This document shows, piece by piece, positions 1-64,000 of a stretch of 64,000 nt of DNA. The DNA lies in the NCBI GenBank assembly GCA_038087015.1, contig JASBNA010000071.1, positions 150,617 through 214,616 on the forward strand. The letters are read 5' to 3'. How positions within the stretch are numbered: position 1 is the stretch's first letter; each line of letters starts with the position of its first letter. The notes under the pieces were generated by a model, which had not been told where the DNA came from, searched no databases, and worked only from the letters and a program-made list of their open reading frames with translations. The stretch comes from Cerrena zonata. Its lineage: Eukaryota > Basidiomycota > Agaricomycetes > Polyporales > Cerrenaceae. The translations under genes and the position numbers were made by a program.

Positions 1-277
1 TGGCCTCTACCATTTCAAAGCGGAAACGCACTCGACTTGTAGGATCACTCTCGAGTGGCGTCCCGTTCCCACTTTCGAACCTGTTAGTAGGATCGCAGCT
101 CACATTGAGTCTTCTGCTACTTAGCGCAGAATAGTTTCTGACTCAATTGACATTGGGTCTATGGCGCATGCCACTTACGTTATGTGCTATGTTCTCGATA
201 CGAATCAGCTTTTTGCTTCATTTGTTACACCCTTGCCTTCAAGATAACTACGTTTCTGACCTTGACATTGTTATTAG

Positions 278-1578
278 GAAATCCACGAAAAGATCACTTC
301 GATCGGATTCCAGGATTGCAAAGTCTTTATTCACTCCGTCGACGCTCAATCCTCAGCAAATGGTGGCATTATCATCCAGGTTATTGGTGAAATGTCGAAT
401 AACGGCGAACCATGGCGTAAATTCGTGCAAACTTTCTTCCTTGCCGAACAACCCAATGGCTACTTCGTCCTTAATGACATCTTCCGATTCTTGAAGGAAG
501 AGACTGTTGAGGAAGATCAGACCAGCGAGTTTGACGGTTCACAAGCCCAGGATGCACCTGTTGTTCAAGAGCCCGCTCCTCCTGCTCCTGTTACTCCTGC
601 ACCGCCACCTCCAGTAGAACCCGAACCCGAACCTATTCGTGCTCCTTCTCCTCCGCCATCTGCACCTGTAGAAGAGGAATCTGCTCCCGAGCCCGAGCCT
701 CAGCCTGAGACTAATGGTATTCACGAGCAAGCTACTGAGCCAGCGCCTGAACCTGAACCCGCTGCTCCTGCTGCTCCTGAGCCTGTTGCCACCGCTTCTC
801 CTCCACCCGTCTCTCCCGTCGCCGCTCCTCAACCTCTCGCACCTTCACCCGCCCCTCCCGCTCAGCCACAACCTGCTCAACAACCTGAGCCGACACCTGC
901 ACCTCAACCTCAGCAAGCACCACCTCAACCTGCTGCGCCACCGAAACCCAAGTCATGGGCTAGTTTGGCTGCTTCTGGTTCGAACAAGTGGGGTTCTGTT
1001 GCTCAAGAGTCAAGAGGTATCAGTGAAGTTCCAGCTTCGAGTAGCTCGCCCGCTCCCCCATCGCCTGCGCCTCACGCTCGTCCCACTGGTAACCAGTCAC
1101 CGGCGTTCCATACAGCTTCGGCAGTCAACACCGCTGAATGCTTCGTCAAGGTTTGTTCTTTCCGCCCCCCTTTCGTTGGTATTATCAATATTTACTTTTT
1201 TCTTCTAAATTACAGGGTGTCATCGAGAGTGTTACCGACGCCGCCGTCAAAGGTGCACTCCAACGCTTCGGACCCATCAAGGAAATCCAGATCGTCCGTA
1301 GCAAAGCATGCGCTTTCGTCGAGTTCAACACCGTAGACTCTGCTCGTCGTGCGATCATTGCTTCACTTCCTGTTAACATGGGTGGTGAGGGTGGTTTGAG
1401 GGTGGGTACGCCGCAGGAGGGGCATTTGAGGTTGTCGGTGGAGACTAGGAAGGAACGGGGTGATCGTCCACCGCCGAGGGGACCGCCTGTTAATGGAGGT
1501 GGGGAACGACGTGGGAACTTTAGGGGGAGGGGTGCTCCTGGTGGTGGAAGGGGACGTGGGGCTGGGCCTGCGAAGTAG
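278..1578 (+). CDS. G3BP/Nxt3-like NTF2-RRM RNA-binding protein (3' part)
   Basis: This is a stress-granule/ubiquitin-protease cofactor type protein (G3BP, Bre5, Nxt3 family). Two exons are clear: 278-1150 and 1216-1578, joined in phase 0 across a 65-nt intron. The first exon opens after an acceptor (ttattag) and encodes the second half of an NTF2-like domain (EIHEKITSIGFQDCKVFIHS at its start, GYFVLNDIFRFL at its end). A roughly 200-residue Pro/Glu/Ala-rich linker follows. Exon 2 carries an RRM with an RNP1-like KACAFVEF, then an Arg-Gly-rich tail (GRGAPGGGRGRGAG) ending at a TAG. The domain order NTF2, acidic/proline linker, RRM, RGG is the family's usual one. The first half of the NTF2 domain is not recognisable in bases 1-277, so the gene either begins outside the window, has an unusually long intron, or is 5'-truncated. 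Cytoplasmic mRNP role is inferred from the family. Confidence 0.85.
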
Positions 1579-2437
1579 ATCTGTGTGGTGGTAGTTGATG
1601 AGAGTTGATGGTGGTGGTGTGGTGGACCCTAAAAGTACAAAAAATTCGCTACTGCTTTGTTGTTTTCCAACTTTTTTTCTTCTTCCATCTTGTCGTTTGT
1701 TCGCGCAATGTTGTTCTTTTATGACTGACATTTTATGATTTTTCTTTACCCCCGCCTCCCCCTTTTTTAAGTCGTGTCTGCTACGTGTGTCTGTGTTGGT
1801 GTCATTCACGACCTCCTCTGCCCTCTTCTTCCTCATCTTCCTCCATATCATCATCCCCTCGACTATCCCCCATCATCCGCATTGTTTGCATGTTCCCGTC
1901 GTCGTCAATTGTCATTGCTTTTTTGTCTGCTTTTCTTTCATGAGGATCTTCCGTTGTTCCACAACTATGATTTTATGGTCATTATGGACTTTCTTATTAT
2001 CCAAATTCTGGGAAACTGACTGAGACTTGAGACCGAGGCAACGGCAACTACGCTTGCCTTTCTCAGTTGTGTACCATTTGTGGTCGACGGCGAATCGCCG
2101 ATCTGTTGCTATTCCGTGATTGCGTTGGATCAAGCTATTTCTGAAATCTGGGTGTCAAAAGCTAAGATGGATCGGGATCGTAGTGTCTTGTACCCCTGGC
2201 TGATAGAGTTATCGATAATTGAATAAAGATGGTCAAGAAAAGCATAGATTGTCGGATGCACGCAACGTACAAATACAAGTGATGTGAAAACGAAACCGAA
2301 AACGAAGAACACATGAATCGAAAACAGTATCGAAAGATCAAAGCAGCATGAACACATAACATAGCAGATTTTTTCAGCACGGACAGCACAAACATTGACT
2401 CGGAGCAGACGTGATCAACTGAGTTGGGGTTGAGTTT
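1579..2437. other. Intergenic, convergent gene ends
   Basis: This stretch lies between the 3' ends of the NTF2-RRM gene and the chromodomain gene. It is T-rich just after the first stop codon, as expected of a 3' UTR. I see no supported gene in it. Confidence 0.5.
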
Positions 2438-5400
2438 TCATCTCCAGCCCCAGTCCAACGCTTCTTGCAAGAGGATCGTAGGTCCATAATTCGATGGGTC
2501 GTGTCCTTCCTCCTTAGCCCGTTGTTCGAATATGGGGACCATATGGTCAGGTGTACCGTTGGAGAACGCGTCGGGTCGGATCCAGCTTGCGTCACTGACA
2601 TTGTATCTATTGCGAATGCAAACGTCAACGTCAACAGGGTGTCTATGGAAAAAGAAGGAAAAAAAGATGGATGCGCACCCTTCCCATTTAACCAACCAGA
2701 GGAACTCTGTATCATCTGTCCCGTGATGGGGTTGTCGTCCAATGATGTATTCAACGGTGAAGATTTCGGCACCTGCGTCTGCTAATGCGGGGTGGGGGCA
2801 ATCTGGACGGGCACAGAGACTGTCGTCGACGCTTTCGAGTGTACGGGTCCGACCTGGAATGAAATTAGTCGTGTTAGTCATACACATGTGGGTTCTGATT
2901 ACGAGTGAAAGGGATGTACCATGGATTTCACTATACGACGAGGAATAATTAATCGATGTACAAGAGTAGAGGAAGGAGACATACCGTGTCTTCTCACAAG
3001 GAGGACAGAAGAAATCGTTCTCTGGTTTCAAGCACTCATCGTTTTCAGTTATTCCGGCACAGGAAAGATGATACCATGAGTTGCACCTAAGGAAAAGTTA
3101 ATAACATGTTTTTTACGACGAGTGAGACACCACTAACCCGCTGCATTGTACAGACTACAATCAAAATCCTACCATGAGACTCGAACGACAGAAGATACAA
3201 TACTCGAAGACATACCATTCCCGCTTCCACATCCTCAACAAAGTCCGGCCATTCACAACCCACTTCAGGGTCAAACACCTCGAGAGTTGGAATTACAGGA
3301 CTAAGAGGTTTCGTTTCATTCTTGCTCTTCCGGCCTTGACGCTTCTTCGTCGGTTGACTGCTACGCTCTCTCTGTCTCTTGCGCAATTTCCCCACTTGGG
3401 AAGTTGGGGGAGAGGCGATAGAAATAATAGAGGGCTCTTCAGAGACGATACGAGGACGGTTGGTCTGATGGCCATGAGAACTGTCAGAGAGGCTGGAGAG
3501 TGAGGACAATGAGTGCGTTCGTGATCGCGACCGTTTACGTCCTATAACAACAGCAAAAATCCCGTGAGAAATATACCTCTAGGTGTGGCATATAATACAT
3601 ACCTATTACAGGCGGGGGTGAAGGTGAAGGTGGAGGACTAGAGGCAGGGAGAGGACTAGGCGCAGGTAGAGGTGAGAGTATAGGAAGAGGTTTATGCTCA
3701 ACCGCAGGAGTCGGTTCACCAAAGAGATCGACTGCCCAATCCGTTTGAGCAGGTTCAGGATCATTCAAATACACACCGGGTGCCTCAGGTTCAAGTTGGG
3801 CAGGGGGTGGTGGAGCCGGAGAACCATTCTGGGTACTGGTCTCAGACTCAGACTCGCTCGAGTTCACGTAACGGGCGGGCTCTGCGAATTGGGGCGGTAG
3901 TGGTCCCTGGAGCATGCTTTCTGTAGTTATCTCTCCGAACATTTCGCGACGTAGGATAGCAGTACGAGCACTGTTGTTGGGGTTAGTGGTTGTACGGTGG
4001 ACGGGACTAGGACTCCGGATAAACTGAGAGGGACTGAATGGTTCGGCTTGGATTAGTGTTGAAGAAATGGAAACGTTGGAAGTATGTGCTGCCTCGATTG
4101 CGGCTGGACGAGTTTGGGTCGCAATCGTTCGTCTTCGTGAAGCGGGACTCGGAGTGACAGGAAGGCTCATGCGTACTGAGCGAGCTGTGTCGAGATACAT
4201 GAGTTTGAAAATCCTCGAGAGCTTGAATACGAGAACTAAACTTACACGGGGTGCGAGGGGTGGACAACTGTGGAGAAATGTCCCCTGAAAGTTAATGTTT
4301 TAGCACAGATTTTTTTGGTACACTCGAATATATTCACACTGACCATCAATCTGTGAGCCTTCGCGAGACCACTCGGCTGGCCGCATTGTATCCCTTGTTA
4401 GTGGCGAGCTAGGAAACCTTGAAATCACCGCTAGATAGCGCCATCAACGACCTGCTCACAACCAATATATATTAAGTAACTTACGAGGCATCTGGAATCC
4501 AGGTGCAGGTCGTGGTGGATCTGAGTGATAAAGGGGAGAGTCAGAGCGACCAACTTGCATTGCTATTTCTGAACGCGCTATCAAGGCTGGTGGGGCGGCA
4601 ACCTCAATAGGCATTGTCTGAACCGACACTTCTAGCCCGTGAGGAGGACGAACATCCACAGCAGCATTTGCCATAACTGGGCATGCTTGTATACCAACAT
4701 CGACTCGAAGGGGAGGAGGAGGCGGCGGTGGTGGTGGTGGTGGTGGTGTAGGGGGGATGACTCGTGTCACTACATATTACTTGTCAGGTCATATATTTGC
4801 AGAAGAGAAAACCGAAAATACCTGGTCGCGGGTTTCTGCTTCGTAGGATCTCTGGGGTATGAACGTGAGAGAGTGTAAAAGGGTAGGAAATAAGACCATA
4901 CCAGCATTCGTCTTATCCACAAGTTCGAGGATCATACCTTCCGTACTTCGAAGGCGATCCTTCAGTGACTTGTCTGTACCCACGGCTTTGCTTCCGGGAG
5001 GTAGGTCGGGTTCCTTGCCTATGGCATTCTCAATGCGATCCAACCTGCCTTGGAGACTTTGAAAAGACGAGGCGACGGCAGAACGGAACTCCTCTTCGTG
5101 TAATGCGCTAGTTTCCCGAGAGTGTTCTTGGAGTGCGAGGCGATCTCTGAGGTTCACTTGTTCTCGTTGTATGACGCTCAGTAAATCAGCAATGTTTTTG
5201 TGCGTCGCTGCGATGGCTCTCAAGTATAGCTCCTCTCGCTGATGATGGTTCATCTGCTCTGAGGCATAGTTTGGAAGGGCTTTCGTCTGTTCAGGTGGCG
5301 AAACTGTATGGGAAGATCCCCTGTCAGTGGGGGAAGCAGAACTGGAAGCGGACGCCGGCTGCTGTGTCGACGATGATGTATGAGACGACTGGTGTACTAA

Positions 5401-5781
5401 GATATGACGAACAGGCACCTGAGGGACGGGATTATTCGTGACGTAATACGCATTGGCGTCATAATGCTGAGGGTGCTGTCGAACAGGTTGGTACGGACGC
5501 TGATCATCTCGCTGTCGCACGAACTGCCCAGGAGGACCAGACGTCTGGAAGGCAGAAATTTGTGAAGCGGGTGCTGCAACGCGATGATTGTCTCTCGGTG
5601 CGTAATTAGAGGTATGTGGGTAGTGGGAGAACCCCGCATCCTGAGGTGGGCGGTGTGATTGGGGGTGAAAGGGCTGGGAAGGATCTGCAGGCGGTACAGG
5701 GTTCACCGTTGGATTAGGTGGCGGGTGGTTTGGATTGTGGTGTATGAAGCGTAACTGAGGAGGAGCGTCATGGGGGTGCAT
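2438..5781 (-). CDS. PHD-like finger and chromodomain protein
   Basis: I read this as one long multi-exon chromatin gene. The start ATG at 5781 begins MHPHDAPPQLRFIHHN. The first exon is disordered and Pro/Gln/His-rich and ends in a predicted coiled coil (IQREQVNLRDRLALQEHSRE, then LQGRLDRIENAIG). Next come low-complexity segments including a ten-proline run encoded near 4,720-4,750, then Ser/Pro-rich exons. A PHD-like zinc finger follows: a small exon gives VQCSGC, spliced to NSWYHLSCAGI and ending FFCPPCEK; only one cysteine of the expected first pair (GCEW) is visible. The last exons carry a chromodomain, FTVEYIIGRQ...EFLWLVKWEG, then YNVSDASWIRPDAFS across a 72-nt intron (2607-2678). The stop is at 2438-2440. 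Chromodomains bind methylated histone tails, so a nuclear chromatin role is likely. Intermediate exon borders are not all resolved, and two adjacent genes cannot be fully excluded. Confidence 0.7.
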
Positions 5782-6862
5782 TGTGCTTAGAGATATGTGA
5801 TCGAAAAGGCGGAGCACATAAGGAATCCGGAATAGGGGTGTCTAATCACAATGGCAATCGGCACCACGGTCTCAGGTCTGGATCCTTTGAAGACAAGATA
5901 GGAGTTTTCACTTTTAGTAACAGGGACCTAGAAAATCTACAAGCTGCTATTTAGTTTTGTCGTTGCTTAGACCAAATGAGGACTTCCGCCACGCCAAGCA
6001 CACAGAATCGCGTCGATTTCAGTCAAAGAGACAGATAAGCAAAAAATTAAACATAGAAGTTCACCTTCGGTTTTTGGGATAATGGTTTTGTACTGTCAAT
6101 CATACGTCAGTTCAGTGTATCCCGAAGGTGCTGAATGAAGGCTGCCCTTAGTTCGCATCGGTGTACACACGTTGTCACGTCGCGTAACAGAATCACGGGA
6201 CCGTGACGACCGCATCGAAAAATGACATGAAGCAAAAAACATGTTTATATTTGTATACGTACTCGCCTTGCGACTTCAACGTCAACTTACAACACGGTCC
6301 CTTTGACAATGATTCCGACTGCACTATGATTTTCACAGTCTTCGAAACTCATTCTCCATCATCGTCGTCGCGGGGCCAGGAGATTTGAACGCATGCGCGC
6401 ACGCCGGCGTTCATTTGGCGTTTCCTTATTCGTAGATTTAAAAATCCATGTTCTTTCCTACATATACTCCCGATGCTGCCTATCAAAAGTGTTGTCAGAG
6501 CTACATATAATACATCTGCATGATGTAGGTCATCAAAACCATCTATGAGAAAATCAAATTCAGTCACTGGTACTTACTACCATATGTATAAAGCTTAAAG
6601 AGCGCCGTTTTACCAGGTGGTTTACTCACGTATATATGACACATGCCAGCATAGGAGTTATATAAACTCGCTGGCCATCTCTATGACTCGACTCATCTTG
6701 TACCCTCTGAACTGCAAACGTAACCCCTCCAGGTAGACGATGTGAAGAACTTGTATATTTTGAGTCTTGAACACCGTGACTGATTCCCCCCCAATATTCA
6801 GGGCCTCCTCTAGATGTGATCCTTCTGAGTCAGATAGGATTGAAATTGAAAAACTCCGCCAG
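5782..6862. other. Intergenic, probable divergent promoter region
   Basis: The region lies between two divergently transcribed genes. It has only short scattered open frames and no recognisable domain. The frame of the downstream gene stays open back to about 6767 without an ATG, so a short upstream exon may lie in its last 100 bp. Confidence 0.4.
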
Positions 6863-7737
6863 ATGTCGATCCCCCGCATTCCAATGTGGTGCGAGGATAG
6901 GAAGACGGTAACATTACTCCATGGATACTGTGTCTCTCGCCATTGGCTGCTTGATTACAATACGAAAATTCTTGGGGGTGATCCAGAACAACCCGATACT
7001 TGCCCCTCTTATATGTACCTCCGCCCTGTGGTCGGAATGCCTGTCGAGGAGGCCTGTCGTCGAGACACGTTGGTTCCGACTACACAGATCTATACACATC
7101 TCGTGAAGACAGAGGACGGAGGATGGCGATCTTGCATGGACCCAAACGCTCGAGACAATCTCTATGGTTACGCTGAAGTCATAGGCTCGTCGTACAGTGA
7201 GTGTCCTGAGACGATGGTGGATGCAGTCTTCGATCCTAACCACGAATACGTGAACAAATTGAAAAAGATCTTGTTCATGGATATGGGGACAGAGCCGCAC
7301 TGGTACTGGCAGTCAGTTGATGAAGATTTCCTTTTGCCCCAGCCATGGACGCCGGATTGTGGCAAGATCGTGAGGTATGTGCGACGCACTGCTAGCAGAC
7401 GACGCGATGGGTTCAGACCCAAGGTATTTAAAACGCCAAAGGTCGAGTAGCTTCTTATGTCCCCATCAAGTGTATATGCTCACGCTAGAGTTGTATGCTG
7501 TAGGGTTATGCTGACGAGTACGATGAATGGCTGGCGTACTTTCACAGATGCATGACAGCGGGAGGAATAGGCAATTGGGATTTGGAACTTTTCCAGCCAA
7601 AGTCCCGCATCACATCAAAGGAAAACGATTATGAGAGCTGGGATGAAAGTGAGGATGAAATTGGGAGCGAGAATGAGAATAAGAATGAGAATGAGAATGA
7701 TAAGAGCAAGGAGGAAGATGTAGTGTTGCATAATTAA
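6863..7737 (+). CDS. Unrecognised protein, acidic C-terminus
   Basis: Two exons are supported: 6863-7423 and 7504-7737, joined in phase 0 (RDGFRPK to GYADEYDEWLAYF) across an 80-nt intron with GTATTT and TAG borders. The ATG at 6863 gives MSIPRIPMW; the frame is open upstream to 6767 behind an acceptor-like ttcag, so the true N-terminus may be longer. The central part is rich in Tyr, Trp and Cys (for example LRPVVGMPVEEACRRDTLVP and GTEPHWYWQSVDEDF) and reads as a globular domain that I do not recognise. The C-terminus is a low-complexity Glu/Asn/Lys tail (ENENKNENENDKSKEE) ending in a TAA. No function is assigned. Confidence 0.65.
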
Positions 7738-9068
7738 TACTCAGTCATGTTACTCAGTAGTCCTCAGCTACTGTTGCCTGTTGATCCAAGATCTATGTTC
7801 ATCATTGATGCCGACATGAGTACACAGAGAAAAAGTCCTGTTATTGTTGTCATTATCTTATGCAGCAACATGCCCTATGCAACTGGAAAAAACTAACAAA
7901 GTGATGATACAACTTGAAGGTGTAAGATCCATATGCATTCGCTACTACCCATAGCACTCGCCCCGAGTCTTCCTAGCGGTAAGCCAGAAAGTCAGGTGAA
8001 ACATCGAGTAATGGCGTCAAACATCGTAGGCAAAAAGCAATGACCAATACCGCAGTGATGACACTTGCGACCAACGTCGAGCAAATAGGGGAGTTCAGAT
8101 ATGGGGGACAGACATGGCGCTGGACGTGGTTTCTGAACACCGCTATAGGATGTTACATGAGCATGTTCAAAAACTGTGTTCAGGCGTGTTCAGCGTTGTG
8201 TTCACCAATTCTGAACTCCCCTGGTAGCGACTCATTTAGGGAGTTCACTATGTGTAGACCAGAGGTTTTCAACGCAAATGTTGGTTCACTACCATGAGTA
8301 AAACCAAATACGTTACGAGAAAGGAAAGTCCAGCAGTGGTATATACCACCCATGCACGACACGGCACAAACGGAGAGAATCTCGACGCGTCCCTTGTCTG
8401 GTTTGGGAAGAACGTTCCCTATCAGTCCAACCATGTTTGGAAGAAACCCTGGTCGCGACTTCCCTTTAGTGCTGCATTCTTGAAGTAGGATTCGATCTGT
8501 CAAAGCCCAAACCTACTAGTAATCGGTCGTTGCAGCTCGTGGGTAGACGATACCTATATTTCTATACATAAGAAAGGAGCCCACCGTCGAGATTTGCACC
8601 TCAACTCACCTGAGCAGGAACTCCTTCGAAAGACATCCGGTGAAACCTGACATTGAAGTCGGAGATGAGAGTCTACTAGTGATGCTCAGTAAAGCCGAGA
8701 TACAACATTGCAGGGGACAGATGAGCCTATAGATTCAGTAGAAAAGATCAATAACGATTCGGATGATAGAATGTATGGTCTGTATCATGATGACAAGAGT
8801 TCTTTGACGGTACGGAGCGAAGGAGAGAAGATAGTGTGAAATTTGGAGATTTCGGAACAGCGAGCGCGGGATTCATCATGATAATCAAATTACAAACTTA
8901 TCATTCTTGCCTCCTTGCTCTTCTAGGGTGATAACTGTGTTCCAGGTTTAGGTTTTTCGAGAAAGTATACATACTGCGAAACTTGAGTCTTGAGACTTGA
9001 GATATCGCCCGTCTTGGTCGCGGCTGACTATGCTACTCTCATAATCCTGTAGGCGGCTTAAACCTGTT
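7738..9068. other. Intergenic, no supported gene
   Basis: About 1.3 kb carries only short open frames (for example around 8040-8500) without matching frames, splice signals or recognisable domains. I see no repeat structure in it. Confidence 0.4.
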
Positions 9069-9154
9069 GACTTTGTAGCTCAGTGGTTTAGAGCACACGA
9101 TTGCAACATTGTTCTGTTATCGTGGGGTCCCGTGTTCAAACCACGGCAAGGTCT
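9069..9154 (+). tRNA. tRNA-Cys (GCA) with a short intron
   Basis: The acceptor stem GACTTTG pairs with CAAGGTC (one G-T wobble). The D arm is GCTC...GAGC and the anticodon stem is CACGA/TCGTG. The loop starts TT-GCA-A, giving anticodon GCA, and is interrupted after position 37 by about 12 nt, the normal place for a nuclear tRNA intron. The T arm is CCGTG-TTCAAAC-CACGG. The discriminator base is T, the identity base expected for tRNA-Cys. The D loop is slightly long. Confidence 0.9.
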
Positions 9155-9296
9155 CTATATTGTGGCAGCTCGTGATTTTGCTAAATTTCTAAGAATAACC
9201 GAATTTCTAATTTTAGCAATACGCAGTCGTGGCTACCGCGATCGAAAGGAGCGCGTGCAACGTCTCGGACACCCAAACGCATCTTGAGTAGGACCA

Positions 9297-10315
9297 ATGC
9301 ACTTACTCTCCTTTCCTCTCTGGCTTTTGCTCTCCATTGCTGGGGTACAAGCCTCAGTCTTGACCCTACAGTCCCCTCGTTTTACCATCTCGTCGTCCAA
9401 TGCTGAGCAATTGCGTTCTGAGCCGTATGTATACTTCAGTGTGATGATGACATTCGCGCTTACACGTAGTTGCTTGACTTAGATTGTCATTAACGAAAAA
9501 GCCCAAGCCTCTGACACTCGGAGCCAGCGATGTGCTCAAATTGACATTCCAGGTTGTCGACAAGGAGGAGAGCAAGGGTGTGCAGCCCCACCAAACCTTC
9601 TTGAGGTTCTATGACGAAGTCACGGGAGAGGAGGGTATTCAGCCTGTCCGAGTGACTAGTGGTGGAAAGGCTAAATTCGAATTGGTATGTCCATAAACCT
9701 ACTCAGTTGTCTGAAGGTTCTGACGTGCTTATTTCTTGTTACCTAGAATATGGCTCGCCCGCCAGCATCCATCCCACCCACCACAGCTACCACGCCTCTC
9801 AAGGTCGAGCTCATCATTGGCTCCTTCGTGCACTCTCCTCTCAAAGTTGACTTATTTGACCTCTTATTGCCCGAATCCCAACCAGCACCACAACACCCTG
9901 ACGAAGCATCGTTCCACCCGTTGCCTCCCATCCACCACACATTCCAACCGGAGCAGAAGCTACCCCCACGTATCATCTCTGCTGTCTCAGCTCTACTCGT
10001 TCTTTCACCATGGGTTGTTCTTCTCGGTCTCGTACGTCCTCATCCTAGCATACTCATACCTTCCCGTTGGATACTAATTGGTGTTGTGTTTTATAGTGGG
10101 GTTACATCAGCCCTAGCGTCCCTTACCTCCTCTCGCCCAACGTCCTTCCATTCATCACTACCCTCGGAGCATTCGAAGGTCTCCTCGTGTGGTACTGGAT
10201 CGACCTCAAACTGGGACAAGTTCTACTTTATGGTGGTATTCTCGGTCTTGTTACCGCGCTCGCTGGGAGACAGGCTCTTGCTACCAAGAGCGATTTGCGT
10301 ACAGCGAGAAAGTGA
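9297..10315 (+). CDS. SWP1: Ribophorin II / Swp1, oligosaccharyltransferase subunit
   Basis: This is the Swp1/ribophorin II subunit of the ER-membrane complex that transfers the dolichol-linked glycan to Asn residues of nascent proteins. Four exons fit in phase: 9297-9424, 9483-9684, 9747-10031 and 10097-10315, giving 277 residues. Residues 1-19 form a signal peptide (MHLLSFPLWLLLSIAGVQA). The lumenal part contains the family segment VLKLTFQVVDKEESKGVQPH followed by QTFLRFYDEVTGEEG. The C-terminal third holds three hydrophobic spans (IISAVSALLVLSPWVVLLGL; VLPFITTLGAFEGLLVWYW; VLLYGGILGLVTALAG) and ends with the short basic tail ATKSDLRTARK. Length and topology match fungal Swp1. It is a single-copy-type housekeeping gene and marks this part of the window as conserved core sequence. 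Confidence 0.9.
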
Positions 10316-11163
10316 AGGTCGAGGCTTTGCTCACACACCTTGTTTGCACAAAATGTATTGTGGCTGGCTGAATATATTATTCATGACTCCGTGTTTTCGA
10401 TTCTCAAGCTAGTCGTATCTGAGCTTCAAGGCTAAAACATTGCGACCACTGAAGGTCCTCGGGCATGTGGAATAACTCCTTGAAATCTGGCGCGCATCCT
10501 TGGCGGTGTCATACATCGTTCTCCAACTTCACCGAGTGCAGGTATAGACTGAGGTATAGTGACCGACTGACCGTATCGAAGTCCATTATATGAGTATCGA
10601 TTTTGTAACATCTCCGAGTCTCCCTTGCTTGAGTCAAAGAGTGCTGATGCCAACAACTACTGCGGCTATGGACCATAGGGTACATTCGAGCATCGTACGA
10701 TTACAACGGTGGACATATGTAGGAGGTCTCTCAAGGAGATACTGAGGACGAACCTCTCCCTTGATTCGTGACCTCCGTTCGGGCGCTTCAAAATGTTTGA
10801 CAGTCAATGCCAGATGAAAGGACAACCAACATTCTGCCAACAAGTACAACGAGGGAGATAACCCACGAAATTCCAATACTCTGTAGTGTAGGATTCAATA
10901 AGGCATATGTATACTTCATCTAGCCACAAAGGTTCTGGTAAATGATATCTTGCGGCTACGGTTAGTACAACTTCGTAATCAGTTACGATCAAACAATCAC
11001 AGGTAGAAGTAGTAATAGAAGTACGACGATTGAAAAGGATACTATGTTACAAAAAAAGATCATGAGAGGACGTAGAGGAATAAAGCATATAAGGCTCGCT
11101 TCCGCCTCTAGTGCGTTTGAAAGTTGAACGTAACAATTGTGTTGGAAAACTCTGCCATCGTAT
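10316..11163. other. Intergenic; 3' flank of tandem unit 1
   Basis: No supported gene is visible. From about 10.8 kb onward the sequence resembles 12.5-12.9 kb, for example around the phrase aaatgatat(c/t)tgcggctayggtt. The duplication that created the two following genes therefore includes their 3' flanks. Confidence 0.4.
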
Positions 11164-11753
11164 CTATCGTCCTCTCCGCTGTTCAGAGATACGTCAACAT
11201 TTGTGCAAGTAAAACTCGAAAGAGAGGAAACAATTAAAAGACATACCAGCCGGGTCCCACTAAGATCACTAGGATACCACTTGGGCTCAGTGTCCGTGTC
11301 GAAAGCATCCTTGAACTTCTGGATCATCGCCTCGTCCTGAGCCGCATCTATCCCCCACTGTGCCAGGTTATGCGTAAACCAAAACAAGCATCCGACCTTG
11401 AAGCCCGCTGAATCTTTCTCGATGAGTTTGACTTCGCTGAAATTACGGACCCCAGTGCTTTGACGAATGTAAGCTGCTGCGAGCCACAGTCTCCCGTGGC
11501 CGTCCTCGGGTTTGGCTTTCCCCTTCCTGACAGCTAAATCCTCTAGCCATGGTATAGAGACCGCATATCCAAAGCCGTATTTGCGGAGGCCTCCATGTTG
11601 GTATACTTTCACGCTGTCAAGGCCTGGCCTTATGACTGGCAGCGGTATTCTCTCAGGGGGGGAGGTAGAGGTTTCGGGCAAGGTTTGGCTAAGTCGAATA
11701 AGCAATCAGTTTATGTGGTGTCTCTGAGCCCGATGCGAGTAGACGTACCTCAT
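11164..11753 (-). CDS. Unknown protein, tandem paralogue 1
   Basis: The model has three exons in phase: 11749-11753 (ATGAG only), 11247-11688 and 11164-11178, giving 153 residues. The 5-nt first exon is supported by GTACGT after ATGAG and by CTTAG before the second exon, and the same layout recurs in the neighbour paralogue. The core contains IRPGLDSVKVYQHGGLRKYG, FGYAVSIPWLEDLAVRKGKA, CLFWFTHNLAQWGIDAAQDE and MIQKFKDAFDTDTEPKWYPS. I do not recognise the family. It is Trp/Tyr-rich and lacks a signal peptide or membrane span, so it is probably soluble. The stop falls at the same aligned position in both paralogues, which supports both models. Confidence 0.7.
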
Positions 11754-12930
11754 TATTATTTCGAATGGGTTCAACCCGAACGCGTAGACTTTAAGTAGCC
11801 TGCCAGTGGGTCACAGCGCCTCCATCCCAAATATGGTAATAATGTCTCCGTGATGACGTTTATATATGATCTCAGCCATATGATCCAGAGAATCATGGGC
11901 AAGATCACTGCAGACCTTACCAATACTCCAGTCCGAGTCACTGTGTGCTGACTCGATGTGAGATAAACAACGGTGTGGCTACATACAAATCCGACCAGCT
12001 ATCAGTTTGTGATATGGTGTGTCTGGAATATGATACCATACGCTTAAGCACACTACTACACCATCAAAATAAGTACTCTATACATGTTGACCGTTGACTA
12101 CCGACGATCATACACAGATGTTTAGGTGGGCTAGAATCTAACCTCCATTGTTCTCAGGTTGGTAATAGTTCAATAAAACTGCATCCATTGTCCGCTAATC
12201 ATGATCTGTCTCGATGAGAATCGATTACAAACACTTCTTCACCTTCTTCCACCCACAATACAAGCTTATTATGGACGATGACGAATATAACGCAACTGGC
12301 ATTCTTCGCGAAGAGAAGTTCAAGAGATCTGATCTCACCTCCTCCGTAATATCCCAGGGTTCAACGTTGGCTGGCAGTCCGTATGATCATTTGATTCCTG
12401 ATTTTGGCATTTTATGGATACCCTACCATCATGAGGGTAAAAGGAGATACTGATTACATATTTATCCCTTGCTTTGTAGGCTCCACGGCTGGTTAAGGTG
12501 TTCTAAGATATTTGACAGTCAAAAGTTGGATATGACAGACGAAAGGACGACCAACATTGTAATTAGTACAGCGAGAGAGATAGCTCGCAAGAATCCAGAA
12601 TTCTGCAGGGTGGGATTAAGGCCACGGTAGACCATTCCCCGGAGTCGAGGTCCAAGTTGTATCTGTATAGCGAAAAGGTACTAGCCACAAAAGTTTTAGA
12701 AAATGATATTCTGCGGCTATGGTTTGGCATTCTCATGTGCTTTCACAACCAGCCATGATCAAATAGTCGCAGATAGAAGTAGGAATAGGATGACGTTTTA
12801 AAAGGATACTATATTACAAAAGGGGGATCATGAGAGGATGTGAAGGTATAAAGCTCGTTGGGTAAGGCTCGCTTTCAGCCTCTGGTACGTTTGAAAGGAA
12901 TTATTGGGTAGGAAAGCTCGGCTATCGTAT
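11754..12930. other. Intergenic between tandem paralogues
   Basis: The stretch contains the promoter of paralogue 1 and the duplicated 3' flank of paralogue 2. An open frame at 12214-12453 has no supporting splice or domain evidence. I see nothing else that I can name. Confidence 0.35.
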
Positions 12931-13533
12931 CTATCGTCTCCTCCTTGGAGGCGGCTGTGCAGGAATGCGTCAGCAAGCACGACTCGGAGAAAGAAAAATT
13001 GAAAGACATACCAGCTGGGCCCCACTAAGATCGCTAGGATACCACTTTGGCTCAGTATCCGTCTCGAAAGTATCCTTGAACTTCTGGATCATCGCCTCGT
13101 CCTGAGCCGCATCTATCGCCCACTGTGCCAAGTTGTGCGTAAACCAAAATAAGCATCCGATCATATGACCCTCCGGATCAGCCTCCCTGAGGTTGATATC
13201 GCTGAAATGACGGACCCCAGTGCATTGACGGATGTAAGCTACTGCGGGCCACAATTTGTGGTCGTCGTCGGGGTGGGCTTTCCCCTTCCTGACAACGAAC
13301 TCTTCTAGCCATACTATAGAGACCGCATATCCAAAGCCGTATTTTCGGAGGCCTCCATGTTGATATACTTTCACGCTGTCGAGGCCTGGCCTTATTACTG
13401 GCAGCGGTGTTCTCTGAATTGCAAGTTGGGGGGCGGGCTCAGAGGTAGATGGTTCGTCGCAGGTTTCGCTAGGTCGGATCAGTAACCAATCTATATAGTT
13501 CATCTAACACAACGGTGAATATACGTACCTCAT
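12931..13533 (-). CDS. Unknown protein, tandem paralogue 2
   Basis: Three exons fit in phase: 13529-13533 (ATGAG), 13012-13468 and 12931-12954, giving 161 residues. The core is clearly homologous to the gene at 11164-11753 (for example IRPGLDSVKVYQHGGLRKYG, GCLFWFTHNLAQWAIDAAQDE, FETDTEPKWYPSDLSGA), with scattered replacements such as VWLEEFVVRKGKAHPDDDH. The last exon encodes PPPRRRR and a stop at the position homologous to paralogue 1. Conservation of frame and splice sites with diverged introns suggests that both copies are or were functional. No function is assigned. Confidence 0.7.
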
Positions 13534-13689
13534 GATATCAAAGTTCAAGTCCAAGCTACAAATAAGATGAAGGTAAGATGATAAGCAGGTCCCACGCCTT
13601 TGACCACGACTCACCATCAGTCTCGTAAACCAGACGTAAGAATATAGAAAGTGACCAGTCGGACTTTAAAATTACATTGCAAAGACCTT

Positions 13690-14310
13690 TTCATAGCCCT
13701 TCGCACTGGGTATAACCCAGTACTTTTACTTAGAAAAAAATGTGGGTAAATTTATGTAAAGATGTTTAAACTGTCACACGCTTTATGTAATTAAAAAATG
13801 AAATAAGATTCAAAAATTGTACTCAATCTTCTGAGCACCAAGACTGTTGAAAAACTCAAACATCATTTATGTTTCTTTCCCAACATCATAACCTGAATTA
13901 GAATCCCATTTTGTAATTTACAAAAGTGTATAAAAAACACATATTTCATTTTTGATTCATTTTTTGTGGCCTTAAAATTCTAGACAAAATTCAAACTCTT
14001 GCTTCATAATTTAGACAGTAAGATTTATTCTAAAAAGTCAGAATTTTCTCAGCACTTGTCAGGTCTAAAGATTGTAGACAATGTTTAAAACTTTGTGCAG
14101 TTTTTAATCACTCAAAATTCTGATTCTTTAACCCATTTTTTGAGAGTAAAATATGTCCCTAATTGCAGACTTTTTACAGAGATATTTGATTAAATTCACA
14201 TAACATTGGTTCCTCAAAAGATTTCTACAAAAAGACAACATTTGGTCACACAATTTCTGCAAGATTTTGTTTTGCAACTATTTTAGAGTTTTGTCCAAAA
14301 GAAAATCCTG
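13690..14310. other. AT-rich block
   Basis: About 620 bp is strikingly A+T-rich compared with its surroundings, with many A and T runs, no open frame of note and few G or C runs. It separates the conserved gene region on its left from the duplicated island on its right. Its origin (decayed transposon, organelle insertion, structural DNA) cannot be told from the sequence alone. Confidence 0.6.
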
Positions 14311-14390
14311 GACTGACTGACCGACTGACCGACAGACTGATAGACTGATAGACTGACTGATAGACTGACTGTCGGACTGACTGACCGACC
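14311..14390 (+). repeat. GACT/GATA-type tetranucleotide microsatellite
   Basis: About 80 bp of imperfect four-base units (gact, gacc, gata) lies immediately after the AT-rich block. Confidence 0.9.
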
Positions 14391-14506
14391 ATACTCAGAT
14401 AAATAGATTGACAGACTAGTTTGTTAGCTCGTAGTTCACGTAGAATACACGAAGAATCTAATTATAACAAAAGTTACATGATATCCTGTCGACGAACAAA
14501 TATCAA

Positions 14507-14540
14507 TACGTGAGATGACACAAAGTCAATCTCTGACCAA
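14507..14540 (-). repeat. Twin-hairpin element, single-hairpin relic
   Basis: On the minus strand GAGATTGAC-TTTGT-GTCATCTC forms a hairpin with a TNNGY loop. The inner pairs are TGAC/GTCA where the standard copies have CGAC/GTCG. No upstream box or second hairpin is visible. Confidence 0.55.
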
Positions 14541-14639
14541 AAAAACAAGAGCCCAGTTTACAGGAGAGGCCGACAAGCACAACAGAAGATGCGAAACTGA
14601 GTCAAAACATAATATTAGAAAGGAATAAGCAGGGATGTA

Positions 14640-14910
14640 TTACAGCTTCGACTTGAGCTCCAACAGTAAGTTGAGCAGCAGAGCAATCACCGTCGACAAG
14701 GCAATTACTACCCACCAATTCCCTCCCAGCTGTCCACCGGCTACACTCGGAGCACTATCTTCTTTCTTCTCTGGTCGTCAAGAGAACAAAAAAGACCCGT
14801 TAGTAATAAAGGCATATATTGAGCCTATGATCTTACCTTCCTCGAACAAGATAATCTTCTTCGATGTCGCGGTTACAATAAGGAACTTGTCGTCATAAGC
14901 CTAGGGATTC
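14640..14910 (-). pseudogene. 3' fragment of WD40-anchor gene
   Basis: Only the last two exons of the WD40-type membrane-anchored gene at 62361-63827 are present here, in the opposite orientation. The frame that ends with the anchor (WWVVIALSTVIALLLNLLLE) and the stop codon are preserved. A 9-bp in-frame deletion shortens the segment before the intron. Upstream of 14,912 the similarity stops abruptly inside the preceding intron, so no complete gene can be expressed from here. Confidence 0.8.
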
Positions 14911-14912
14911 AG

Positions 14913-16290
14913 AGGTGCAGAATAGAGAATGATACGTTAGCGGACAGCCTACCACGAGTCAGTCTCACGATAAATAATTTCGCGGGTCGTGTCTTCGACA
15001 GAGGATACGGGGTGACTTGTTGGTTTCCTTCGACACACCGCGCTTTAGTGTTGCTAGATGAGAGTCTAAGCTACAGACTACACCAGGGTGGGTAATATAT
15101 ATTACGCACTTGTAAAAATAAAACTCGAGTTGTGAGCCGCGACACCTACAAGAAGTGTAGGTTTCCGAGTCGAAAGGTCAGTACGAGAGAACGCGGGACA
15201 ACCAGGTAGGCACTGATCTGGACATAGATTGTGACGGTTACAGGACAGGTCGAAGTTGTACCGATCTCGCGGTAAGTCGAGATTCAGAATGACAAATGCC
15301 AGTTCTCGCAGGAACACGGCATATCTTCGTGGTTGCGACTTGTAACGGGGAACACGGGGACTGAGACAGGAGTCATGATTTCCCCCTTGAGAAGAGGGGT
15401 GGACGTGATAGGAATGGTGACCACCATTATGATAGCGAGGACCCTGAATGCGAGGGCGACAAGATCGTGAACGGAACATGAAGCCGAAGGGGAGACGGAA
15501 GCCATGCTGAGCACAACAAGACAATTACTCAGACAGTGTCCGAATACAACGTTCTCAGCAATACGAGTGAATCATGGACCAAATCGATCATGTGTATTGA
15601 CTCGAGATCGCTTAGTTTCCGTCGGTCAGATTGAAATATCTCTGCATGATGAGGTGGAGGTTGACCTATGCAGCGATTCGAGTTACCAATTCGCATTCTA
15701 ACCGACCGTGTTAGCAACAATATGAGGTGATTCACGAGGATATTGCGTTGACCTTCATATTGGACTTCTATACACCTCCTGATGATGCGGTCAGTCTCTC
15801 CGTTCTTCTATGCGAGATCGGGAGCGTTTCGGACTTCTGATGGCGAGCTTTCCTCGGTGAGCTCAACATGCATGTTTGCAAGCTAGCATAAAGGTTGAGC
15901 GGGATAAAATACAAAGTGTACCACTTACATAGTTCTCCTTGGGCTTATTTTCGAGTTTCTGCGCAGCTTCTACATGTTCTGATTGGAGATGCGATGCTCA
16001 TGTTAGTACCTGCTGCAAGGAAAACCACCGAGTGAAAACGTACCGGAAGATAGGGTCTCTTCAAGGGTTTTACATAGGTATAGCCTACCACGTGTTGGTT
16101 CCTATTCATGGGATTAAAGACAGAAATAGAAAGGAGAACACTTACGAGGGGTGCCCACCGACAGCCAAACACAAGGCCTACGTGAGCGAGAGTGACGATA
16201 CACGAAGCTCAAGCACGACTGACAATCAACTCGGTGGTTGAAGAAAATACGTGAGGGTAGTAGCTAGAAAGAAGTCCGAAACAGCGCGTA
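14913..16290. other. No gene convincingly supported
   Basis: There are several overlapping short open frames but no consistent multi-exon model. One minus-strand exon-like piece near 15,939-16,000 reads EAAQKLENKPKENY before a GTAAGT donor and could be a relic of a gene. A Met-led frame near 15,284-15,514 has one hydrophobic stretch but no support. Confidence 0.3.
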
Positions 16291-16388
16291 AACAACACTA
16301 AGTCGTCCAAAGCCAGAGAGCGACAAGACGACGCACAGTCAATCTTGTCACTCTAGGCAAAAACGAGCCGCTAAGGTTTCCGCTGTCG
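16291..16388 (-). repeat. Twin-hairpin element, divergent copy
   Basis: Read on the minus strand it has the box AACCTTAGCGG, then hairpin 1 with stem GACAAGA/TCTTGTC and loop TGTGC, then hairpin 2 with GACGAC/GTTGTT and loop TTAGT. The G-C to A-T exchange in stem 1 is compensated on both sides. It lies 235 bp upstream of the small three-exon gene at 16623. Confidence 0.75.
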
Positions 16389-16622
16389 TGTACTAATATA
16401 ACGGGCTGGAGAAAGCTGAAGAACGAAGGGAGAGGGTGTGATGTTGAGTGTTACGTTAAGCATTGAAACGATGAGGTGGAAATAGAGTTCGAACCGCCAG
16501 TGATAGCCTCACCTTCTACTCGCGCTTCCGGACAGGACCGCTGTTGTGTTTCCTTTCTTCCACTAGATCGATCACATTATATACCCCATCTGTTTTCCAC
16601 TGAGGCATCGTTTGGTCGCGCA

Positions 16623-16980
16623 ATGAGCAACTTATTCTCTTCTCAGGTGTGTCTTTCTTCTCTTCCCGTTTGCCGTTTGTCTCACCGTGGGCAGGAAACG
16701 TTGGTCAACCTGACCGCCGACGAGGTCGAATGGCGTCGTACCTTGAACTCATCTTCCCGAGCCGGCAATACCGATGCAGCTGAGGTATGTGAACGTTTTC
16801 TTTGAATCCTTCGTGTGCTGACCTTCGTACTAGCTTGTCGACGCCGACGAAAATGGTCTCACCCTCCGTCAACGTATCTTGCGTCTTACTCGCGCTGTAA
16901 AACGTTCCGCCAAGCACCAGCTCCAATCCGCGAAACACGGACTCGTTAGGGTGGTTAGGCAGGTGGTGGGACAGTCATAA
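16623..16980 (+). CDS. Small basic-tail protein, divergent family member
   Basis: Three exons in phase, 16623-16646, 16695-16784 and 16834-16980, encode 86 residues. Exon 1 is MSNLFSSQ, exon 2 begins ETLVNLTADEVEWRRTLNSS, and exon 3 contains LRQRILRLTRAVKRSAKHQL followed by QSAKHGLVRVVRQVV. The same exon plan and the motifs ETLVN, QRIL..TRA, LQS.KHGLVRV recur in the genes at 27488, 42895 and 60256. Residue identity outside these motifs is low while frame and splice sites are kept, which indicates purifying selection. The C-terminus is strongly basic and could bind nucleic acid or a membrane surface; I do not recognise the family. A twin-hairpin element lies upstream here and next to two other copies. 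Confidence 0.7.
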
Positions 16981-17334
16981 GCTGGGCTTCTCTTCTTACT
17001 TTTCTTGCTTTTCTTGATGTCGTTCCATTCTTGCTTGATATCGTTCGTTCCTTTCGTGGTTGATAACACTTCTTTCTTGCTATCTTGTTACTATCCCTTT
17101 CTTGCTATTTTGTTACTATCCCTTTCTTGCTATATCCCTCCTCATCCTGTGTTCTTTGGTTAGTCTGAAATCATTGCCGACTCGCATGTAAGATACTAGT
17201 CATACTCATACCACAAACCTTTGTGGGCGTAACGCATGCTTGGGACCAGACAAGTCAGTTGCTATCTATAGTGTGTAGCCTCGACGATCACCGGCTAACA
17301 CGTTACATTCTGAACTGGAGTCCATCACCTAAAT
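16981..17334. other. 3' flank with a 25-bp minisatellite
   Basis: The T-rich 3' flank of the small gene includes about 2.6 tandem copies of a 25-bp unit (starting tttcttgctat) between roughly 17,073 and 17,138. I see no gene. Confidence 0.5.
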
Positions 17335-17379
17335 ATGCACTCGTGTGTCTCTACACAGAACCCAGGGTTACGTCCGCGC

Positions 17380-18040
17380 CAGGGACTATCTGTGGAGAAT
17401 GAAACTTTAGTAGTCTATATCAGTGGAGGATATAGCAACAAGAAGAGAGACATACCTCGTACAGCCTGTTGCGCATGGTTCGGACACGACCACCTGCTAA
17501 ATATAATAAAACGCATTGAAGTGGGTTCCAAACCAGCGGCGGATATAGCGGCTGTACTACTTGCAGTGCAGAGGGCCCCAAACTTCGCCCCCCTACACAT
17601 CGTGACCACATCAGCGTACATTATGGAAATCTTCACCAAACACTAATGAAATGGGAGGCGAAAGGCTGGACCGACATCAAGAACGAAACCCTGATAAGGG
17701 CAACACTGGCAAGGTTAAGACGACGGTCAGCGGTCACCACTTTCAAGTGGACCAAGAAGGATGAGGCTAGCCTCGAAAACGAAGAGGCTGCGACGCGAGC
17801 CAGAAATGCATCAACAGGCCAGGAGCGAGAGGAACTGGACACTTCAATCGCAGAGTCTTTCAACCTAACAGGCCTGGAATTAGCCACAGCGAGCCAAGCC
17901 CTCATATACCGACACATCCGCAAAGAAAAGAACCCTGAACCACGTATGGCTGTGGAAAAAAACATGGAATGAATTCGAGACGAAATAAAGAAACGGACGG
18001 GGAGGACGCCGAATCACACACATATATGGAAATCACTCAT
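17380..18040 (+). pseudogene. LINE retrotransposon remnant, RNase H part
   Basis: The frames read as the RNase H domain of a non-LTR retrotransposon polyprotein: ADIAAVLLAVQRAPNFAPLH, then KWEAKGWTDIKN and LIRATLARLRRRSAVTTFKW. The element is dead. The first catalytic aspartate position reads VVYISGG instead of a YTDGS-like motif, and the later VTDSAY-like motif reads VTTSAY. The frame shifts at FTKH/MKWEAKGW, and CGA appears to have become TGA at about 17,970, just before the segment IRDEIKKRTGRTPNHTHIWK. No reverse transcriptase domain is visible upstream. The element is interrupted at about 18,035 and resumes at about 19,640. Confidence 0.8.
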
Positions 18041-19640
18041 CACAGCAGTCGTTCTATGGCTTTCGTTGATAACCTCGAGCCCACTGTAAGCTCGTTCTAA
18101 AAGTTCTGGCATGACTAGGTTTGGCTCTAGCATAGCTAATAGTTGGAGAGCGCCTTGCGCATAGCTGGAAGAAAGAGGATCTTTGGCAAACATTGCGAGC
18201 AATGTAGGTGTACGAAGGGTGGTAATGAAAGCATGCCGGATCGCAGGTGTGAGTCGTCGACCCTAGAGATGGTTCGTCATGTGAAGGAAGGGTCGGGAAA
18301 AATTATGTTTCGGGCTTACCACAGGTGTTTTGCAGGTTCGGACTTTCTCTTCGTTCCACCTCTTGCAAAACTCCACAGCAAGCCGATGCACGAAACCCGT
18401 CAGCTATTTTATGGGTTAATACATACCCTAGAACCACCGCGTAACGACTCACAGCCAAAGTCCAATGTCCAGAATTCGATGGGTGGAAATACGATTCGGT
18501 ACTTGTGATCAACCTATCGAGAGAGTCCATGGCACGAGAGCCCGCGAGGAAACCTGGGCTGGCAATATCAGTCCTTAAAGGCCCATCGAGTGACATCGAA
18601 AAAACTATGATCTTCGCCAGTGCGTCTGCAAGTAGGTTTTAAGACGAAACTTTTCAAATGTAGGACGGAATACATACCGAACTGGCTGATGAACTTTCTG
18701 ATTCTCAATGACTGACGATTTCCCATGGTATCGGCATGGGTAGCGGTCGTACTCGCACCCTAATGTCTGTGTTCGCAGATTGATCAAGTTATTCAGAAAA
18801 AAGAATCTCACCTTGACGACTCCCACTGGTACATCTGGTACATTGTCAGCTCTCATCATTCTCCAAGTGAATGTTGAAATTCCTCACTCATAGGATTAAG
18901 TGTGTGGCCAATCAGGATGGACCACTCGGCCTCTGACCAGATACCAACATCCTTATAGTCGGCAGCTGCTTCACCAGCGTCGCCAGATTTACCTGCGACA
19001 AATTCTTCTGATAACACCCCGCACAGGTCGAACAATCGGTCATCAGTTATGGAGGAGTTAAAGGTTTCCCATAATCTAAAGAAAGTCGGCATGTAAAGAT
19101 GCGGATTAGCAGCGGGCAAGGAGGATGTCATCACAGGTATCATAGTCAAAATTGTCTGAGATATATATATTAGTTTACCTCAAGAATAGCCTTGCACTAC
19201 ACGTACATCCTTTGTGACCATTGGAACGAACGCTGACAACATATTGGGGATTTCTTCAGTAGGGTAATATCTGCTACTATGTTCAGCTACGTAGAGAAGG
19301 ATGTTGATCATATTCCGTCTACAAGATCTCAGATGTAATTTCATTGACTCAATATTTCAATGGTAAACGTACGAAGATTATTGGAACCGTTTCTTTGGCC
19401 AAAGTTCCTTTTGCAAGACTCGCCATAACGGCTCCCAGGGTAGTTGGTGGATTCCAATCGCCTCCTTTGATCGGCTTTGCTACAGAGAAGACGAGAGATC
19501 ATGTCAGCCCAGCTTCTCACAACACGAGGCTCAAGCCCAGGAACAAGACAAAGCTCATAGTAGAGTCGAACAAGTTTGGCACGAATGGCAGTCGTCATTG
19601 TGTAGCGTAATAATAGCCAGCTACATTCGGATGAATGGTT
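18010..19640 (-). pseudogene. Proteasome activator BLM10/PA200 gene fragment
   Basis: Minus-strand frames match the HEAT-repeat proteasome activator Blm10/PA200: MPELLERAYSGLEVINESHR after KDPLSSSYAQGALQLLAML, further upstream NPHLYMPTFFRLWETFNSSI, and at the 5' end RAKLVRLYYELCLVPGLEPR with VVRSWADMISRLL. Blm10 proteins are about 1,800-2,000 residues; only an internal part of some 400 residues is present, so it cannot work as an activator. Intron-like gaps with donor and acceptor sites remain (for example between the exon ending near 19,200 and the one starting near 19,149). The fragment was therefore captured as genomic DNA, not as a retrocopy. It sits antisense inside the LINE remnant. Exact borders with the LINE are uncertain by some tens of bases. 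Confidence 0.8.
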
Positions 19641-20590
19641 TAGAATACCATTCAGGACTTTGAGCGATACTTGTTGTGGCTTACCAGGGACAAGGCTTTC
19701 AGCCGGCCCAGATCAGACTTCCTCTGGAAAATACTGCATGGTGCCCACAAAGTTCGAAAATTTTGGACGAAACTTGCCGGGTATGAAGATAGAGGGATCT
19801 GCCTGAGATGTAAGATAGCTGAAGACATGGAACACATACTATTCAAGTGTAACGCTCCCGGACAGCGACTAGTATGGCGGCTTGCACAAATCCTGTGGAG
19901 CAGGACGAAGAGGAACTGGCGTGGCAGAAACTTGGGCCTCCTACTTGGAAGTGCGCTCGTACCCTTCCCACAACCACCAGAGACAACCCTAGAAGCCAAC
20001 AAACTCCATGAGACGGGCAGACAGCCAAAGGGGAAGAAAAAGAAACGACGGACCAACGATAGATCGACAACGAATGGCGCTCAGAGACTGTACATGATCC
20101 TACTCTCAGAGTCCGCGTACTTCATATGGAAGCTACGCAACGAGCGTCGCATCAAGCATGCATCCAACCCGGATTTTGAGCATGCCGCGACCGAGATCGA
20201 GAACCGATGGTTTAGCATGATTAACACCCGCTTGACGCTAGACAGAGCGATGGCGAACAAAAAGAAACTGGTAAACAGGCAATAGACCCCAACCTAGTTC
20301 TCAAAACACGGAATGGCGTACTCCATAGCGAAGACAGACTTCCAGACGACTGGATTCGTACTCCTGGGGTTTTAGTGGGTAGGGGGTATCCAGAGGCGGG
20401 CGTGAACAAGCACCGTTGATGAAGGGTACCAGAGTCCCACACTGTTCACTGAAAGGTGAGCGTGCGTAACTGCATTTTTCCCCTTCGGTAGATCGCCCGG
20501 TTACGCCGGGATATAGCTTGACCTCTCAGAACTAACCAAGTTAGTTTCTGAACGGTCGTTAATAGCTCTTCCAAACAAAAAAAGAAGGGC
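19640..20590 (+). pseudogene. LINE retrotransposon remnant, zinc-binding C-terminus and 3' end
   Basis: This continues the LINE polyprotein. DFLWKILHGAHKVRKFWTKL and ICLRCKIAEDMEHILFKCNA form the CCHC-like zinc-binding segment found after RNase H in fungal LINEs. The frame breaks once near 20,280 and resumes as LPDDWIRTPGVLVGRGYPEA, ending about 20,417. A 3' UTR-like stretch and an A-rich end (ccaaacaaaaaaagaag) follow near 20,570-20,590. The open frame is otherwise long, so decay here is lighter than in the RNase H part. Confidence 0.75.
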
Positions 20591-20689
20591 ACTCGTGGTA
20601 CGTGATATAATGGCAATCAATCCCCGGTCCCTCGAACTACAACCGCTGCAAAATCATAGAACTCGGAATTCTTACCAAACTCTTGTGAC

Positions 20690-21310
20690 AGACGATGGAA
20701 CAACTATTTGCCCAATTCCTCTAGAAAGGTCTTGCTAGTTGGCGATTTTGGAGTACGGAAGATAGCTCATTGATACTACGCTGGAATTGGTGTACAACGG
20801 TAGCAGCAGTCCCTGTAGAGGATATGTCAATAGCTTCCCCAAGTATCACAGTGCAATGACTCTCCTGAGGTATAAGCATGTCGAGAGACAAAGGGCTTAC
20901 TGCCCCGCACTTCATCTGTATGAGGAATGACGAGGAAGTATTCCGAGCTAGAGCAACGAACTTACCTCGAACTCATACCTATTAGAGTAAGGAGGGCGTC
21001 GATGTCGATTACATCCGTATATGGACGCTGGAGTAGAAGATAGTCAGCAGGAAGCCTGACACGGTACCAGACGTAGACATACCAGATTTGGTTCATGGAA
21101 CCTGAGCCAGATTGGGCGACAATGAGGGCCCATAGGGCATATTGGAACAGATCATTGGCAAGATTGAGTGTATAGCACCTCTAGCGGCTAATGATCACGG
21201 AGAGTTCGAATACCGAAGAACATCTTGTGAAAAGACCATATTTTGGCATGGCACGTCCTTGAGCGGTACTGTACCAAGCTGGTATGATTCGAGTACGCGA
21301 AAGCCAGGCC
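20690..21310 (-). pseudogene. Degraded MYND zinc-finger gene
   Basis: The pieces parallel the intact MYND gene at 28616-29386. SLVQYRSRTCHAKIWSFHKM corresponds to SLVQYCSRTCQRTMWSSHKI, with a zinc-binding Cys changed to Arg. A frameshifted FQYALWALIVAQSGSGSMNQ corresponds to LSQYAIWALNIAFIGASMTN. The last exon starts MKCGAVSPLSLD as in the intact gene (MKCGVVRPS) and ends near 20,690. A stop follows the zinc-finger segment directly. The first exon was not found. I consider it non-functional. Confidence 0.65.
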
Positions 21311-21399
21311 ATGAATGATGAGCGTACTAGCATCGTGAGCATTTCCGTAGATGTCGGTAGACGACGTATACATAAGCATCCACGCCAACATACGGTAGC

Positions 21400-21610
21400 A
21401 TTTACACACCTCCATCAGACACCTTTGTCTTGGCGATCTGAACAACCAGTGAGGAATAGAAAAAGATGGAATCGGCAGAGGATCCGACTCGACTATCCTC
21501 GTCATTTCGGCAAGAGTAAGGCCATTTCCCGATGGTATAGGACCAGGTACCTGAGCTGTGTTTAGCTATGACGGACAGTGACTTTGATATGAATCTTCTG
21601 GCAGTAAACA
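21400..21610 (+). pseudogene. Relic of the gene at 29595-30309
   Basis: The nucleotide sequence resembles 29,830-30,000, for example around gatccgactc and tttcggcaag. The reading frame used by the intact relative is closed by a TGA shortly after the start of similarity. Together with the MYND relic to its left it repeats the head-to-head arrangement seen at 28.6-30.3 kb, so the pair seems to have been copied as a unit. Confidence 0.5.
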
Positions 21611-21808
21611 TGACTTCACCTGTGATCTAAATAAGAATACGGATTAATTTTGAAATTGGCGTTGGTCACCACGAGCTGCCACGAGTCAGCCTCGAGTCTG
21701 AGCCACTCCCGCCACTGATAGCTACATATATAGACACGGTGAGTGGGCCACCCGGTACATTGTAGAAACAGTTTCTTACCAGCACTCCCTTCCATAAACT
21801 TTCCCGTC

Positions 21809-22577
21809 ATGCTACCAAACGGACATCGATTCCAACTCAGCTTCGACATCTCCCATGGGGATGCTCCTACGGTGGTTCAGCTCCCAATCATCGAATATGT
21901 GGCACAAGTGAAGGACGAGAAACTGCAAAAGGAGGTGGCATTCAGGTGGGTCACGCGAGCTTGGCCATATAGTCAGACGATATACTGATTGAGATTAGGG
22001 ATGAAAACTCACAAATAAAGACAGAAGTAGACTCCGATAATTCTTACGTCGATGACGCTGTAGTCGACGGTACACACCGCCACTCAGCTGTGTCCCCCAG
22101 ACGTGCAGTGGCTCGGTCCTCTACACCTCGAGACAAGGGATCAGTCGGCCGTAACAACGAGGTGAGAGAAATGTCTTGAACAAAAGCAATACCGTCATTG
22201 ACATTATTTGATAGTTCAAGAATGTTTCGTCTAGACAAGCGATCAAGATGAGAAATCTGAAGCATTGGATCCATTGGTTTCAGACCGAAAGTGACGAACC
22301 AGCCCATATGCCGCCGCCTGGGCCTTGGCCCGCAGACAAAGGACTTCGATACCATGACTTGTATATGCAACGCGCGGAGAATGGCGCACTAAAGGTGTGG
22401 AGGTATCTCCCGAACAACACTGGCGAAGACGGTAAATGGGTGCGATTGAGGGTGGGCGCAGAGGTCGACGTACCTGGATTGGCAGGACCTAGAGTTTTTG
22501 TCATCAATAAGCAGGGCAAGCCATCTTTCGTTCTGCAGGGAACAGTAAATAAGCTATACAACGAGCTGGAGAAGTAG
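21809..22577 (+). CDS. Unrecognised 220-aa protein (copy 1)
   Basis: Three exons fit in phase: 21809-21945, 21999-22161 and 22215-22577. The N-terminal part reads MLPNGHRFQLSFDISHGDAP. A polar middle (SAVSPRRAVARSSTPRDKGS) is probably disordered. The C-terminal part contains LKHWIHWFQTESDEPAHMPP and VFVINKQGKPSFVLQGTVNK and looks globular. An acceptor-like cttaccag just before the ATG allows an additional 5' exon. An identical gene lies at 61411-62179 on the minus strand. I do not recognise the family. Confidence 0.65.
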
Positions 22578-22702
22578 TAGTAGATGTGGTAAAGTCTTAC
22601 CAAGCGGATAGCTAGTGTAAATCACTCGGACGCCGTACGACTAGACGGGTGTTAATAGATAGTGATCATGCGACCGGCGGGCAGACTTGGAAGGGACACC
22701 AG

Positions 22703-22802
22703 CAGCAGAACGACACAAAGTCGGTTGAAGCCAGGAAACGAGATGGCGCAAAGCCAGCCTCGTGCGATGGAGCGTCGGCAGACCGCTAAGGTTACTGTCG
22801 AC
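22703..22802 (-). repeat. Twin-hairpin element
   Basis: On the minus strand it shows box AACCTTAGCGG, hairpin 1 ACGAG...CTCGT with inner pairs TGGC/GCCA and loop TTTGC, and hairpin 2 CGAC/GTCG with loop TTTGT. The outer end of the 5,628-bp inverted arm (22,774) falls inside this copy, between box and hairpin 1. Confidence 0.8.
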
Positions 22803-23044
22803 TGATACCGGCGAGGACGTCCAGTAGATGGCACGAGAGAGATTGGAGATGTGGGAATAGACGGCCTTCATGAACAAACTAGAGTGCATACGGTGTCAGC
22901 AACCAAGCAAGAGCAAAATGGACATCTACAACATCCGAAACGAACATGATGTCACGGAGGATTGAAGGGTGAGTCGACAGTTAGCCATGCTTGAGGGTTG
23001 TACTCCTTGTTGCAGTGAGAACGACGACCGATGGGCAGGATGAT

Positions 23045-23148
23045 GGCAATTGGACGACGCAAAGTCGCCCACGCCAGAGGACGAGACGACGCAAAGTCGG
23101 TCTCGTTCATTGCGGTATCGACAGTCCGCAAAGGTTACTGCCGACACC
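23045..23148 (-). repeat. Twin-hairpin element, standard copy
   Basis: Minus strand: box AACCTTTGCGG, hairpin 1 ACGAGA/TCTCGT with inner CGAC/GTCG and loop TTTGC, hairpin 2 GGGCGAC/GTCGTCC with loop TTTGC. It is nearly identical to the copy at 27157-27260, exactly 4,112 bp away in the same orientation. Confidence 0.9.
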
Positions 23149-23423
23149 GTCAATACAGCCAGCAGCAGAGAGAAAAGAGAACGAGAGACCGGGAGAGAGA
23201 GACCAAGAGTTCAAGTTCAAGGAAAGCTAGACACGAGTCGTCGATTCGGACACGCCTGAGCCACGCCTGAGCACGCCACTAAGCGCCGCTTGTCCTTGTT
23301 GTTTTCTAAAGTAGTTACCTTTTATAGAAGCACCAGCTCACGACGGGATATAAATAATAATGTTATATACACAGACTCTCGGCAAATATTCTAGTACAAC
23401 AAGTAATAAAAGAGTAATACTAC

Positions 23424-25287
23424 TTATTTCTTGGCCAAGCGGCGGGTATATTTCAACCACGGCGACCTTCCCAAGTCTCGAAGCGTCATCCTTTGGCCAG
23501 GATCAACAATCAGCAGCCCAGCGATTACTTGTTTGGCTTCGCATTACAACGCAATGTCAGGCGCGCATTCAAACTTAGAAATTAGATACATACCTTGTGG
23601 GCTTACTTCCTTGGGTAGCAAGTTGTACCGGGGGCGCCACCGATCCTTTTGTGGTACCTCGTCATGACGATCTTCAAACGGTCTCGTTCCAGCAAGCCTG
23701 CAATAGTGATCGTCAGTGTCTGACAAGTGAAATGCAATACGCGTACACACATGTTGAAAATAACGCATCCGAGACCCCAGCTATCGACAGGGAAACCGTA
23801 CGGTGCCTTTCCATACCGGATCTCCGGAGCCATGAAAGGGGGTGTTCCAACCATCGTCTGCGCTCGACATCAGTCGCAACCTTTGCCAGGTCAGTCAGAA
23901 GTAGACGCACCATATCTGTCGATACCGGCTTTGCCAATCCAAAGTCACCGATTTTGGTAATAAACGGGTTCAAGGAGAAAATAAGGATATTCTAATGCAA
24001 CTCGACGTCAGTGTTCAGACTCTTGCATCGAGCTCCACCGATACATACACATGGCTTGATATCACGGTGGGCTATGCCCTTACTGTGTAAGAACTTGAGT
24101 GCATCAGTCGCATCCTTAGCCATAGCCTTTGTGAGGGGTTCCGCTAGCATAAGTTCATCAATTATTCTGAACCGACTTCTGCAGACAGAAGACAAACTTA
24201 CAGACGGTCTTGTTGTCCTGAATAAAGGTTTGCAAATTTCCGTACTCTGCCTTCTCCATGATCATATCTGGCAACAGCGTGTCAATGTCAATAGAACGAG
24301 CGAAGCTAAAAACAAAATACGTACATATAGCGGTTGGTTCTTTCAGAATTTCGTAGACGGCGACGAGGTAATCCTTCAAGCGGAAGTAACTATTAGAGTC
24401 ACAAACAGAGCACGTTTACCAACAAGACTCACGTGTCTGTAGGAGGTGGAAATCTCGCATTCACGCTCCACGTACACATCTTCTCCGATAAGAGAAGCGT
24501 TGTTGATAGTGATCTTCTTCGCTGCATACTGCTTGCCCACCGCGCGCTTCCTACAAGCATATACCTCTCCGAAGCCCCCCCTACCGAGCCTACCGACGAC
24601 ATTCATAAGCATCAATAAAAAGAACATGTTTGATGAAATACTCACTCCTTCCCACAATCATATAGCGAATCGAACTAGTCCAAAGTCAGACGAAGGAGGA
24701 GGACAGTAATGATGTCATTGACGTACCGAACCCACTGCAAATTGAGTGAACTTGCCCTCTACAGATAGGAAAGATAAGGAACACAATCCCATCCAGCAAT
24801 AGCAGACTCACCTATGATCCCTTGTGAACCACCATTTCCAATGGTGATCATGGCGCCATGTACTAGCTGGCGCGAGGTATGGGCAGCGATGGCATGACTA
24901 TCAACCTACTTATGTCTTAGGTTGCCGGAAGCACACTGAACCGATTGAATGCACTACTCACAAATGTGCCGTTGGAACTTCCGTGGTCAAAGACTGAGAC
25001 ATCAAAGCCAGACGCTGACAACGTCGACTGGATACCTAAGTGAATACCGCCTTTGAACGCATAAGTTGTCCGTTGCTGCATGCTAAGATACATAAAGTGA
25101 TTGACTCACTGACAAAATCACACTCGAAGATGACATTGCAACGATTAGGATCGCGTCCAAGGGTATAGAGTGTCTGCAAGGCCAATGGGACTTCAAATTT
25201 CACGAGAGAGTCATCCGTACTCGTTAGCTTGCCCACCAGTGGCATAGTAAGACGAGGGAGCGGTCGGATAGTAACAGAAGTAGGCAT
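23424..25287 (-). CDS. FHA-domain Ser/Thr protein kinase (left-arm copy)
   Basis: This is the mirror copy of the gene at 45452-47315, with 13 in-phase exons and 397 residues. An N-terminal FHA domain (YTLGRDPNRCNVIF, GIHLGIQST, FDHGSSNGTF) would bind phospho-threonine partners. The C-terminal protein-kinase domain keeps every catalytic motif: GRGGFGEV, AAKK, HRDIKPCN, GDFGLAK, MAPEI. The layout recalls Rad53/Chk2-type checkpoint kinases, but it is shorter and has a single FHA, and I do not claim orthology. Twin-hairpin elements lie beyond its 3' end (23045, 22703). Confidence 0.9.
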
Positions 25288-25762
25288 GGTTAGGCTGGAA
25301 GACGGGGGTTCAATGCTAGCAGAGAGGGAAATGGAGGTAATGGAATGAGAAGATGGAAGGGAGATTCGGGGAGCGAGGGGGATTTATGGTAAACAGAGCA
25401 CAAAGAGCAGTGGCTCAGGCTATGCCCGTCGTCAGTGGCCAAAGGCCATCCTAGTCAATCACCGACATGAAAGGTAGGCCGGCCAAAAGCCAAAGCATCA
25501 GTGGCGAACAAGCTCACCGTTAACATGCGTACAGTATGTCAAAGCGAGAGGCATGGCCGCGATCCTAGTCTAGCAGCCCACTCAACGATACGGAAATCCT
25601 TTGACCCATCTCCAGCTTTGTCGACACTGAGAAACGCGGCCATAGCGAATGAGAAAGAGGGCGGGCCGACTCAGAAGAAGGGGGCCAGTTCACGAGCAAC
25701 AAGAGACCGACTGGCTTGTATTGTCACATGCATTTTCGCAACCTGTGCCTAAATCGAGATGA

Positions 25763-25933
25763 GATTCAACATCGGATGCGCGGGGACCCTAGAGATGTCA
25801 CATCAGCACGCGGTGCACACAAGGCGTCGATATCACCTCTCGGAATGTTCGAGGAGTTCGCTCCGGATGCTATAGTCGGTTCATCAGCTTCCCGTCCATT
25901 GTTCTGTTCTCTAGCACTCACACGCACTCACAA
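25763..25933 (-). repeat. Dispersed 171-bp repeat, left-arm copy
   Basis: This is the mirror of 44806-44976 and homologous to 55599-55770 downstream of the transposase. It lies between the kinase and MYND genes. Confidence 0.8.
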
Positions 25934-26043
25934 TGCATTCGTGAATGGGCCACGTAATGATCGGATATCCACATTCAATTCTCTTCACAACTACAAATCT
26001 AACTAAATTGGTCGACGCCGATGAGGGCTACCGAAACCCACGG

Positions 26044-26862
26044 TCAGTAACGAATGACAGGCTGCAGAGCACCCTCGTGCCCTAGACGGTAGTGAAGCCT
26101 ATCCACCCAGTGCATCTGCAACGTCTTGGAGAGTTTTCGGTCCTGGAGAGAGGGCGGAATCCTAGCCGGCAGAACGAACCGGAACTGATGAGTTACGTGT
26201 GCCAGAATTCGACCATTGTTGTCTAGGTTGTTGAAATCCACGACAACGAGTATTGATGGGCGTCCCTCATACTGAGGTAGAAATTGACCGCGACATTCAG
26301 GACTAAGAGCACGCACTCGCGTCTTGTACACATCCACCTAGAGACCATCTATTAGAGGGTTACAGAGAATCGACATACAACCTACATCGAAACCACAGCG
26401 GGTGTGGTACGTGGGCGTAAGGCAAGTACACTTCGATACCAGTTGAATATAGATACTATACGGGTATACGGATTAGTCAAACTTGGGCCATTATAGAGAC
26501 AGACAGACCCACTATGTTCGGGAGGTGATCCCAACGCCGAGTCGAGCAAGATCGAGTGACCAGATGGCGTAGCGGGACAGAACCGGCCTGGTTTTTTTTA
26601 GCCAGGTTAAAGACCGCCCCCACAGAGCGAGTGACTCCAAAGGCTGTAGTTCCAGCTCCAACGGCCAGCGCTTGCAAAACACCCGGTGTGTGGCCCACAT
26701 CTGAATTTGACACTCTTCTGAACAATAGCTAACCGCACTGGGACTTGTTAATGAGGGTAAATATTGGTCTGTGGCGACTTACCAGCATCGTGAGCACTCG
26801 TAGAGTTTTTTTCCTCCCTTGCAGACAGAGGTGCATGCGAAGCATACGCGGCGGGAGGGCAT
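26044..26862 (-). CDS. MYND zinc-finger protein (left-arm copy)
   Basis: This is the mirror copy of the gene at 43877-44695. Exons lie at 26783-26862, 26513-26737, 26386-26455 and 26044-26337, giving 222 residues. It has an N-terminal MYND finger (CFACTSVCKGGKKLYECSRC, then SYCSEECQIQMWATHRVFCK), a module for protein-protein contacts. The rest is the uncharacterised tail typical of mushroom MYND families. It is intact, and head-to-head with the small gene at 27488 across a twin-hairpin element. Confidence 0.88.
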
Positions 26863-27156
26863 TGTGGACGAGAGGGCTATGATATGGGAGAAATAATCGA
26901 GGAAAGAAATAGGGATGTACGCAGTTTACATATTATACCCCCGGTAGCTCTGTTCCCAATCCCAGATAGGAGCAAGAATCCTCTTGGAACGCATGCGTAA
27001 GCCATGAGTCGAGTATGTCTTCTTTCCAGAGACGCAAGCTAGAGGCACACCCCCGCTTCCAATCGATCAATTAAGGTGCCAGTAGGAGGTCAGTGGAGAC
27101 CAACATGGTCAAAGATCCCTAGATAGTAAGAGTCCACGACTGATGGGCAGGATGAT

Positions 27157-27260
27157 GGCAATTGGACGACGCAAAGTCGCCCACGCCAGAGGACGAGACG
27201 ACGCAAAGTCGGTCTCGTTCACTGCGGTATCGACAGTCCGCAAAGGTTACTGCCGACACC
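27157..27260 (-). repeat. Twin-hairpin element, standard copy
   Basis: Same structure as the copy at 23045-23148: box plus two TTTGC-loop hairpins on the minus strand. It lies between the MYND gene (start 26862, minus) and the small gene (start 27488, plus), in their shared upstream region. Confidence 0.9.
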
Positions 27261-27487
27261 ATACGGCCAAAGCTAGAGGGACATGGAGGAGGATTCGAAG
27301 TTGAAGTCGAAGTCGAAGTCGGAGGGTTGACTCGGAGGTGAGACTGCGGTCGACATGAGTTAAGTCGAAGGCAGCGTGCTTGACGCCAATACTTGCCACG
27401 CGCCTATCCGGACCGTTACCGCACCTGATCGATCACCCTCTACTCTGCACAATGATAATACCCATTAAGGCAGTCATCGTTGAAGAA

Positions 27488-27844
27488 ATGCGTTCCGCGT
27501 TTGCTTCCGAGGTATGTTTTCCTCGCTTTCTATTCGCCTGCTTACTCATTTTCCGTAGGAAACTCTCGTCAACCCAACAACGGAAGGACTCGATATCTTG
27601 AGCCCATCCCCTGTTGACGACGCCAATAATGTTCCAGTCACGGTCCCCAGCCTGAGTGCGTCGCTTTTCCCTCCTCTTGCGTGTTAATCGAAATCGTTTG
27701 CTTACCGACTCGTCAGACCGCGAACCCATTTCCCAGCGAATTCTGTACCGTACTCGCGCTCTAACGCAGTCCGCCCGGTGCCGACTCCAGTCGATAAAAC
27801 ATGGCCTTGTTAGGGTAGCTAAAAAGGTGGTCGGAAGGGCCTAG
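27488..27844 (+). CDS. Small basic-tail protein (left-arm copy)
   Basis: Three exons, 27488-27511, 27559-27655 and 27717-27844, encode 82 residues. Exon 1 is MRSAFASE, exon 2 begins ETLVNPTTEGLDIL, exon 3 contains ISQRILYRTRALTQSARCRL and QSIKHGLVRVAKKVVGRA. An in-frame upstream ATG at 27452 could extend it by 12 residues. The splice phases differ slightly from the relative at 16623, with introns in corresponding places. Identical copies lie at 42895-43251 and 60256-60612. Function unknown; the C-terminus is strongly basic. Confidence 0.7.
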
Positions 27845-28183
27845 GTTTTGTTACCATTTCGTTTTCTATAGTCTTTAATCACCTCTTTGCTATCACTCCC
27901 TTCTCTCCCTCTTGTTTTCTCATTTTTGTTTTCTTATTTCTTGTTGTCTTGGAGTTTGTTTCGTCCGTAATCAGTTCAAGATCTCGTTTTCTTGCTGTCA
28001 TGCTCAATCGATCGCGAATCGTACTCGCTAGCATATGTTATTGTGTGTATTGCCCCATAATCATATCTACACCTGCTGTTCAATCATGACGACCCCAGCG
28101 ACCTGACACGAAGACTCTCAGCCGATCCTGCCTCATCCTCTCCAAGCCTCTCAGAACCTATGTGAGCTTATCAGCGAGACAAT

Positions 28184-28401
28184 CTAGTCACAAGATGAGA
28201 AGATATCATACCGCAACTTGTCAGCAGGGAAGTCTCCCTCAATGGAAACAAGCACAGGCCGGATGAGACGTCCATTGGGATGCTCGGTCGTAGGCAAGCA
28301 TCGAACCCCAGAGTTCCACATCGACTCCAAATCTTCAATCAATGGGCCCAGGAGATGATCTAATCGATCGGCAGTAGGACGCAGTGGTGAGGCAAGTATA
28401 C
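28184..28401 (-). pseudogene. Tnp2 transposase fragment at arm end
   Basis: This is the mirror of 42338-42555, about 70 codons of a Tnp2-type transposase (SPLRPTADRLDHLLGPLIED, then RLIRPVLVSIEGDFPADKL). It begins abruptly at the inner boundary of the inverted arm; upstream of 28,401 the sequence has no transposase coding. It cannot be functional. Confidence 0.85.
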
Positions 28402-28615
28402 ACACACGATGTACGTTATAATGATGTAAACCCGCCAAGAGATCGAAGTGCTATTATTTCATTCCCGACCGAAACGACATGGTGTGCTATTGTCCCCTTC
28501 ACATACCTCACACTAGGTCGTCGGATCTCAGTCATGAGACGCAACAAACTGTGTGACCCAGTCAATCTACGCTCCCTCGATATACATCCGCCGTCTGTAA
28601 GTAAACACGCACACA

Positions 28616-29386
28616 TCACCAAGTTTCGCGAGATAGACGATGAGCTAATCTGTTAGCCCAGTTCTTCTGGAGGATCCTTGTCATCCGTAGATCTTGCAGT
28701 AATGGAGGTAGTTCGGTGATACTAAATTGAATTTGGTGCATAACGCATCCGGCCGGGGTGTTTGTCAAGGACATTGCACGAAACTCAATTATTAGCAGAA
28801 TACGAGCTACACCCTCTCGGCCCCTGTGCGTCCCTCCTGAAGGACGCACTACCCCACATTTCATCTGATTGGTGTGGATGATGAGAGAATATTCTGGAGT
28901 TGGAGTCGGACACTAACCTTAAACCTAGGGAACTCACGACGACGTAGAATATTGACGCAAGAACCGTCCATTTGGATGCATACACTGAACACGACAGCTG
29001 ATTATGAATGACAGCATAGATTATACCCGTATGAACATACCAAACTTCATTGGTCATACTTGCGCCAATGAAAGCAATGTTGAGTGCCCATATGGCGTAT
29101 TGGGACAGGATTGGCCGTGCAAGCTTCAACCATCTGCGAGATTGTGCAAACAGTGCGAGCTCTAGTGACGATCTCTCGCAGAGGAATCGAGCACTGCAAA
29201 AGATCTTATGGCTTGACCACATTGTCCGCTGGCACGTTCGCGAGCAATACTGAACGAGGCTGATATAATGTAAGCACATGTAAAGATGGACTAGCGATTA
29301 AAGCCATACCGGCAACGGGAGCATTCTTTCAATTGGCGTGTCCCTCGTGGACAATGTGCACCACAATTAAAGCAGCGACGAGTCAT
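28616..29386 (-). CDS. MYND zinc-finger protein
   Basis: Four exons in phase: 29310-29386, 29041-29259, 28918-28984 and 28616-28864, giving 203 residues. Exon 1 gives MTRRCFNCGAHCPRGTRQLK with ECSRC, exon 2 continues VQYCSRTCQRTMWSSHKIFC, completing the Cys/His pattern of a MYND finger. Exon 2 also holds LARPILSQYAIWALNIAFIG, matching the arm MYND gene (TRPVLSRYAIWSLDLARLGV). The last exon is ITELPPLLQDLRMTRILQKN with an LAHRLSRETW ending. It is intact and diverged from the arm copies, so it is an older paralogue. It is head-to-head with the plus-strand gene at 29595. Confidence 0.85.
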
Positions 29387-29594
29387 TGAAGAGATGTTAG
29401 TAAGGCAACCAAGAGGGGCAGCAGAGGCCAGTATTTAAGTATACTGCGCTGTGGCTCTTTGACAGCAGGGTGGGTGATAACGAAAGAGGGAGTATCAAAT
29501 ATCGATGGCAGATATCCTGTTACCCTATAACTGTCGTCTGTCCGTATCCGATACTATATCTTTCAATCTGTTCATTCCCTTGACCACGTCTACT

Positions 29595-30309
29595 ATGATG
29601 TCCAACGATCCCGCTATTTTACTTGGACAGGATCCGCAAGAGGCGCAAGCTTCCGTTTCTTCCCGATCCACCCATCATGAAGCCTCCGCTTGTCCCCGAT
29701 CCACCCATCATGGGATATGGACAACAAACGACATTTACATCAGGCTATTGCAGAAGCTCAGTGACGGACAACGAGACTGTAAGTATGTCTCATTATCATA
29801 TTCTCCTATAACGCTCACCTCATCGATGTTAGATACTTTTGTCCTGGCAATCCGAACGACCAGTGAAGAATACAAGAATAGGTCTTCGGCCGATCCGACT
29901 CAATTGCCCCTGCCGTTTCGGCAAGAAGACTTATGTAGAGTGACCCAATGCCCAGGCGGTATGGGATCAGACCAGTGGCTTCCAGGGTTGGAAATTCCCA
30001 TGGACTGTGCAGTTGAAGTGAATATGCAAGCAGTAGGTTGAGCTGTAGATAAATACAAAATCATTACTGACTGTTCAACAGTCGCCTGGAGAGCCATTAC
30101 TGAGGTTTCCTATCAATGTCGCCCGGGAGTGTCCGTGGGATGAACCAACTGTCGAAATTACTATTTGTAACGAACAAGCGCATGAACTATGGTTCTCGTT
30201 CGTGGTGGAGGTATTAGCTGAAAAGGCCACTAACCTCGCTCTAGCTGAATCTATCAGATGGGATTGGATGTCAAGGCCTGTCAGCATTGAACAATTGGAG
30301 GGCTTGTGA
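29595..30309 (+). CDS. Unrecognised 203-aa protein
   Basis: Three exons fit in phase: 29595-29778, 29833-30032 and 30082-30309. Exon 1 includes a twofold repeat of an 18-bp unit (ccgatccacccatcatg), giving RSTHHEASACPRSTHHG. Exon 3 reads FPINVARECPWDEPTVEITI and ELWFSFVVEVLAEKATNLAL. A second frame is also open through much of exons 1-2, so the frame choice rests mainly on exon 3. A relic at 21.4-21.6 kb shares the nucleotides of exon 2. No function is assigned. Confidence 0.5.
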
Positions 30310-30540
30310 CGTTTACCAGCGATATGGGAAGTCTGAGACGGCCTCTTGGTGTAACTAGAAAAGACGCAATGAAAGTTTTATACGAACCGGAAGATTCTTC
30401 TTTTAAACATGGCCAGATATCCAAAATGCAGCAATATACCATTTCTCCGTCTCACCATCGATTGAGGGTCATTGCCGAGGGAGAAAGTATGACCAAAAGA
30501 CCTCGGGCCAGAGACTCGGAAAGATGACCGGTGGGGGAAT

Positions 30541-30632
30541 GGGATAACGCAAAGTGACCCCATGCCAGTGGGCGAGACGACGCATAGTCAATCTCGACCG
30601 GGGTTGCATCGTGGACCGCTAAGGTTACCACT
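30541..30632 (-). repeat. Twin-hairpin element, divergent copy
   Basis: Minus strand: box AACCTTAGCGG, hairpin 1 CGAGA/TCTCG with loop TATGC, hairpin 2 GGGGTCAC/GTTATCCC (one mismatch, one wobble) with loop TTTGC. Confidence 0.7.
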
Positions 30633-31177
30633 AATAATATCGTTCTGTAACGACCAGAAATTGAAGAACATGATCATAAAGTTAGAGTCCGTAGTCTAAT
30701 GGGCGTCGGCATTGCCCGCAAGGCCTAGCCCCAAAGCTCACACTGTCATGTGCCGCTACTCGGTAAGCGCCGAACCGGAGAATGAAAAGATACGTTATAT
30801 TACCGTTCTCCACGTATTGTAACTTGTGACTCAGACGTGCACTGCTTTTCTGACTCTCCGCTCAGGTTTGCCCGACCCCCTCGACGTCTGGTTTACGAGA
30901 CTACTGTTACTCCTCCTCATCCCTAACAAGCTTGCCGCTATCTCTTAGTAAGTTAGTTTCTTCGAAACGTTTTACCTTATCGGCTTCAAATCCTATGTAA
31001 GTAATATTTAGCATCCCTCGAGCGAGAATAGATAAATAAATCCTCTTCATAAATATTAATGATGAAACGACTCGGAGGTATATGTACCAGCCCTCCTAGG
31101 CCAAATTAATATTATAGAAACTGGTATCGAAATGATTCCGATCTCATTCAAATCCACTAGCTTGCTATAGAACCCGT
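30633..31177. other. Intergenic, no supported gene
   Basis: Short AT-rich and GC-neutral stretches without a coding frame. A tRNA-like phrase near 30,690 does not fold into a complete cloverleaf. Confidence 0.4.
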
Positions 31178-33559
31178 CTATCGGCGGTCACTTGGTCTGC
31201 CTCGTTCCGCAGGCAATGGCCTGTCATTAGGCCCTTTGACATGGGCGTAGCGTTTAGCATCACTAACTCGACTGGTCAGGTTCAGCACTGAGAAAGAAAG
31301 CAGAATATCGTACATTGATATCCTCTCCGGGATAGATAAATCGACCGGGGGTTGGATGTCAAGGTCTTCTAGCATGTTTTCGTCTTGTTCACGCAACCAT
31401 GTGGGGTCGTAGCAGTTTCTGGGTAGGCCACGTATAGCACGTGAGTCTACCTCTAGGCTGCTCTCCACACGGTAACGAGGCCAATTTCCGGCGGTGGCAC
31501 GGCCTACTGAAGAAAAGCGGGATTGTAGATGGATGAGATCAAGAATTCGCATAACGTTTGTCAATTCGGGTGAGCGCCATGGCAGCTTCACTATCCTGTA
31601 CCGTGGAGGAGTCAACGTTTTACCAGTTTTTCCTGTGTCAGTCTCGTCGCCACTTATAGCGCCTGTACCCATGGTGTCGAGAAGGTTGGAGAACTTCCTA
31701 AGAGCAGACATTGAGCTCGCGATATCCAACCGACGCATACCTAGCTGCATGTCCTCCGTCAGTGACACCTTTTCGTTCGCCACTTTCATATCACTCACAC
31801 TTTTACATCTACTGTTCCTAATGTCCCTCACAAAGTTCTTCTCTAAACGTTCTTGTTGTCGTGGCTCCATGTGATCCACATTGATGAGCTCATATTGTCT
31901 CACCAAGGCAGGAATATGTCGAAGAACCTGCTCCTGAACGACACGCACATCATCCGTGATGCAGTCCTTTGTCTCGACATACAATCGCGCTAGAATCAGA
32001 GCGCCACGCTGGTTCCAGAGGCTTCTCTTCCTGTAGCCCATGACATCGAGGTTGAAGTTCTCCTTTGTGGGTCCCCCGCGTTTGGTCTTTTCTACTAAAT
32101 CGACTTCCTTCTTGGTCGGCGGTTTGGGGAATGGCGATTTCTTGGTATCTCGACCCATAAGAAACATTGTCACTTTCCTCAGTTGATTCTACAGGTAACA
32201 GAGATAAGAGGTAAGCTTTCACGTAAAGAGAATCGACGAACCTGAAGAAGTTTAACCTCCAATGAAGCACTTTGCCTAGCGAGTCGTGGGGGCCGCCGGG
32301 TCTTCGGGACAGGTGCGTAGTCAAGGGTAACGGGCCGTTGGGGAGTCTGTCTGGACGAATAGTCCGCAACACTACCCCGCCGAAGGATTTCTTCCATTGC
32401 ATGGTACAAGGGAAGGATATCCCGAGCCTCGAGAGCTGCCTTCTGGAAAACAATCCGGCTTCGTGACAACACTCATAAATAATCTAACATAGGGATGACA
32501 TACTGGTTTACTCTTCTCAAGATGTCTCTGAGTACGGTGCTAGAGGTGCGATGAGTCAGAGAATTACCAGTAGTGAGGTACAAAATCACTTACAAGCTGG
32601 ACTTCAGGTACCATGTCCTCATCATCGCCCTCATTCTCATCATCACCGCATGATCCGTCATCATCATCATCATCATCATCCTGGTCATGGCGTGAATCGT
32701 CAGTATCATCATTATCACCACTCCCTTTTGTGGTTCTGATTCTGACTTTCTTCGCTTTCTGCCCCTGCAACGTACCGCGACGATGCCATTCCTGCCTTAC
32801 CGTTCCGGCGCTTCCATTCTTTGACGTCCCAATATGTAGTCAGTGGATGTCGATCATGCTTCCGAATCTACTGAAGATGACTTACATCTGAATTATTGCC
32901 AGCTCGCTCGTCCTGTTCAGGAATTTCACTGTTGAAAAGATCTAGCTGTTTCTCTACCTCCACTGAGTCTGTTCTATCGACTGCTGCAGGATCCATAAGC
33001 ACATCTTCGTCGGGATGTACTATATATACATGTAGTAAATGGTACTGAGTCGAAGCACCTTGAATTGTCGTATGATAGATAAATACCTTCCTCTCGAATA
33101 CTCGGCTCCTCCTCGGTGCCACTACTGGCATCTGTAAGGATCGAAAATGTGAATCTCGTGTGATGGGTTCCTGAGTGTCATGCCACTTACCAAAAATAGG
33201 TGCGACGGCTCCTCCAGTGCTGACCTGAAATGCCGACGCAGGTAGGCCTCCAGATCGAGAGGTCCGCCCCTCAGACATAGGATGAGCGGAAGATGGCTCA
33301 GAATTGCTTTCCGCGTCCATAGTATCCGAGTCTGCGAGTGACGTGTAGTAAGTACTAAGTAGAAGATAACTTAAGGCAAATACACACTATCATTGTGATG
33401 TGAAGAGACTTCACTGTCAGCGCGTACTTTTTGGAGGATCTGGCTCAGTTGTTCAATAATGCTCTGAGACGACGAGTTTGCTGATGGTCCGAGTCCACGC
33501 TTGAGAGCGTCATGGCGACGAGAGCGATTCGTACGCGTAGGTCTGTCGACTAGAGACAT
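31178..33559 (-). CDS. Unrecognised large protein, possibly frame-disturbed
   Basis: A multi-exon model starts at ATG 33559 (MSLVDRPTRTNRSRRHDALK). Exons 33388-33559, 33191-33331, 33087-33131, 32886-33019 and 32594-32818 join in phase; the last of these carries an acidic run (DDDDDDDDGSCGDDENEGDD). Later exons are 32242-32458 (FQKAALEARDILPLYHAMEE) and 31178 to about 32190 (YRKRSLWNQRGALILARLYV...; QYELINVDHMEPRQQERLEK). A 36-nt exon at 32504-32539 does not join the next exon in phase by any splice sites I could find. Either my model or the gene is broken there. The layout (disordered acidic N-terminus, globular C-terminus of about 330 residues) resembles uncharacterised mushroom families, but I cannot name one. 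Confidence 0.55.
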
Positions 33560-33844
33560 AATGAGGGAGTGTTGCGTTTGTAGATCCTCACCCCTTGCCT
33601 TATACATGTACAACGCCACTCGACGTTACACCCCAAGAAGTACACGCTTACAGATGCAAGATCTTGTCGTATGGGTCTGACTCCAGGTATCAACGCCAAA
33701 CTGATATTACACTGCGCTTTGATTTCTACCCTGTATGGAGCTCTCCGCTTCCCAATGATCATCCCTCCCGCCCAGAATACACGCCTTTAGCGTGCCGTTC
33801 GTTCATGTTTACAAACAAGATTGAAAAATATATTTTAGCCCAAT
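33560..33844. other. Intergenic between minus-strand genes
   Basis: This is the promoter side of the large gene ending at 31178 and the 3' flank of the next gene. No feature is recognised. Confidence 0.35.
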
Positions 33845-34339
33845 TTAACGCCCAGACAATATAGTCAACGCTATCGCAAGAGTCTGAACAAAGAGGATTC
33901 CCAGAAGCCAATGAATCACGGTTGCCGACCACGGGCTAGCAGCACTATCAAAACGTTGTTGATCCTCGCCGTTGCTCCATCTCTTCACACATGAATCTAG
34001 ACGTTTTACATCCGCCTGAAGGAAAGTTGTCAGAAACGCACAGACGCAGGTGCAACCGCATTACCTCAGTGATAGGCTGTTTGATGCCATCGAGTGAGTT
34101 CAGGGAAGTCAGAAGTCTCTCGAGTATGATCGCTCGTATGAGGGCCTTTTCACGAAAGTTACGTTAGGTAGAAATTGAGAGAGAGAAGGTTTACCTACTT
34201 CATCGTCAATGGTTATCTGCCCCGCGGCTACTGTACGCATGCCGCTAGGGTCGCCTTCCGTGATTGGGTTGTTTCGGATTGGTGCTGAGTGGCGACCAAG
34301 GATCACAGTAGGGGGGAAATCAGCTCGAGGGGGGGGCAT
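33845..34339 (-). CDS. Small single-span (tail-anchored) protein 1
   Basis: Three exons: the first from ATG 34339 (MPPPRADFPPTVILGRHSAP) to 34193, then an exon beginning AIILERLLTSLNSLDGIKQP after an acceptor at a CGAG, then ADVKRLDSCVKRWSNGEDQQ to the stop at 33845-33847. The protein is about 127 residues. The only hydrophobic segment lies at the C-terminus (ATVIHWLLGILFVQTLAIAL), so a tail-anchored topology with the N-terminus in the cytosol is likely. It is followed upstream by a second gene with the same topology. Family not recognised. Confidence 0.6.
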
Positions 34340-34456
34340 CGTGTAACTTGCATCCGTCCAATCTCATGTGCTATTTACACCACAAAGAAAAATGTGAAGG
34401 TTGCACTTCACTTGATCAACAATGTCACGAAATTCTAAGATTATAACAACATGGAA

Positions 34457-35312
34457 CTAGAACGCTGTTCGAGCAGTCAACTCCGATCGTGCTTTGGTCC
34501 ACAACGGGCGTGTATCGGCGTGTGGTGAATCAGATCTTACACCAGATCGCACGGTAAGCACAATGGCAGCTACGGCCATGACCACAATACACGTAAACTT
34601 GATGAGAACACGATCAGGTGGTGACCAGAAACACCTTTGGAGCGTGTTTTCCATTTTTTGAAAGAACGCCCAACATTCCGACCGCAACAAGACAAATCTG
34701 TGGTGGATGACAGGTCGAATCAACGCTATGACGGAATCTTGACGGGGATTATTATCCAGTCTATCATCGATTGGAAGAGGAGTATTGACTATCGTGCCGG
34801 AGAACGGGAGAGCGTCTTTGGTACGGACGTCAAGCCCTGGACAGTAGAGGAGTCAGCTGCAATGTCAGGCGGCGGATTGGCTACTTGACCGACGAAACAC
34901 GGCCATTCACGAGTGCTTACCATGCGGAAACGTTGCGATTGGACGGGAAAGGCCAGTCACCTTGTGAGAGACGTCGAGACGAGACTGAAATCAAAGACGG
35001 ATTGAACAGGAAAGTCAGTCTAATCATTATTAGGCACTCACCAATTCCGCCTTTACCTCGGCTAGTTCATTCATTAGGCTTGCTAGACCTTTGTTGAGAG
35101 TATCTATCTGACCCTGCTGGGTAGAAATCTCTGCTCGGAGATGAGACAAGTCCGTTTCATCTGATTGTCGTATTTCCGGACATGCTGCTACTGAACTTTT
35201 GAGTCGAATTCACAAGTATTCAATGAAAGAGCTTACCTGGGGAGCATGAAAGACCTTCTGCGCTCTCAATTGGCTCTATCAACAACGGCTGGTCGTAGGT
35301 CGGAGAACTCAT
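34457..35312 (-). CDS. Coiled-coil single-span membrane protein 2
   Basis: The ATG at 35312 gives MSSPTYDQPLLIEPIESAEG. A second exon encodes a coiled coil (LSHLRAEISTQQGQIDTLNK, then GLASLMNELAEVKAEL). A short exon SRLDVSHK follows, and the last exon ends with a hydrophobic span (FTCIVVMAVAAIVLTV) and a short charged tail, stop at 34457-34459. Some internal exon borders are uncertain. Same orientation and membrane topology as the gene at 33845-34339, 118 bp apart. Confidence 0.5.
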
Positions 35313-35543
35313 TGCGGGAGGTCAGGAGAAGTAACCTGTGAGTACGTTTAGGTAAACGCACGGCTTGATAACGGACAGGAAATGAACACACGTGTATTCA
35401 ACTCGCGTAAACAGCCTGCGTGTGATCAGGTCCTCGGGTGACTACACGCACTCACAATGAACCTCACGACCGAGGTGCGCATACAGTGGTACTCGCACGA
35501 GCCTGCAGCACGTTACTATCATCAAGGTTGAAAGGATAAAATC

Positions 35544-36012
35544 ATGACTTCGGGGTCAAGTTTCCATCAAATTTACAAACTGCTTTTCGATATGCGGCTT
35601 ACCTATCGTCAAAGTAAGTCTCCCCCATCGTAAATAAGCCCTATATCTGTTAACACTCTCTAATAGAAGTGTGTACTCTTCTCACTCATGTACCGCTGAA
35701 CGAAGAGGGGGAGAAGACATTCAATCTTTCATGGGTGATATCACAAGGTAAGTCCTGAGCCCTGGATGCTGATTTGACCGATGTTGATTATGAGTAGTCG
35801 GGTCTCAGAACATCGGACCCTATGGTGTCACGTACATCAAGAAGGCCCTTGCGTCAGAGGTGAGCATCGCTATGCCTGTCATTGCTTATCTGTGTCTCAT
35901 ATTAGAGCAGACGATACAGGGTCATATTCAAGTCTTGAACGGTAGTGATTTCCGGGAAGTGTCCTGGCATGACGACGTGGTGTTTGGGGTAACAGCAAGC
36001 GGAGAAAACTAG
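35544..36012 (+). CDS. Unrecognised 104-aa protein
   Basis: Four exons in phase: 35544-35613, 35667-35747, 35798-35859 and 35911-36012. The protein starts MTSGSSFHQIYKLLFDMRLT and ends REVSWHDDVVFGVTASGEN. It lies 24 bp before the next gene on the same strand, so the two may be one transcription unit or one gene with an alternative junction. No domain recognised. Confidence 0.5.
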
Positions 36013-36036
36013 TAAGTTGGCAGTCTGCTAGCATCA

Positions 36037-36820
36037 ATGCACTCCTTAGTAATACGCGCTTTGAGTTTTAAGGAAAGCGAACAGTTAAGATTGACTCCCG
36101 TAGTGGAGATGGAAGTACCAACTCCAATTCAGGAAGAAGACACATTGACGGAGGAAGATGAAGACGCGACGGGAAATGCCCTTGAACTGGTGAGCTTTAC
36201 AGAAATACATCGCCTCATTCGCTTACTGATTGAAGAATATTTCAGGATGTTGGTGGACCGTTGGCGAATGGTATACAGTCCGAAGACGCTTTGCTAATTT
36301 CACCAACATTGAGATACCCAGAATCGTTAGAAGAACTGGATCAGGTGGAGGAAGCTGCGATAACGGTGAGTACTAATAACGCGGCCATAAGCATAATGTC
36401 TAACCTTGTGCAGCAAACACTGGCAGTCGGTACGTTGTCCCTCATCGAGAAATATCTACGGGAAAGCGAAGGCAATCCCACGATGATTACGGAGGCACTG
36501 AGGGCGGCGGAGGGAGAGGCTTTGGGAAACGGCGAGTTTCGTGAAGTCATGCTCCTTGTAGGTCCCGCCCGTTACTCAGAGTCTATCTCTGTTTAACCTC
36601 CATTTATGTAGACCCTGCGAAACCTAGCACTGTCTCATGCACGGAAAGCAGCGGTAAGTTTTCATCAATCTTATCCATTTATTGCAAATTAAAAGAGAAG
36701 GTGCAGATGGAAAGGTTAAGTCTTCAGGTAAACGGTTACACGGCGATAATAGCATCGACGTTGCGTAGGAATGAAGAAACCATCAAAGACTTACGTCGGC
36801 ACCTCGTTCCGTTCGAGTAA
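36037..36820 (+). CDS. Unrecognised 190-aa acidic/helical protein
   Basis: Five exons, all in phase 0: 36037-36189, 36246-36365, 36414-36557, 36612-36653 and 36707-36820. The N-terminal half is acidic (PIQEEDTLTEEDEDATGNAL); the rest is predicted helical (SLIEKYLRESEGNPTMITEA; RRNEETIKDLRRHLVPFE). Five consecutive phase-0 junctions make chance unlikely. Function unknown. Confidence 0.6.
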
Positions 36821-37027
36821 GGGATACTTTGAGACGTCATTTGTGTATTTATGTATGGTTCCGTTGGTATATTATTCATTGCATCGGGAAAGGATAGAGA
36901 GGGCGAGCTTGAAAAATAAAATTAGAATGAGCACTAACCGGGTCTAGAGTGCGAAAATGAGGTGATCAGAAGGTCTGATAAAAGATATCGATGGTGCGTA
37001 AGTATAGGTATGAGTGACCAGGCAGCA

Positions 37028-37134
37028 GTTACGACAACACTAAGTTGTCTCGTGCTAGAGGATGAGACGACGCAGAGTCAATCTCATCTTATGGGTATCA
37101 GTGTCATGCGGGCCGCGAAGGTTACCGCCGATAC
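37028..37134 (-). repeat. Twin-hairpin element, divergent copy
   Basis: Minus strand: box AACCTTCGCGG, hairpin 1 ATGAGA/TCTCAT with loop TCTGC, hairpin 2 GACAAC/GTTGTC with loop TTAGT. Both stems differ from the standard copies by paired, compensating changes. It lies 386 bp upstream of the ATG at 37520. Confidence 0.85.
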
Positions 37135-37519
37135 CATCCTGGCCATTATTGTGTGCCCGGGGACGAGGAGGAACTTGAAATTGTCGAGTGCAAGGCAGAG
37201 CAGTGACGGAACTCAATTCGAAGCCTCTCGGATTGATGCCATCATATGGGCCCGGACAACACCGACCAACAACGTTCCTGGTGCTTATATAATATATATC
37301 CTTATATATACCCTCATCGACAAAGTACTACTTCTGTGTTCCTTTAGTGGTAACCTATGCGGTCCACTCTAAATTAAAGAACGGCGAGAAGACTTTGCGT
37401 CACTCGCCGTCACTCTCTATAGTGGGTCGACTTAGTGTCGATTCACTCTATCCACCTCTAACAATACTACGTGACTTCAGCACTGTATCCTTCATTCTAT
37501 CGGGGCTACTTCGAACACA

Positions 37520-39712
37520 ATGGTTAGTAGGTAGAACGTGTATATGTATTTATATATGACAGTGCTGACTTGTCACAGACTGCGCTATCTTCAGGAACGT
37601 TAGCAGAATACCAGCCATGGCCTGATCGAGTTCAATACCCACCGGCAGATGAAACACTAGAAAACCTCACGATCCGGTCTGCAACAGATGCTCTGGTCTA
37701 CCGTACTTTCGACCATAGGTATATTATCACATCTCCGAATGCCTCATATATCCCTAAATTGAAGATTGGTCACGCCCAAGTCTTGGTCACCGAAGATGCG
37801 AAGCTTGGTATCTTCGATCCCATCCTCCATCCTCAAATCTGTGCTCGAGACTCATTGTTTCTTGCGGCTATCCCACGTCCTCCCAGTGACATCTCTCCAA
37901 CACATCGTCTCCATATGGTATGGCATCTGATTACCCATGGAGATGTTGATGCCGTCCAGGGTATGAGTGATGTCGTCCTCAAGAAGCAGCTTCGTCAGTC
38001 GCTATCTGCCGCAGCCGATGAGCTCTTAACCCAATGTCGTCGCGCTCCTTCGCCCATCCAGCAATCGTCTATTGTCAGGAGGTTTACCAATTCTCTCTCT
38101 GATGGTCTTTTACGGCTTGCTCGCCCGGCGCCATTCCGGAACCTCATTCAACATGTCGCATATGTTCAGCGTAGCTGGCTTCTGCTGAAAGGTTATCTCA
38201 CCTATTTCGTGGACCTCCACACCTCTTCTGGCGATACTCTATCTCTCAACGATCCGGTTCCTCGCGCATTGCCCTTGGTCGGTGCATTCACCAACAACAT
38301 TGACATCGTCGAAATCCTTCAACGCATCCGCATTCCGGTATGGTTCTTGCGGTTTGAGAACCAGATTCACTCTACCGACCTTTTCGGGTTTGATAAGTTG
38401 GAAGAAACTCCCGGTTGGTGGGTTAGGTCGGACTTCGGACTATTTGGCCTACTCGCCTTTAAGGGCACCCTTGGCCCCGAGTATCTCCAGTGGTATGCAT
38501 CGGGTTGGTCGCATCACTACTCTGACATTGACACCAATCCCTTGGTTCTTGGTCGAGGTCCCGAATTGAATGTTCCTTGTATCCCCCACGTTACATCAAT
38601 TTCAGGCTCATCGAGCTCCGTGTTGGTGGACCGCTCTCGGCATCACGGAGGCAAAGATGTCAGAGGCAAAAAACTTGTTTGTACGTAATTTGCATCATAG
38701 CTCGTTATGTCCCTATATACTCATGTATTTTATTATAGCCCAGCCTATGAGCAAGACCCACTTTGCTGCGAGAACGAAGCCTGCACAGGAGGGTGTAGCA
38801 GGCCCTATGATGCACCGTTCAGTGTTTGATGATCCTGTTCTGCTCATTCCCCTTCACCCTCCTCGGAAAGCCTCCTGGCAATTGGCCATGATGGCGTGCG
38901 ATGTACAACGGTCACACCCAGCCGTACCCTGGAAGTATTGGTGTCCAGATCCTGCCACTCTGATGCGTGGAGAGCCTCTTCGTCAGAGAAGTATCTTCTT
39001 GAGATGGCTTCGAATCAGAGGAGATTGGATCCACCATTTGGATCAATCGACATTTGTGATCGACACCCCTACTGTAGACCCTTTACGCTCTCAGTCCTGG
39101 CGAGATCTCCTGATGTCTACATCGGCCAGTCAGGAGTCCACTACGAGATCATCAAAGAGACGCCAAGAAATAGTCGATGGGATGGCCAGGGTTCTTCCAG
39201 TGCAGTCGCTTCTGGACAGTGAAGATGGAAGGTGGTGGCGTCAACACATTATTTACACGCCTGGTGATATACAAGATCACGAGCTTTGTGAAATGGCCTG
39301 GGAGATGGCTGAGTTGAACTTTCGTATGGAACTACTTCACCTCGATGCCACTTTATGTTCCCCTGAGGTCAAGCAACGAGAAAGTGAAGTGGAGAGGCGG
39401 AGGCTTGCTGCAGACATTCATCCAGATAAATCACCAGTAATCCCTACAGTCCCTGACAGTCAATGTGGACTGATGTCTGAGCAAGTACGTGCCCGTGCGC
39501 CGTATCTGGAGGCTTTTCGCTGCATGATGCTGCGATGGAGATCATGTCCGGACTCCATCAAGTACGCTACTCCACTTATCAATAAGGCACCCGAACACTA
39601 CATCGAAGACATGGAGTCGCGCATGGTGTTATACTATGTTCAGGTGTTCTGGGAAACTACCGGGCGTGCTCCGCAGATACCTCTACGTTTACCTGTTCGC
39701 AAGCTGGACTGA
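37520..39712 (+). CDS. Mushroom-type 692-aa protein of unknown function
   Basis: Exons 37520-37522 (ATG alone), 37579-38680 and 38739-39712 join in phase. The 3-nt first exon rests on GTTAGT directly after the ATG and GTCACAG before the long exon; the long frame has no other suitable ATG near its start. Features include RSATDALVYRTFDHRYIITS, IPVWFLRFENQIHSTDLFGF, VPWKYWCPDPATLMRGEPLR and RQRSIFLRWLRIRGDWIHHL. The layout (a middle 'WF-R' segment and a C-terminal 'LR-RSIFLRWLRIRGDWI' segment) matches a large uncharacterised Agaricomycete family as I remember it; no biochemical role is known to me. The frame is intact over 692 codons, so it may be functional. Confidence 0.7.
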
Positions 39713-41037
39713 TCATATCTTGTTTAGATCATTTGTGTACTTCGTAACGGTTGCTTGGTTGGTTAACAACGTATACGTCTGTACCTGCATGTCTGCTGTA
39801 ATACAACCTGACTTCTTGCCTAAATTCTTAGATTAACTCTGTCTGTCGGGCCATAATGGTAACCAGTCTGTCGATATACGACGACTGTTCTTTGGCTCTC
39901 AATGATTTGACTAACTACTGCTTTCAGTGATACATTGTCGCTGCCTGATCCCAATGCGATGATTCCCCCACAAGCAACATCGTGTCTTCTTCTGCTAATA
40001 CCTCTGCCAGAAAGGTGACCCACATTACGTGCAATAGTCCGGAAATGGTAATTTCCAACACAGGTCTGTCACATTGACAATCTTGACGGATGTCGATTGG
40101 AAATTGTAGTAGAGGCTGGTCGGGGCTCTTGTCATAAGTGAGTAATAATCCATATTAATACGGACAGTCTAGAACACTTACGCCTTCAAGATTGGCCGAA
40201 AACGTACCCCTCTGCAGGGATAGACGCAGACCAGGGAGCCATCGCTCTGCTTTGAAATCGTCCTCGTAGTCGGCAATTCTTTTGGTGTCTTCTTCTCTGA
40301 ATGGCCAAGGCAAATTGATTGCACTATTACTAGGTCGGTTATCGAGTCTGCTGGGGCCAATTGCAAGGTCGATTGCATCTGCAGAATGAATTATTTATAC
40401 AAGTCCCATTCTTAAAATCAATTGGACTCACATTCTGCCTTATCAGCATCACCTATACTTTCAGTGAGCCTGAGTCGTATGTTGCTTGACGTCCATAATG
40501 TAGTACTTCCGGACTTGGGACGAATTGCAGCTTTTGCCGAGGCTGTCAGAAGTGAAAGGCCTGGCATTTCACAGGGAGAGAACGAGGGGAGAACAAATGG
40601 ACTCGATCCTTATCGGATAACAAGCTTAAGTATCACTTTCCGATGGACTGTGTAACCTTTGACTAATAATTTCTATATTCAGATGCCCAATATGTACAGT
40701 CTCGACCATGAATGCCGGATTTGTTCCATACCTCATTCCCACGAGAGAGACGTTACTCATCTGCTCAACCCTGTTGGCGACCTAGTTTCGAGTCCCAGTA
40801 TGCCCGAGGTATCTTTCCCATGATAAATAATTATAAGGCTAAGGACCCGTAGTTTCTTTCTAGGCGCGAATATCTGTCAATCTCATCTTTCCCAAGCGTT
40901 TTTCTTGGTGGAAAAGGGTGTACCTTCATGTCCACATGTACTGCAAACCCGTGTGAATCGACTGCCCGACCTATCCGATTTTCACTACACTGCGCTTTTC
41001 CCGCCGTCTCCCTTTCCATCTCCCTCCAACCCCCACC
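39713..41037. other. Possible exons of an unresolved plus-strand gene
   Basis: Open, splice-bordered pieces on the plus strand lie at about 40,480-40,630 (VVLPDLGRIAAFAEAVRSER), 40,682-40,811 (MPNMYSLDHECRICSIPHSH) and 40,865-40,964 (ISVNLIFPKRFSWWKRVYLH). I could not join them in phase, so no CDS is called. The rest is without features. Confidence 0.3.
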
Positions 41038-42555
41038 ATGTCACAACATGCTGACAGAGTTCGTAGGGAATATTTGGATTTATTATCCGAGATAGACGAG
41101 GTAAGCCTCTTGTTAGGTCTAGAGTTTCACTGTGTGTCATCCTTGCACCGACAGCGTCCTTTTGGTACCGCTTCATCTTCTCTTCGAAGCACGATACACT
41201 CAATGACGATTACCTCGGCCGATCTCGCCCACTTGCGCGATCTGAAGTTCCTGAACGCAGTGATCACATATTCAAGGTCACGGTTTCTGATCATCTCCTC
41301 CCCAACTTTTGCTCCGCCTCGAAGTAGTTACATGATCGATCTTAACCATGGTCAGACAGCCTCACATAAAAGGTCACAGACAAACATATTCCTCAATTTC
41401 GAGAGCGAGGTGTTCGCTATCCTAGTATCTCTCAGGTTGATGCAACCTGTTCCTGAGCACCTCCATATGCACGCGAGGTTTCATGTTCAATTGCTTAAAC
41501 AAGTCACTCAACTTCTCGAGGATCTTGATACGTTTAAGGAAATTGATATTGAGCGGAATAGGACAGAGTCAGTATTATACATACTCACAGGTGAGCACCA
41601 ACAATATATATCCCGTCTCCCGGAATAATCTGTTGTAGCTTCCAGTGACTTTTTGTTGCCTCGATTTGCGATTGATCACGCTCTCCATTCGTCACTGTTA
41701 CTCCCGAGCCTAGTAAGGCAGCTAGCGATCATATGGAAGCTGGTGGTCCCAATCGTTCAGGCGTTGATCTCTATTGCGCTACTCTCCATCATGTTTATTT
41801 TTAAACTATACGCGTTCTTAAGAGATCGGCGAGCCCCTCCCTTCGAATCAAGCACACATCCAGGGATGTACACCCGCGTTTGTTGCCCCGGTTGTTTTGC
41901 GTTATGCCCTCCCTGGGAAATACTTGATCGGTGCCACTATCCAAGTGGAAGGGGGAGCACGCGATGTGGTACACGCCTCTTTCAAACTCGAATCATACGA
42001 GGCAATTACCACAGGATCCCTCGTCAATTCTATGCGTACCAAACCATGCGAGAGTGGATAGGAGAACTCTTCTCACGTATGAGCAGTGATAACATTTCTC
42101 TCTGCTACCTGAATACGGGTAGCTTTCGTGACCCACTGCGCAGAGGAGTCCTTCACCCGTTTTATGAGGAAGGAGGAAATGAAGGTCTTCCTTTGATGTT
42201 CTCGTTGAGGATAGACACACTCCAGCGACAGCGTGATGTTCTAGCAACGGGAACCGTTCAACTGACAAAGTTGTACATGATATGTCTCAATCTATCTCCT
42301 CAGATTCGTTACGTCCCAGGAAACGTGTATGTCGCAGGTATACTTGCCTCACCACTGCGTCCTACTGCCGATCGATTAGATCATCTCCTGGGCCCATTGA
42401 TTGAAGATTTGGAGTCGATGTGGAACTCTGGGGTTCGATGCTTGCCTACGACCGAGCATCCCAATGGACGTCTCATCCGGCCTGTGCTTGTTTCCATTGA
42501 GGGAGACTTCCCTGCTGACAAGTTGCGGTATGATATCTTCTCATCTTGTGACTAG
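41038..42555 (+). pseudogene. Truncated Tnp2-type (EnSpm/CACTA-like) transposase
   Basis: The N-terminal half of a transposase related to the intact gene at 50917-54948. The first part starts MSQHADRVRREYLDLLSEID and corresponds to the coiled N-terminal region. A hydrophobic stretch follows (LAIIWKLVVPIVQALISIAL), then a Cys motif YTRVCCPGCFALCPPWEILD, and the segment VQLTKLYMICLNLSPQIRYV, parallel to TVGAMYMVCLNLPPHLRYRI in the intact protein. Coding similarity ends near 42,535, where a splice donor leads into unrelated sequence; the catalytic core and C-terminus are missing. The inverted right arm begins inside it at 42,338. Confidence 0.8.
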
Positions 42556-42894
42556 ATTGTCTCGCTGATAAGCTCACATAGGTTCTGAGAGGCTTGGAGA
42601 GGATGAGGCAGGATCGGCTGAGAGTCTTCGTGTCAGGTCGCTGGGGTCGTCATGATTGAACAGCAGGTGTAGATATGATTATGGGGCAATACACACAATA
42701 ACATATGCTAGCGAGTACGATTCGCGATCGATTGAGCATGACAGCAAGAAAACGAGATCTTGAACTGATTACGGACGAAACAAACTCCAAGACAACAAGA
42801 AATAAGAAAACAAAAATGAGAAAACAAGAGGGAGAGAAGGGAGTGATAGCAAAGAGGTGATTAAAGACTATAGAAAACGAAATGGTAACAAAAC

Positions 42895-43251
42895 CTAGGC
42901 CCTTCCGACCACCTTTTTAGCTACCCTAACAAGGCCATGTTTTATCGACTGGAGTCGGCACCGGGCGGACTGCGTTAGAGCGCGAGTACGGTACAGAATT
43001 CGCTGGGAAATGGGTTCGCGGTCTGACGAGTCGGTAAGCAAACGATTTCGATTAACACGCAAGAGGAGGGAAAAGCGACGCACTCAGGCTGGGGACCGTG
43101 ACTGGAACATTATTGGCGTCGTCAACAGGGGATGGGCTCAAGATATCGAGTCCTTCCGTTGTTGGGTTGACGAGAGTTTCCTACGGAAAATGAGTAAGCA
43201 GGCGAATAGAAAGCGAGGAAAACATACCTCGGAAGCAAACGCGGAACGCAT
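42895..43251 (-). CDS. Small basic-tail protein (right-arm copy)
   Basis: Identical in translation to the gene at 27488-27844, on the opposite strand: 82 residues, exons 43228-43251, 43084-43180 and 42895-43022. It shares its upstream region with the MYND gene at 43877, and a twin-hairpin element lies between the two. Confidence 0.7.
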
Positions 43252-43478
43252 TTCTTCAACGATGACTGCCTTAATGGGTATTATCATTGTGCAGAGTAGA
43301 GGGTGATCGATCAGGTGCGGTAACGGTCCGGATAGGCGCGTGGCAAGTATTGGCGTCAAGCACGCTGCCTTCGACTTAACTCATGTCGACCGCAGTCTCA
43401 CCTCCGAGTCAACCCTCCGACTTCGACTTCGACTTCAACTTCGAATCCTCCTCCATGTCCCTCTAGCTTTGGCCGTAT

Positions 43479-43582
43479 GGTGTCGGCAGTAACCTTTGCG
43501 GACTGTCGATACCGCAGTGAACGAGACCGACTTTGCGTCGTCTCGTCCTCTGGCGTGGGCGACTTTGCGTCGTCCAATTGCC
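43479..43582 (+). repeat. Twin-hairpin element, standard copy
   Basis: Plus strand: box AACCTTTGCGG, hairpin 1 (ACGAGA/TCTCGT, inner CGAC/GTCG, loop TTTGC) and hairpin 2 (GGGCGAC/GTCGTCC, loop TTTGC). It is exactly 4,112 bp before the same-orientation copy at 47591. Confidence 0.9.
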
Positions 43583-43876
43583 ATCATCCTGCCCATCAGT
43601 CGTGGACTCTTACTATCTAGGGATCTTTGACCATGTTGGTCTCCACTGACCTCCTACTGGCACCTTAATTGATCGATTGGAAGCGGGGGTGTGCCTCTAG
43701 CTTGCGTCTCTGGAAAGAAGACATACTCGACTCATGGCTTACGCATGCGTTCCAAGAGGATTCTTGCTCCTATCTGGGATTGGGAACAGAGCTACCGGGG
43801 GTATAATATGTAAACTGCGTACATCCCTATTTCTTTCCTCGATTATTTCTCCCATATCATAGCCCTCTCGTCCACA

Positions 43877-44695
43877 ATGCCCTCCCGCCGCGTATGCTTC
43901 GCATGCACCTCTGTCTGCAAGGGAGGAAAAAAACTCTACGAGTGCTCACGATGCTGGTAAGTCGCCACAGACCAATATTTACCCTCATTAACAAGTCCCA
44001 GTGCGGTTAGCTATTGTTCAGAAGAGTGTCAAATTCAGATGTGGGCCACACACCGGGTGTTTTGCAAGCGCTGGCCGTTGGAGCTGGAACTACAGCCTTT
44101 GGAGTCACTCGCTCTGTGGGGGCGGTCTTTAACCTGGCTAAAAAAAACCAGGCCGGTTCTGTCCCGCTACGCCATCTGGTCACTCGATCTTGCTCGACTC
44201 GGCGTTGGGATCACCTCCCGAACATAGTGGGTCTGTCTGTCTCTATAATGGCCCAAGTTTGACTAATCCGTATACCCGTATAGTATCTATATTCAACTGG
44301 TATCGAAGTGTACTTGCCTTACGCCCACGTACCACACCCGCTGTGGTTTCGATGTAGGTTGTATGTCGATTCTCTGTAACCCTCTAATAGATGGTCTCTA
44401 GGTGGATGTGTACAAGACGCGAGTGCGTGCTCTTAGTCCTGAATGTCGCGGTCAATTTCTACCTCAGTATGAGGGACGCCCATCAATACTCGTTGTCGTG
44501 GATTTCAACAACCTAGACAACAATGGTCGAATTCTGGCACACGTAACTCATCAGTTCCGGTTCGTTCTGCCGGCTAGGATTCCGCCCTCTCTCCAGGACC
44601 GAAAACTCTCCAAGACGTTGCAGATGCACTGGGTGGATAGGCTTCACTACCGTCTAGGGCACGAGGGTGCTCTGCAGCCTGTCATTCGTTACTGA
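43877..44695 (+). CDS. MYND zinc-finger protein (right-arm copy)
   Basis: Exons 43877-43956, 44002-44226, 44284-44353 and 44402-44695 join in phase for 222 residues. The start MPSRRVCFACTSVCKGGKKL leads into ECSRCC and SYCSEECQIQMWATHRVFCK, a complete C6HC MYND finger. The central part (RPVLSRYAIWSLDLARLGVG) and the C-terminal part (LVVVDFNNLDNNGRILAHVT; LSKTLQMHWVDRLHYRLGHE) follow the plan of the paralogue at 28616. MYND fingers usually mediate protein-protein contact, often with proline-rich partners. No second domain is recognised. Intact in both arms. Confidence 0.9.
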
Positions 44696-44805
44696 CCGTG
44701 GGTTTCGGTAGCCCTCATCGGCGTCGACCAATTTAGTTAGATTTGTAGTTGTGAAGAGAATTGAATGTGGATATCCGATCATTACGTGGCCCATTCACGA
44801 ATGCA

Positions 44806-44976
44806 TTGTGAGTGCGTGTGAGTGCTAGAGAACAGAACAATGGACGGGAAGCTGATGAACCGACTATAGCATCCGGAGCGAACTCCTCGAACATTCCGAG
44901 AGGTGATATCGACGCCTTGTGTGCACCGCGTGCTGATGTGACATCTCTAGGGTCCCCGCGCATCCGATGTTGAATC
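44806..44976 (+). repeat. Dispersed 171-bp repeat, right-arm copy
   Basis: Homologous to 55599-55770 with scattered base changes and almost no indels (shared blocks include gtgagtgcgtgtgagtg and gctgatgaaccgactata). It sits between the MYND gene and the promoter of the kinase gene. Confidence 0.8.
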
Positions 44977-45451
44977 TCATCTCGATTTAGGCACAGGTTG
45001 CGAAAATGCATGTGACAATACAAGCCAGTCGGTCTCTTGTTGCTCGTGAACTGGCCCCCTTCTTCTGAGTCGGCCCGCCCTCTTTCTCATTCGCTATGGC
45101 CGCGTTTCTCAGTGTCGACAAAGCTGGAGATGGGTCAAAGGATTTCCGTATCGTTGAGTGGGCTGCTAGACTAGGATCGCGGCCATGCCTCTCGCTTTGA
45201 CATACTGTACGCATGTTAACGGTGAGCTTGTTCGCCACTGATGCTTTGGCTTTTGGCCGGCCTACCTTTCATGTCGGTGATTGACTAGGATGGCCTTTGG
45301 CCACTGACGACGGGCATAGCCTGAGCCACTGCTCTTTGTGCTCTGTTTACCATAAATCCCCCTCGCTCCCCGAATCTCCCTTCCATCTTCTCATTCCATT
45401 ACCTCCATTTCCCTCTCTGCTAGCATTGAACCCCCGTCTTCCAGCCTAACC

Positions 45452-47315
45452 ATGCCTACTTCTGTTACTATCCGACCGCTCCCTCGTCTTACTATGCCAC
45501 TGGTGGGCAAGCTAACGAGTACGGATGACTCTCTCGTGAAATTTGAAGTCCCATTGGCCTTGCAGACACTCTATACCCTTGGACGCGATCCTAATCGTTG
45601 CAATGTCATCTTCGAGTGTGATTTTGTCAGTGAGTCAATCACTTTATGTATCTTAGCATGCAGCAACGGACAACTTATGCGTTCAAAGGCGGTATTCACT
45701 TAGGTATCCAGTCGACGTTGTCAGCGTCTGGCTTTGATGTCTCAGTCTTTGACCACGGAAGTTCCAACGGCACATTTGTGAGTAGTGCATTCAATCGGTT
45801 CAGTGTGCTTCCGGCAACCTAAGACATAAGTAGGTTGATAGTCATGCCATCGCTGCCCATACCTCGCGCCAGCTAGTACATGGCGCCATGATCACCATTG
45901 GAAATGGTGGTTCACAAGGGATCATAGGTGAGTCTGCTATTGCTGGATGGGATTGTGTTCCTTATCTTTCCTATCTGTAGAGGGCAAGTTCACTCAATTT
46001 GCAGTGGGTTCGGTACGTCAATGACATCATTACTGTCCTCCTCCTTCGTCTGACTTTGGACTAGTTCGATTCGCTATATGATTGTGGGAAGGAGTGAGTA
46101 TTTCATCAAACATGTTCTTTTTATTGATGCTTATGAATGTCGTCGGTAGGCTCGGTAGGGGGGGCTTCGGAGAGGTATATGCTTGTAGGAAGCGCGCGGT
46201 GGGCAAGCAGTATGCAGCGAAGAAGATCACTATCAACAACGCTTCTCTTATCGGAGAAGATGTGTACGTGGAGCGTGAATGCGAGATTTCCACCTCCTAC
46301 AGACACGTGAGTCTTGTTGGTAAACGTGCTCTGTTTGTGACTCTAATAGTTACTTCCGCTTGAAGGATTACCTCGTCGCCGTCTACGAAATTCTGAAAGA
46401 ACCAACCGCTATATGTACGTATTTTGTTTTTAGCTTCGCTCGTTCTATTGACATTGACACGCTGTTGCCAGATATGATCATGGAGAAGGCAGAGTACGGA
46501 AATTTGCAAACCTTTATTCAGGACAACAAGACCGTCTGTAAGTTTGTCTTCTGTCTGCAGAAGTCGGTTCAGAATAATTGATGAACTTATGCTAGCGGAA
46601 CCCCTCACAAAGGCTATGGCTAAGGATGCGACTGATGCACTCAAGTTCTTACACAGTAAGGGCATAGCCCACCGTGATATCAAGCCATGTGTATGTATCG
46701 GTGGAGCTCGATGCAAGAGTCTGAACACTGACGTCGAGTTGCATTAGAATATCCTTATTTTCTCCTTGAACCCGTTTATTACCAAAATCGGTGACTTTGG
46801 ATTGGCAAAGCCGGTATCGACAGATATGGTGCGTCTACTTCTGACTGACCTGGCAAAGGTTGCGACTGATGTCGAGCGCAGACGATGGTTGGAACACCCC
46901 CTTTCATGGCTCCGGAGATCCGGTATGGAAAGGCACCGTACGGTTTCCCTGTCGATAGCTGGGGTCTCGGATGCGTTATTTTCAACATGTGTGTACGCGT
47001 ATTGCATTTCACTTGTCAGACACTGACGATCACTATTGCAGGCTTGCTGGAACGAGACCGTTTGAAGATCGTCATGACGAGGTACCACAAAAGGATCGGT
47101 GGCGCCCCCGGTACAACTTGCTACCCAAGGAAGTAAGCCCACAAGGTATGTATCTAATTTCTAAGTTTGAATGCGCGCCTGACATTGCGTTGTAATGCGA
47201 AGCCAAACAAGTAATCGCTGGGCTGCTGATTGTTGATCCTGGCCAAAGGATGACGCTTCGAGACTTGGGAAGGTCGCCGTGGTTGAAATATACCCGCCGC
47301 TTGGCCAAGAAATAA
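45452..47315 (+). CDS. FHA-domain Ser/Thr protein kinase (right-arm copy)
   Basis: Thirteen exons, all joining in phase (45452-45629, 45689-45777, 45834-45927, 45981-46012, 46065-46093, 46150-46306, 46366-46414, 46472-46537, 46596-46690, 46748-46828, 46882-46988, 47042-47145, 47203-47315), encode 397 residues. Residues about 30-120 form an FHA domain (TLGRD, SGIH, SSNGTF signatures), which recognises phospho-threonine. From about 140 a kinase domain follows: glycine loop GRGGFGEV, catalytic Lys in AAKK, HRDIKPCN catalytic loop, GDFGLAK metal-binding motif, MAPEI activation-segment end, WGLGCVIFNMLAGTRPFED. All key residues are present, so activity is likely. The combination resembles Chk2/Rad53-type kinases; orthology is not claimed. 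It reads away from the MYND gene, with twin-hairpin elements on both sides of the pair. Confidence 0.92.
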
Positions 47316-47590
47316 GTAGTATTACTCTTTTATTACTTGTTGTACTAGAATATTTGCCGAGAGTCTGTGTATATAACATTATTATTTATATCCCGTCGTG
47401 AGCTGGTGCTTCTATAAAAGGTAACTACTTTAGAAAACAACAAGGACAAGCGGCGCTTAGTGGCGTGCTCAGGCGTGGCTCAGGCGTGTCCGAATCGACG
47501 ACTCGTGTCTAGCTTTCCTTGAACTTGAACTCTTGGTCTCTCTCTCCCGGTCTCTCGTTCTCTTTTCTCTCTGCTGCTGGCTGTATTGAC

Positions 47591-47694
47591 GGTGTCGGCA
47601 GTAACCTTTGCGGACTGTCGATACCGCAATGAACGAGACCGACTTTGCGTCGTCTCGTCCTCTGGCGTGGGCGACTTTGCGTCGTCCAATTGCC
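47591..47694 (+). repeat. Twin-hairpin element, standard copy
   Basis: Same structure as 43479-43582. It differs from it at a few positions (for example caatgaacg against cagtgaacg), and these sites allow the crossover in the third copy to be located. A TATA-like tataaaagg lies about 180 bp upstream, as at 56.2 kb. Confidence 0.9.
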
Positions 47695-47939
47695 ATCATC
47701 CTGCCCATCGGTCGTCGTTCTCACTGCAACAAGGAGTACAACCCTCAAGCATGGCTAACTGTCGACTCACCCTTCAATCCTCCGTGACATCATGTTCGTT
47801 TCGGATGTTGTAGATGTCCATTTTGCTCTTGCTTGGTTGCTGACACCGTATGCACTCTAGTTTGTTCATGAAGGCCGTCTATTCCCACATCTCCAATCTC
47901 TCTCGTGCCATCTACTGGACGTCCTCGCCGGTATCAGTC

Positions 47940-47965
47940 GACAGTAACCTTAGCGGTCTGCCGAC
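47940..47965 (+). repeat. Twin-hairpin element, truncated to its box
   Basis: Box AACCTTAGCGG and the following bases match the element at 22703-22802, then the sequence changes to unrelated DNA. The outer end of the inverted arm is exactly here. Confidence 0.75.
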
Positions 47966-48811
47966 CCTGCAATCGATCTCGCGTCACGTTCACTTTTTTC
48001 TTGAAACATGTATAGTTCTGGCTGTCTTTTTGTATGCTTTGCTGCCTTTGGCTGAGTGTCACCACTTCCCTCTCTAACAGACTTTCCGACAACCCATTCC
48101 GCAAATCGATGTAGCCCGTCGCTTTGCTAAAACGCTCAGTGCCTGACATCTCCCACTTATTTTACGACGCATAATGTTTCTCAACCATCAGGCTTGCAAC
48201 AGCCTAACCATATCGCTCCGGTAATTTCGCACAGATATCCCAGGACATCACAGGACATCAGCTCGGGACTGTACGTCATGGCCTCAATCATAATGGCGCT
48301 TATCGTGGAGGTAGGTATCATCGTTTACTGAACGGTTGTGTCTTAGTCTATGCAAGCATCGCGTCGTGAATCTGGGGTCGTAGAGTTGATTTCACCGAAA
48401 TATTGCTGGAGAGATTTCCACATCATTTGCATGTTTGTAGATAGAACCGCTTCCCTGGCACAAAATCATTACTAATGACAACAATGAACATTGCGAATAC
48501 CTCATGTTTTGTGAGTTTGAAGCGAAGTACATGATACATATTGTAGGTTGGTTGACTGCCAAGGACGATACATCTGTTTGTCGTGACTTGGCTGTGACTC
48601 TAGTTGCAAGCCCAATGTATCACCTGAGAATGACCGGACGCAATCTGGGCGCGTATGTTATGAACTGGCGCTAAAGCCGCATCCCACGAGACTCGCAGAT
48701 GAGACGACTCAGAGAACATCACTCGACATCCACCTCTTCGTCTGCACCAGTCGTCTTGTCAGCTTTTCCTAAGATACCTTTCTCGCTCCCTGTTATCTTG
48801 AAGCTAGAAAT
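47966..48811. other. No gene convincingly supported
   Basis: Open pieces with possible splice sites occur between about 48,280 and 48,670 (for example before ttgtaggttgg) but I could not assemble a model. The region is unique within the window. Confidence 0.3.
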
Positions 48812-49515
48812 ATGCCTCATACCCCATATCCTACCGCCTCACACACCCTCCTTCCTCCGTCTCCCACTCTCCCAATTGCGGAACAGGATTACCAGCCTTC
48901 TCAACCTGACACTCTCATTGTTCCATGTCCCAGTCCCAAGTCCAACATAATCCCACCTCACCTACAACGTATGATTGTGAAGGACGTTATCGCCATCATG
49001 GGCAAGCACAAAATAACAATGGCATCGCTTTTGAAATTCTTGGGGGAGCATCAGTATGTATTGGCGTATAGTCTCATTCTGCTTGTTTCAAAACTGAAAT
49101 TTCTGACACCAGGTTGCGAATCAAACCTAAAATGAGTCTCAAGATGAAGAGGAAGTTACGGGGGCTGAAATTGAATGTTGTAGAATATGGTCTGTCTCCA
49201 TTGCCATCTGTCCGTGACAATATTAATCAGCCTGCACCTGTACTTGTAGATTCTGCATCAAATTTCTTCCCGCATTCTGCATACGGTGCTTTCTTAGAAG
49301 TCACCAAGGTATATCATATGTACCGAGAACTTGCCATGGCGTTTATGAGCAGGTGCCAGGTATTAGAGAAAAAGCTGATTAACCATGGAATTGAACTTCC
49401 TGATATGGATCCGTCATCCCCTTGGTACCATGCATTTCCCCAAGCTGTCTGTTCACGATGCGCAACTCCACTGAGCTCCGTCACTGAACTATCGGAGTTG
49501 TTGGAGAAGATTTGA
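48812..49515 (+). CDS. Unrecognised protein of about 210 residues
   Basis: Two exons, 48812-49052 and 49112-49515, join through GTATGT and ACACCAG as EHQ to LRIKPKMSLKMKRKLRGLKL. The N-terminal part is Pro/Thr-rich (MPHTPYPTASHTLLPPSPTL). The middle contains MIVKDVIAIMGKHKITMASL and the C-terminal part VYHMYRELAMAFMSRCQVLE, both probably helical. A CxxC (CSRCATPLSS) lies near the end. No family recognised. A 30-bp minisatellite follows the stop codon directly. Confidence 0.5.
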
Positions 49516-49540
49516 GCTTTTGCTGTTCTGGTTCAAGTTC

Positions 49541-49672
49541 CTTGCTATCTTCCAAAGTCCCTTGTTCCTCATTGCTATCTTCCAAAGTCCCTTGTCTCTC
49601 ATTGCTATCTTCCAAAGTCCCTTGTCTCTCATTGCTATCTTCCAAAGTCCCTTGTCTCTCATTGCTATCTTC
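49541..49672 (+). repeat. 30-bp minisatellite, about 4.4 units
   Basis: Head-to-tail units beginning cattgctatcttccaaagtc are almost identical. They lie in the 3' flank of the gene at 48812-49515. Confidence 0.92.
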
Positions 49673-50469
49673 TTGTTTGCTTTGTGTTCTTTCTTTCTAT
49701 ACTTACTTTAATACTATGGTTGCTTTCTATAAATATAGCTTGTATTCCAACACAGTTCTCTGGATGATACAAATGTCATTTCAGTCTACATAATAAGCTC
49801 ACTTTGAAACTGAGAGTCAGTAAGACTTCCACCTACATCCCACCTCCCTTTCCATTATGTCAGGTCTTCTCAGTAGCAAGGAGGACTGCTCTACTCAGCT
49901 GGGATACACCATAGTTTAGGTCTTGTCTAGATAGTGTTTCATGTTGTATCTTATTGCTCGGGCTAGATTACGTGTCCTATTGTAGATTGACTAGATAAAC
50001 AGAATATATACACACTTTCTTCCGAGTCGCAGCCGTGTCGTATCGTCAGACGCCCGTATTGACATGACTCTCAAGACGACTGCAACCAGCTTATTATGCG
50101 CACGATTGGTGAGCGTTCTGGCATTCAACATAGCCCTTCTCAATCTACAAATATGCTCGCAGCCCATCGTACGCTTCGTATGCTCTCCCTGTGGTGGAGT
50201 GCCTCAATTTGTGTCTTCCTAGTGGGTATACTTCTAATTCGTCACAAACTCTAGATCTTCTGACCCTTGTCTCGATCACATGCGCATACAAGTTAACAAC
50301 CCTGCCTCGTTCTCCAGAACATCGTCCCAACTTTCTTTTCCTCAACGATGCAAACCTCTCTTTGATGTTCCTTTCCCCGACCATCACTAGCATCGCTCTT
50401 GGTTCATAGTATCCTCAACGTCTCTCGCCGCAGGGATACCCCGCCGGCATCTCATGGCACGTGGACGGC
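49673..50469. other. Intergenic, no supported gene
   Basis: Short open frames at about 50,145-50,410 on both strands lack support. No terminal inverted repeat of the transposase gene downstream could be recognised. Confidence 0.35.
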
Positions 50470-50567
50470 GTCGACAGTGACCTTAGCGGACTGTCTATGC
50501 TACATCAGACGAGATTGACTTTGCGTCGTCTCGTCCTCTGGCGCAAAGCGACTTTGTGTCGTTTCGC
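50470..50567 (+). repeat. Twin-hairpin element, divergent copy
   Basis: Plus strand: box GACCTTAGCGG, hairpin 1 ACGAGA/TCTCGT with a T-G wobble and loop TTTGC, hairpin 2 GCAAAGCGAC/GTCGTTTCGC (nine of ten pairs) with loop TTTGT. It lies 350 bp upstream of the transposase ATG. Confidence 0.85.
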
Positions 50568-50916
50568 TGTCTCTCATGTCACGCCTTCCGTGAACCCGGC
50601 CATCCAGTCGTACCGTCACATTCAAAACACCGCTTGTTGATGCAGCATCCATCCCGACCTTGTTGTTATCACGTCATCCAATTCCATCAGGTCGATCTTT
50701 CTTAATTGGTACAATGCAGCTCGATACATGGTACTTGTGTATACTGATACCGACTGGTATAGACAGCTGTTCTCTTCGATACATCGACCTATCCAAAGTT
50801 TTTGTTGCCTCATACCATTTGTGCCGATATCATCACGTTTGGTCATCGCTTGACTCCCACGTTATTATTCTGTCTCATATATAATCTCTCTTTGCCACAC
50901 TGCTTCCAGTATCGCC

Positions 50917-53900
50917 ATGCCACCTTTTTTGAGGGGGGGACACATTGTAGGAAAACGACTTCCTCGCCAGCACCACATCGTTTACTGGTGCCGTTGTCCA
51001 GAATGCTCTGTGCACTCAGCTTTTGACCCTCTCACTCAAAAGTTTGTGGCGGGACGTCAGTTCGGCAGGGACGACTACCGTCGTCATCGCCGCAATTATC
51101 GTATTGCTCATGCCGATCACTTCCTTCATTCTCCCCCTCCCCCCCCTTCCTCGTCCTCTAGTAGTGATCAGTCCGATCATGAAGAGTGTGCTAATTCTGA
51201 AGGGACGAACCCAGGCCTTTCAACAAGTGATCCTACAATTGATCGGCTTGAAGCCGAGTTTCACCTTCGGCGCAACAAGTTAGATAAAACACCAAACCTT
51301 ATCTTTCAATCCCCCCCCCAACCGACTGGCGATGCCCAAATTCCCCCCTCTTCGCTAAACAACGAAACATCGCACTCCGACTTCAACACCGGTCTATATG
51401 CACTCGATTATAGCAGACAAGCCAATCGACCGTTACTGGAACACTTCCAATGGCTCCAGGATGTAACGTCGCAATTGGACGCTCTTTCGCTATCCGAGGA
51501 AATGCGCGAGGATCGAAGAGCGTTATTGAATATGATAGATGAGGAGCTCTCAAGAGTTAATGCTCTTAGGGTCACAGAGTGGAACCGGCAGTTCGATGAA
51601 CAAGCGCGTGCTCGTGCACTTTGGGTGCAAGGAAAGGTATTAGTTGTTGACACAGGTCTGTAATCCCGCATCCTTGATTTCCTCACTGACTAATGATCCA
51701 TTGCAGTCAAGTATTGCCTCCCTTCCATTTACACCGAACATACTATGGTGTATGCTATTTACCTTATGTTGGCAGTCCTGCATACCATCGGTGGCTTAAG
51801 CATGGACCATTGTATTTTTGCCGTTGCAGGCATTCGAATTGTGGTCGAACTCGCTGCTGTCCTCGGTGGTGCCTCTGATGGAGAAGCTGAAGGTATCGTT
51901 GCTGACATTCCTGGCAATGTCACTTCCATTCTTGATCGCCTTGATATCGCTCCCGATACTCGCGGTTATGTATGTTGCGCCAAGTGTTTCGCGTGTTACG
52001 ATGTCGAGGACTATCCGGACTATTGTACGAACATTGATCTACATACCGGACGTCCATGTAAAGCTTTACTACGCCGAACCGTTCGCAGGAAAGGAGGCCA
52101 AACAATCGCTCCCATCAGGAAGTACCTACATCATGACATGATGAAGTGGACGGCCCGACTTCTTTGTCGACCGGATCTCGAAACATGGCTTGATCGGCGT
52201 GTTATCGACCCAGAAAGCAAGTGCGAGGAGTTGAGGGACATCTGGGATGGATCCGTTTTGAAGCAGTTCAACGGACCCGATGGCAACCATTTCATTCTTG
52301 GCAAACCTAAATCATCTGAGGGACGATACATTTTCAGTCTCTGTATGGATGGTTTGAATCCGTTCCACAACAAACAGGCAGGGAAGAAAGTTACTGTTGG
52401 CGCTATGTACATGGTCTGTTTGAACTTACCCCCACATCTTCGATATCGAATCGAGAATGTCTTTCTGGTAGGTATTATTCCGGGCCCAACATCACCATCT
52501 CTACATCAAATCAACGAAGTCCTTAAGCCTCTGATAAAGGATTTACTGTTGTTCTGGAGTCCTGGCGTGTATTTTTCGCGAACGTTTCGTTATCCTAAAG
52601 GACGCTTAGTTCGCTGCGCGGTAGTGCCCGTTGTTTGTGACCTTCCTGCTGCTCGCCAGCTCGCAGGTTTAGGAGGCCATAGCGCCGGGCTCTTTTGCTC
52701 GTTCTGCAAACTCCACGCTCACGATATGGACGACCTCGACATGAACCACTGGGGATCTCGGACGTTGGCGGAGCACCTTACATTGGCGGAACGGTGGAGG
52801 GACGGCACTCCCGCGGAACGCAAAAACATATTCCAGACACATTATGTACGATGGTCCGAACTGCTCTCACTGCCGTATTGGGATCCCACGCGTTTCCTCG
52901 TACTGGATAGCATGCATGCGCTCCTCCTCGGATGTATAAGACACCATCTTCGCGAAATATGGAAAATGGACGTGAAACTTGACGAAACAACCGTACTCCC
53001 TGCGTTGAAAGGAAGTAGAACTCTTCATCCTACGGAAGAGCAGATAAAGATCGCCTGGCGGACGATGCGGTATGGCTCCGACTCGGCACTCTCGGGGTTA
53101 TCTCTATACATCCTCAAGGATCTCGGTAGACAGACCGACAGTCCTGCTGGAAAGCGTAACCTCATACTCGCCCATCTGATGGAATACGTGAGTAAGCTCA
53201 TTTTGTAATATTTTCTTTGCACTAACCAGGGAACAGCGTACAACGCAAGGGTGGCCACAGACTGACCCAAACCCGGAGGGAAAGCAACGAGTAAAGCGTC
53301 TCCCTCACATAGCTGAACCAGAGGAGATAGCTGGTGCTATAAGGGCGTTTTGGCAAAGACTGAGGCTAGGATCATATCGGAAAGTCGTTTTAGCCCATAT
53401 TCTAGTACACCTCTCGTCATCCTCGCCACAAGCTATCACCAAGGAATTTGCCATGGCCAACACGAAAGCAAGCTTGGTCGATATGCTCTCTCGATTGGTA
53501 TGATGTCATTATAGCTCTGGAAACACAATACTGATATGCTTCTTAGCGGACATCGATGACGAGTGATATGGAAGTCGCCTGGAATCGTGCAACGAAGAGA
53601 ACTAACCTACAAGAAGAGTTAGCCGAGGATTCGGAGCTGCTAAGTACCATCAGTACACAGATGTCGTCTGAACTTCAGTCTATCGCTGAGGGACCACAAC
53701 TTTCTGTCGAGGGGCTAGGAACGCTGGATAGCACGGACAGGAGGTTCCTGGGTAAGGACGTTCTCACCCGGGTTTGGGAGGATAACCATCACATGGTTCT
53801 TCCATCCTGGATCGGTCGTGTGCCTCCTCGTGTCGGAAGTTCTCAGCACGGCAAGTTAAGTGCAGACCAGTTGCGGTCAACCTGCACAATCAACCTGGTC

Positions 53901-54948
53901 ACTACTCTGATCAGTGTTTGGGGTATCGCCCCGGAGGGGTCCAAGTGGAAGATCGTCCTTGACAATTTCATGGACCTTGTGGTTGCGGTGAAACTTGCTC
54001 ACATGCGTACCTTGACGCCGAAACGAATTCAGAAATATCATTTCTACATGTACAGGTATCTGTGCACGATGCAAGAACTCTATCCTCACATTTCGATCCA
54101 GCCAGTACAGCACATGTCACTACATCTCACTCGACTTATGGAACAATTCGGACCTGTACATGCTTGGCGGTGTTTCGCATTTGAGCGATACAATGGCATT
54201 CTTCAGAACATTCCGACAAATTATCAATTTGGTAGGTTGTCCGAGGTTGCCATCGTGTGACACATCTAACTCATGAATATTAGGCGAACTTGAGGGCACC
54301 ATCTTCAACAAATTCTGCATGGGCCAGAATCTCCGAGTCGCTATGGCATCAGATAATGTTCATAACACTCTTGGACGAATGTACAAAGCATTCGCTTCAG
54401 TATTTGACAGTGAAACTAGAGGCACTTTTTTCAACGATACTCGAGCATTTGAAACTAGGGACCACTTCGAATACAAAAACAAGACAACACATACGGCTCT
54501 TCCCGCCCACTTACATACCCTTTTCCGACGTTATTGGGGGCAGTCGACCCCTGCATTAGTACTTCTCCAATCCTCTATCCAGCGCTTCGGCATGTCATTC
54601 TCCAAGCACAGTACCTCCCCGGGAGACAGCATGGTCATTGTTGGGACACTAGAGCAGTGGCAGGCATGCAGAATTACGGACATAATTGTCATCCCATCAG
54701 GTAAAGGCATTGTGGGTGAGCCGTATCTTATAGTGGAGCCATATACTGCTTTATCATCCAAGGATGTCAAACATGATCGTTATCGGCAGTATCCACTTGC
54801 AGGCCGCTTGTTCTATGATCAAATCGGTGACCCAGTAATCGTGAAGGCGAACAAGATTTTGTGTCATTTTGCAGTGACACCTATTAGGGTGAACGAGATA
54901 GATTCTCAATGTCTTCATGTTCACCCTCTATATCGGGTGAGTATCTAA
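50917..54948 (+). CDS. Tnp2-type (EnSpm/CACTA-like) DNA transposase, intact
   Basis: Five exons in phase: 50917-51655, 51707-53187, 53237-53497, 53547-54231 and 54284-54948, giving 1,276 residues with no internal stop. The N-terminal region has the pattern HHIVYWCRCPECSVHSAFDP, a Ser/Pro linker and a helical stretch. A hydrophobic segment precedes the Cys motif RGYVCCAKCFACYDVEDYPD. The Tnp2 core follows: FSLCMDGLNPFHNKQAGKKV, GAMYMVCLNLPPHLRYRIEN, then GGHSAGLFCSFCKLHAHDMD and FLVLDSMHALLLGCIRHHLR. The C-terminal half contains LSLYILKDLGRQTD and KIVLDNFMDLVVAVKLAHMR. It would cut and paste its element in the nucleus. A donor-like gtgagt just before the stop allows an extra C-terminal exon. 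Terminal inverted repeats were not found by eye. Confidence 0.9.
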
Positions 54949-55598
54949 TTTCTATGCTCCGTTTTTTTCGAACGAACTCATCCGTGGAATTAGTGAGAGA
55001 AACGCTTCATTCCCAACGTTCTCAACTCATCAATCGAAACAACGGCATGACCCCCTCCCTTTGTAGGTAGACAAACCTTTGAGACTGAACATGTCAATAA
55101 GCTCATAATGTATCATGATCAACGAATATTTATACCGAAACGTATCCCTTCGGAATATTGGTTTTATGTCTGAGGGAGACTCCTGATTTTTTCTTAATTT
55201 CACAGGTCTTTGTACGGGGCACAGTCACACTGGCCCCGGTAACAAAGAAAGGTTTACTGGATTTTACTATGTCCTTCATGGCACGTGTACAACATTGGAC
55301 TTTCTTGGCAGCATAATCTTCGTCTTTCGTTGGCTCGTTTCCGTCGGTAACTCGGACAAAGAACTAGCTCTGATCCGGCTTACCAGAGTTCTCCAATATC
55401 GACCGTTCTCGGGAAGTTTTACGTGCTTGATCAAAGGAATGCTGCGTGGGTGCATCGATCTATTTACTGGTATGTGATTGGTGAAATGAGTGTTATTTCC
55501 ATCGACCGACTGTATGCGTGCTAGACTATAGTCAGCTGATACAGCGTGTTCTGCACGTTGCGGGCCCTGTGAAGAGATTTGGATATCTGATTGTTGCG
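54949..55598. other. 3' flank of the transposase, no supported gene
   Basis: A 60-codon frame at 55,295-55,477 follows an acceptor-like cacag and could be a further transposase exon, but no Tnp2 motif is visible in it. Confidence 0.35.
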
Positions 55599-55770
55599 TT
55601 GTGAGTGCGTGTGAGTGAAAAAGAACAGAACAACGGACGGGATGCTGATGAACCGACTATAGTATCCGGAATGAACTCCTCGAACATTCTGAGAGACGAT
55701 ATCGACACCTTGTGTACACCGCACGCTGATGTGATATCTCTAGAGCCCCCGGGCATCCGATGCTGGATGT
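55599..55770 (+). repeat. Dispersed 171-bp repeat, copy downstream of transposase
   Basis: Homologous to 44806-44976 (and mirror 25763-25933) with substitutions throughout. Its position after the transposase suggests it could be an element end, but no inverted partner was found. Confidence 0.75.
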
Positions 55771-56189
55771 TAGGGCCCATTTAAGTCTTTAGAGTTAGCA
55801 AATTCATCCCTCAGGCTCTGAGCTTTATCATCCTCAGGCTTCAACTCGACTAGTTACAGAACTTCATCTGCCTCGGTAGAAGGAATGGAGCTCCAGTTGG
55901 CATTGAACACGACCTACATTACTAGACAGGTCACTGATAGATGCATGTAATACTTCTCCGGAGTCCGGAGGCATGGTGCCATATCAATGATGTGTATGAA
56001 AAAAGGTATCTATTTAGGCATTTACTCAACGGTACATGAAAAGTTGCACCGAAAATTCAGGTCGTGCCGTAACGGCTGAAGTGACACAGTAGTAACTAGT
56101 ATGGCTAGTTTCTCAAAAGTATTTTCAGTATTAAATATCTGAGGAAGGTCTGTGCATGTAACTCGAACATCATGATTTATATTCCATAG

Positions 56190-56560
56190 GAGCTCATGCA
56201 TCTATAAAAGGTAACTACTTTAGAAATCAACAGGAACAAGCAGCGCTTAGATAGGAGGCGTGGCTCAGGCGTGTCTCGAACTTGTTGAACGACTCTCCGA
56301 TCCGACTGATCATTGATGTCTGTAGGCCTTCCCTCGAACTCTCGGACTCTTCCCCTCTTGTCTCTCGGACTCTATCTCTGGTTGCATTGGCGGTGTTGGC
56401 AGTAACCTTTGCGGACTGTCGATACAGTAGTGAACGGGAACTGACTTTGCGTCGTCTCGTCCTCTGGCGTGGGCGACTTTGCGTCGTACGATTGCCATCA
56501 TCCTGCTCATCGGTCATCGTTCTCATCGCAACAAGAAGTACAACCCATCAAGCACGGCTG
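56190..56560 (+). repeat. Copy of the 47.4-47.76 kb block including a twin-hairpin element
   Basis: Both blocks run from a TATA-like tataaaaggtaactactt through gcgcttag and ggcgtggctcaggcgtgtc to the twin-hairpin element and the phrase catcctg..catcggtc. They are diverged with several indels, in contrast to the indel-free arms. The duplication is therefore older. Confidence 0.75.
56393..56494 (+). repeat. Twin-hairpin element
   Basis: Plus strand: box AACCTTTGCGG, hairpin 1 ACGGGA/TCTCGT (one wobble) with loop TTTGC, hairpin 2 GGGCGAC/GTCGTAC with loop TTTGC. Same orientation as the copy at 50470, so the two bracket the transposase as direct repeats 5.9 kb apart. Confidence 0.85.
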
Positions 56561-56785
56561 TATGTCGACTCGGCTTCCCAGCTCTTGCCGTCTGATTGTT
56601 GATGTTAAGTCTTCATCTTCTTGTTCTTTCCGCTCTCCAGTTAATCTTGTCCGTTTCAAGGATATCCGCTATCACAAGTTGGTGAGCTTGACCCTTGTGA
56701 TTACATGTAGTTATATCACATAATCAATCCAGATCAAAGATCTTTGTTCTCCTTCCAAGTGAAATATGTATCGATTTATATAAAT

Positions 56786-58267
56786 ATGAGCTCTGCCTGT
56801 GGCCCTCACCCCAAGAATCGTCTGCCTCTCATGCTGAACAGGATCAAAGAAGTTGGTGAGTGCAATCTTACTTTTTAAGTACATTGTCTCATTATACCCT
56901 CAGCTGCAGCCTCTCGTCGTCGCTTGCTACGTTCGACCCCTAGCGATGGCCGCCGTGCGTTCACGACTACTCTTGGTCATGTCAACCCTATCGTCGCTGT
57001 GGAAACACGCGATGCACCCATCCACACATTCTTGGGACACATAATAGACAATCCTTCCATTTACAATATCATCTTCTGCCTATGCCCCGCTATAACCCTT
57101 GTTCGATTGCTTCGAACCTGCTCCCGAGTTCGCGCTGCGGTCATGGACTACATGTCGTACAATTTCAGCGTCGATCGCCTGCTTTCCAGGTACTTCTCGC
57201 ATCCAATCACTTTTCGTTACATACAAGCTCGCTCTGCCACTATTATTTCTGGATCTACCGCCCTTCAATTCTTTGACCGAACCTTCTACCCTGAATCCGA
57301 CCTCGATTTATACGTTCCAATGGCTTGGAGAGAGCGTTTGGGTTGTTATCTGCTTAACGAGGGGTATACGTTTTCTCCGAGCCCTAAACAACACCCTACA
57401 TTTCATATCGCAGTTTCGGATCGGGAGGTCCTTTCCTCGCGAGGTCGATACGGACATTTGAAGGCAATAGCAGGTGTCTTCAACTTCACTAAACTCACCG
57501 CACTCGGTCAGTTGAGAATACAAATGATGGTCGCGGTGCGCTCCACTTTGGAAGTGATTTTGAATTATCATTCAAGTAAGTCAATCCTCTTATGGGTCCA
57601 TGGAATCTAGCTCAGATCGATTTTCTAGCCTGTGTAATGAATCTCATTACTTTCGACAAGGCTTACTGCTTATATCCTCGTGCTACGCTTGAGGATCGAA
57701 CGTCCTTGATCTGTACTAGTCGGGACGATGAGGTTATCGAACGAGTGTACGATAGGTATCGTGAACGAGGCTGGACTATGGTTACTTCGTACGAACAAGT
57801 CGAACCGCTGACTTTGCCCAGTCTCCAAGTCGGTCTTCCTCGCTCGATTGAGGGCGGCTACACCTGGGTTATCACTCTTCCGTGTGATTTCTATAACCTC
57901 ATTCTACCGGTCACTCCACGATCGACCCCATTGACCAGCGACCCCGTTTCCGCCTCGAGTTGGACTCTGGTCGAAAACAATGAAGCTGGTCCCCATATGA
58001 AGTTTGGCAACATTACCCACCCACAACTTTTCTATGCCTATGTTCTATCCACCACCCGAGTGATGAGGCTACCGGCGATGCGTTTGTTGATGGAGATGGC
58101 CTCTCGGGCCAATTTTCATCCTCCACGTCAATTCAGTGTGGAGAACCACCAATAGTAAGGTTGATCTTTCATGACATATTACGTTGGTCTGACGTCACTT
58201 TTCCTGTAGTGTCGATGAGAGATTCATCCAATTGTATCGAGAATTTCTAAACATTATCCTTCCGTGA
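56786..58267 (+). CDS. Nucleotidyltransferase-fold protein, mushroom family
   Basis: Four exons in phase, 56786-56855, 56904-57575, 57629-58154 and 58210-58267, encode 441 residues. A TATA-like tatataaat lies directly before the ATG. An N-terminal F-box-like helical region (SIYNIIFCLCPAITLVRLLR) is followed by a nucleotidyltransferase-like signature: SGSTALQFFDR then ESDLDLYVP, that is G-S-x-A followed by D-x-D on a beta strand. The remainder is a large C-terminal domain (FGNITHPQLFYAYVLSTTRV). Proteins with this plan form expanded, uncharacterised families in mushrooms; catalytic activity is unproven. A twin-hairpin element lies about 290 bp upstream. Confidence 0.8.
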
Positions 58268-58760
58268 GGGACTTTCGCGTCCTTTGGTCACGAGGGGGAT
58301 GTTGATTATGGTATAACCATGTCGGGATGCTTCCATGCCACGAGTTTGAATGGATGAGTGAAACCATGGGATGTTCTTATCGTAGCACATTCAATGTGTG
58401 CATTACAAGAAAACGTTCCTTCTACACGAATCGTTCGAGTCACACTTTCGGATTATTCCACTCCTTCGGCGCCTTGTGCTTAATTAGATCCCTTCTAAGT
58501 TTCTTCACAATACCATACGTAACTAACCACATTGAATATGCATGGTGTTGTCTCATTCAGAACCAGAATATAATGTTGTCTTATTCATTTCGTAGCTTAG
58601 GTACCCTGGATCTCACCCACCCTACCGCGGCTCAGATTCAATCTGACCCGGTTACCCATTGCCGTTCACCCTCCATCGCGACACGCACAGTACACATGTA
58701 CTATGTGTTATATAATTTGACGAATCCTCTTTTGTGCCACTCTCCTCCGTTCGATCAACC

Positions 58761-59825
58761 ATGCTGACCTTTATCAAGTCTTTGTTGCGCGGCCAACCTA
58801 ACTTACAACGCTATCAAACGTCACGTTTCAGAGACCCCATATCTTCCCCAGGCCATGGTATGTCTCCGTCTATTTTGCCATGCTCACACGTCGCTGAAGT
58901 ATATCGACCACAGCGAGGCGACCAGATGCCGACATACGTCAGCCCATGAACGTCGCTGTACCGGTAAGCCTCGTCCCAGACAGTTGCTCGTGGTCTTGAG
59001 TTTACTTTGATTTAGCGTCCCATACCTCCGCGAGTCCTTGAGCACCCCTTGATGCTCTGCTGTGCCATAGTTCTAATTGGTGCCGTGTTGGCGTTATGGG
59101 ACGACCTCCATATCCATATACATTTCGCTACGCGATCTGCGCTGAAATACGTGACTACCGGCTCTTCTTTGACGAACCCAAATCTGGCACTTGTTGCAGG
59201 TGGTGCGGCTACATTGCCCATGTTTACCATGGAAGCACCGTTGTATGGCATCAGTATGCGATGGCTACCACGTCATTCGGAGTACAATGACCATACAATG
59301 ACATTGGATAGGAAGATACCTTGTGGCCACCCGGCAAGCGTATTACACCCTTCCGCAGTCGCTGACCGATGCTGGTGCTTCATGGGGTCTACAGGTCAGG
59401 TCGGTATCATGTTGTCCCACCCCGCGTTTATCACGAATATATCCCTCGACCATATCCCACTTCGTTCCTCTCTAGCTAATGCCCCTCGTGATGTTGTGAT
59501 TTGGGGAGTGGTGGATGGAGAAGCCAACCAGGAGCGATATGATGATTCCATAGACATTCTTCAAGACTTGCGGTCTCGCTTAGACATCAGAAGTCCCTTC
59601 ACACGCAATGAAGATCGTGACTTGGTGTACGTGCCTCTCGCGTCAATCTTCTACAATATTCGTAAATCAGATCTCTTCCAACAATTCGAAGTGTTTCCGG
59701 AGGTACGCCAGCTGAACATGGACTTCGGGATAATCGTAGCTCAGGTAACGAGCAACTGGGGCGAGTCATTTACTGCTCTACATCATGTGGGTATCTACGG
59801 GGAGAAAACGGAGGGTTTGTTATAG
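58761..59825 (+). CDS. SUN-domain protein
   Basis: Exons 58761-58857, 58926-58963 and 59016-59825 join in phase for 314 residues. After a polar N-terminus and one or two hydrophobic spans (MLCCAIVLIGAVLALW; LALVAGGAATLPMFTM) a SUN domain follows: CWCFMGSTGQVGIMLSHPAF, ITNISLDHIPLRSSLANAPR, DVVIWGVVDG, VPLASIFYN, then LNMDFGIIVAQVTSNWGESF and LHHVGIYGE at the end. SUN proteins sit in the inner nuclear membrane and link it to KASH proteins of the outer membrane. The coiled coil usual in Sad1-type SUN proteins is not evident, so this looks like a short mushroom paralogue. Confidence 0.88.
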
Positions 59826-60245
59826 GTTGTTGTATTATGCGTACAATGTACAATATATCATGCGTTACCTATTGACGACTGGTCTCAACACCGTGTGCGA
59901 TAACTTCTTAGGAAAACAACAAACAGCGTCATATCTTTCGAGTCTGTTGGTTATGTCATATTTTTCATTTAACGTCTCACTTATAGATTTACTCACTCAT
60001 CTCCGTTTCTATTAGCCATGGCAGGAGCATGGCAACTATATTGCAATTGTTGTGATTCAAGAACGTGTTCGAGTGACTACGATTCACAACAAATTGAGCG
60101 TGACAAGTGTCAGACAGATCGAGGACGAACGGGCAAGAAAACGGAAATGGAAACGAACGAATCAATGTCCAAGAGAACAAGAAGCAAGAAAAACAAGAAA
60201 ACAAAAAACACCAGACCGATAGCAAGAGCAGGGAATAAACACTGT
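59826..60245. other. Intergenic, low-complexity A-rich stretch
   Basis: Lys/Asn-type A-rich low-complexity sequence lies at about 60,130-60,240 (aaaacaagaaaac and similar). It resembles the A-rich flank found before the small gene in the right arm (42,780-42,850) only in composition. Confidence 0.4.
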
Positions 60246-60255
60246 GTAACAAAAC

Positions 60256-60612
60256 CTAGGCCCTTCCGACCACCTTTTTAGCTACCCTAACAAGGCCATG
60301 TTTTATCGACTGGAGTCGGCACCGGGCGGACTGCGTTAGAGCGCGAGTACGGTACAGAATTCGCTGGGAAATGGGTTCGCGGTCTGACGAGTCGGTAAGC
60401 AAACGATTTCGATTAACACGCAAGAGGAGGGAAAAGCGACGCACTCAGGCTGGGGACCGTGACTGGAACATTATTGGCGTCGTCAACAGGGGATGGGCTC
60501 AAGATATCGAGTCCTTCCGTTGTTGGGTTGACGAGAGTTTCCTACGGAAAATGAGTAAGCAGGCGAATAGAAAGCGAGGAAAACATACCTCGGAAGCAAA
60601 CGCGGAACGCAT
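60256..60612 (-). CDS. Small basic-tail protein (third copy)
   Basis: Same 82-residue, three-exon gene as at 27488 and 42895, with the same splice sites and identical translation in the parts compared. Here the flanking MYND gene is missing because of the 4,112-bp deletion or absence. Confidence 0.7.
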
Positions 60613-60839
60613 TTCTTCAACGATGACTGCCTTAATGGGTATTATCATTGTGCAGAGTAGAGGGTGATCGATCAGGTGCGGTAACGGTCCGGATAGGCGC
60701 GTGGCAAGTATTGGCGTCAAGCACGCTGCCTTCGACTTAACTCATGTCGACCGCAGTCTCACCTCCGAGTCAACCCTCCGACTTCGACTTCGACTTCAAC
60801 TTCGAATCCTCCTCCATGTCCCTCTAGCTTTGGCCGTAT

Positions 60840-60943
60840 GGTGTCGGCAGTAACCTTTGCGGACTGTCGATACCGCAGTGAACGAGACCGACTTTGCGTC
60901 GTCTCGTCCTCTGGCGTGGGCGACTTTGCGTCGTCCAATTGCC
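60840..60943 (+). repeat. Twin-hairpin element, recombinant copy
   Basis: Its left side has the variants of the 43479 copy (atggtgtcgg, cagtgaacg) and its right flank the variants of the 47591 copy (catcggtcgtcgttc). The crossover lies between 60,879 and 60,958, the interval that contains both hairpins. Confidence 0.92.
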
Positions 60944-61185
60944 ATCATCCTGCCCATCGGTCGTCGTTCTCACTGCAACAAGGAGTACAACCCTCAAGCA
61001 TGGCTAACTGTCGACTCACCCTTCAATCCTCCGTGACATCATGTTCGTTTCGGATGTTGTAGATGTCCATTTTGCTCTTGCTTGGTTGCTGACACCGTAT
61101 GCACTCTAGTTTGTTCATGAAGGCCGTCTATTCCCACATCTCCAATCTCTCTCGTGCCATCTACTGGACGTCCTCGCCGGTATCA

Positions 61186-61285
61186 GTCGACAGTAACCTT
61201 AGCGGTCTGCCGACGCTCCATCGCACGAGGCTGGCTTTGCGCCATCTCGTTTCCTGGCTTCAACCGACTTTGTGTCGTTCTGCTG
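61186..61285 (+). repeat. Twin-hairpin element
   Basis: Same copy type as 22703-22802: box AACCTTAGCGG, hairpin 1 with inner TGGC/GCCA and loop TTTGC, hairpin 2 CGAC/GTCG with loop TTTGT. Confidence 0.82.
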
Positions 61286-61410
61286 CTGGTGTCCCTTCCA
61301 AGTCTGCCCGCCGGTCGCATGATCACTATCTATTAACACCCGTCTAGTCGTACGGCGTCCGAGTGATTTACACTAGCTATCCGCTTGGTAAGACTTTACC
61401 ACATCTACTA

Positions 61411-62179
61411 CTACTTCTCCAGCTCGTTGTATAGCTTATTTACTGTTCCCTGCAGAACGAAAGATGGCTTGCCCTGCTTATTGATGACAAAAACTCTAGG
61501 TCCTGCCAATCCAGGTACGTCGACCTCTGCGCCCACCCTCAATCGCACCCATTTACCGTCTTCGCCAGTGTTGTTCGGGAGATACCTCCACACCTTTAGT
61601 GCGCCATTCTCCGCGCGTTGCATATACAAGTCATGGTATCGAAGTCCTTTGTCTGCGGGCCAAGGCCCAGGCGGCGGCATATGGGCTGGTTCGTCACTTT
61701 CGGTCTGAAACCAATGGATCCAATGCTTCAGATTTCTCATCTTGATCGCTTGTCTAGACGAAACATTCTTGAACTATCAAATAATGTCAATGACGGTATT
61801 GCTTTTGTTCAAGACATTTCTCTCACCTCGTTGTTACGGCCGACTGATCCCTTGTCTCGAGGTGTAGAGGACCGAGCCACTGCACGTCTGGGGGACACAG
61901 CTGAGTGGCGGTGTGTACCGTCGACTACAGCGTCATCGACGTAAGAATTATCGGAGTCTACTTCTGTCTTTATTTGTGAGTTTTCATCCCTAATCTCAAT
62001 CAGTATATCGTCTGACTATATGGCCAAGCTCGCGTGACCCACCTGAATGCCACCTCCTTTTGCAGTTTCTCGTCCTTCACTTGTGCCACATATTCGATGA
62101 TTGGGAGCTGAACCACCGTAGGAGCATCCCCATGGGAGATGTCGAAGCTGAGTTGGAATCGATGTCCGTTTGGTAGCAT
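61411..62179 (-). CDS. Unrecognised 220-aa protein (copy 2)
   Basis: Mirror of the gene at 21809-22577 with the same three exons (62043-62179, 61827-61989, 61411-61773). The translation is identical in the parts compared. It is divergent from the WD40-anchor gene starting at 62361, 181 bp away, so the two may share a promoter here. In the left copy the WD40 gene is absent at the corresponding place. Confidence 0.65.
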
Positions 62180-62360
62180 GACGGGAAAGTTTATGGAAGG
62201 GAGTGCTGGTAAGAAACTGTTTCTACAATGTACCGGGTGGCCCACTCACCGTGTCTATATATGTAGCTATCAGTGGCGGGAGTGGCTCAGACTCGAGGCT
62301 GACTCGTGGCAGGCCGCCCATCAACGTGCCATTCTCTTTGTCTATTCTCTATTCTGTACC

Positions 62361-63827
62361 ATGACTCTCTTATACAGATCGAAGTGGACTTTTACTGACA
62401 GCTTATACTGCAAGTCTGTTCGTGGTCTAGCCTTCAGTCCTGATGGATCTTACCTGGCGTATGGAAGTGGGGAAAACCTCTGTATCCTGAATGCTATCGA
62501 CAAGCGACTTGTGTACATCGTGCGCGGAAGGAACACTCCAAAGGGTGTGAGCACTGTCACGGCCCTGACTTGGTTGCCTCATGACGCTTTCCATTTGCTA
62601 TGCACGTTTAGTGATGGCTTGATTGCGACTGTGACTCGTTTGGCGGTGAGTATTTCTGTCTCATATCAATGCTTAACAATCTAATCCTCGTTTCGAAGAA
62701 TCAACTGCATGTTGGTGGAATAGAATCCATGGTACCGTCAGTCACCCATATTGCGGTGAACACTAGTGGGACGCGGCTTGCGACGGGCGGCGATTCAGGG
62801 ATATCGATTTGGTTCAAAGCCTCGACGGGTATGTTCGTCTGCCTAGATAAGAAGTCGTTATTTGATTCATATCGTTCTAGGGACCTGGCGATTGGTAAAG
62901 CAACTTGGTCCACCCCAACGATTTCAAGACAATGCATACATGCCGATCGAAGTGACTGGTATGCACTGGCTCGAGAGTAAGACAGATCAATTGATTGTGG
63001 TGTATAAGGCCCACGGTGTACAGTACGTCCCGTCCTGGTAAACTGGTTAGCCGATCACTAAATATGCCGTATAATAGATTATGGAATATCTCTGCCGGTA
63101 CTGTCATTGCCAGTATCCTAACTACCTCAAACCCGATGTACGTCACCGTTGTACATATCTACCCATATTTTTTAAGTTCAACGTCTCGCAGCGGATCCTC
63201 AAGTTTATCGCCAGATTATAAGACTCTGGTACTCGCTATGCAGCGTGGATATGATGTTCATCACCTAGAGACGCATGTACCTCTGGTCTCTATCCCACAC
63301 GAGCTTCATGCACCTGGGCCGGTAATATTCTTACATGGTGGATTGGCTTTGCTTGGAGCCTCGCGCAGAGGGGAAGTCTCCTTGTGGGGTAGCTCTGACG
63401 GGGAGAAGCTCCAAGACATGAAACAGAATTGTAAGTTATCTTTTTCTGTGCCAGAATTGTATACTAAAGTGACGATAGCCTCGGATAATTGGCAGTCCCT
63501 CGCAGTAAGTACGATGTTAGTAGTCGAAGTGTAGTAGAACTAACTCTGTATCCCTAGGCTTACGACGACAAATTCCTTATTGCAACCGCAACATCGAAGA
63601 AGATTATCTTGTGGGAAGCTGTCGAGGAAGGTAAGGTCATAGGCTCAATATATGCCTTTATTACTAACGGGTCTTTTTTGTTCTCTTGACGACCAGAGAA
63701 GAAAGAAGATAGTGCTCCGAGTGTAGCCGGTGGACAGCTGGGAGGGAATTGGTGGGTAGTAATTGCCTTGTCGACGGTGATTGCTCTGCTGCTCAACTTA
63801 CTGTTGGAGCTCAAGTCGAAGCTGTAA
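62361..63827 (+). CDS. WD40-type protein with C-terminal membrane anchor
   Basis: Eight exons in phase (62361-62645, 62699-62828, 62881-63022, 63078-63137, 63192-63430, 63479-63504, 63558-63630, 63697-63827) encode 361 residues. Repeats of WD40 type are visible: VRGLAFSPDGSYLAYGSGEN, HIAVNTSGTRLATGGDSGIS, GLALLGASRRGEVSLWGSSD, DKFLIATATSKKIILWEAVE. The last exon holds a hydrophobic span (WWVVIALSTVIALLLNLLLE) and a short KSKL tail, suggesting a tail-anchored propeller. This combination belongs to an expanded mushroom family without known role. A 3' fragment of it lies inverted at 14640-14910. Confidence 0.82.
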
Positions 63828-64000
63828 TACATCCCTGCTTATTCCTTTCTAATATTATGTTTTGACTCAGTTTCGCATCTTCTGTTGTGCTTGTCGGCCT
63901 CTCCTGTAAACTGGGCTCTTGTTTTTTTGGTCAGAGATTGACTTTGTGTCATCTCACGTATTGATATTTGTTCGTCGACAGGATATCATGTAACTTTTGT
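63555..64000 (+). repeat. Inverted partner of 14467-14912
   Basis: The last exons and 3' flank of the WD40 gene, repeated in opposite orientation 49 kb to the left. The match continues to the final base of the window, so its full extent is unknown. Confidence 0.85.
63935..63965 (+). repeat. Twin-hairpin element, single-hairpin relic
   Basis: GAGATTGAC-TTTGT-GTCATCTC as at 14507-14540, here on the plus strand. Inner pairs are TGAC/GTCA. Confidence 0.55.

Follow-up and report, generated by a model that had tools for sequence, protein, structure and literature searches.

A repeated three-hairpin element with T-N-[A/T]-G-Y loops inside a giant CACTA-type transposon of Cerrena zonata

A repeated element of about 105 nt, referred to here as H, consists of three successive hairpins whose loops all read C-TNWGY-G. 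The genome spans 55.5 Mb, and every confirmed copy falls on one of four contigs, inside copies of a giant CACTA-type transposon. The window analyzed here, a 64,000-nucleotide stretch of one Cerrena zonata contig, holds much of one such copy. We tentatively interpret H as a cis-acting folded RNA tag common to the transposon's transcripts, a reading to which we give slightly less than even weight.

A first-pass annotation had listed 12 coordinates for the element; all of them exist, and the two tandem hairpins it described are present at 12/12. A search for the conserved box, allowing up to one mismatch, gave 18 matches against 2.6 expected by shuffles (largest shuffle, 6). A covariance model of hairpins 2 and 3 recovered 13 window copies (E 8.5e-20 to 1.8e-9) and two lone hairpin 2 copies, the next-best window matches having E values of at least 0.72. 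The 13th full copy (hairpins 2 and 3 at 37379-37448, plus strand; box AACCTATGCGG starting at 37352), the two lone hairpins, and one partial copy had been overlooked. The copies are as follows.

16288..16392, minus: full copy
22703..22807, minus: full copy
23047..23150, minus: full copy
27159..27262, minus: full copy
30537..30640, minus: full copy
37027..37137, minus: full copy
37338..37448, plus: full copy, absent from the earlier list; ends 71 nt 5' of the inferred gene F ATG
43479..43580, plus: full copy, recent inverted duplicate of 27159
47591..47692, plus: full copy, recent inverted duplicate of 23047
47934..47975, plus: partial copy, hairpin 1 alone; an inverted duplication breaks between hairpins 1 and 2 here
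50465..50569, plus: full copy, 347 nt 5' of the transposase-gene ATG
56390..56494, plus: full copy, upstream of the F-box-like gene
60840..60941, plus: full copy; duplicated blocks 27136-27854 and 21676-23148 meet inside it
61183..61285, plus: full copy
14512..14533, minus: hairpin 2 alone, close to the left end and 3' of a WD40 gene fragment
63934..63955, plus: hairpin 2 alone, close to the right end and 3' of the WD40 gene

Several of the listed copies are recent duplicates, so the copies are not independent. The 98-100% likeness among 23045/47591, 27157/43479, and 60840 is attributable to recent inverted duplications, and copies 22703, 61186, and the 47946 partial have a common origin in one sequence. 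With copies counted once at a limit of 93% identity, eight are left in the window.

The box AACCTTNGCGG, previously described as lying a spacer away from two tandem hairpins, folds as a hairpin of its own (hairpin 1), and the element thus has three hairpins, not two. Hairpin 1 comprises a variable stem, an N-A-A/N internal loop, and CC-TNWGY-GG. The loops are constrained as the annotation had proposed, and the pattern is narrower than its T-N-N-G-Y: T-N-[A/T]-G-Y is followed by 64/68 loops (21 hairpin 1 loops from distinct copies, with 24 hairpin 2 and 23 hairpin 3 loops from copies less than 93% alike), where the loop T, G, and Y were partly preset by the search patterns and the A/T at loop position 3 was not. 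The spacing between hairpins 1 and 2 ranges from 7 to 20 nt and is not maintained modulo 3, indicating that H is non-coding. At the gathering score, the Rfam covariance models yielded only a tRNA in the window and no family for H, and an Rfam search of 50380-50650 gave no match up to E 5; these results agree with the annotation, whose author knew of no described fungal repeat of such form.

The paired stem changes on which the annotation had based its case for a selected fold were borne out on a tree of 25 sequences, where 65/100 inferred stem changes kept pairing against 34 expected, and 0/300 replicates reached 65. In the hairpin 1 stem, 112/126 cells were paired across 21 distinct copies, whereas 2000 shuffles averaged 97.9 and never exceeded 104. 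Across all stems, 90.9% of 514 cells were paired against a shuffle mean of 87.1 (0/500 shuffles), and both sides had changed in 11/18 stem pairs. Control structures slid along the alignment were 25-62% paired. An R-scape-like all-pairs covariation test found 0/4371 column pairs at E ≤ 0.05, formally the outcome that the annotation had named as its refutation, from a test with little power given 25 rows and mostly invariant inner stems. Rescaling to the 28 proposed pairs gave E ~0.03 for the best pair and ~0.05 for the next. The covariation evidence for the stems is moderate, because the stricter all-pairs test gave no significant pair. Overall, the annotation's interpretation receives partial support.

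Wobble pairs pointed to the box strand. Excluding a fixed U·G pair, we counted 57 G·T against 16 A·C wobble cells on the box strand; as events on the tree, these numbered 26 and 12 (p 0.034). At alignment columns 14/26 (A3), the 30 sequences had U·G in 20, U-A in 4, C-G in 3, and other combinations in 3, and the complement reads as A·C mismatches in 20/30. The G·T excess on the box strand suggests a pattern as for RNA. Folding energy did not separate the strands (z -1.7 to -5.1 for 8 box-strand folds; -2.2 to -6.0 for 4 complement folds), and the minimum-energy structure lacked at least one of the three hairpins in 3/8 box-strand folds (16288, 30537, and L047:1491).

The contigs bearing H are 190-373 kb long, with predicted introns and nuclear-type genes. 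Pattern hits concentrate on these four contigs, which make up 1.8% of the genome (31/31, 33/35, 24/25, and 35/39), so H seems not to spread by itself. The transposon copy in the window starts at 13704 and continues past the contig end; its full length would be ~51 kb. The CACTA-type termini of the transposon copies, CAC...GTG, read CACTGGGTATAACCC at window 13704 and at C68:177184, and CACTGGATCGTAGCC at C46:58274. Three-bp target duplications (AGT, CCC, and AGT) were observed on 3/3 fold-back derivatives with the giant element's ends, the giant copies showing one end each. The segment 63544-64000 matches 14467-14914 in inverted orientation, and the outermost right end, beyond the contig, was inferred from contig C68. 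The transposase gene matches Transposase_21 at E 5.3e-15, its 55.6 bits exceeding the cut-off of 28.6, and 386 of the 7995 candidates scored were homologues at E ≤ 0.001. The window and C46 copies share the transposase gene and nine further genes in shuffled order, most blocks having 41-78% protein identity. The principal features are as follows.

13704..14386, no strand: left terminal arm of the giant CACTA-type element, starting CACTGGGTATAACCCAGTAC..., 89-95% like the arms of three 1.26-kb fold-back elements
13704..14914, no strand: long terminal repeat, comprising the terminal arm and the 3' end of a WD40 gene; inverted partner 63544-64000
16654..16980, plus: gene A block, direction opposite to H; related blocks 27728-27847, 42892-43011, 60253-60372
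21809..22577, plus: gene C, direction opposite to the adjoining H copies; inverted duplicate 61414-62179
23277..25293, minus: gene D, unknown, several blocks; inverted duplicate 45446-47462
28616..30306, minus: gene B', with a MYND finger; a related copy, B, lies at 20575-21350
31169..32969, minus: gene E, unknown; its one relative is in Steccherinum ochraceum
37520..39712, plus: gene F, with an inferred ATG exon, a 56-nt predicted intron, and long exons; two genome copies by protein search
50917..54948, plus: transposase gene with a Transposase_21 (tnp2) domain, its exons read from several open stretches
57032..58113, plus: F-box-like gene, named by sequence reading; no Pfam match
59016..59825, plus: SUN-domain gene
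62112..63826, plus: WD40-like gene, 23.4 bits, under the cut-off of 27; end from sequence reading

The box reads on the minus strand in all 7 copies to the left of 37.14 kb and on the plus strand in all 9 to the right of 37.33 kb. A single strand switch per transposon copy, with H facing outward, fits 16/16 copies in the window and 19/19 in C46, where the left end was not found; these are not 35 independent facts, since the polarity is partly inherited via inverted duplications. All 7 copies found on contig C68 face its end at 177184. H ends 71 nt (window) or 83 nt (C46) upstream of the gene F ATG; a predicted intron begins directly behind this ATG in the window and three codons later in C46. 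It lies 347 nt (window) or 325 nt (C46) upstream of the transposase-gene ATG; both copies of this gene have a TATATA-like stretch between H and the ATG, so H could be 5' of the transcription start there. H is also kept before gene B' or B in the window and C46 despite the shuffled gene order. The SUN and WD40 genes had no H directly upstream in either copy, and the C46 match before the F-box-like gene scored just 12.2 bits, a level that a pattern hit in another part of the genome also reaches. The two lone hairpins (14512 and 63934) come after a WD40 gene tail, unlike a leader position, and the orientation of genes A and C against the adjoining H is likewise unlike a leader arrangement.

As an RNA tag, H would be transcribed within the leader of most outward-reading genes, gene F being the best case. 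One RNA-binding protein, from the host or the element, might recognize the three like loops, and the transposon's messages could thereby be handled as a set in translation, stability, export, or escape from silencing. Of the two roles suggested by the annotation, recognition by a transposase or recombinase and a structured transcript, the latter fits best; the carrier transposon and the polarity of H had gone unseen. The broader proposal that a ~50 kb DNA transposon runs its genes as one RNA regulon, through a three-hairpin UNWGY leader read by a transposon or host protein, is more doubtful; if true, a cellular mobile element would jointly control its own messages, in the way that certain RNA viruses use leader hairpins.

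Alternatively, H could be an independent small RNA or the 3' end signal of the upstream gene, that is, a transcribed intergenic hairpin between outward genes, processed from long transcripts. This we consider rather unlikely. H occupies most gene-gene joints, follows the tails of gene D (window and C46), WD40 (window 63934; C46 33320), and gene E, and takes the direction of the arm, not of the gene, where genes A and C read inward. Against this, gene order and hence the upstream neighbor change between the two transposon copies, but the starts of gene F, the transposase gene, and gene B retain an H at similar distances.

Somewhat less probable is a DNA recombination site that shuffles genes, by homologous recombination or through a specialized enzyme that uses folded single strands, as at integron attC sites. 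Three window duplications (at least 99.8% identity) have six ends between them, and three of these lie inside H, which makes up 2.9% of the element (binomial 4e-4, chosen post hoc; a fourth block pair, derived from these, was not counted). Two blocks joined at 60840-60964 meet inside H, and H sits at the joints where C71, the contig of the window, and C46 have their genes in different order. Ordinary homologous recombination of 98%-identical repeats suffices for such joints, however, with no need of a dedicated function, and leaves the preserved stems and loops unexplained; a 3.5-kb C46 duplication has neither end in H, and no integrase was recognized among the ORFs scanned, a part of all ORFs.

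Plant CACTA elements carry subterminal protein-binding sites, and H could similarly consist of clustered palindromes in double-stranded DNA to which a transcription factor or transposase accessory protein binds. Its position upstream of genes, the folding of its complement too, and the covariation that near-palindromes likewise show when a dimer contacts their two halves are consistent with such sites. We regard them as improbable, since the bulges, the unpaired five-base loop of fixed pattern, and the preference for G·T over A·C are one-strand features, and H is dispersed across 50 kb instead of being restricted to the ends. That H is a passive repeat, propagated by gene conversion and with hairpins that serve no function, is very improbable: recent duplications do carry H together with genes, and the all-pairs test was not significant, but stem changes preserve pairs at about twice expectation, distant window copies mostly align over little beyond H, and H seems not to be self-spreading.

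One or two genes are the usual load of a cut-and-paste transposon. The carrier of H appears to hold about ten, with H marking the spaces between them. If H is an RNA tag, it would show a large eukaryotic mobile element coordinating many genes, and the UNWGY loop with three hairpins provides a short, testable handle for finding the protein partner. As a recombination site, H would instead account for the reshuffling of gene content in such elements.

The carrier resembles CACTA/EnSpm elements in its CACT...AGTG ends and Transposase_21 gene, in terminal segments that are inverted on each other as far as the contig reaches, and in the 3-bp target duplications of its 3/3 fold-back derivatives, and differs in its projected ~51 kb length and about ten genes. 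Enlarged CACTA families of a red alga measure 16-20 kb with 4-5 ORFs, according to an excerpt of a giant-transposon review whose account, in that excerpt, does not mention internal three-hairpin elements (PMC6431247). Plavaka elements of Agaricomycetes have a related transposase, and a weak Plavaka Pfam match was detected, at 20 bits, below the cut-off of 26.3. Plavaka ends are given as TGT..ACA or CATCA..TGATG in an excerpt of PMC12730594; the CACTG..CAGTG ends of the carrier are unlike those reported there. The CACT ends and the tnp2 gene also point away from Starship elements, with their tyrosine-recombinase captain gene at one end.

Double-hairpin elements of fungal mitochondria (Allomyces; Paquin et al. 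2000, as cited in an excerpt of PMC6609731) are, like H, short repeated tandem-hairpin units in fungi. As described in that excerpt, they are mitochondrial, GC-rich, and by name have two hairpins, whereas H has three, is oriented, belongs to one transposon, and lies on nuclear-type contigs. H also resembles integron attC sites, which are imperfect, bulged, strand-specific hairpins at the joints of shuffled genes; it differs in having three hairpins, in being eukaryotic, and in that no integrase was recognized in the scanned ORFs. Coronavirus SL2 is a 5'-leader hairpin with a CUUGU pentaloop. H shares the Y-N-N-G-Y pentaloop of this 5' leader RNA, a comparison of loop shape alone and not of homology, and presents three such loops where SL2 has one.

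The repeat is very probably a three-hairpin element of ~105 nt, here called H, situated within a giant CACTA-type transposon. The first-pass annotation had described a short box followed by twin hairpins. The box is real, with 18 matches at ≤1 mismatch against 2.6 expected, and two hairpins follow it at all 12 places that had been listed, but the box itself proved to be the tip of a further hairpin, for a total of three. When each copy is read as a single strand, hairpin 1 shows a variable stem, then an N-A-A/N internal loop and then CC-TNWGY-GG. Among 21 distinct copies, the three pairs directly under the internal loop/tip are GC 14, AT 5, GT 2; GC 15, AT 5, mismatch 1; and CG 15, TA 5, TG 1. 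Hairpin 2 carries a bulged base four pairs beneath the loop, hairpin 3 just a plain stem. The loop, originally given as T-N-N-G-Y, could be narrowed to T-N-[A/T]-G-Y (64 of 68 loops) with a C-G closing pair. A coding origin was ruled out, because the spacing between hairpins 1 and 2 ranges from 7 to 20 nt and is not conserved modulo 3. A search of Rfam found no known RNA family for H.

A covariance model of hairpins 2 and 3, R1, was made from 15 sequences. In its alignment of 41 matches (30 distinct), which was fitted to the structure and so biases pairing counts in its favour, standard pairs make up 90.9% of 514 cells versus 87.1% after shuffling (reached in 0/500), and 11 of 18 pairs changed on both sides versus 5.7 in the shuffles. 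On a tree of 25 sequences with ancestral states, 65 of 100 stem changes retain a standard pair, compared with 34 expected (0/300), and the pair-keeping events include 14.5 double changes, compared with 7.9 expected. Expected pair-keeping was computed with the substitution spectrum that unpaired sites show; lone hairpins, the L095:5322 row and rows more than 97% alike were removed from the tree tests, and the event count leaves out the two outermost pairs of hairpin 1. The annotation had made its claim depend on significant covarying pairs in R-scape, and an R-scape-like null returned 0 of 4371 column pairs at E ≤ 0.05. Of the proposed pairs, the best two reached E values of 4.3 and 8.1 in this all-pairs test, or ~0.03 and ~0.05 if rescaled, by our own scaling, to the 28 proposed pairs. 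Since the tree test is positive but the all-pairs null holds no significant pair, the evidence for covariation in the H stems is moderate, while the evidence that stem changes preserve pairing is strong.

The folded form is more likely to be RNA of the box strand than single-stranded DNA. G·T cells outnumber A·C cells in hairpins 2 and 3 (59 vs 13, or 40 vs 13 excluding a fixed U·G pair) and in the hairpin 1 stem (17 and 3), as they do by inferred events (26 vs 12, p 0.034). Folding energy was uninformative as a strand discriminator, as both strands fold better than shuffles; the minimum-energy fold misses at least one of the three hairpins in 3 of 8 box-strand copies.

Whole-genome pattern searches (55.5 Mb, 171 contigs) placed 31/31 (control 5), 33/35 (control 0), 24/25 (control 0) and 35/39 (control 0) matches on contigs C46, C68, C71 (of which the window is 150617–214616, its right edge being the contig end) and C77, together 1.8% of the genome. 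The genome-wide search used sequence patterns and R1 was scored at selected places, so that diverged copies elsewhere may have escaped. A subtelomeric repeat was rejected, all 61 matches to four TTAGGG units being on other contigs. H as an independent mobile element was likewise rejected: R1 gives the five off-contig matches (C1:1712422, C2:603622, C2:2361665, C6:1645296 and C24:48864) 5.3 to 12.2 bits, versus at least 24.8 for accepted copies, and folding of two of them did not give H. Two below-threshold R1 matches in C46, at 43196 (−, 12.2 bits) and 39793 (+, 10.4 bits), were excluded from all counts. Pattern matches in viral contigs (5) and bacterial/archaeal genomes (18) were single matches and are presumed to be chance.

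The carrier has a sharp end in common with the copy on C68, where L022 685–1912 matches window 13704–14914 at 98% identity; the shared sequence ends at CACTGGGTATAACCCAGT in each copy, and the flanks beyond it differ. Window 14467–14914 is moreover an inverted copy of 63544–64000, near the right edge. On these grounds we place the left end at 13704. A right end resembling that of C68 would lie 771 bp beyond the contig end, giving an element of ~51 kb. Other features observed in the window are as follows.

278–1575, flank: gene with NTF2 and RRM domains (Pfam), which we take to be G3BP-like
9069–9154: tRNA gene, the sole Rfam match within the window
10987–11653 and 12757–13415: pair of related genes (82% identical in DNA) just beyond the element's left end
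17314–20282: non-LTR-like retroelement remnant within the giant element, with weak matches to RNase H and zf-RVT, each under cut-off
41038–42555: second, shorter transposase-like gene, Transposase_21 match under cut-off
49542–49672: tandem repeat, 30-bp unit, 4.4 copies, 98% matches

The terminus of the window/C68 type has 18 genome matches at ≤3 mismatches, including seven facing pairs ~1.26 kb apart:

C11:923816–925075
C90
C21
C26
C51
C62
C68:199801–201060, within the C68 transposon copy

The three inspected (C11, C90, C68) consist of two inverted terminal arms, 89–95% like window 13704–14386, that meet at a GACT-repeat centre, flanked by 3-bp duplications (AGT, CCC and AGT); these fold-backs are probably deletion derivatives. 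The C46 copy terminates at 58274 in a related sequence, CACTGGATCGTAGCC. Its 30-base end has 130 genome matches at ≤3 mismatches. Many of the matches to this terminus, CACTGGATCGTAGCCC, face each other in pairs ~0.7 kb apart and make up an abundant fold-back family. No left end of the C46 copy was found on C46 among the terminus matches listed, which run in contig order past C46. The flank beyond the C46 terminus (58275–61000, L104) resembles, by eye, a Gypsy-type retroelement.

A tblastx comparison of C46 1–61 kb with the window revealed the transposase gene and nine others common to both: F, E, D, MYND (B), F-box-like, SUN-domain, WD40-like, short A and short C. Most common blocks show 41–78% protein identity, and gene order differs. 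No copies of gene F were found beyond the window and C46, and none of its homologues in viral contigs; P0002, approximately the same protein as C46 gene F, was not counted as an independent homologue, and a predicted structure from four sequences was uninformative (mean pLDDT 39.7). For gene E the protein search gave a single relative, from the Agaricomycete Steccherinum ochraceum; weak relatives occur in this genome on C85, C16, C34 and C26. Predicted introns, the tnp2 transposase and this one gene E relative suggest that the host is an Agaricomycete. F-box-like and gene E relatives lie close together at C16:568496–573961 and C34:84274–101615, without H in the stretches searched (best 5.0, 4.4 and 3.9 bits around the F-box-like gene in L102, L103 and L109). 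This cluster is possibly an older relative of the giant element.

H copies point outward. In the window, 7 full or partial copies are (−) left of 37.14 kb and 9 are (+) right of 37.33 kb; C46 carries 12 (−) up to 46.8 kb and 7 (+) from 48.9 kb. All 7 copies found on C68 are (−), toward the terminus at 177184, and on C77 two copies near terminus 71836 point toward it, with a third (−) at 56.9 kb without a visible element end. Most transposon genes also read outward, genes A and C reading inward in both the window and C46. H precedes the ATG of gene F by 71 nt (window) and 83 nt (C46), and that ATG is followed, at once (window) or after three codons (C46), by a predicted intron bearing a CTGAC branch-like site. 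H lies 347 nt (window) and 325 nt (C46) before the transposase ATG and is retained upstream of B'/B. The F-box-like gene, too, has H ahead of it in the window, where its first conserved block is 538 nt away, and in C77; the C46 match at this gene, at 12.2 bits, is below the counting threshold. Together, these placements would suit an RNA tag on the transposon's transcripts, read by one putative loop-binding protein, a tentative reading that falls a little short of probable. One of the main rivals takes H as a small RNA in its own right or as a 3' signal. The tails of genes D and WD40 also have an H behind them, and none stands directly upstream of the SUN and WD40 genes.

The other main rival is a recombination site. 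Two duplicated blocks, each ending within or just beside H, meet at 60840–60964, a further duplication has its breakpoint in the gap separating hairpin 1 from hairpin 2 (22765/47975), and by a post hoc count 3 of 6 duplication ends fall inside H, which covers 2.9% of the sequence. These joints need nothing more than homologous recombination among near-identical copies of H. The window holds a 5.6-kb inverted duplication (22765–28401/42338–47975, 99.95% identity), which starts at 42338 within the shorter transposase-like gene, and two further block pairs at 99.9% render its element partly palindromic. On C46 there is a separate 3.5-kb inverted duplication (30076–33569/48756–52249, 99.8%).

Among the titles and abstract openings listed in literature searches, we found no prior description of H or its carrier; the screen in PMC8216456 was of Ascomycota. 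The element contains a multi-exon Transposase_21 gene. Its transposase was first assumed to be of Plavaka identity; the Pfam scores and termini give tnp2/EnSpm, and the carrier is by its ends a CACTA/EnSpm-type element, not Plavaka.
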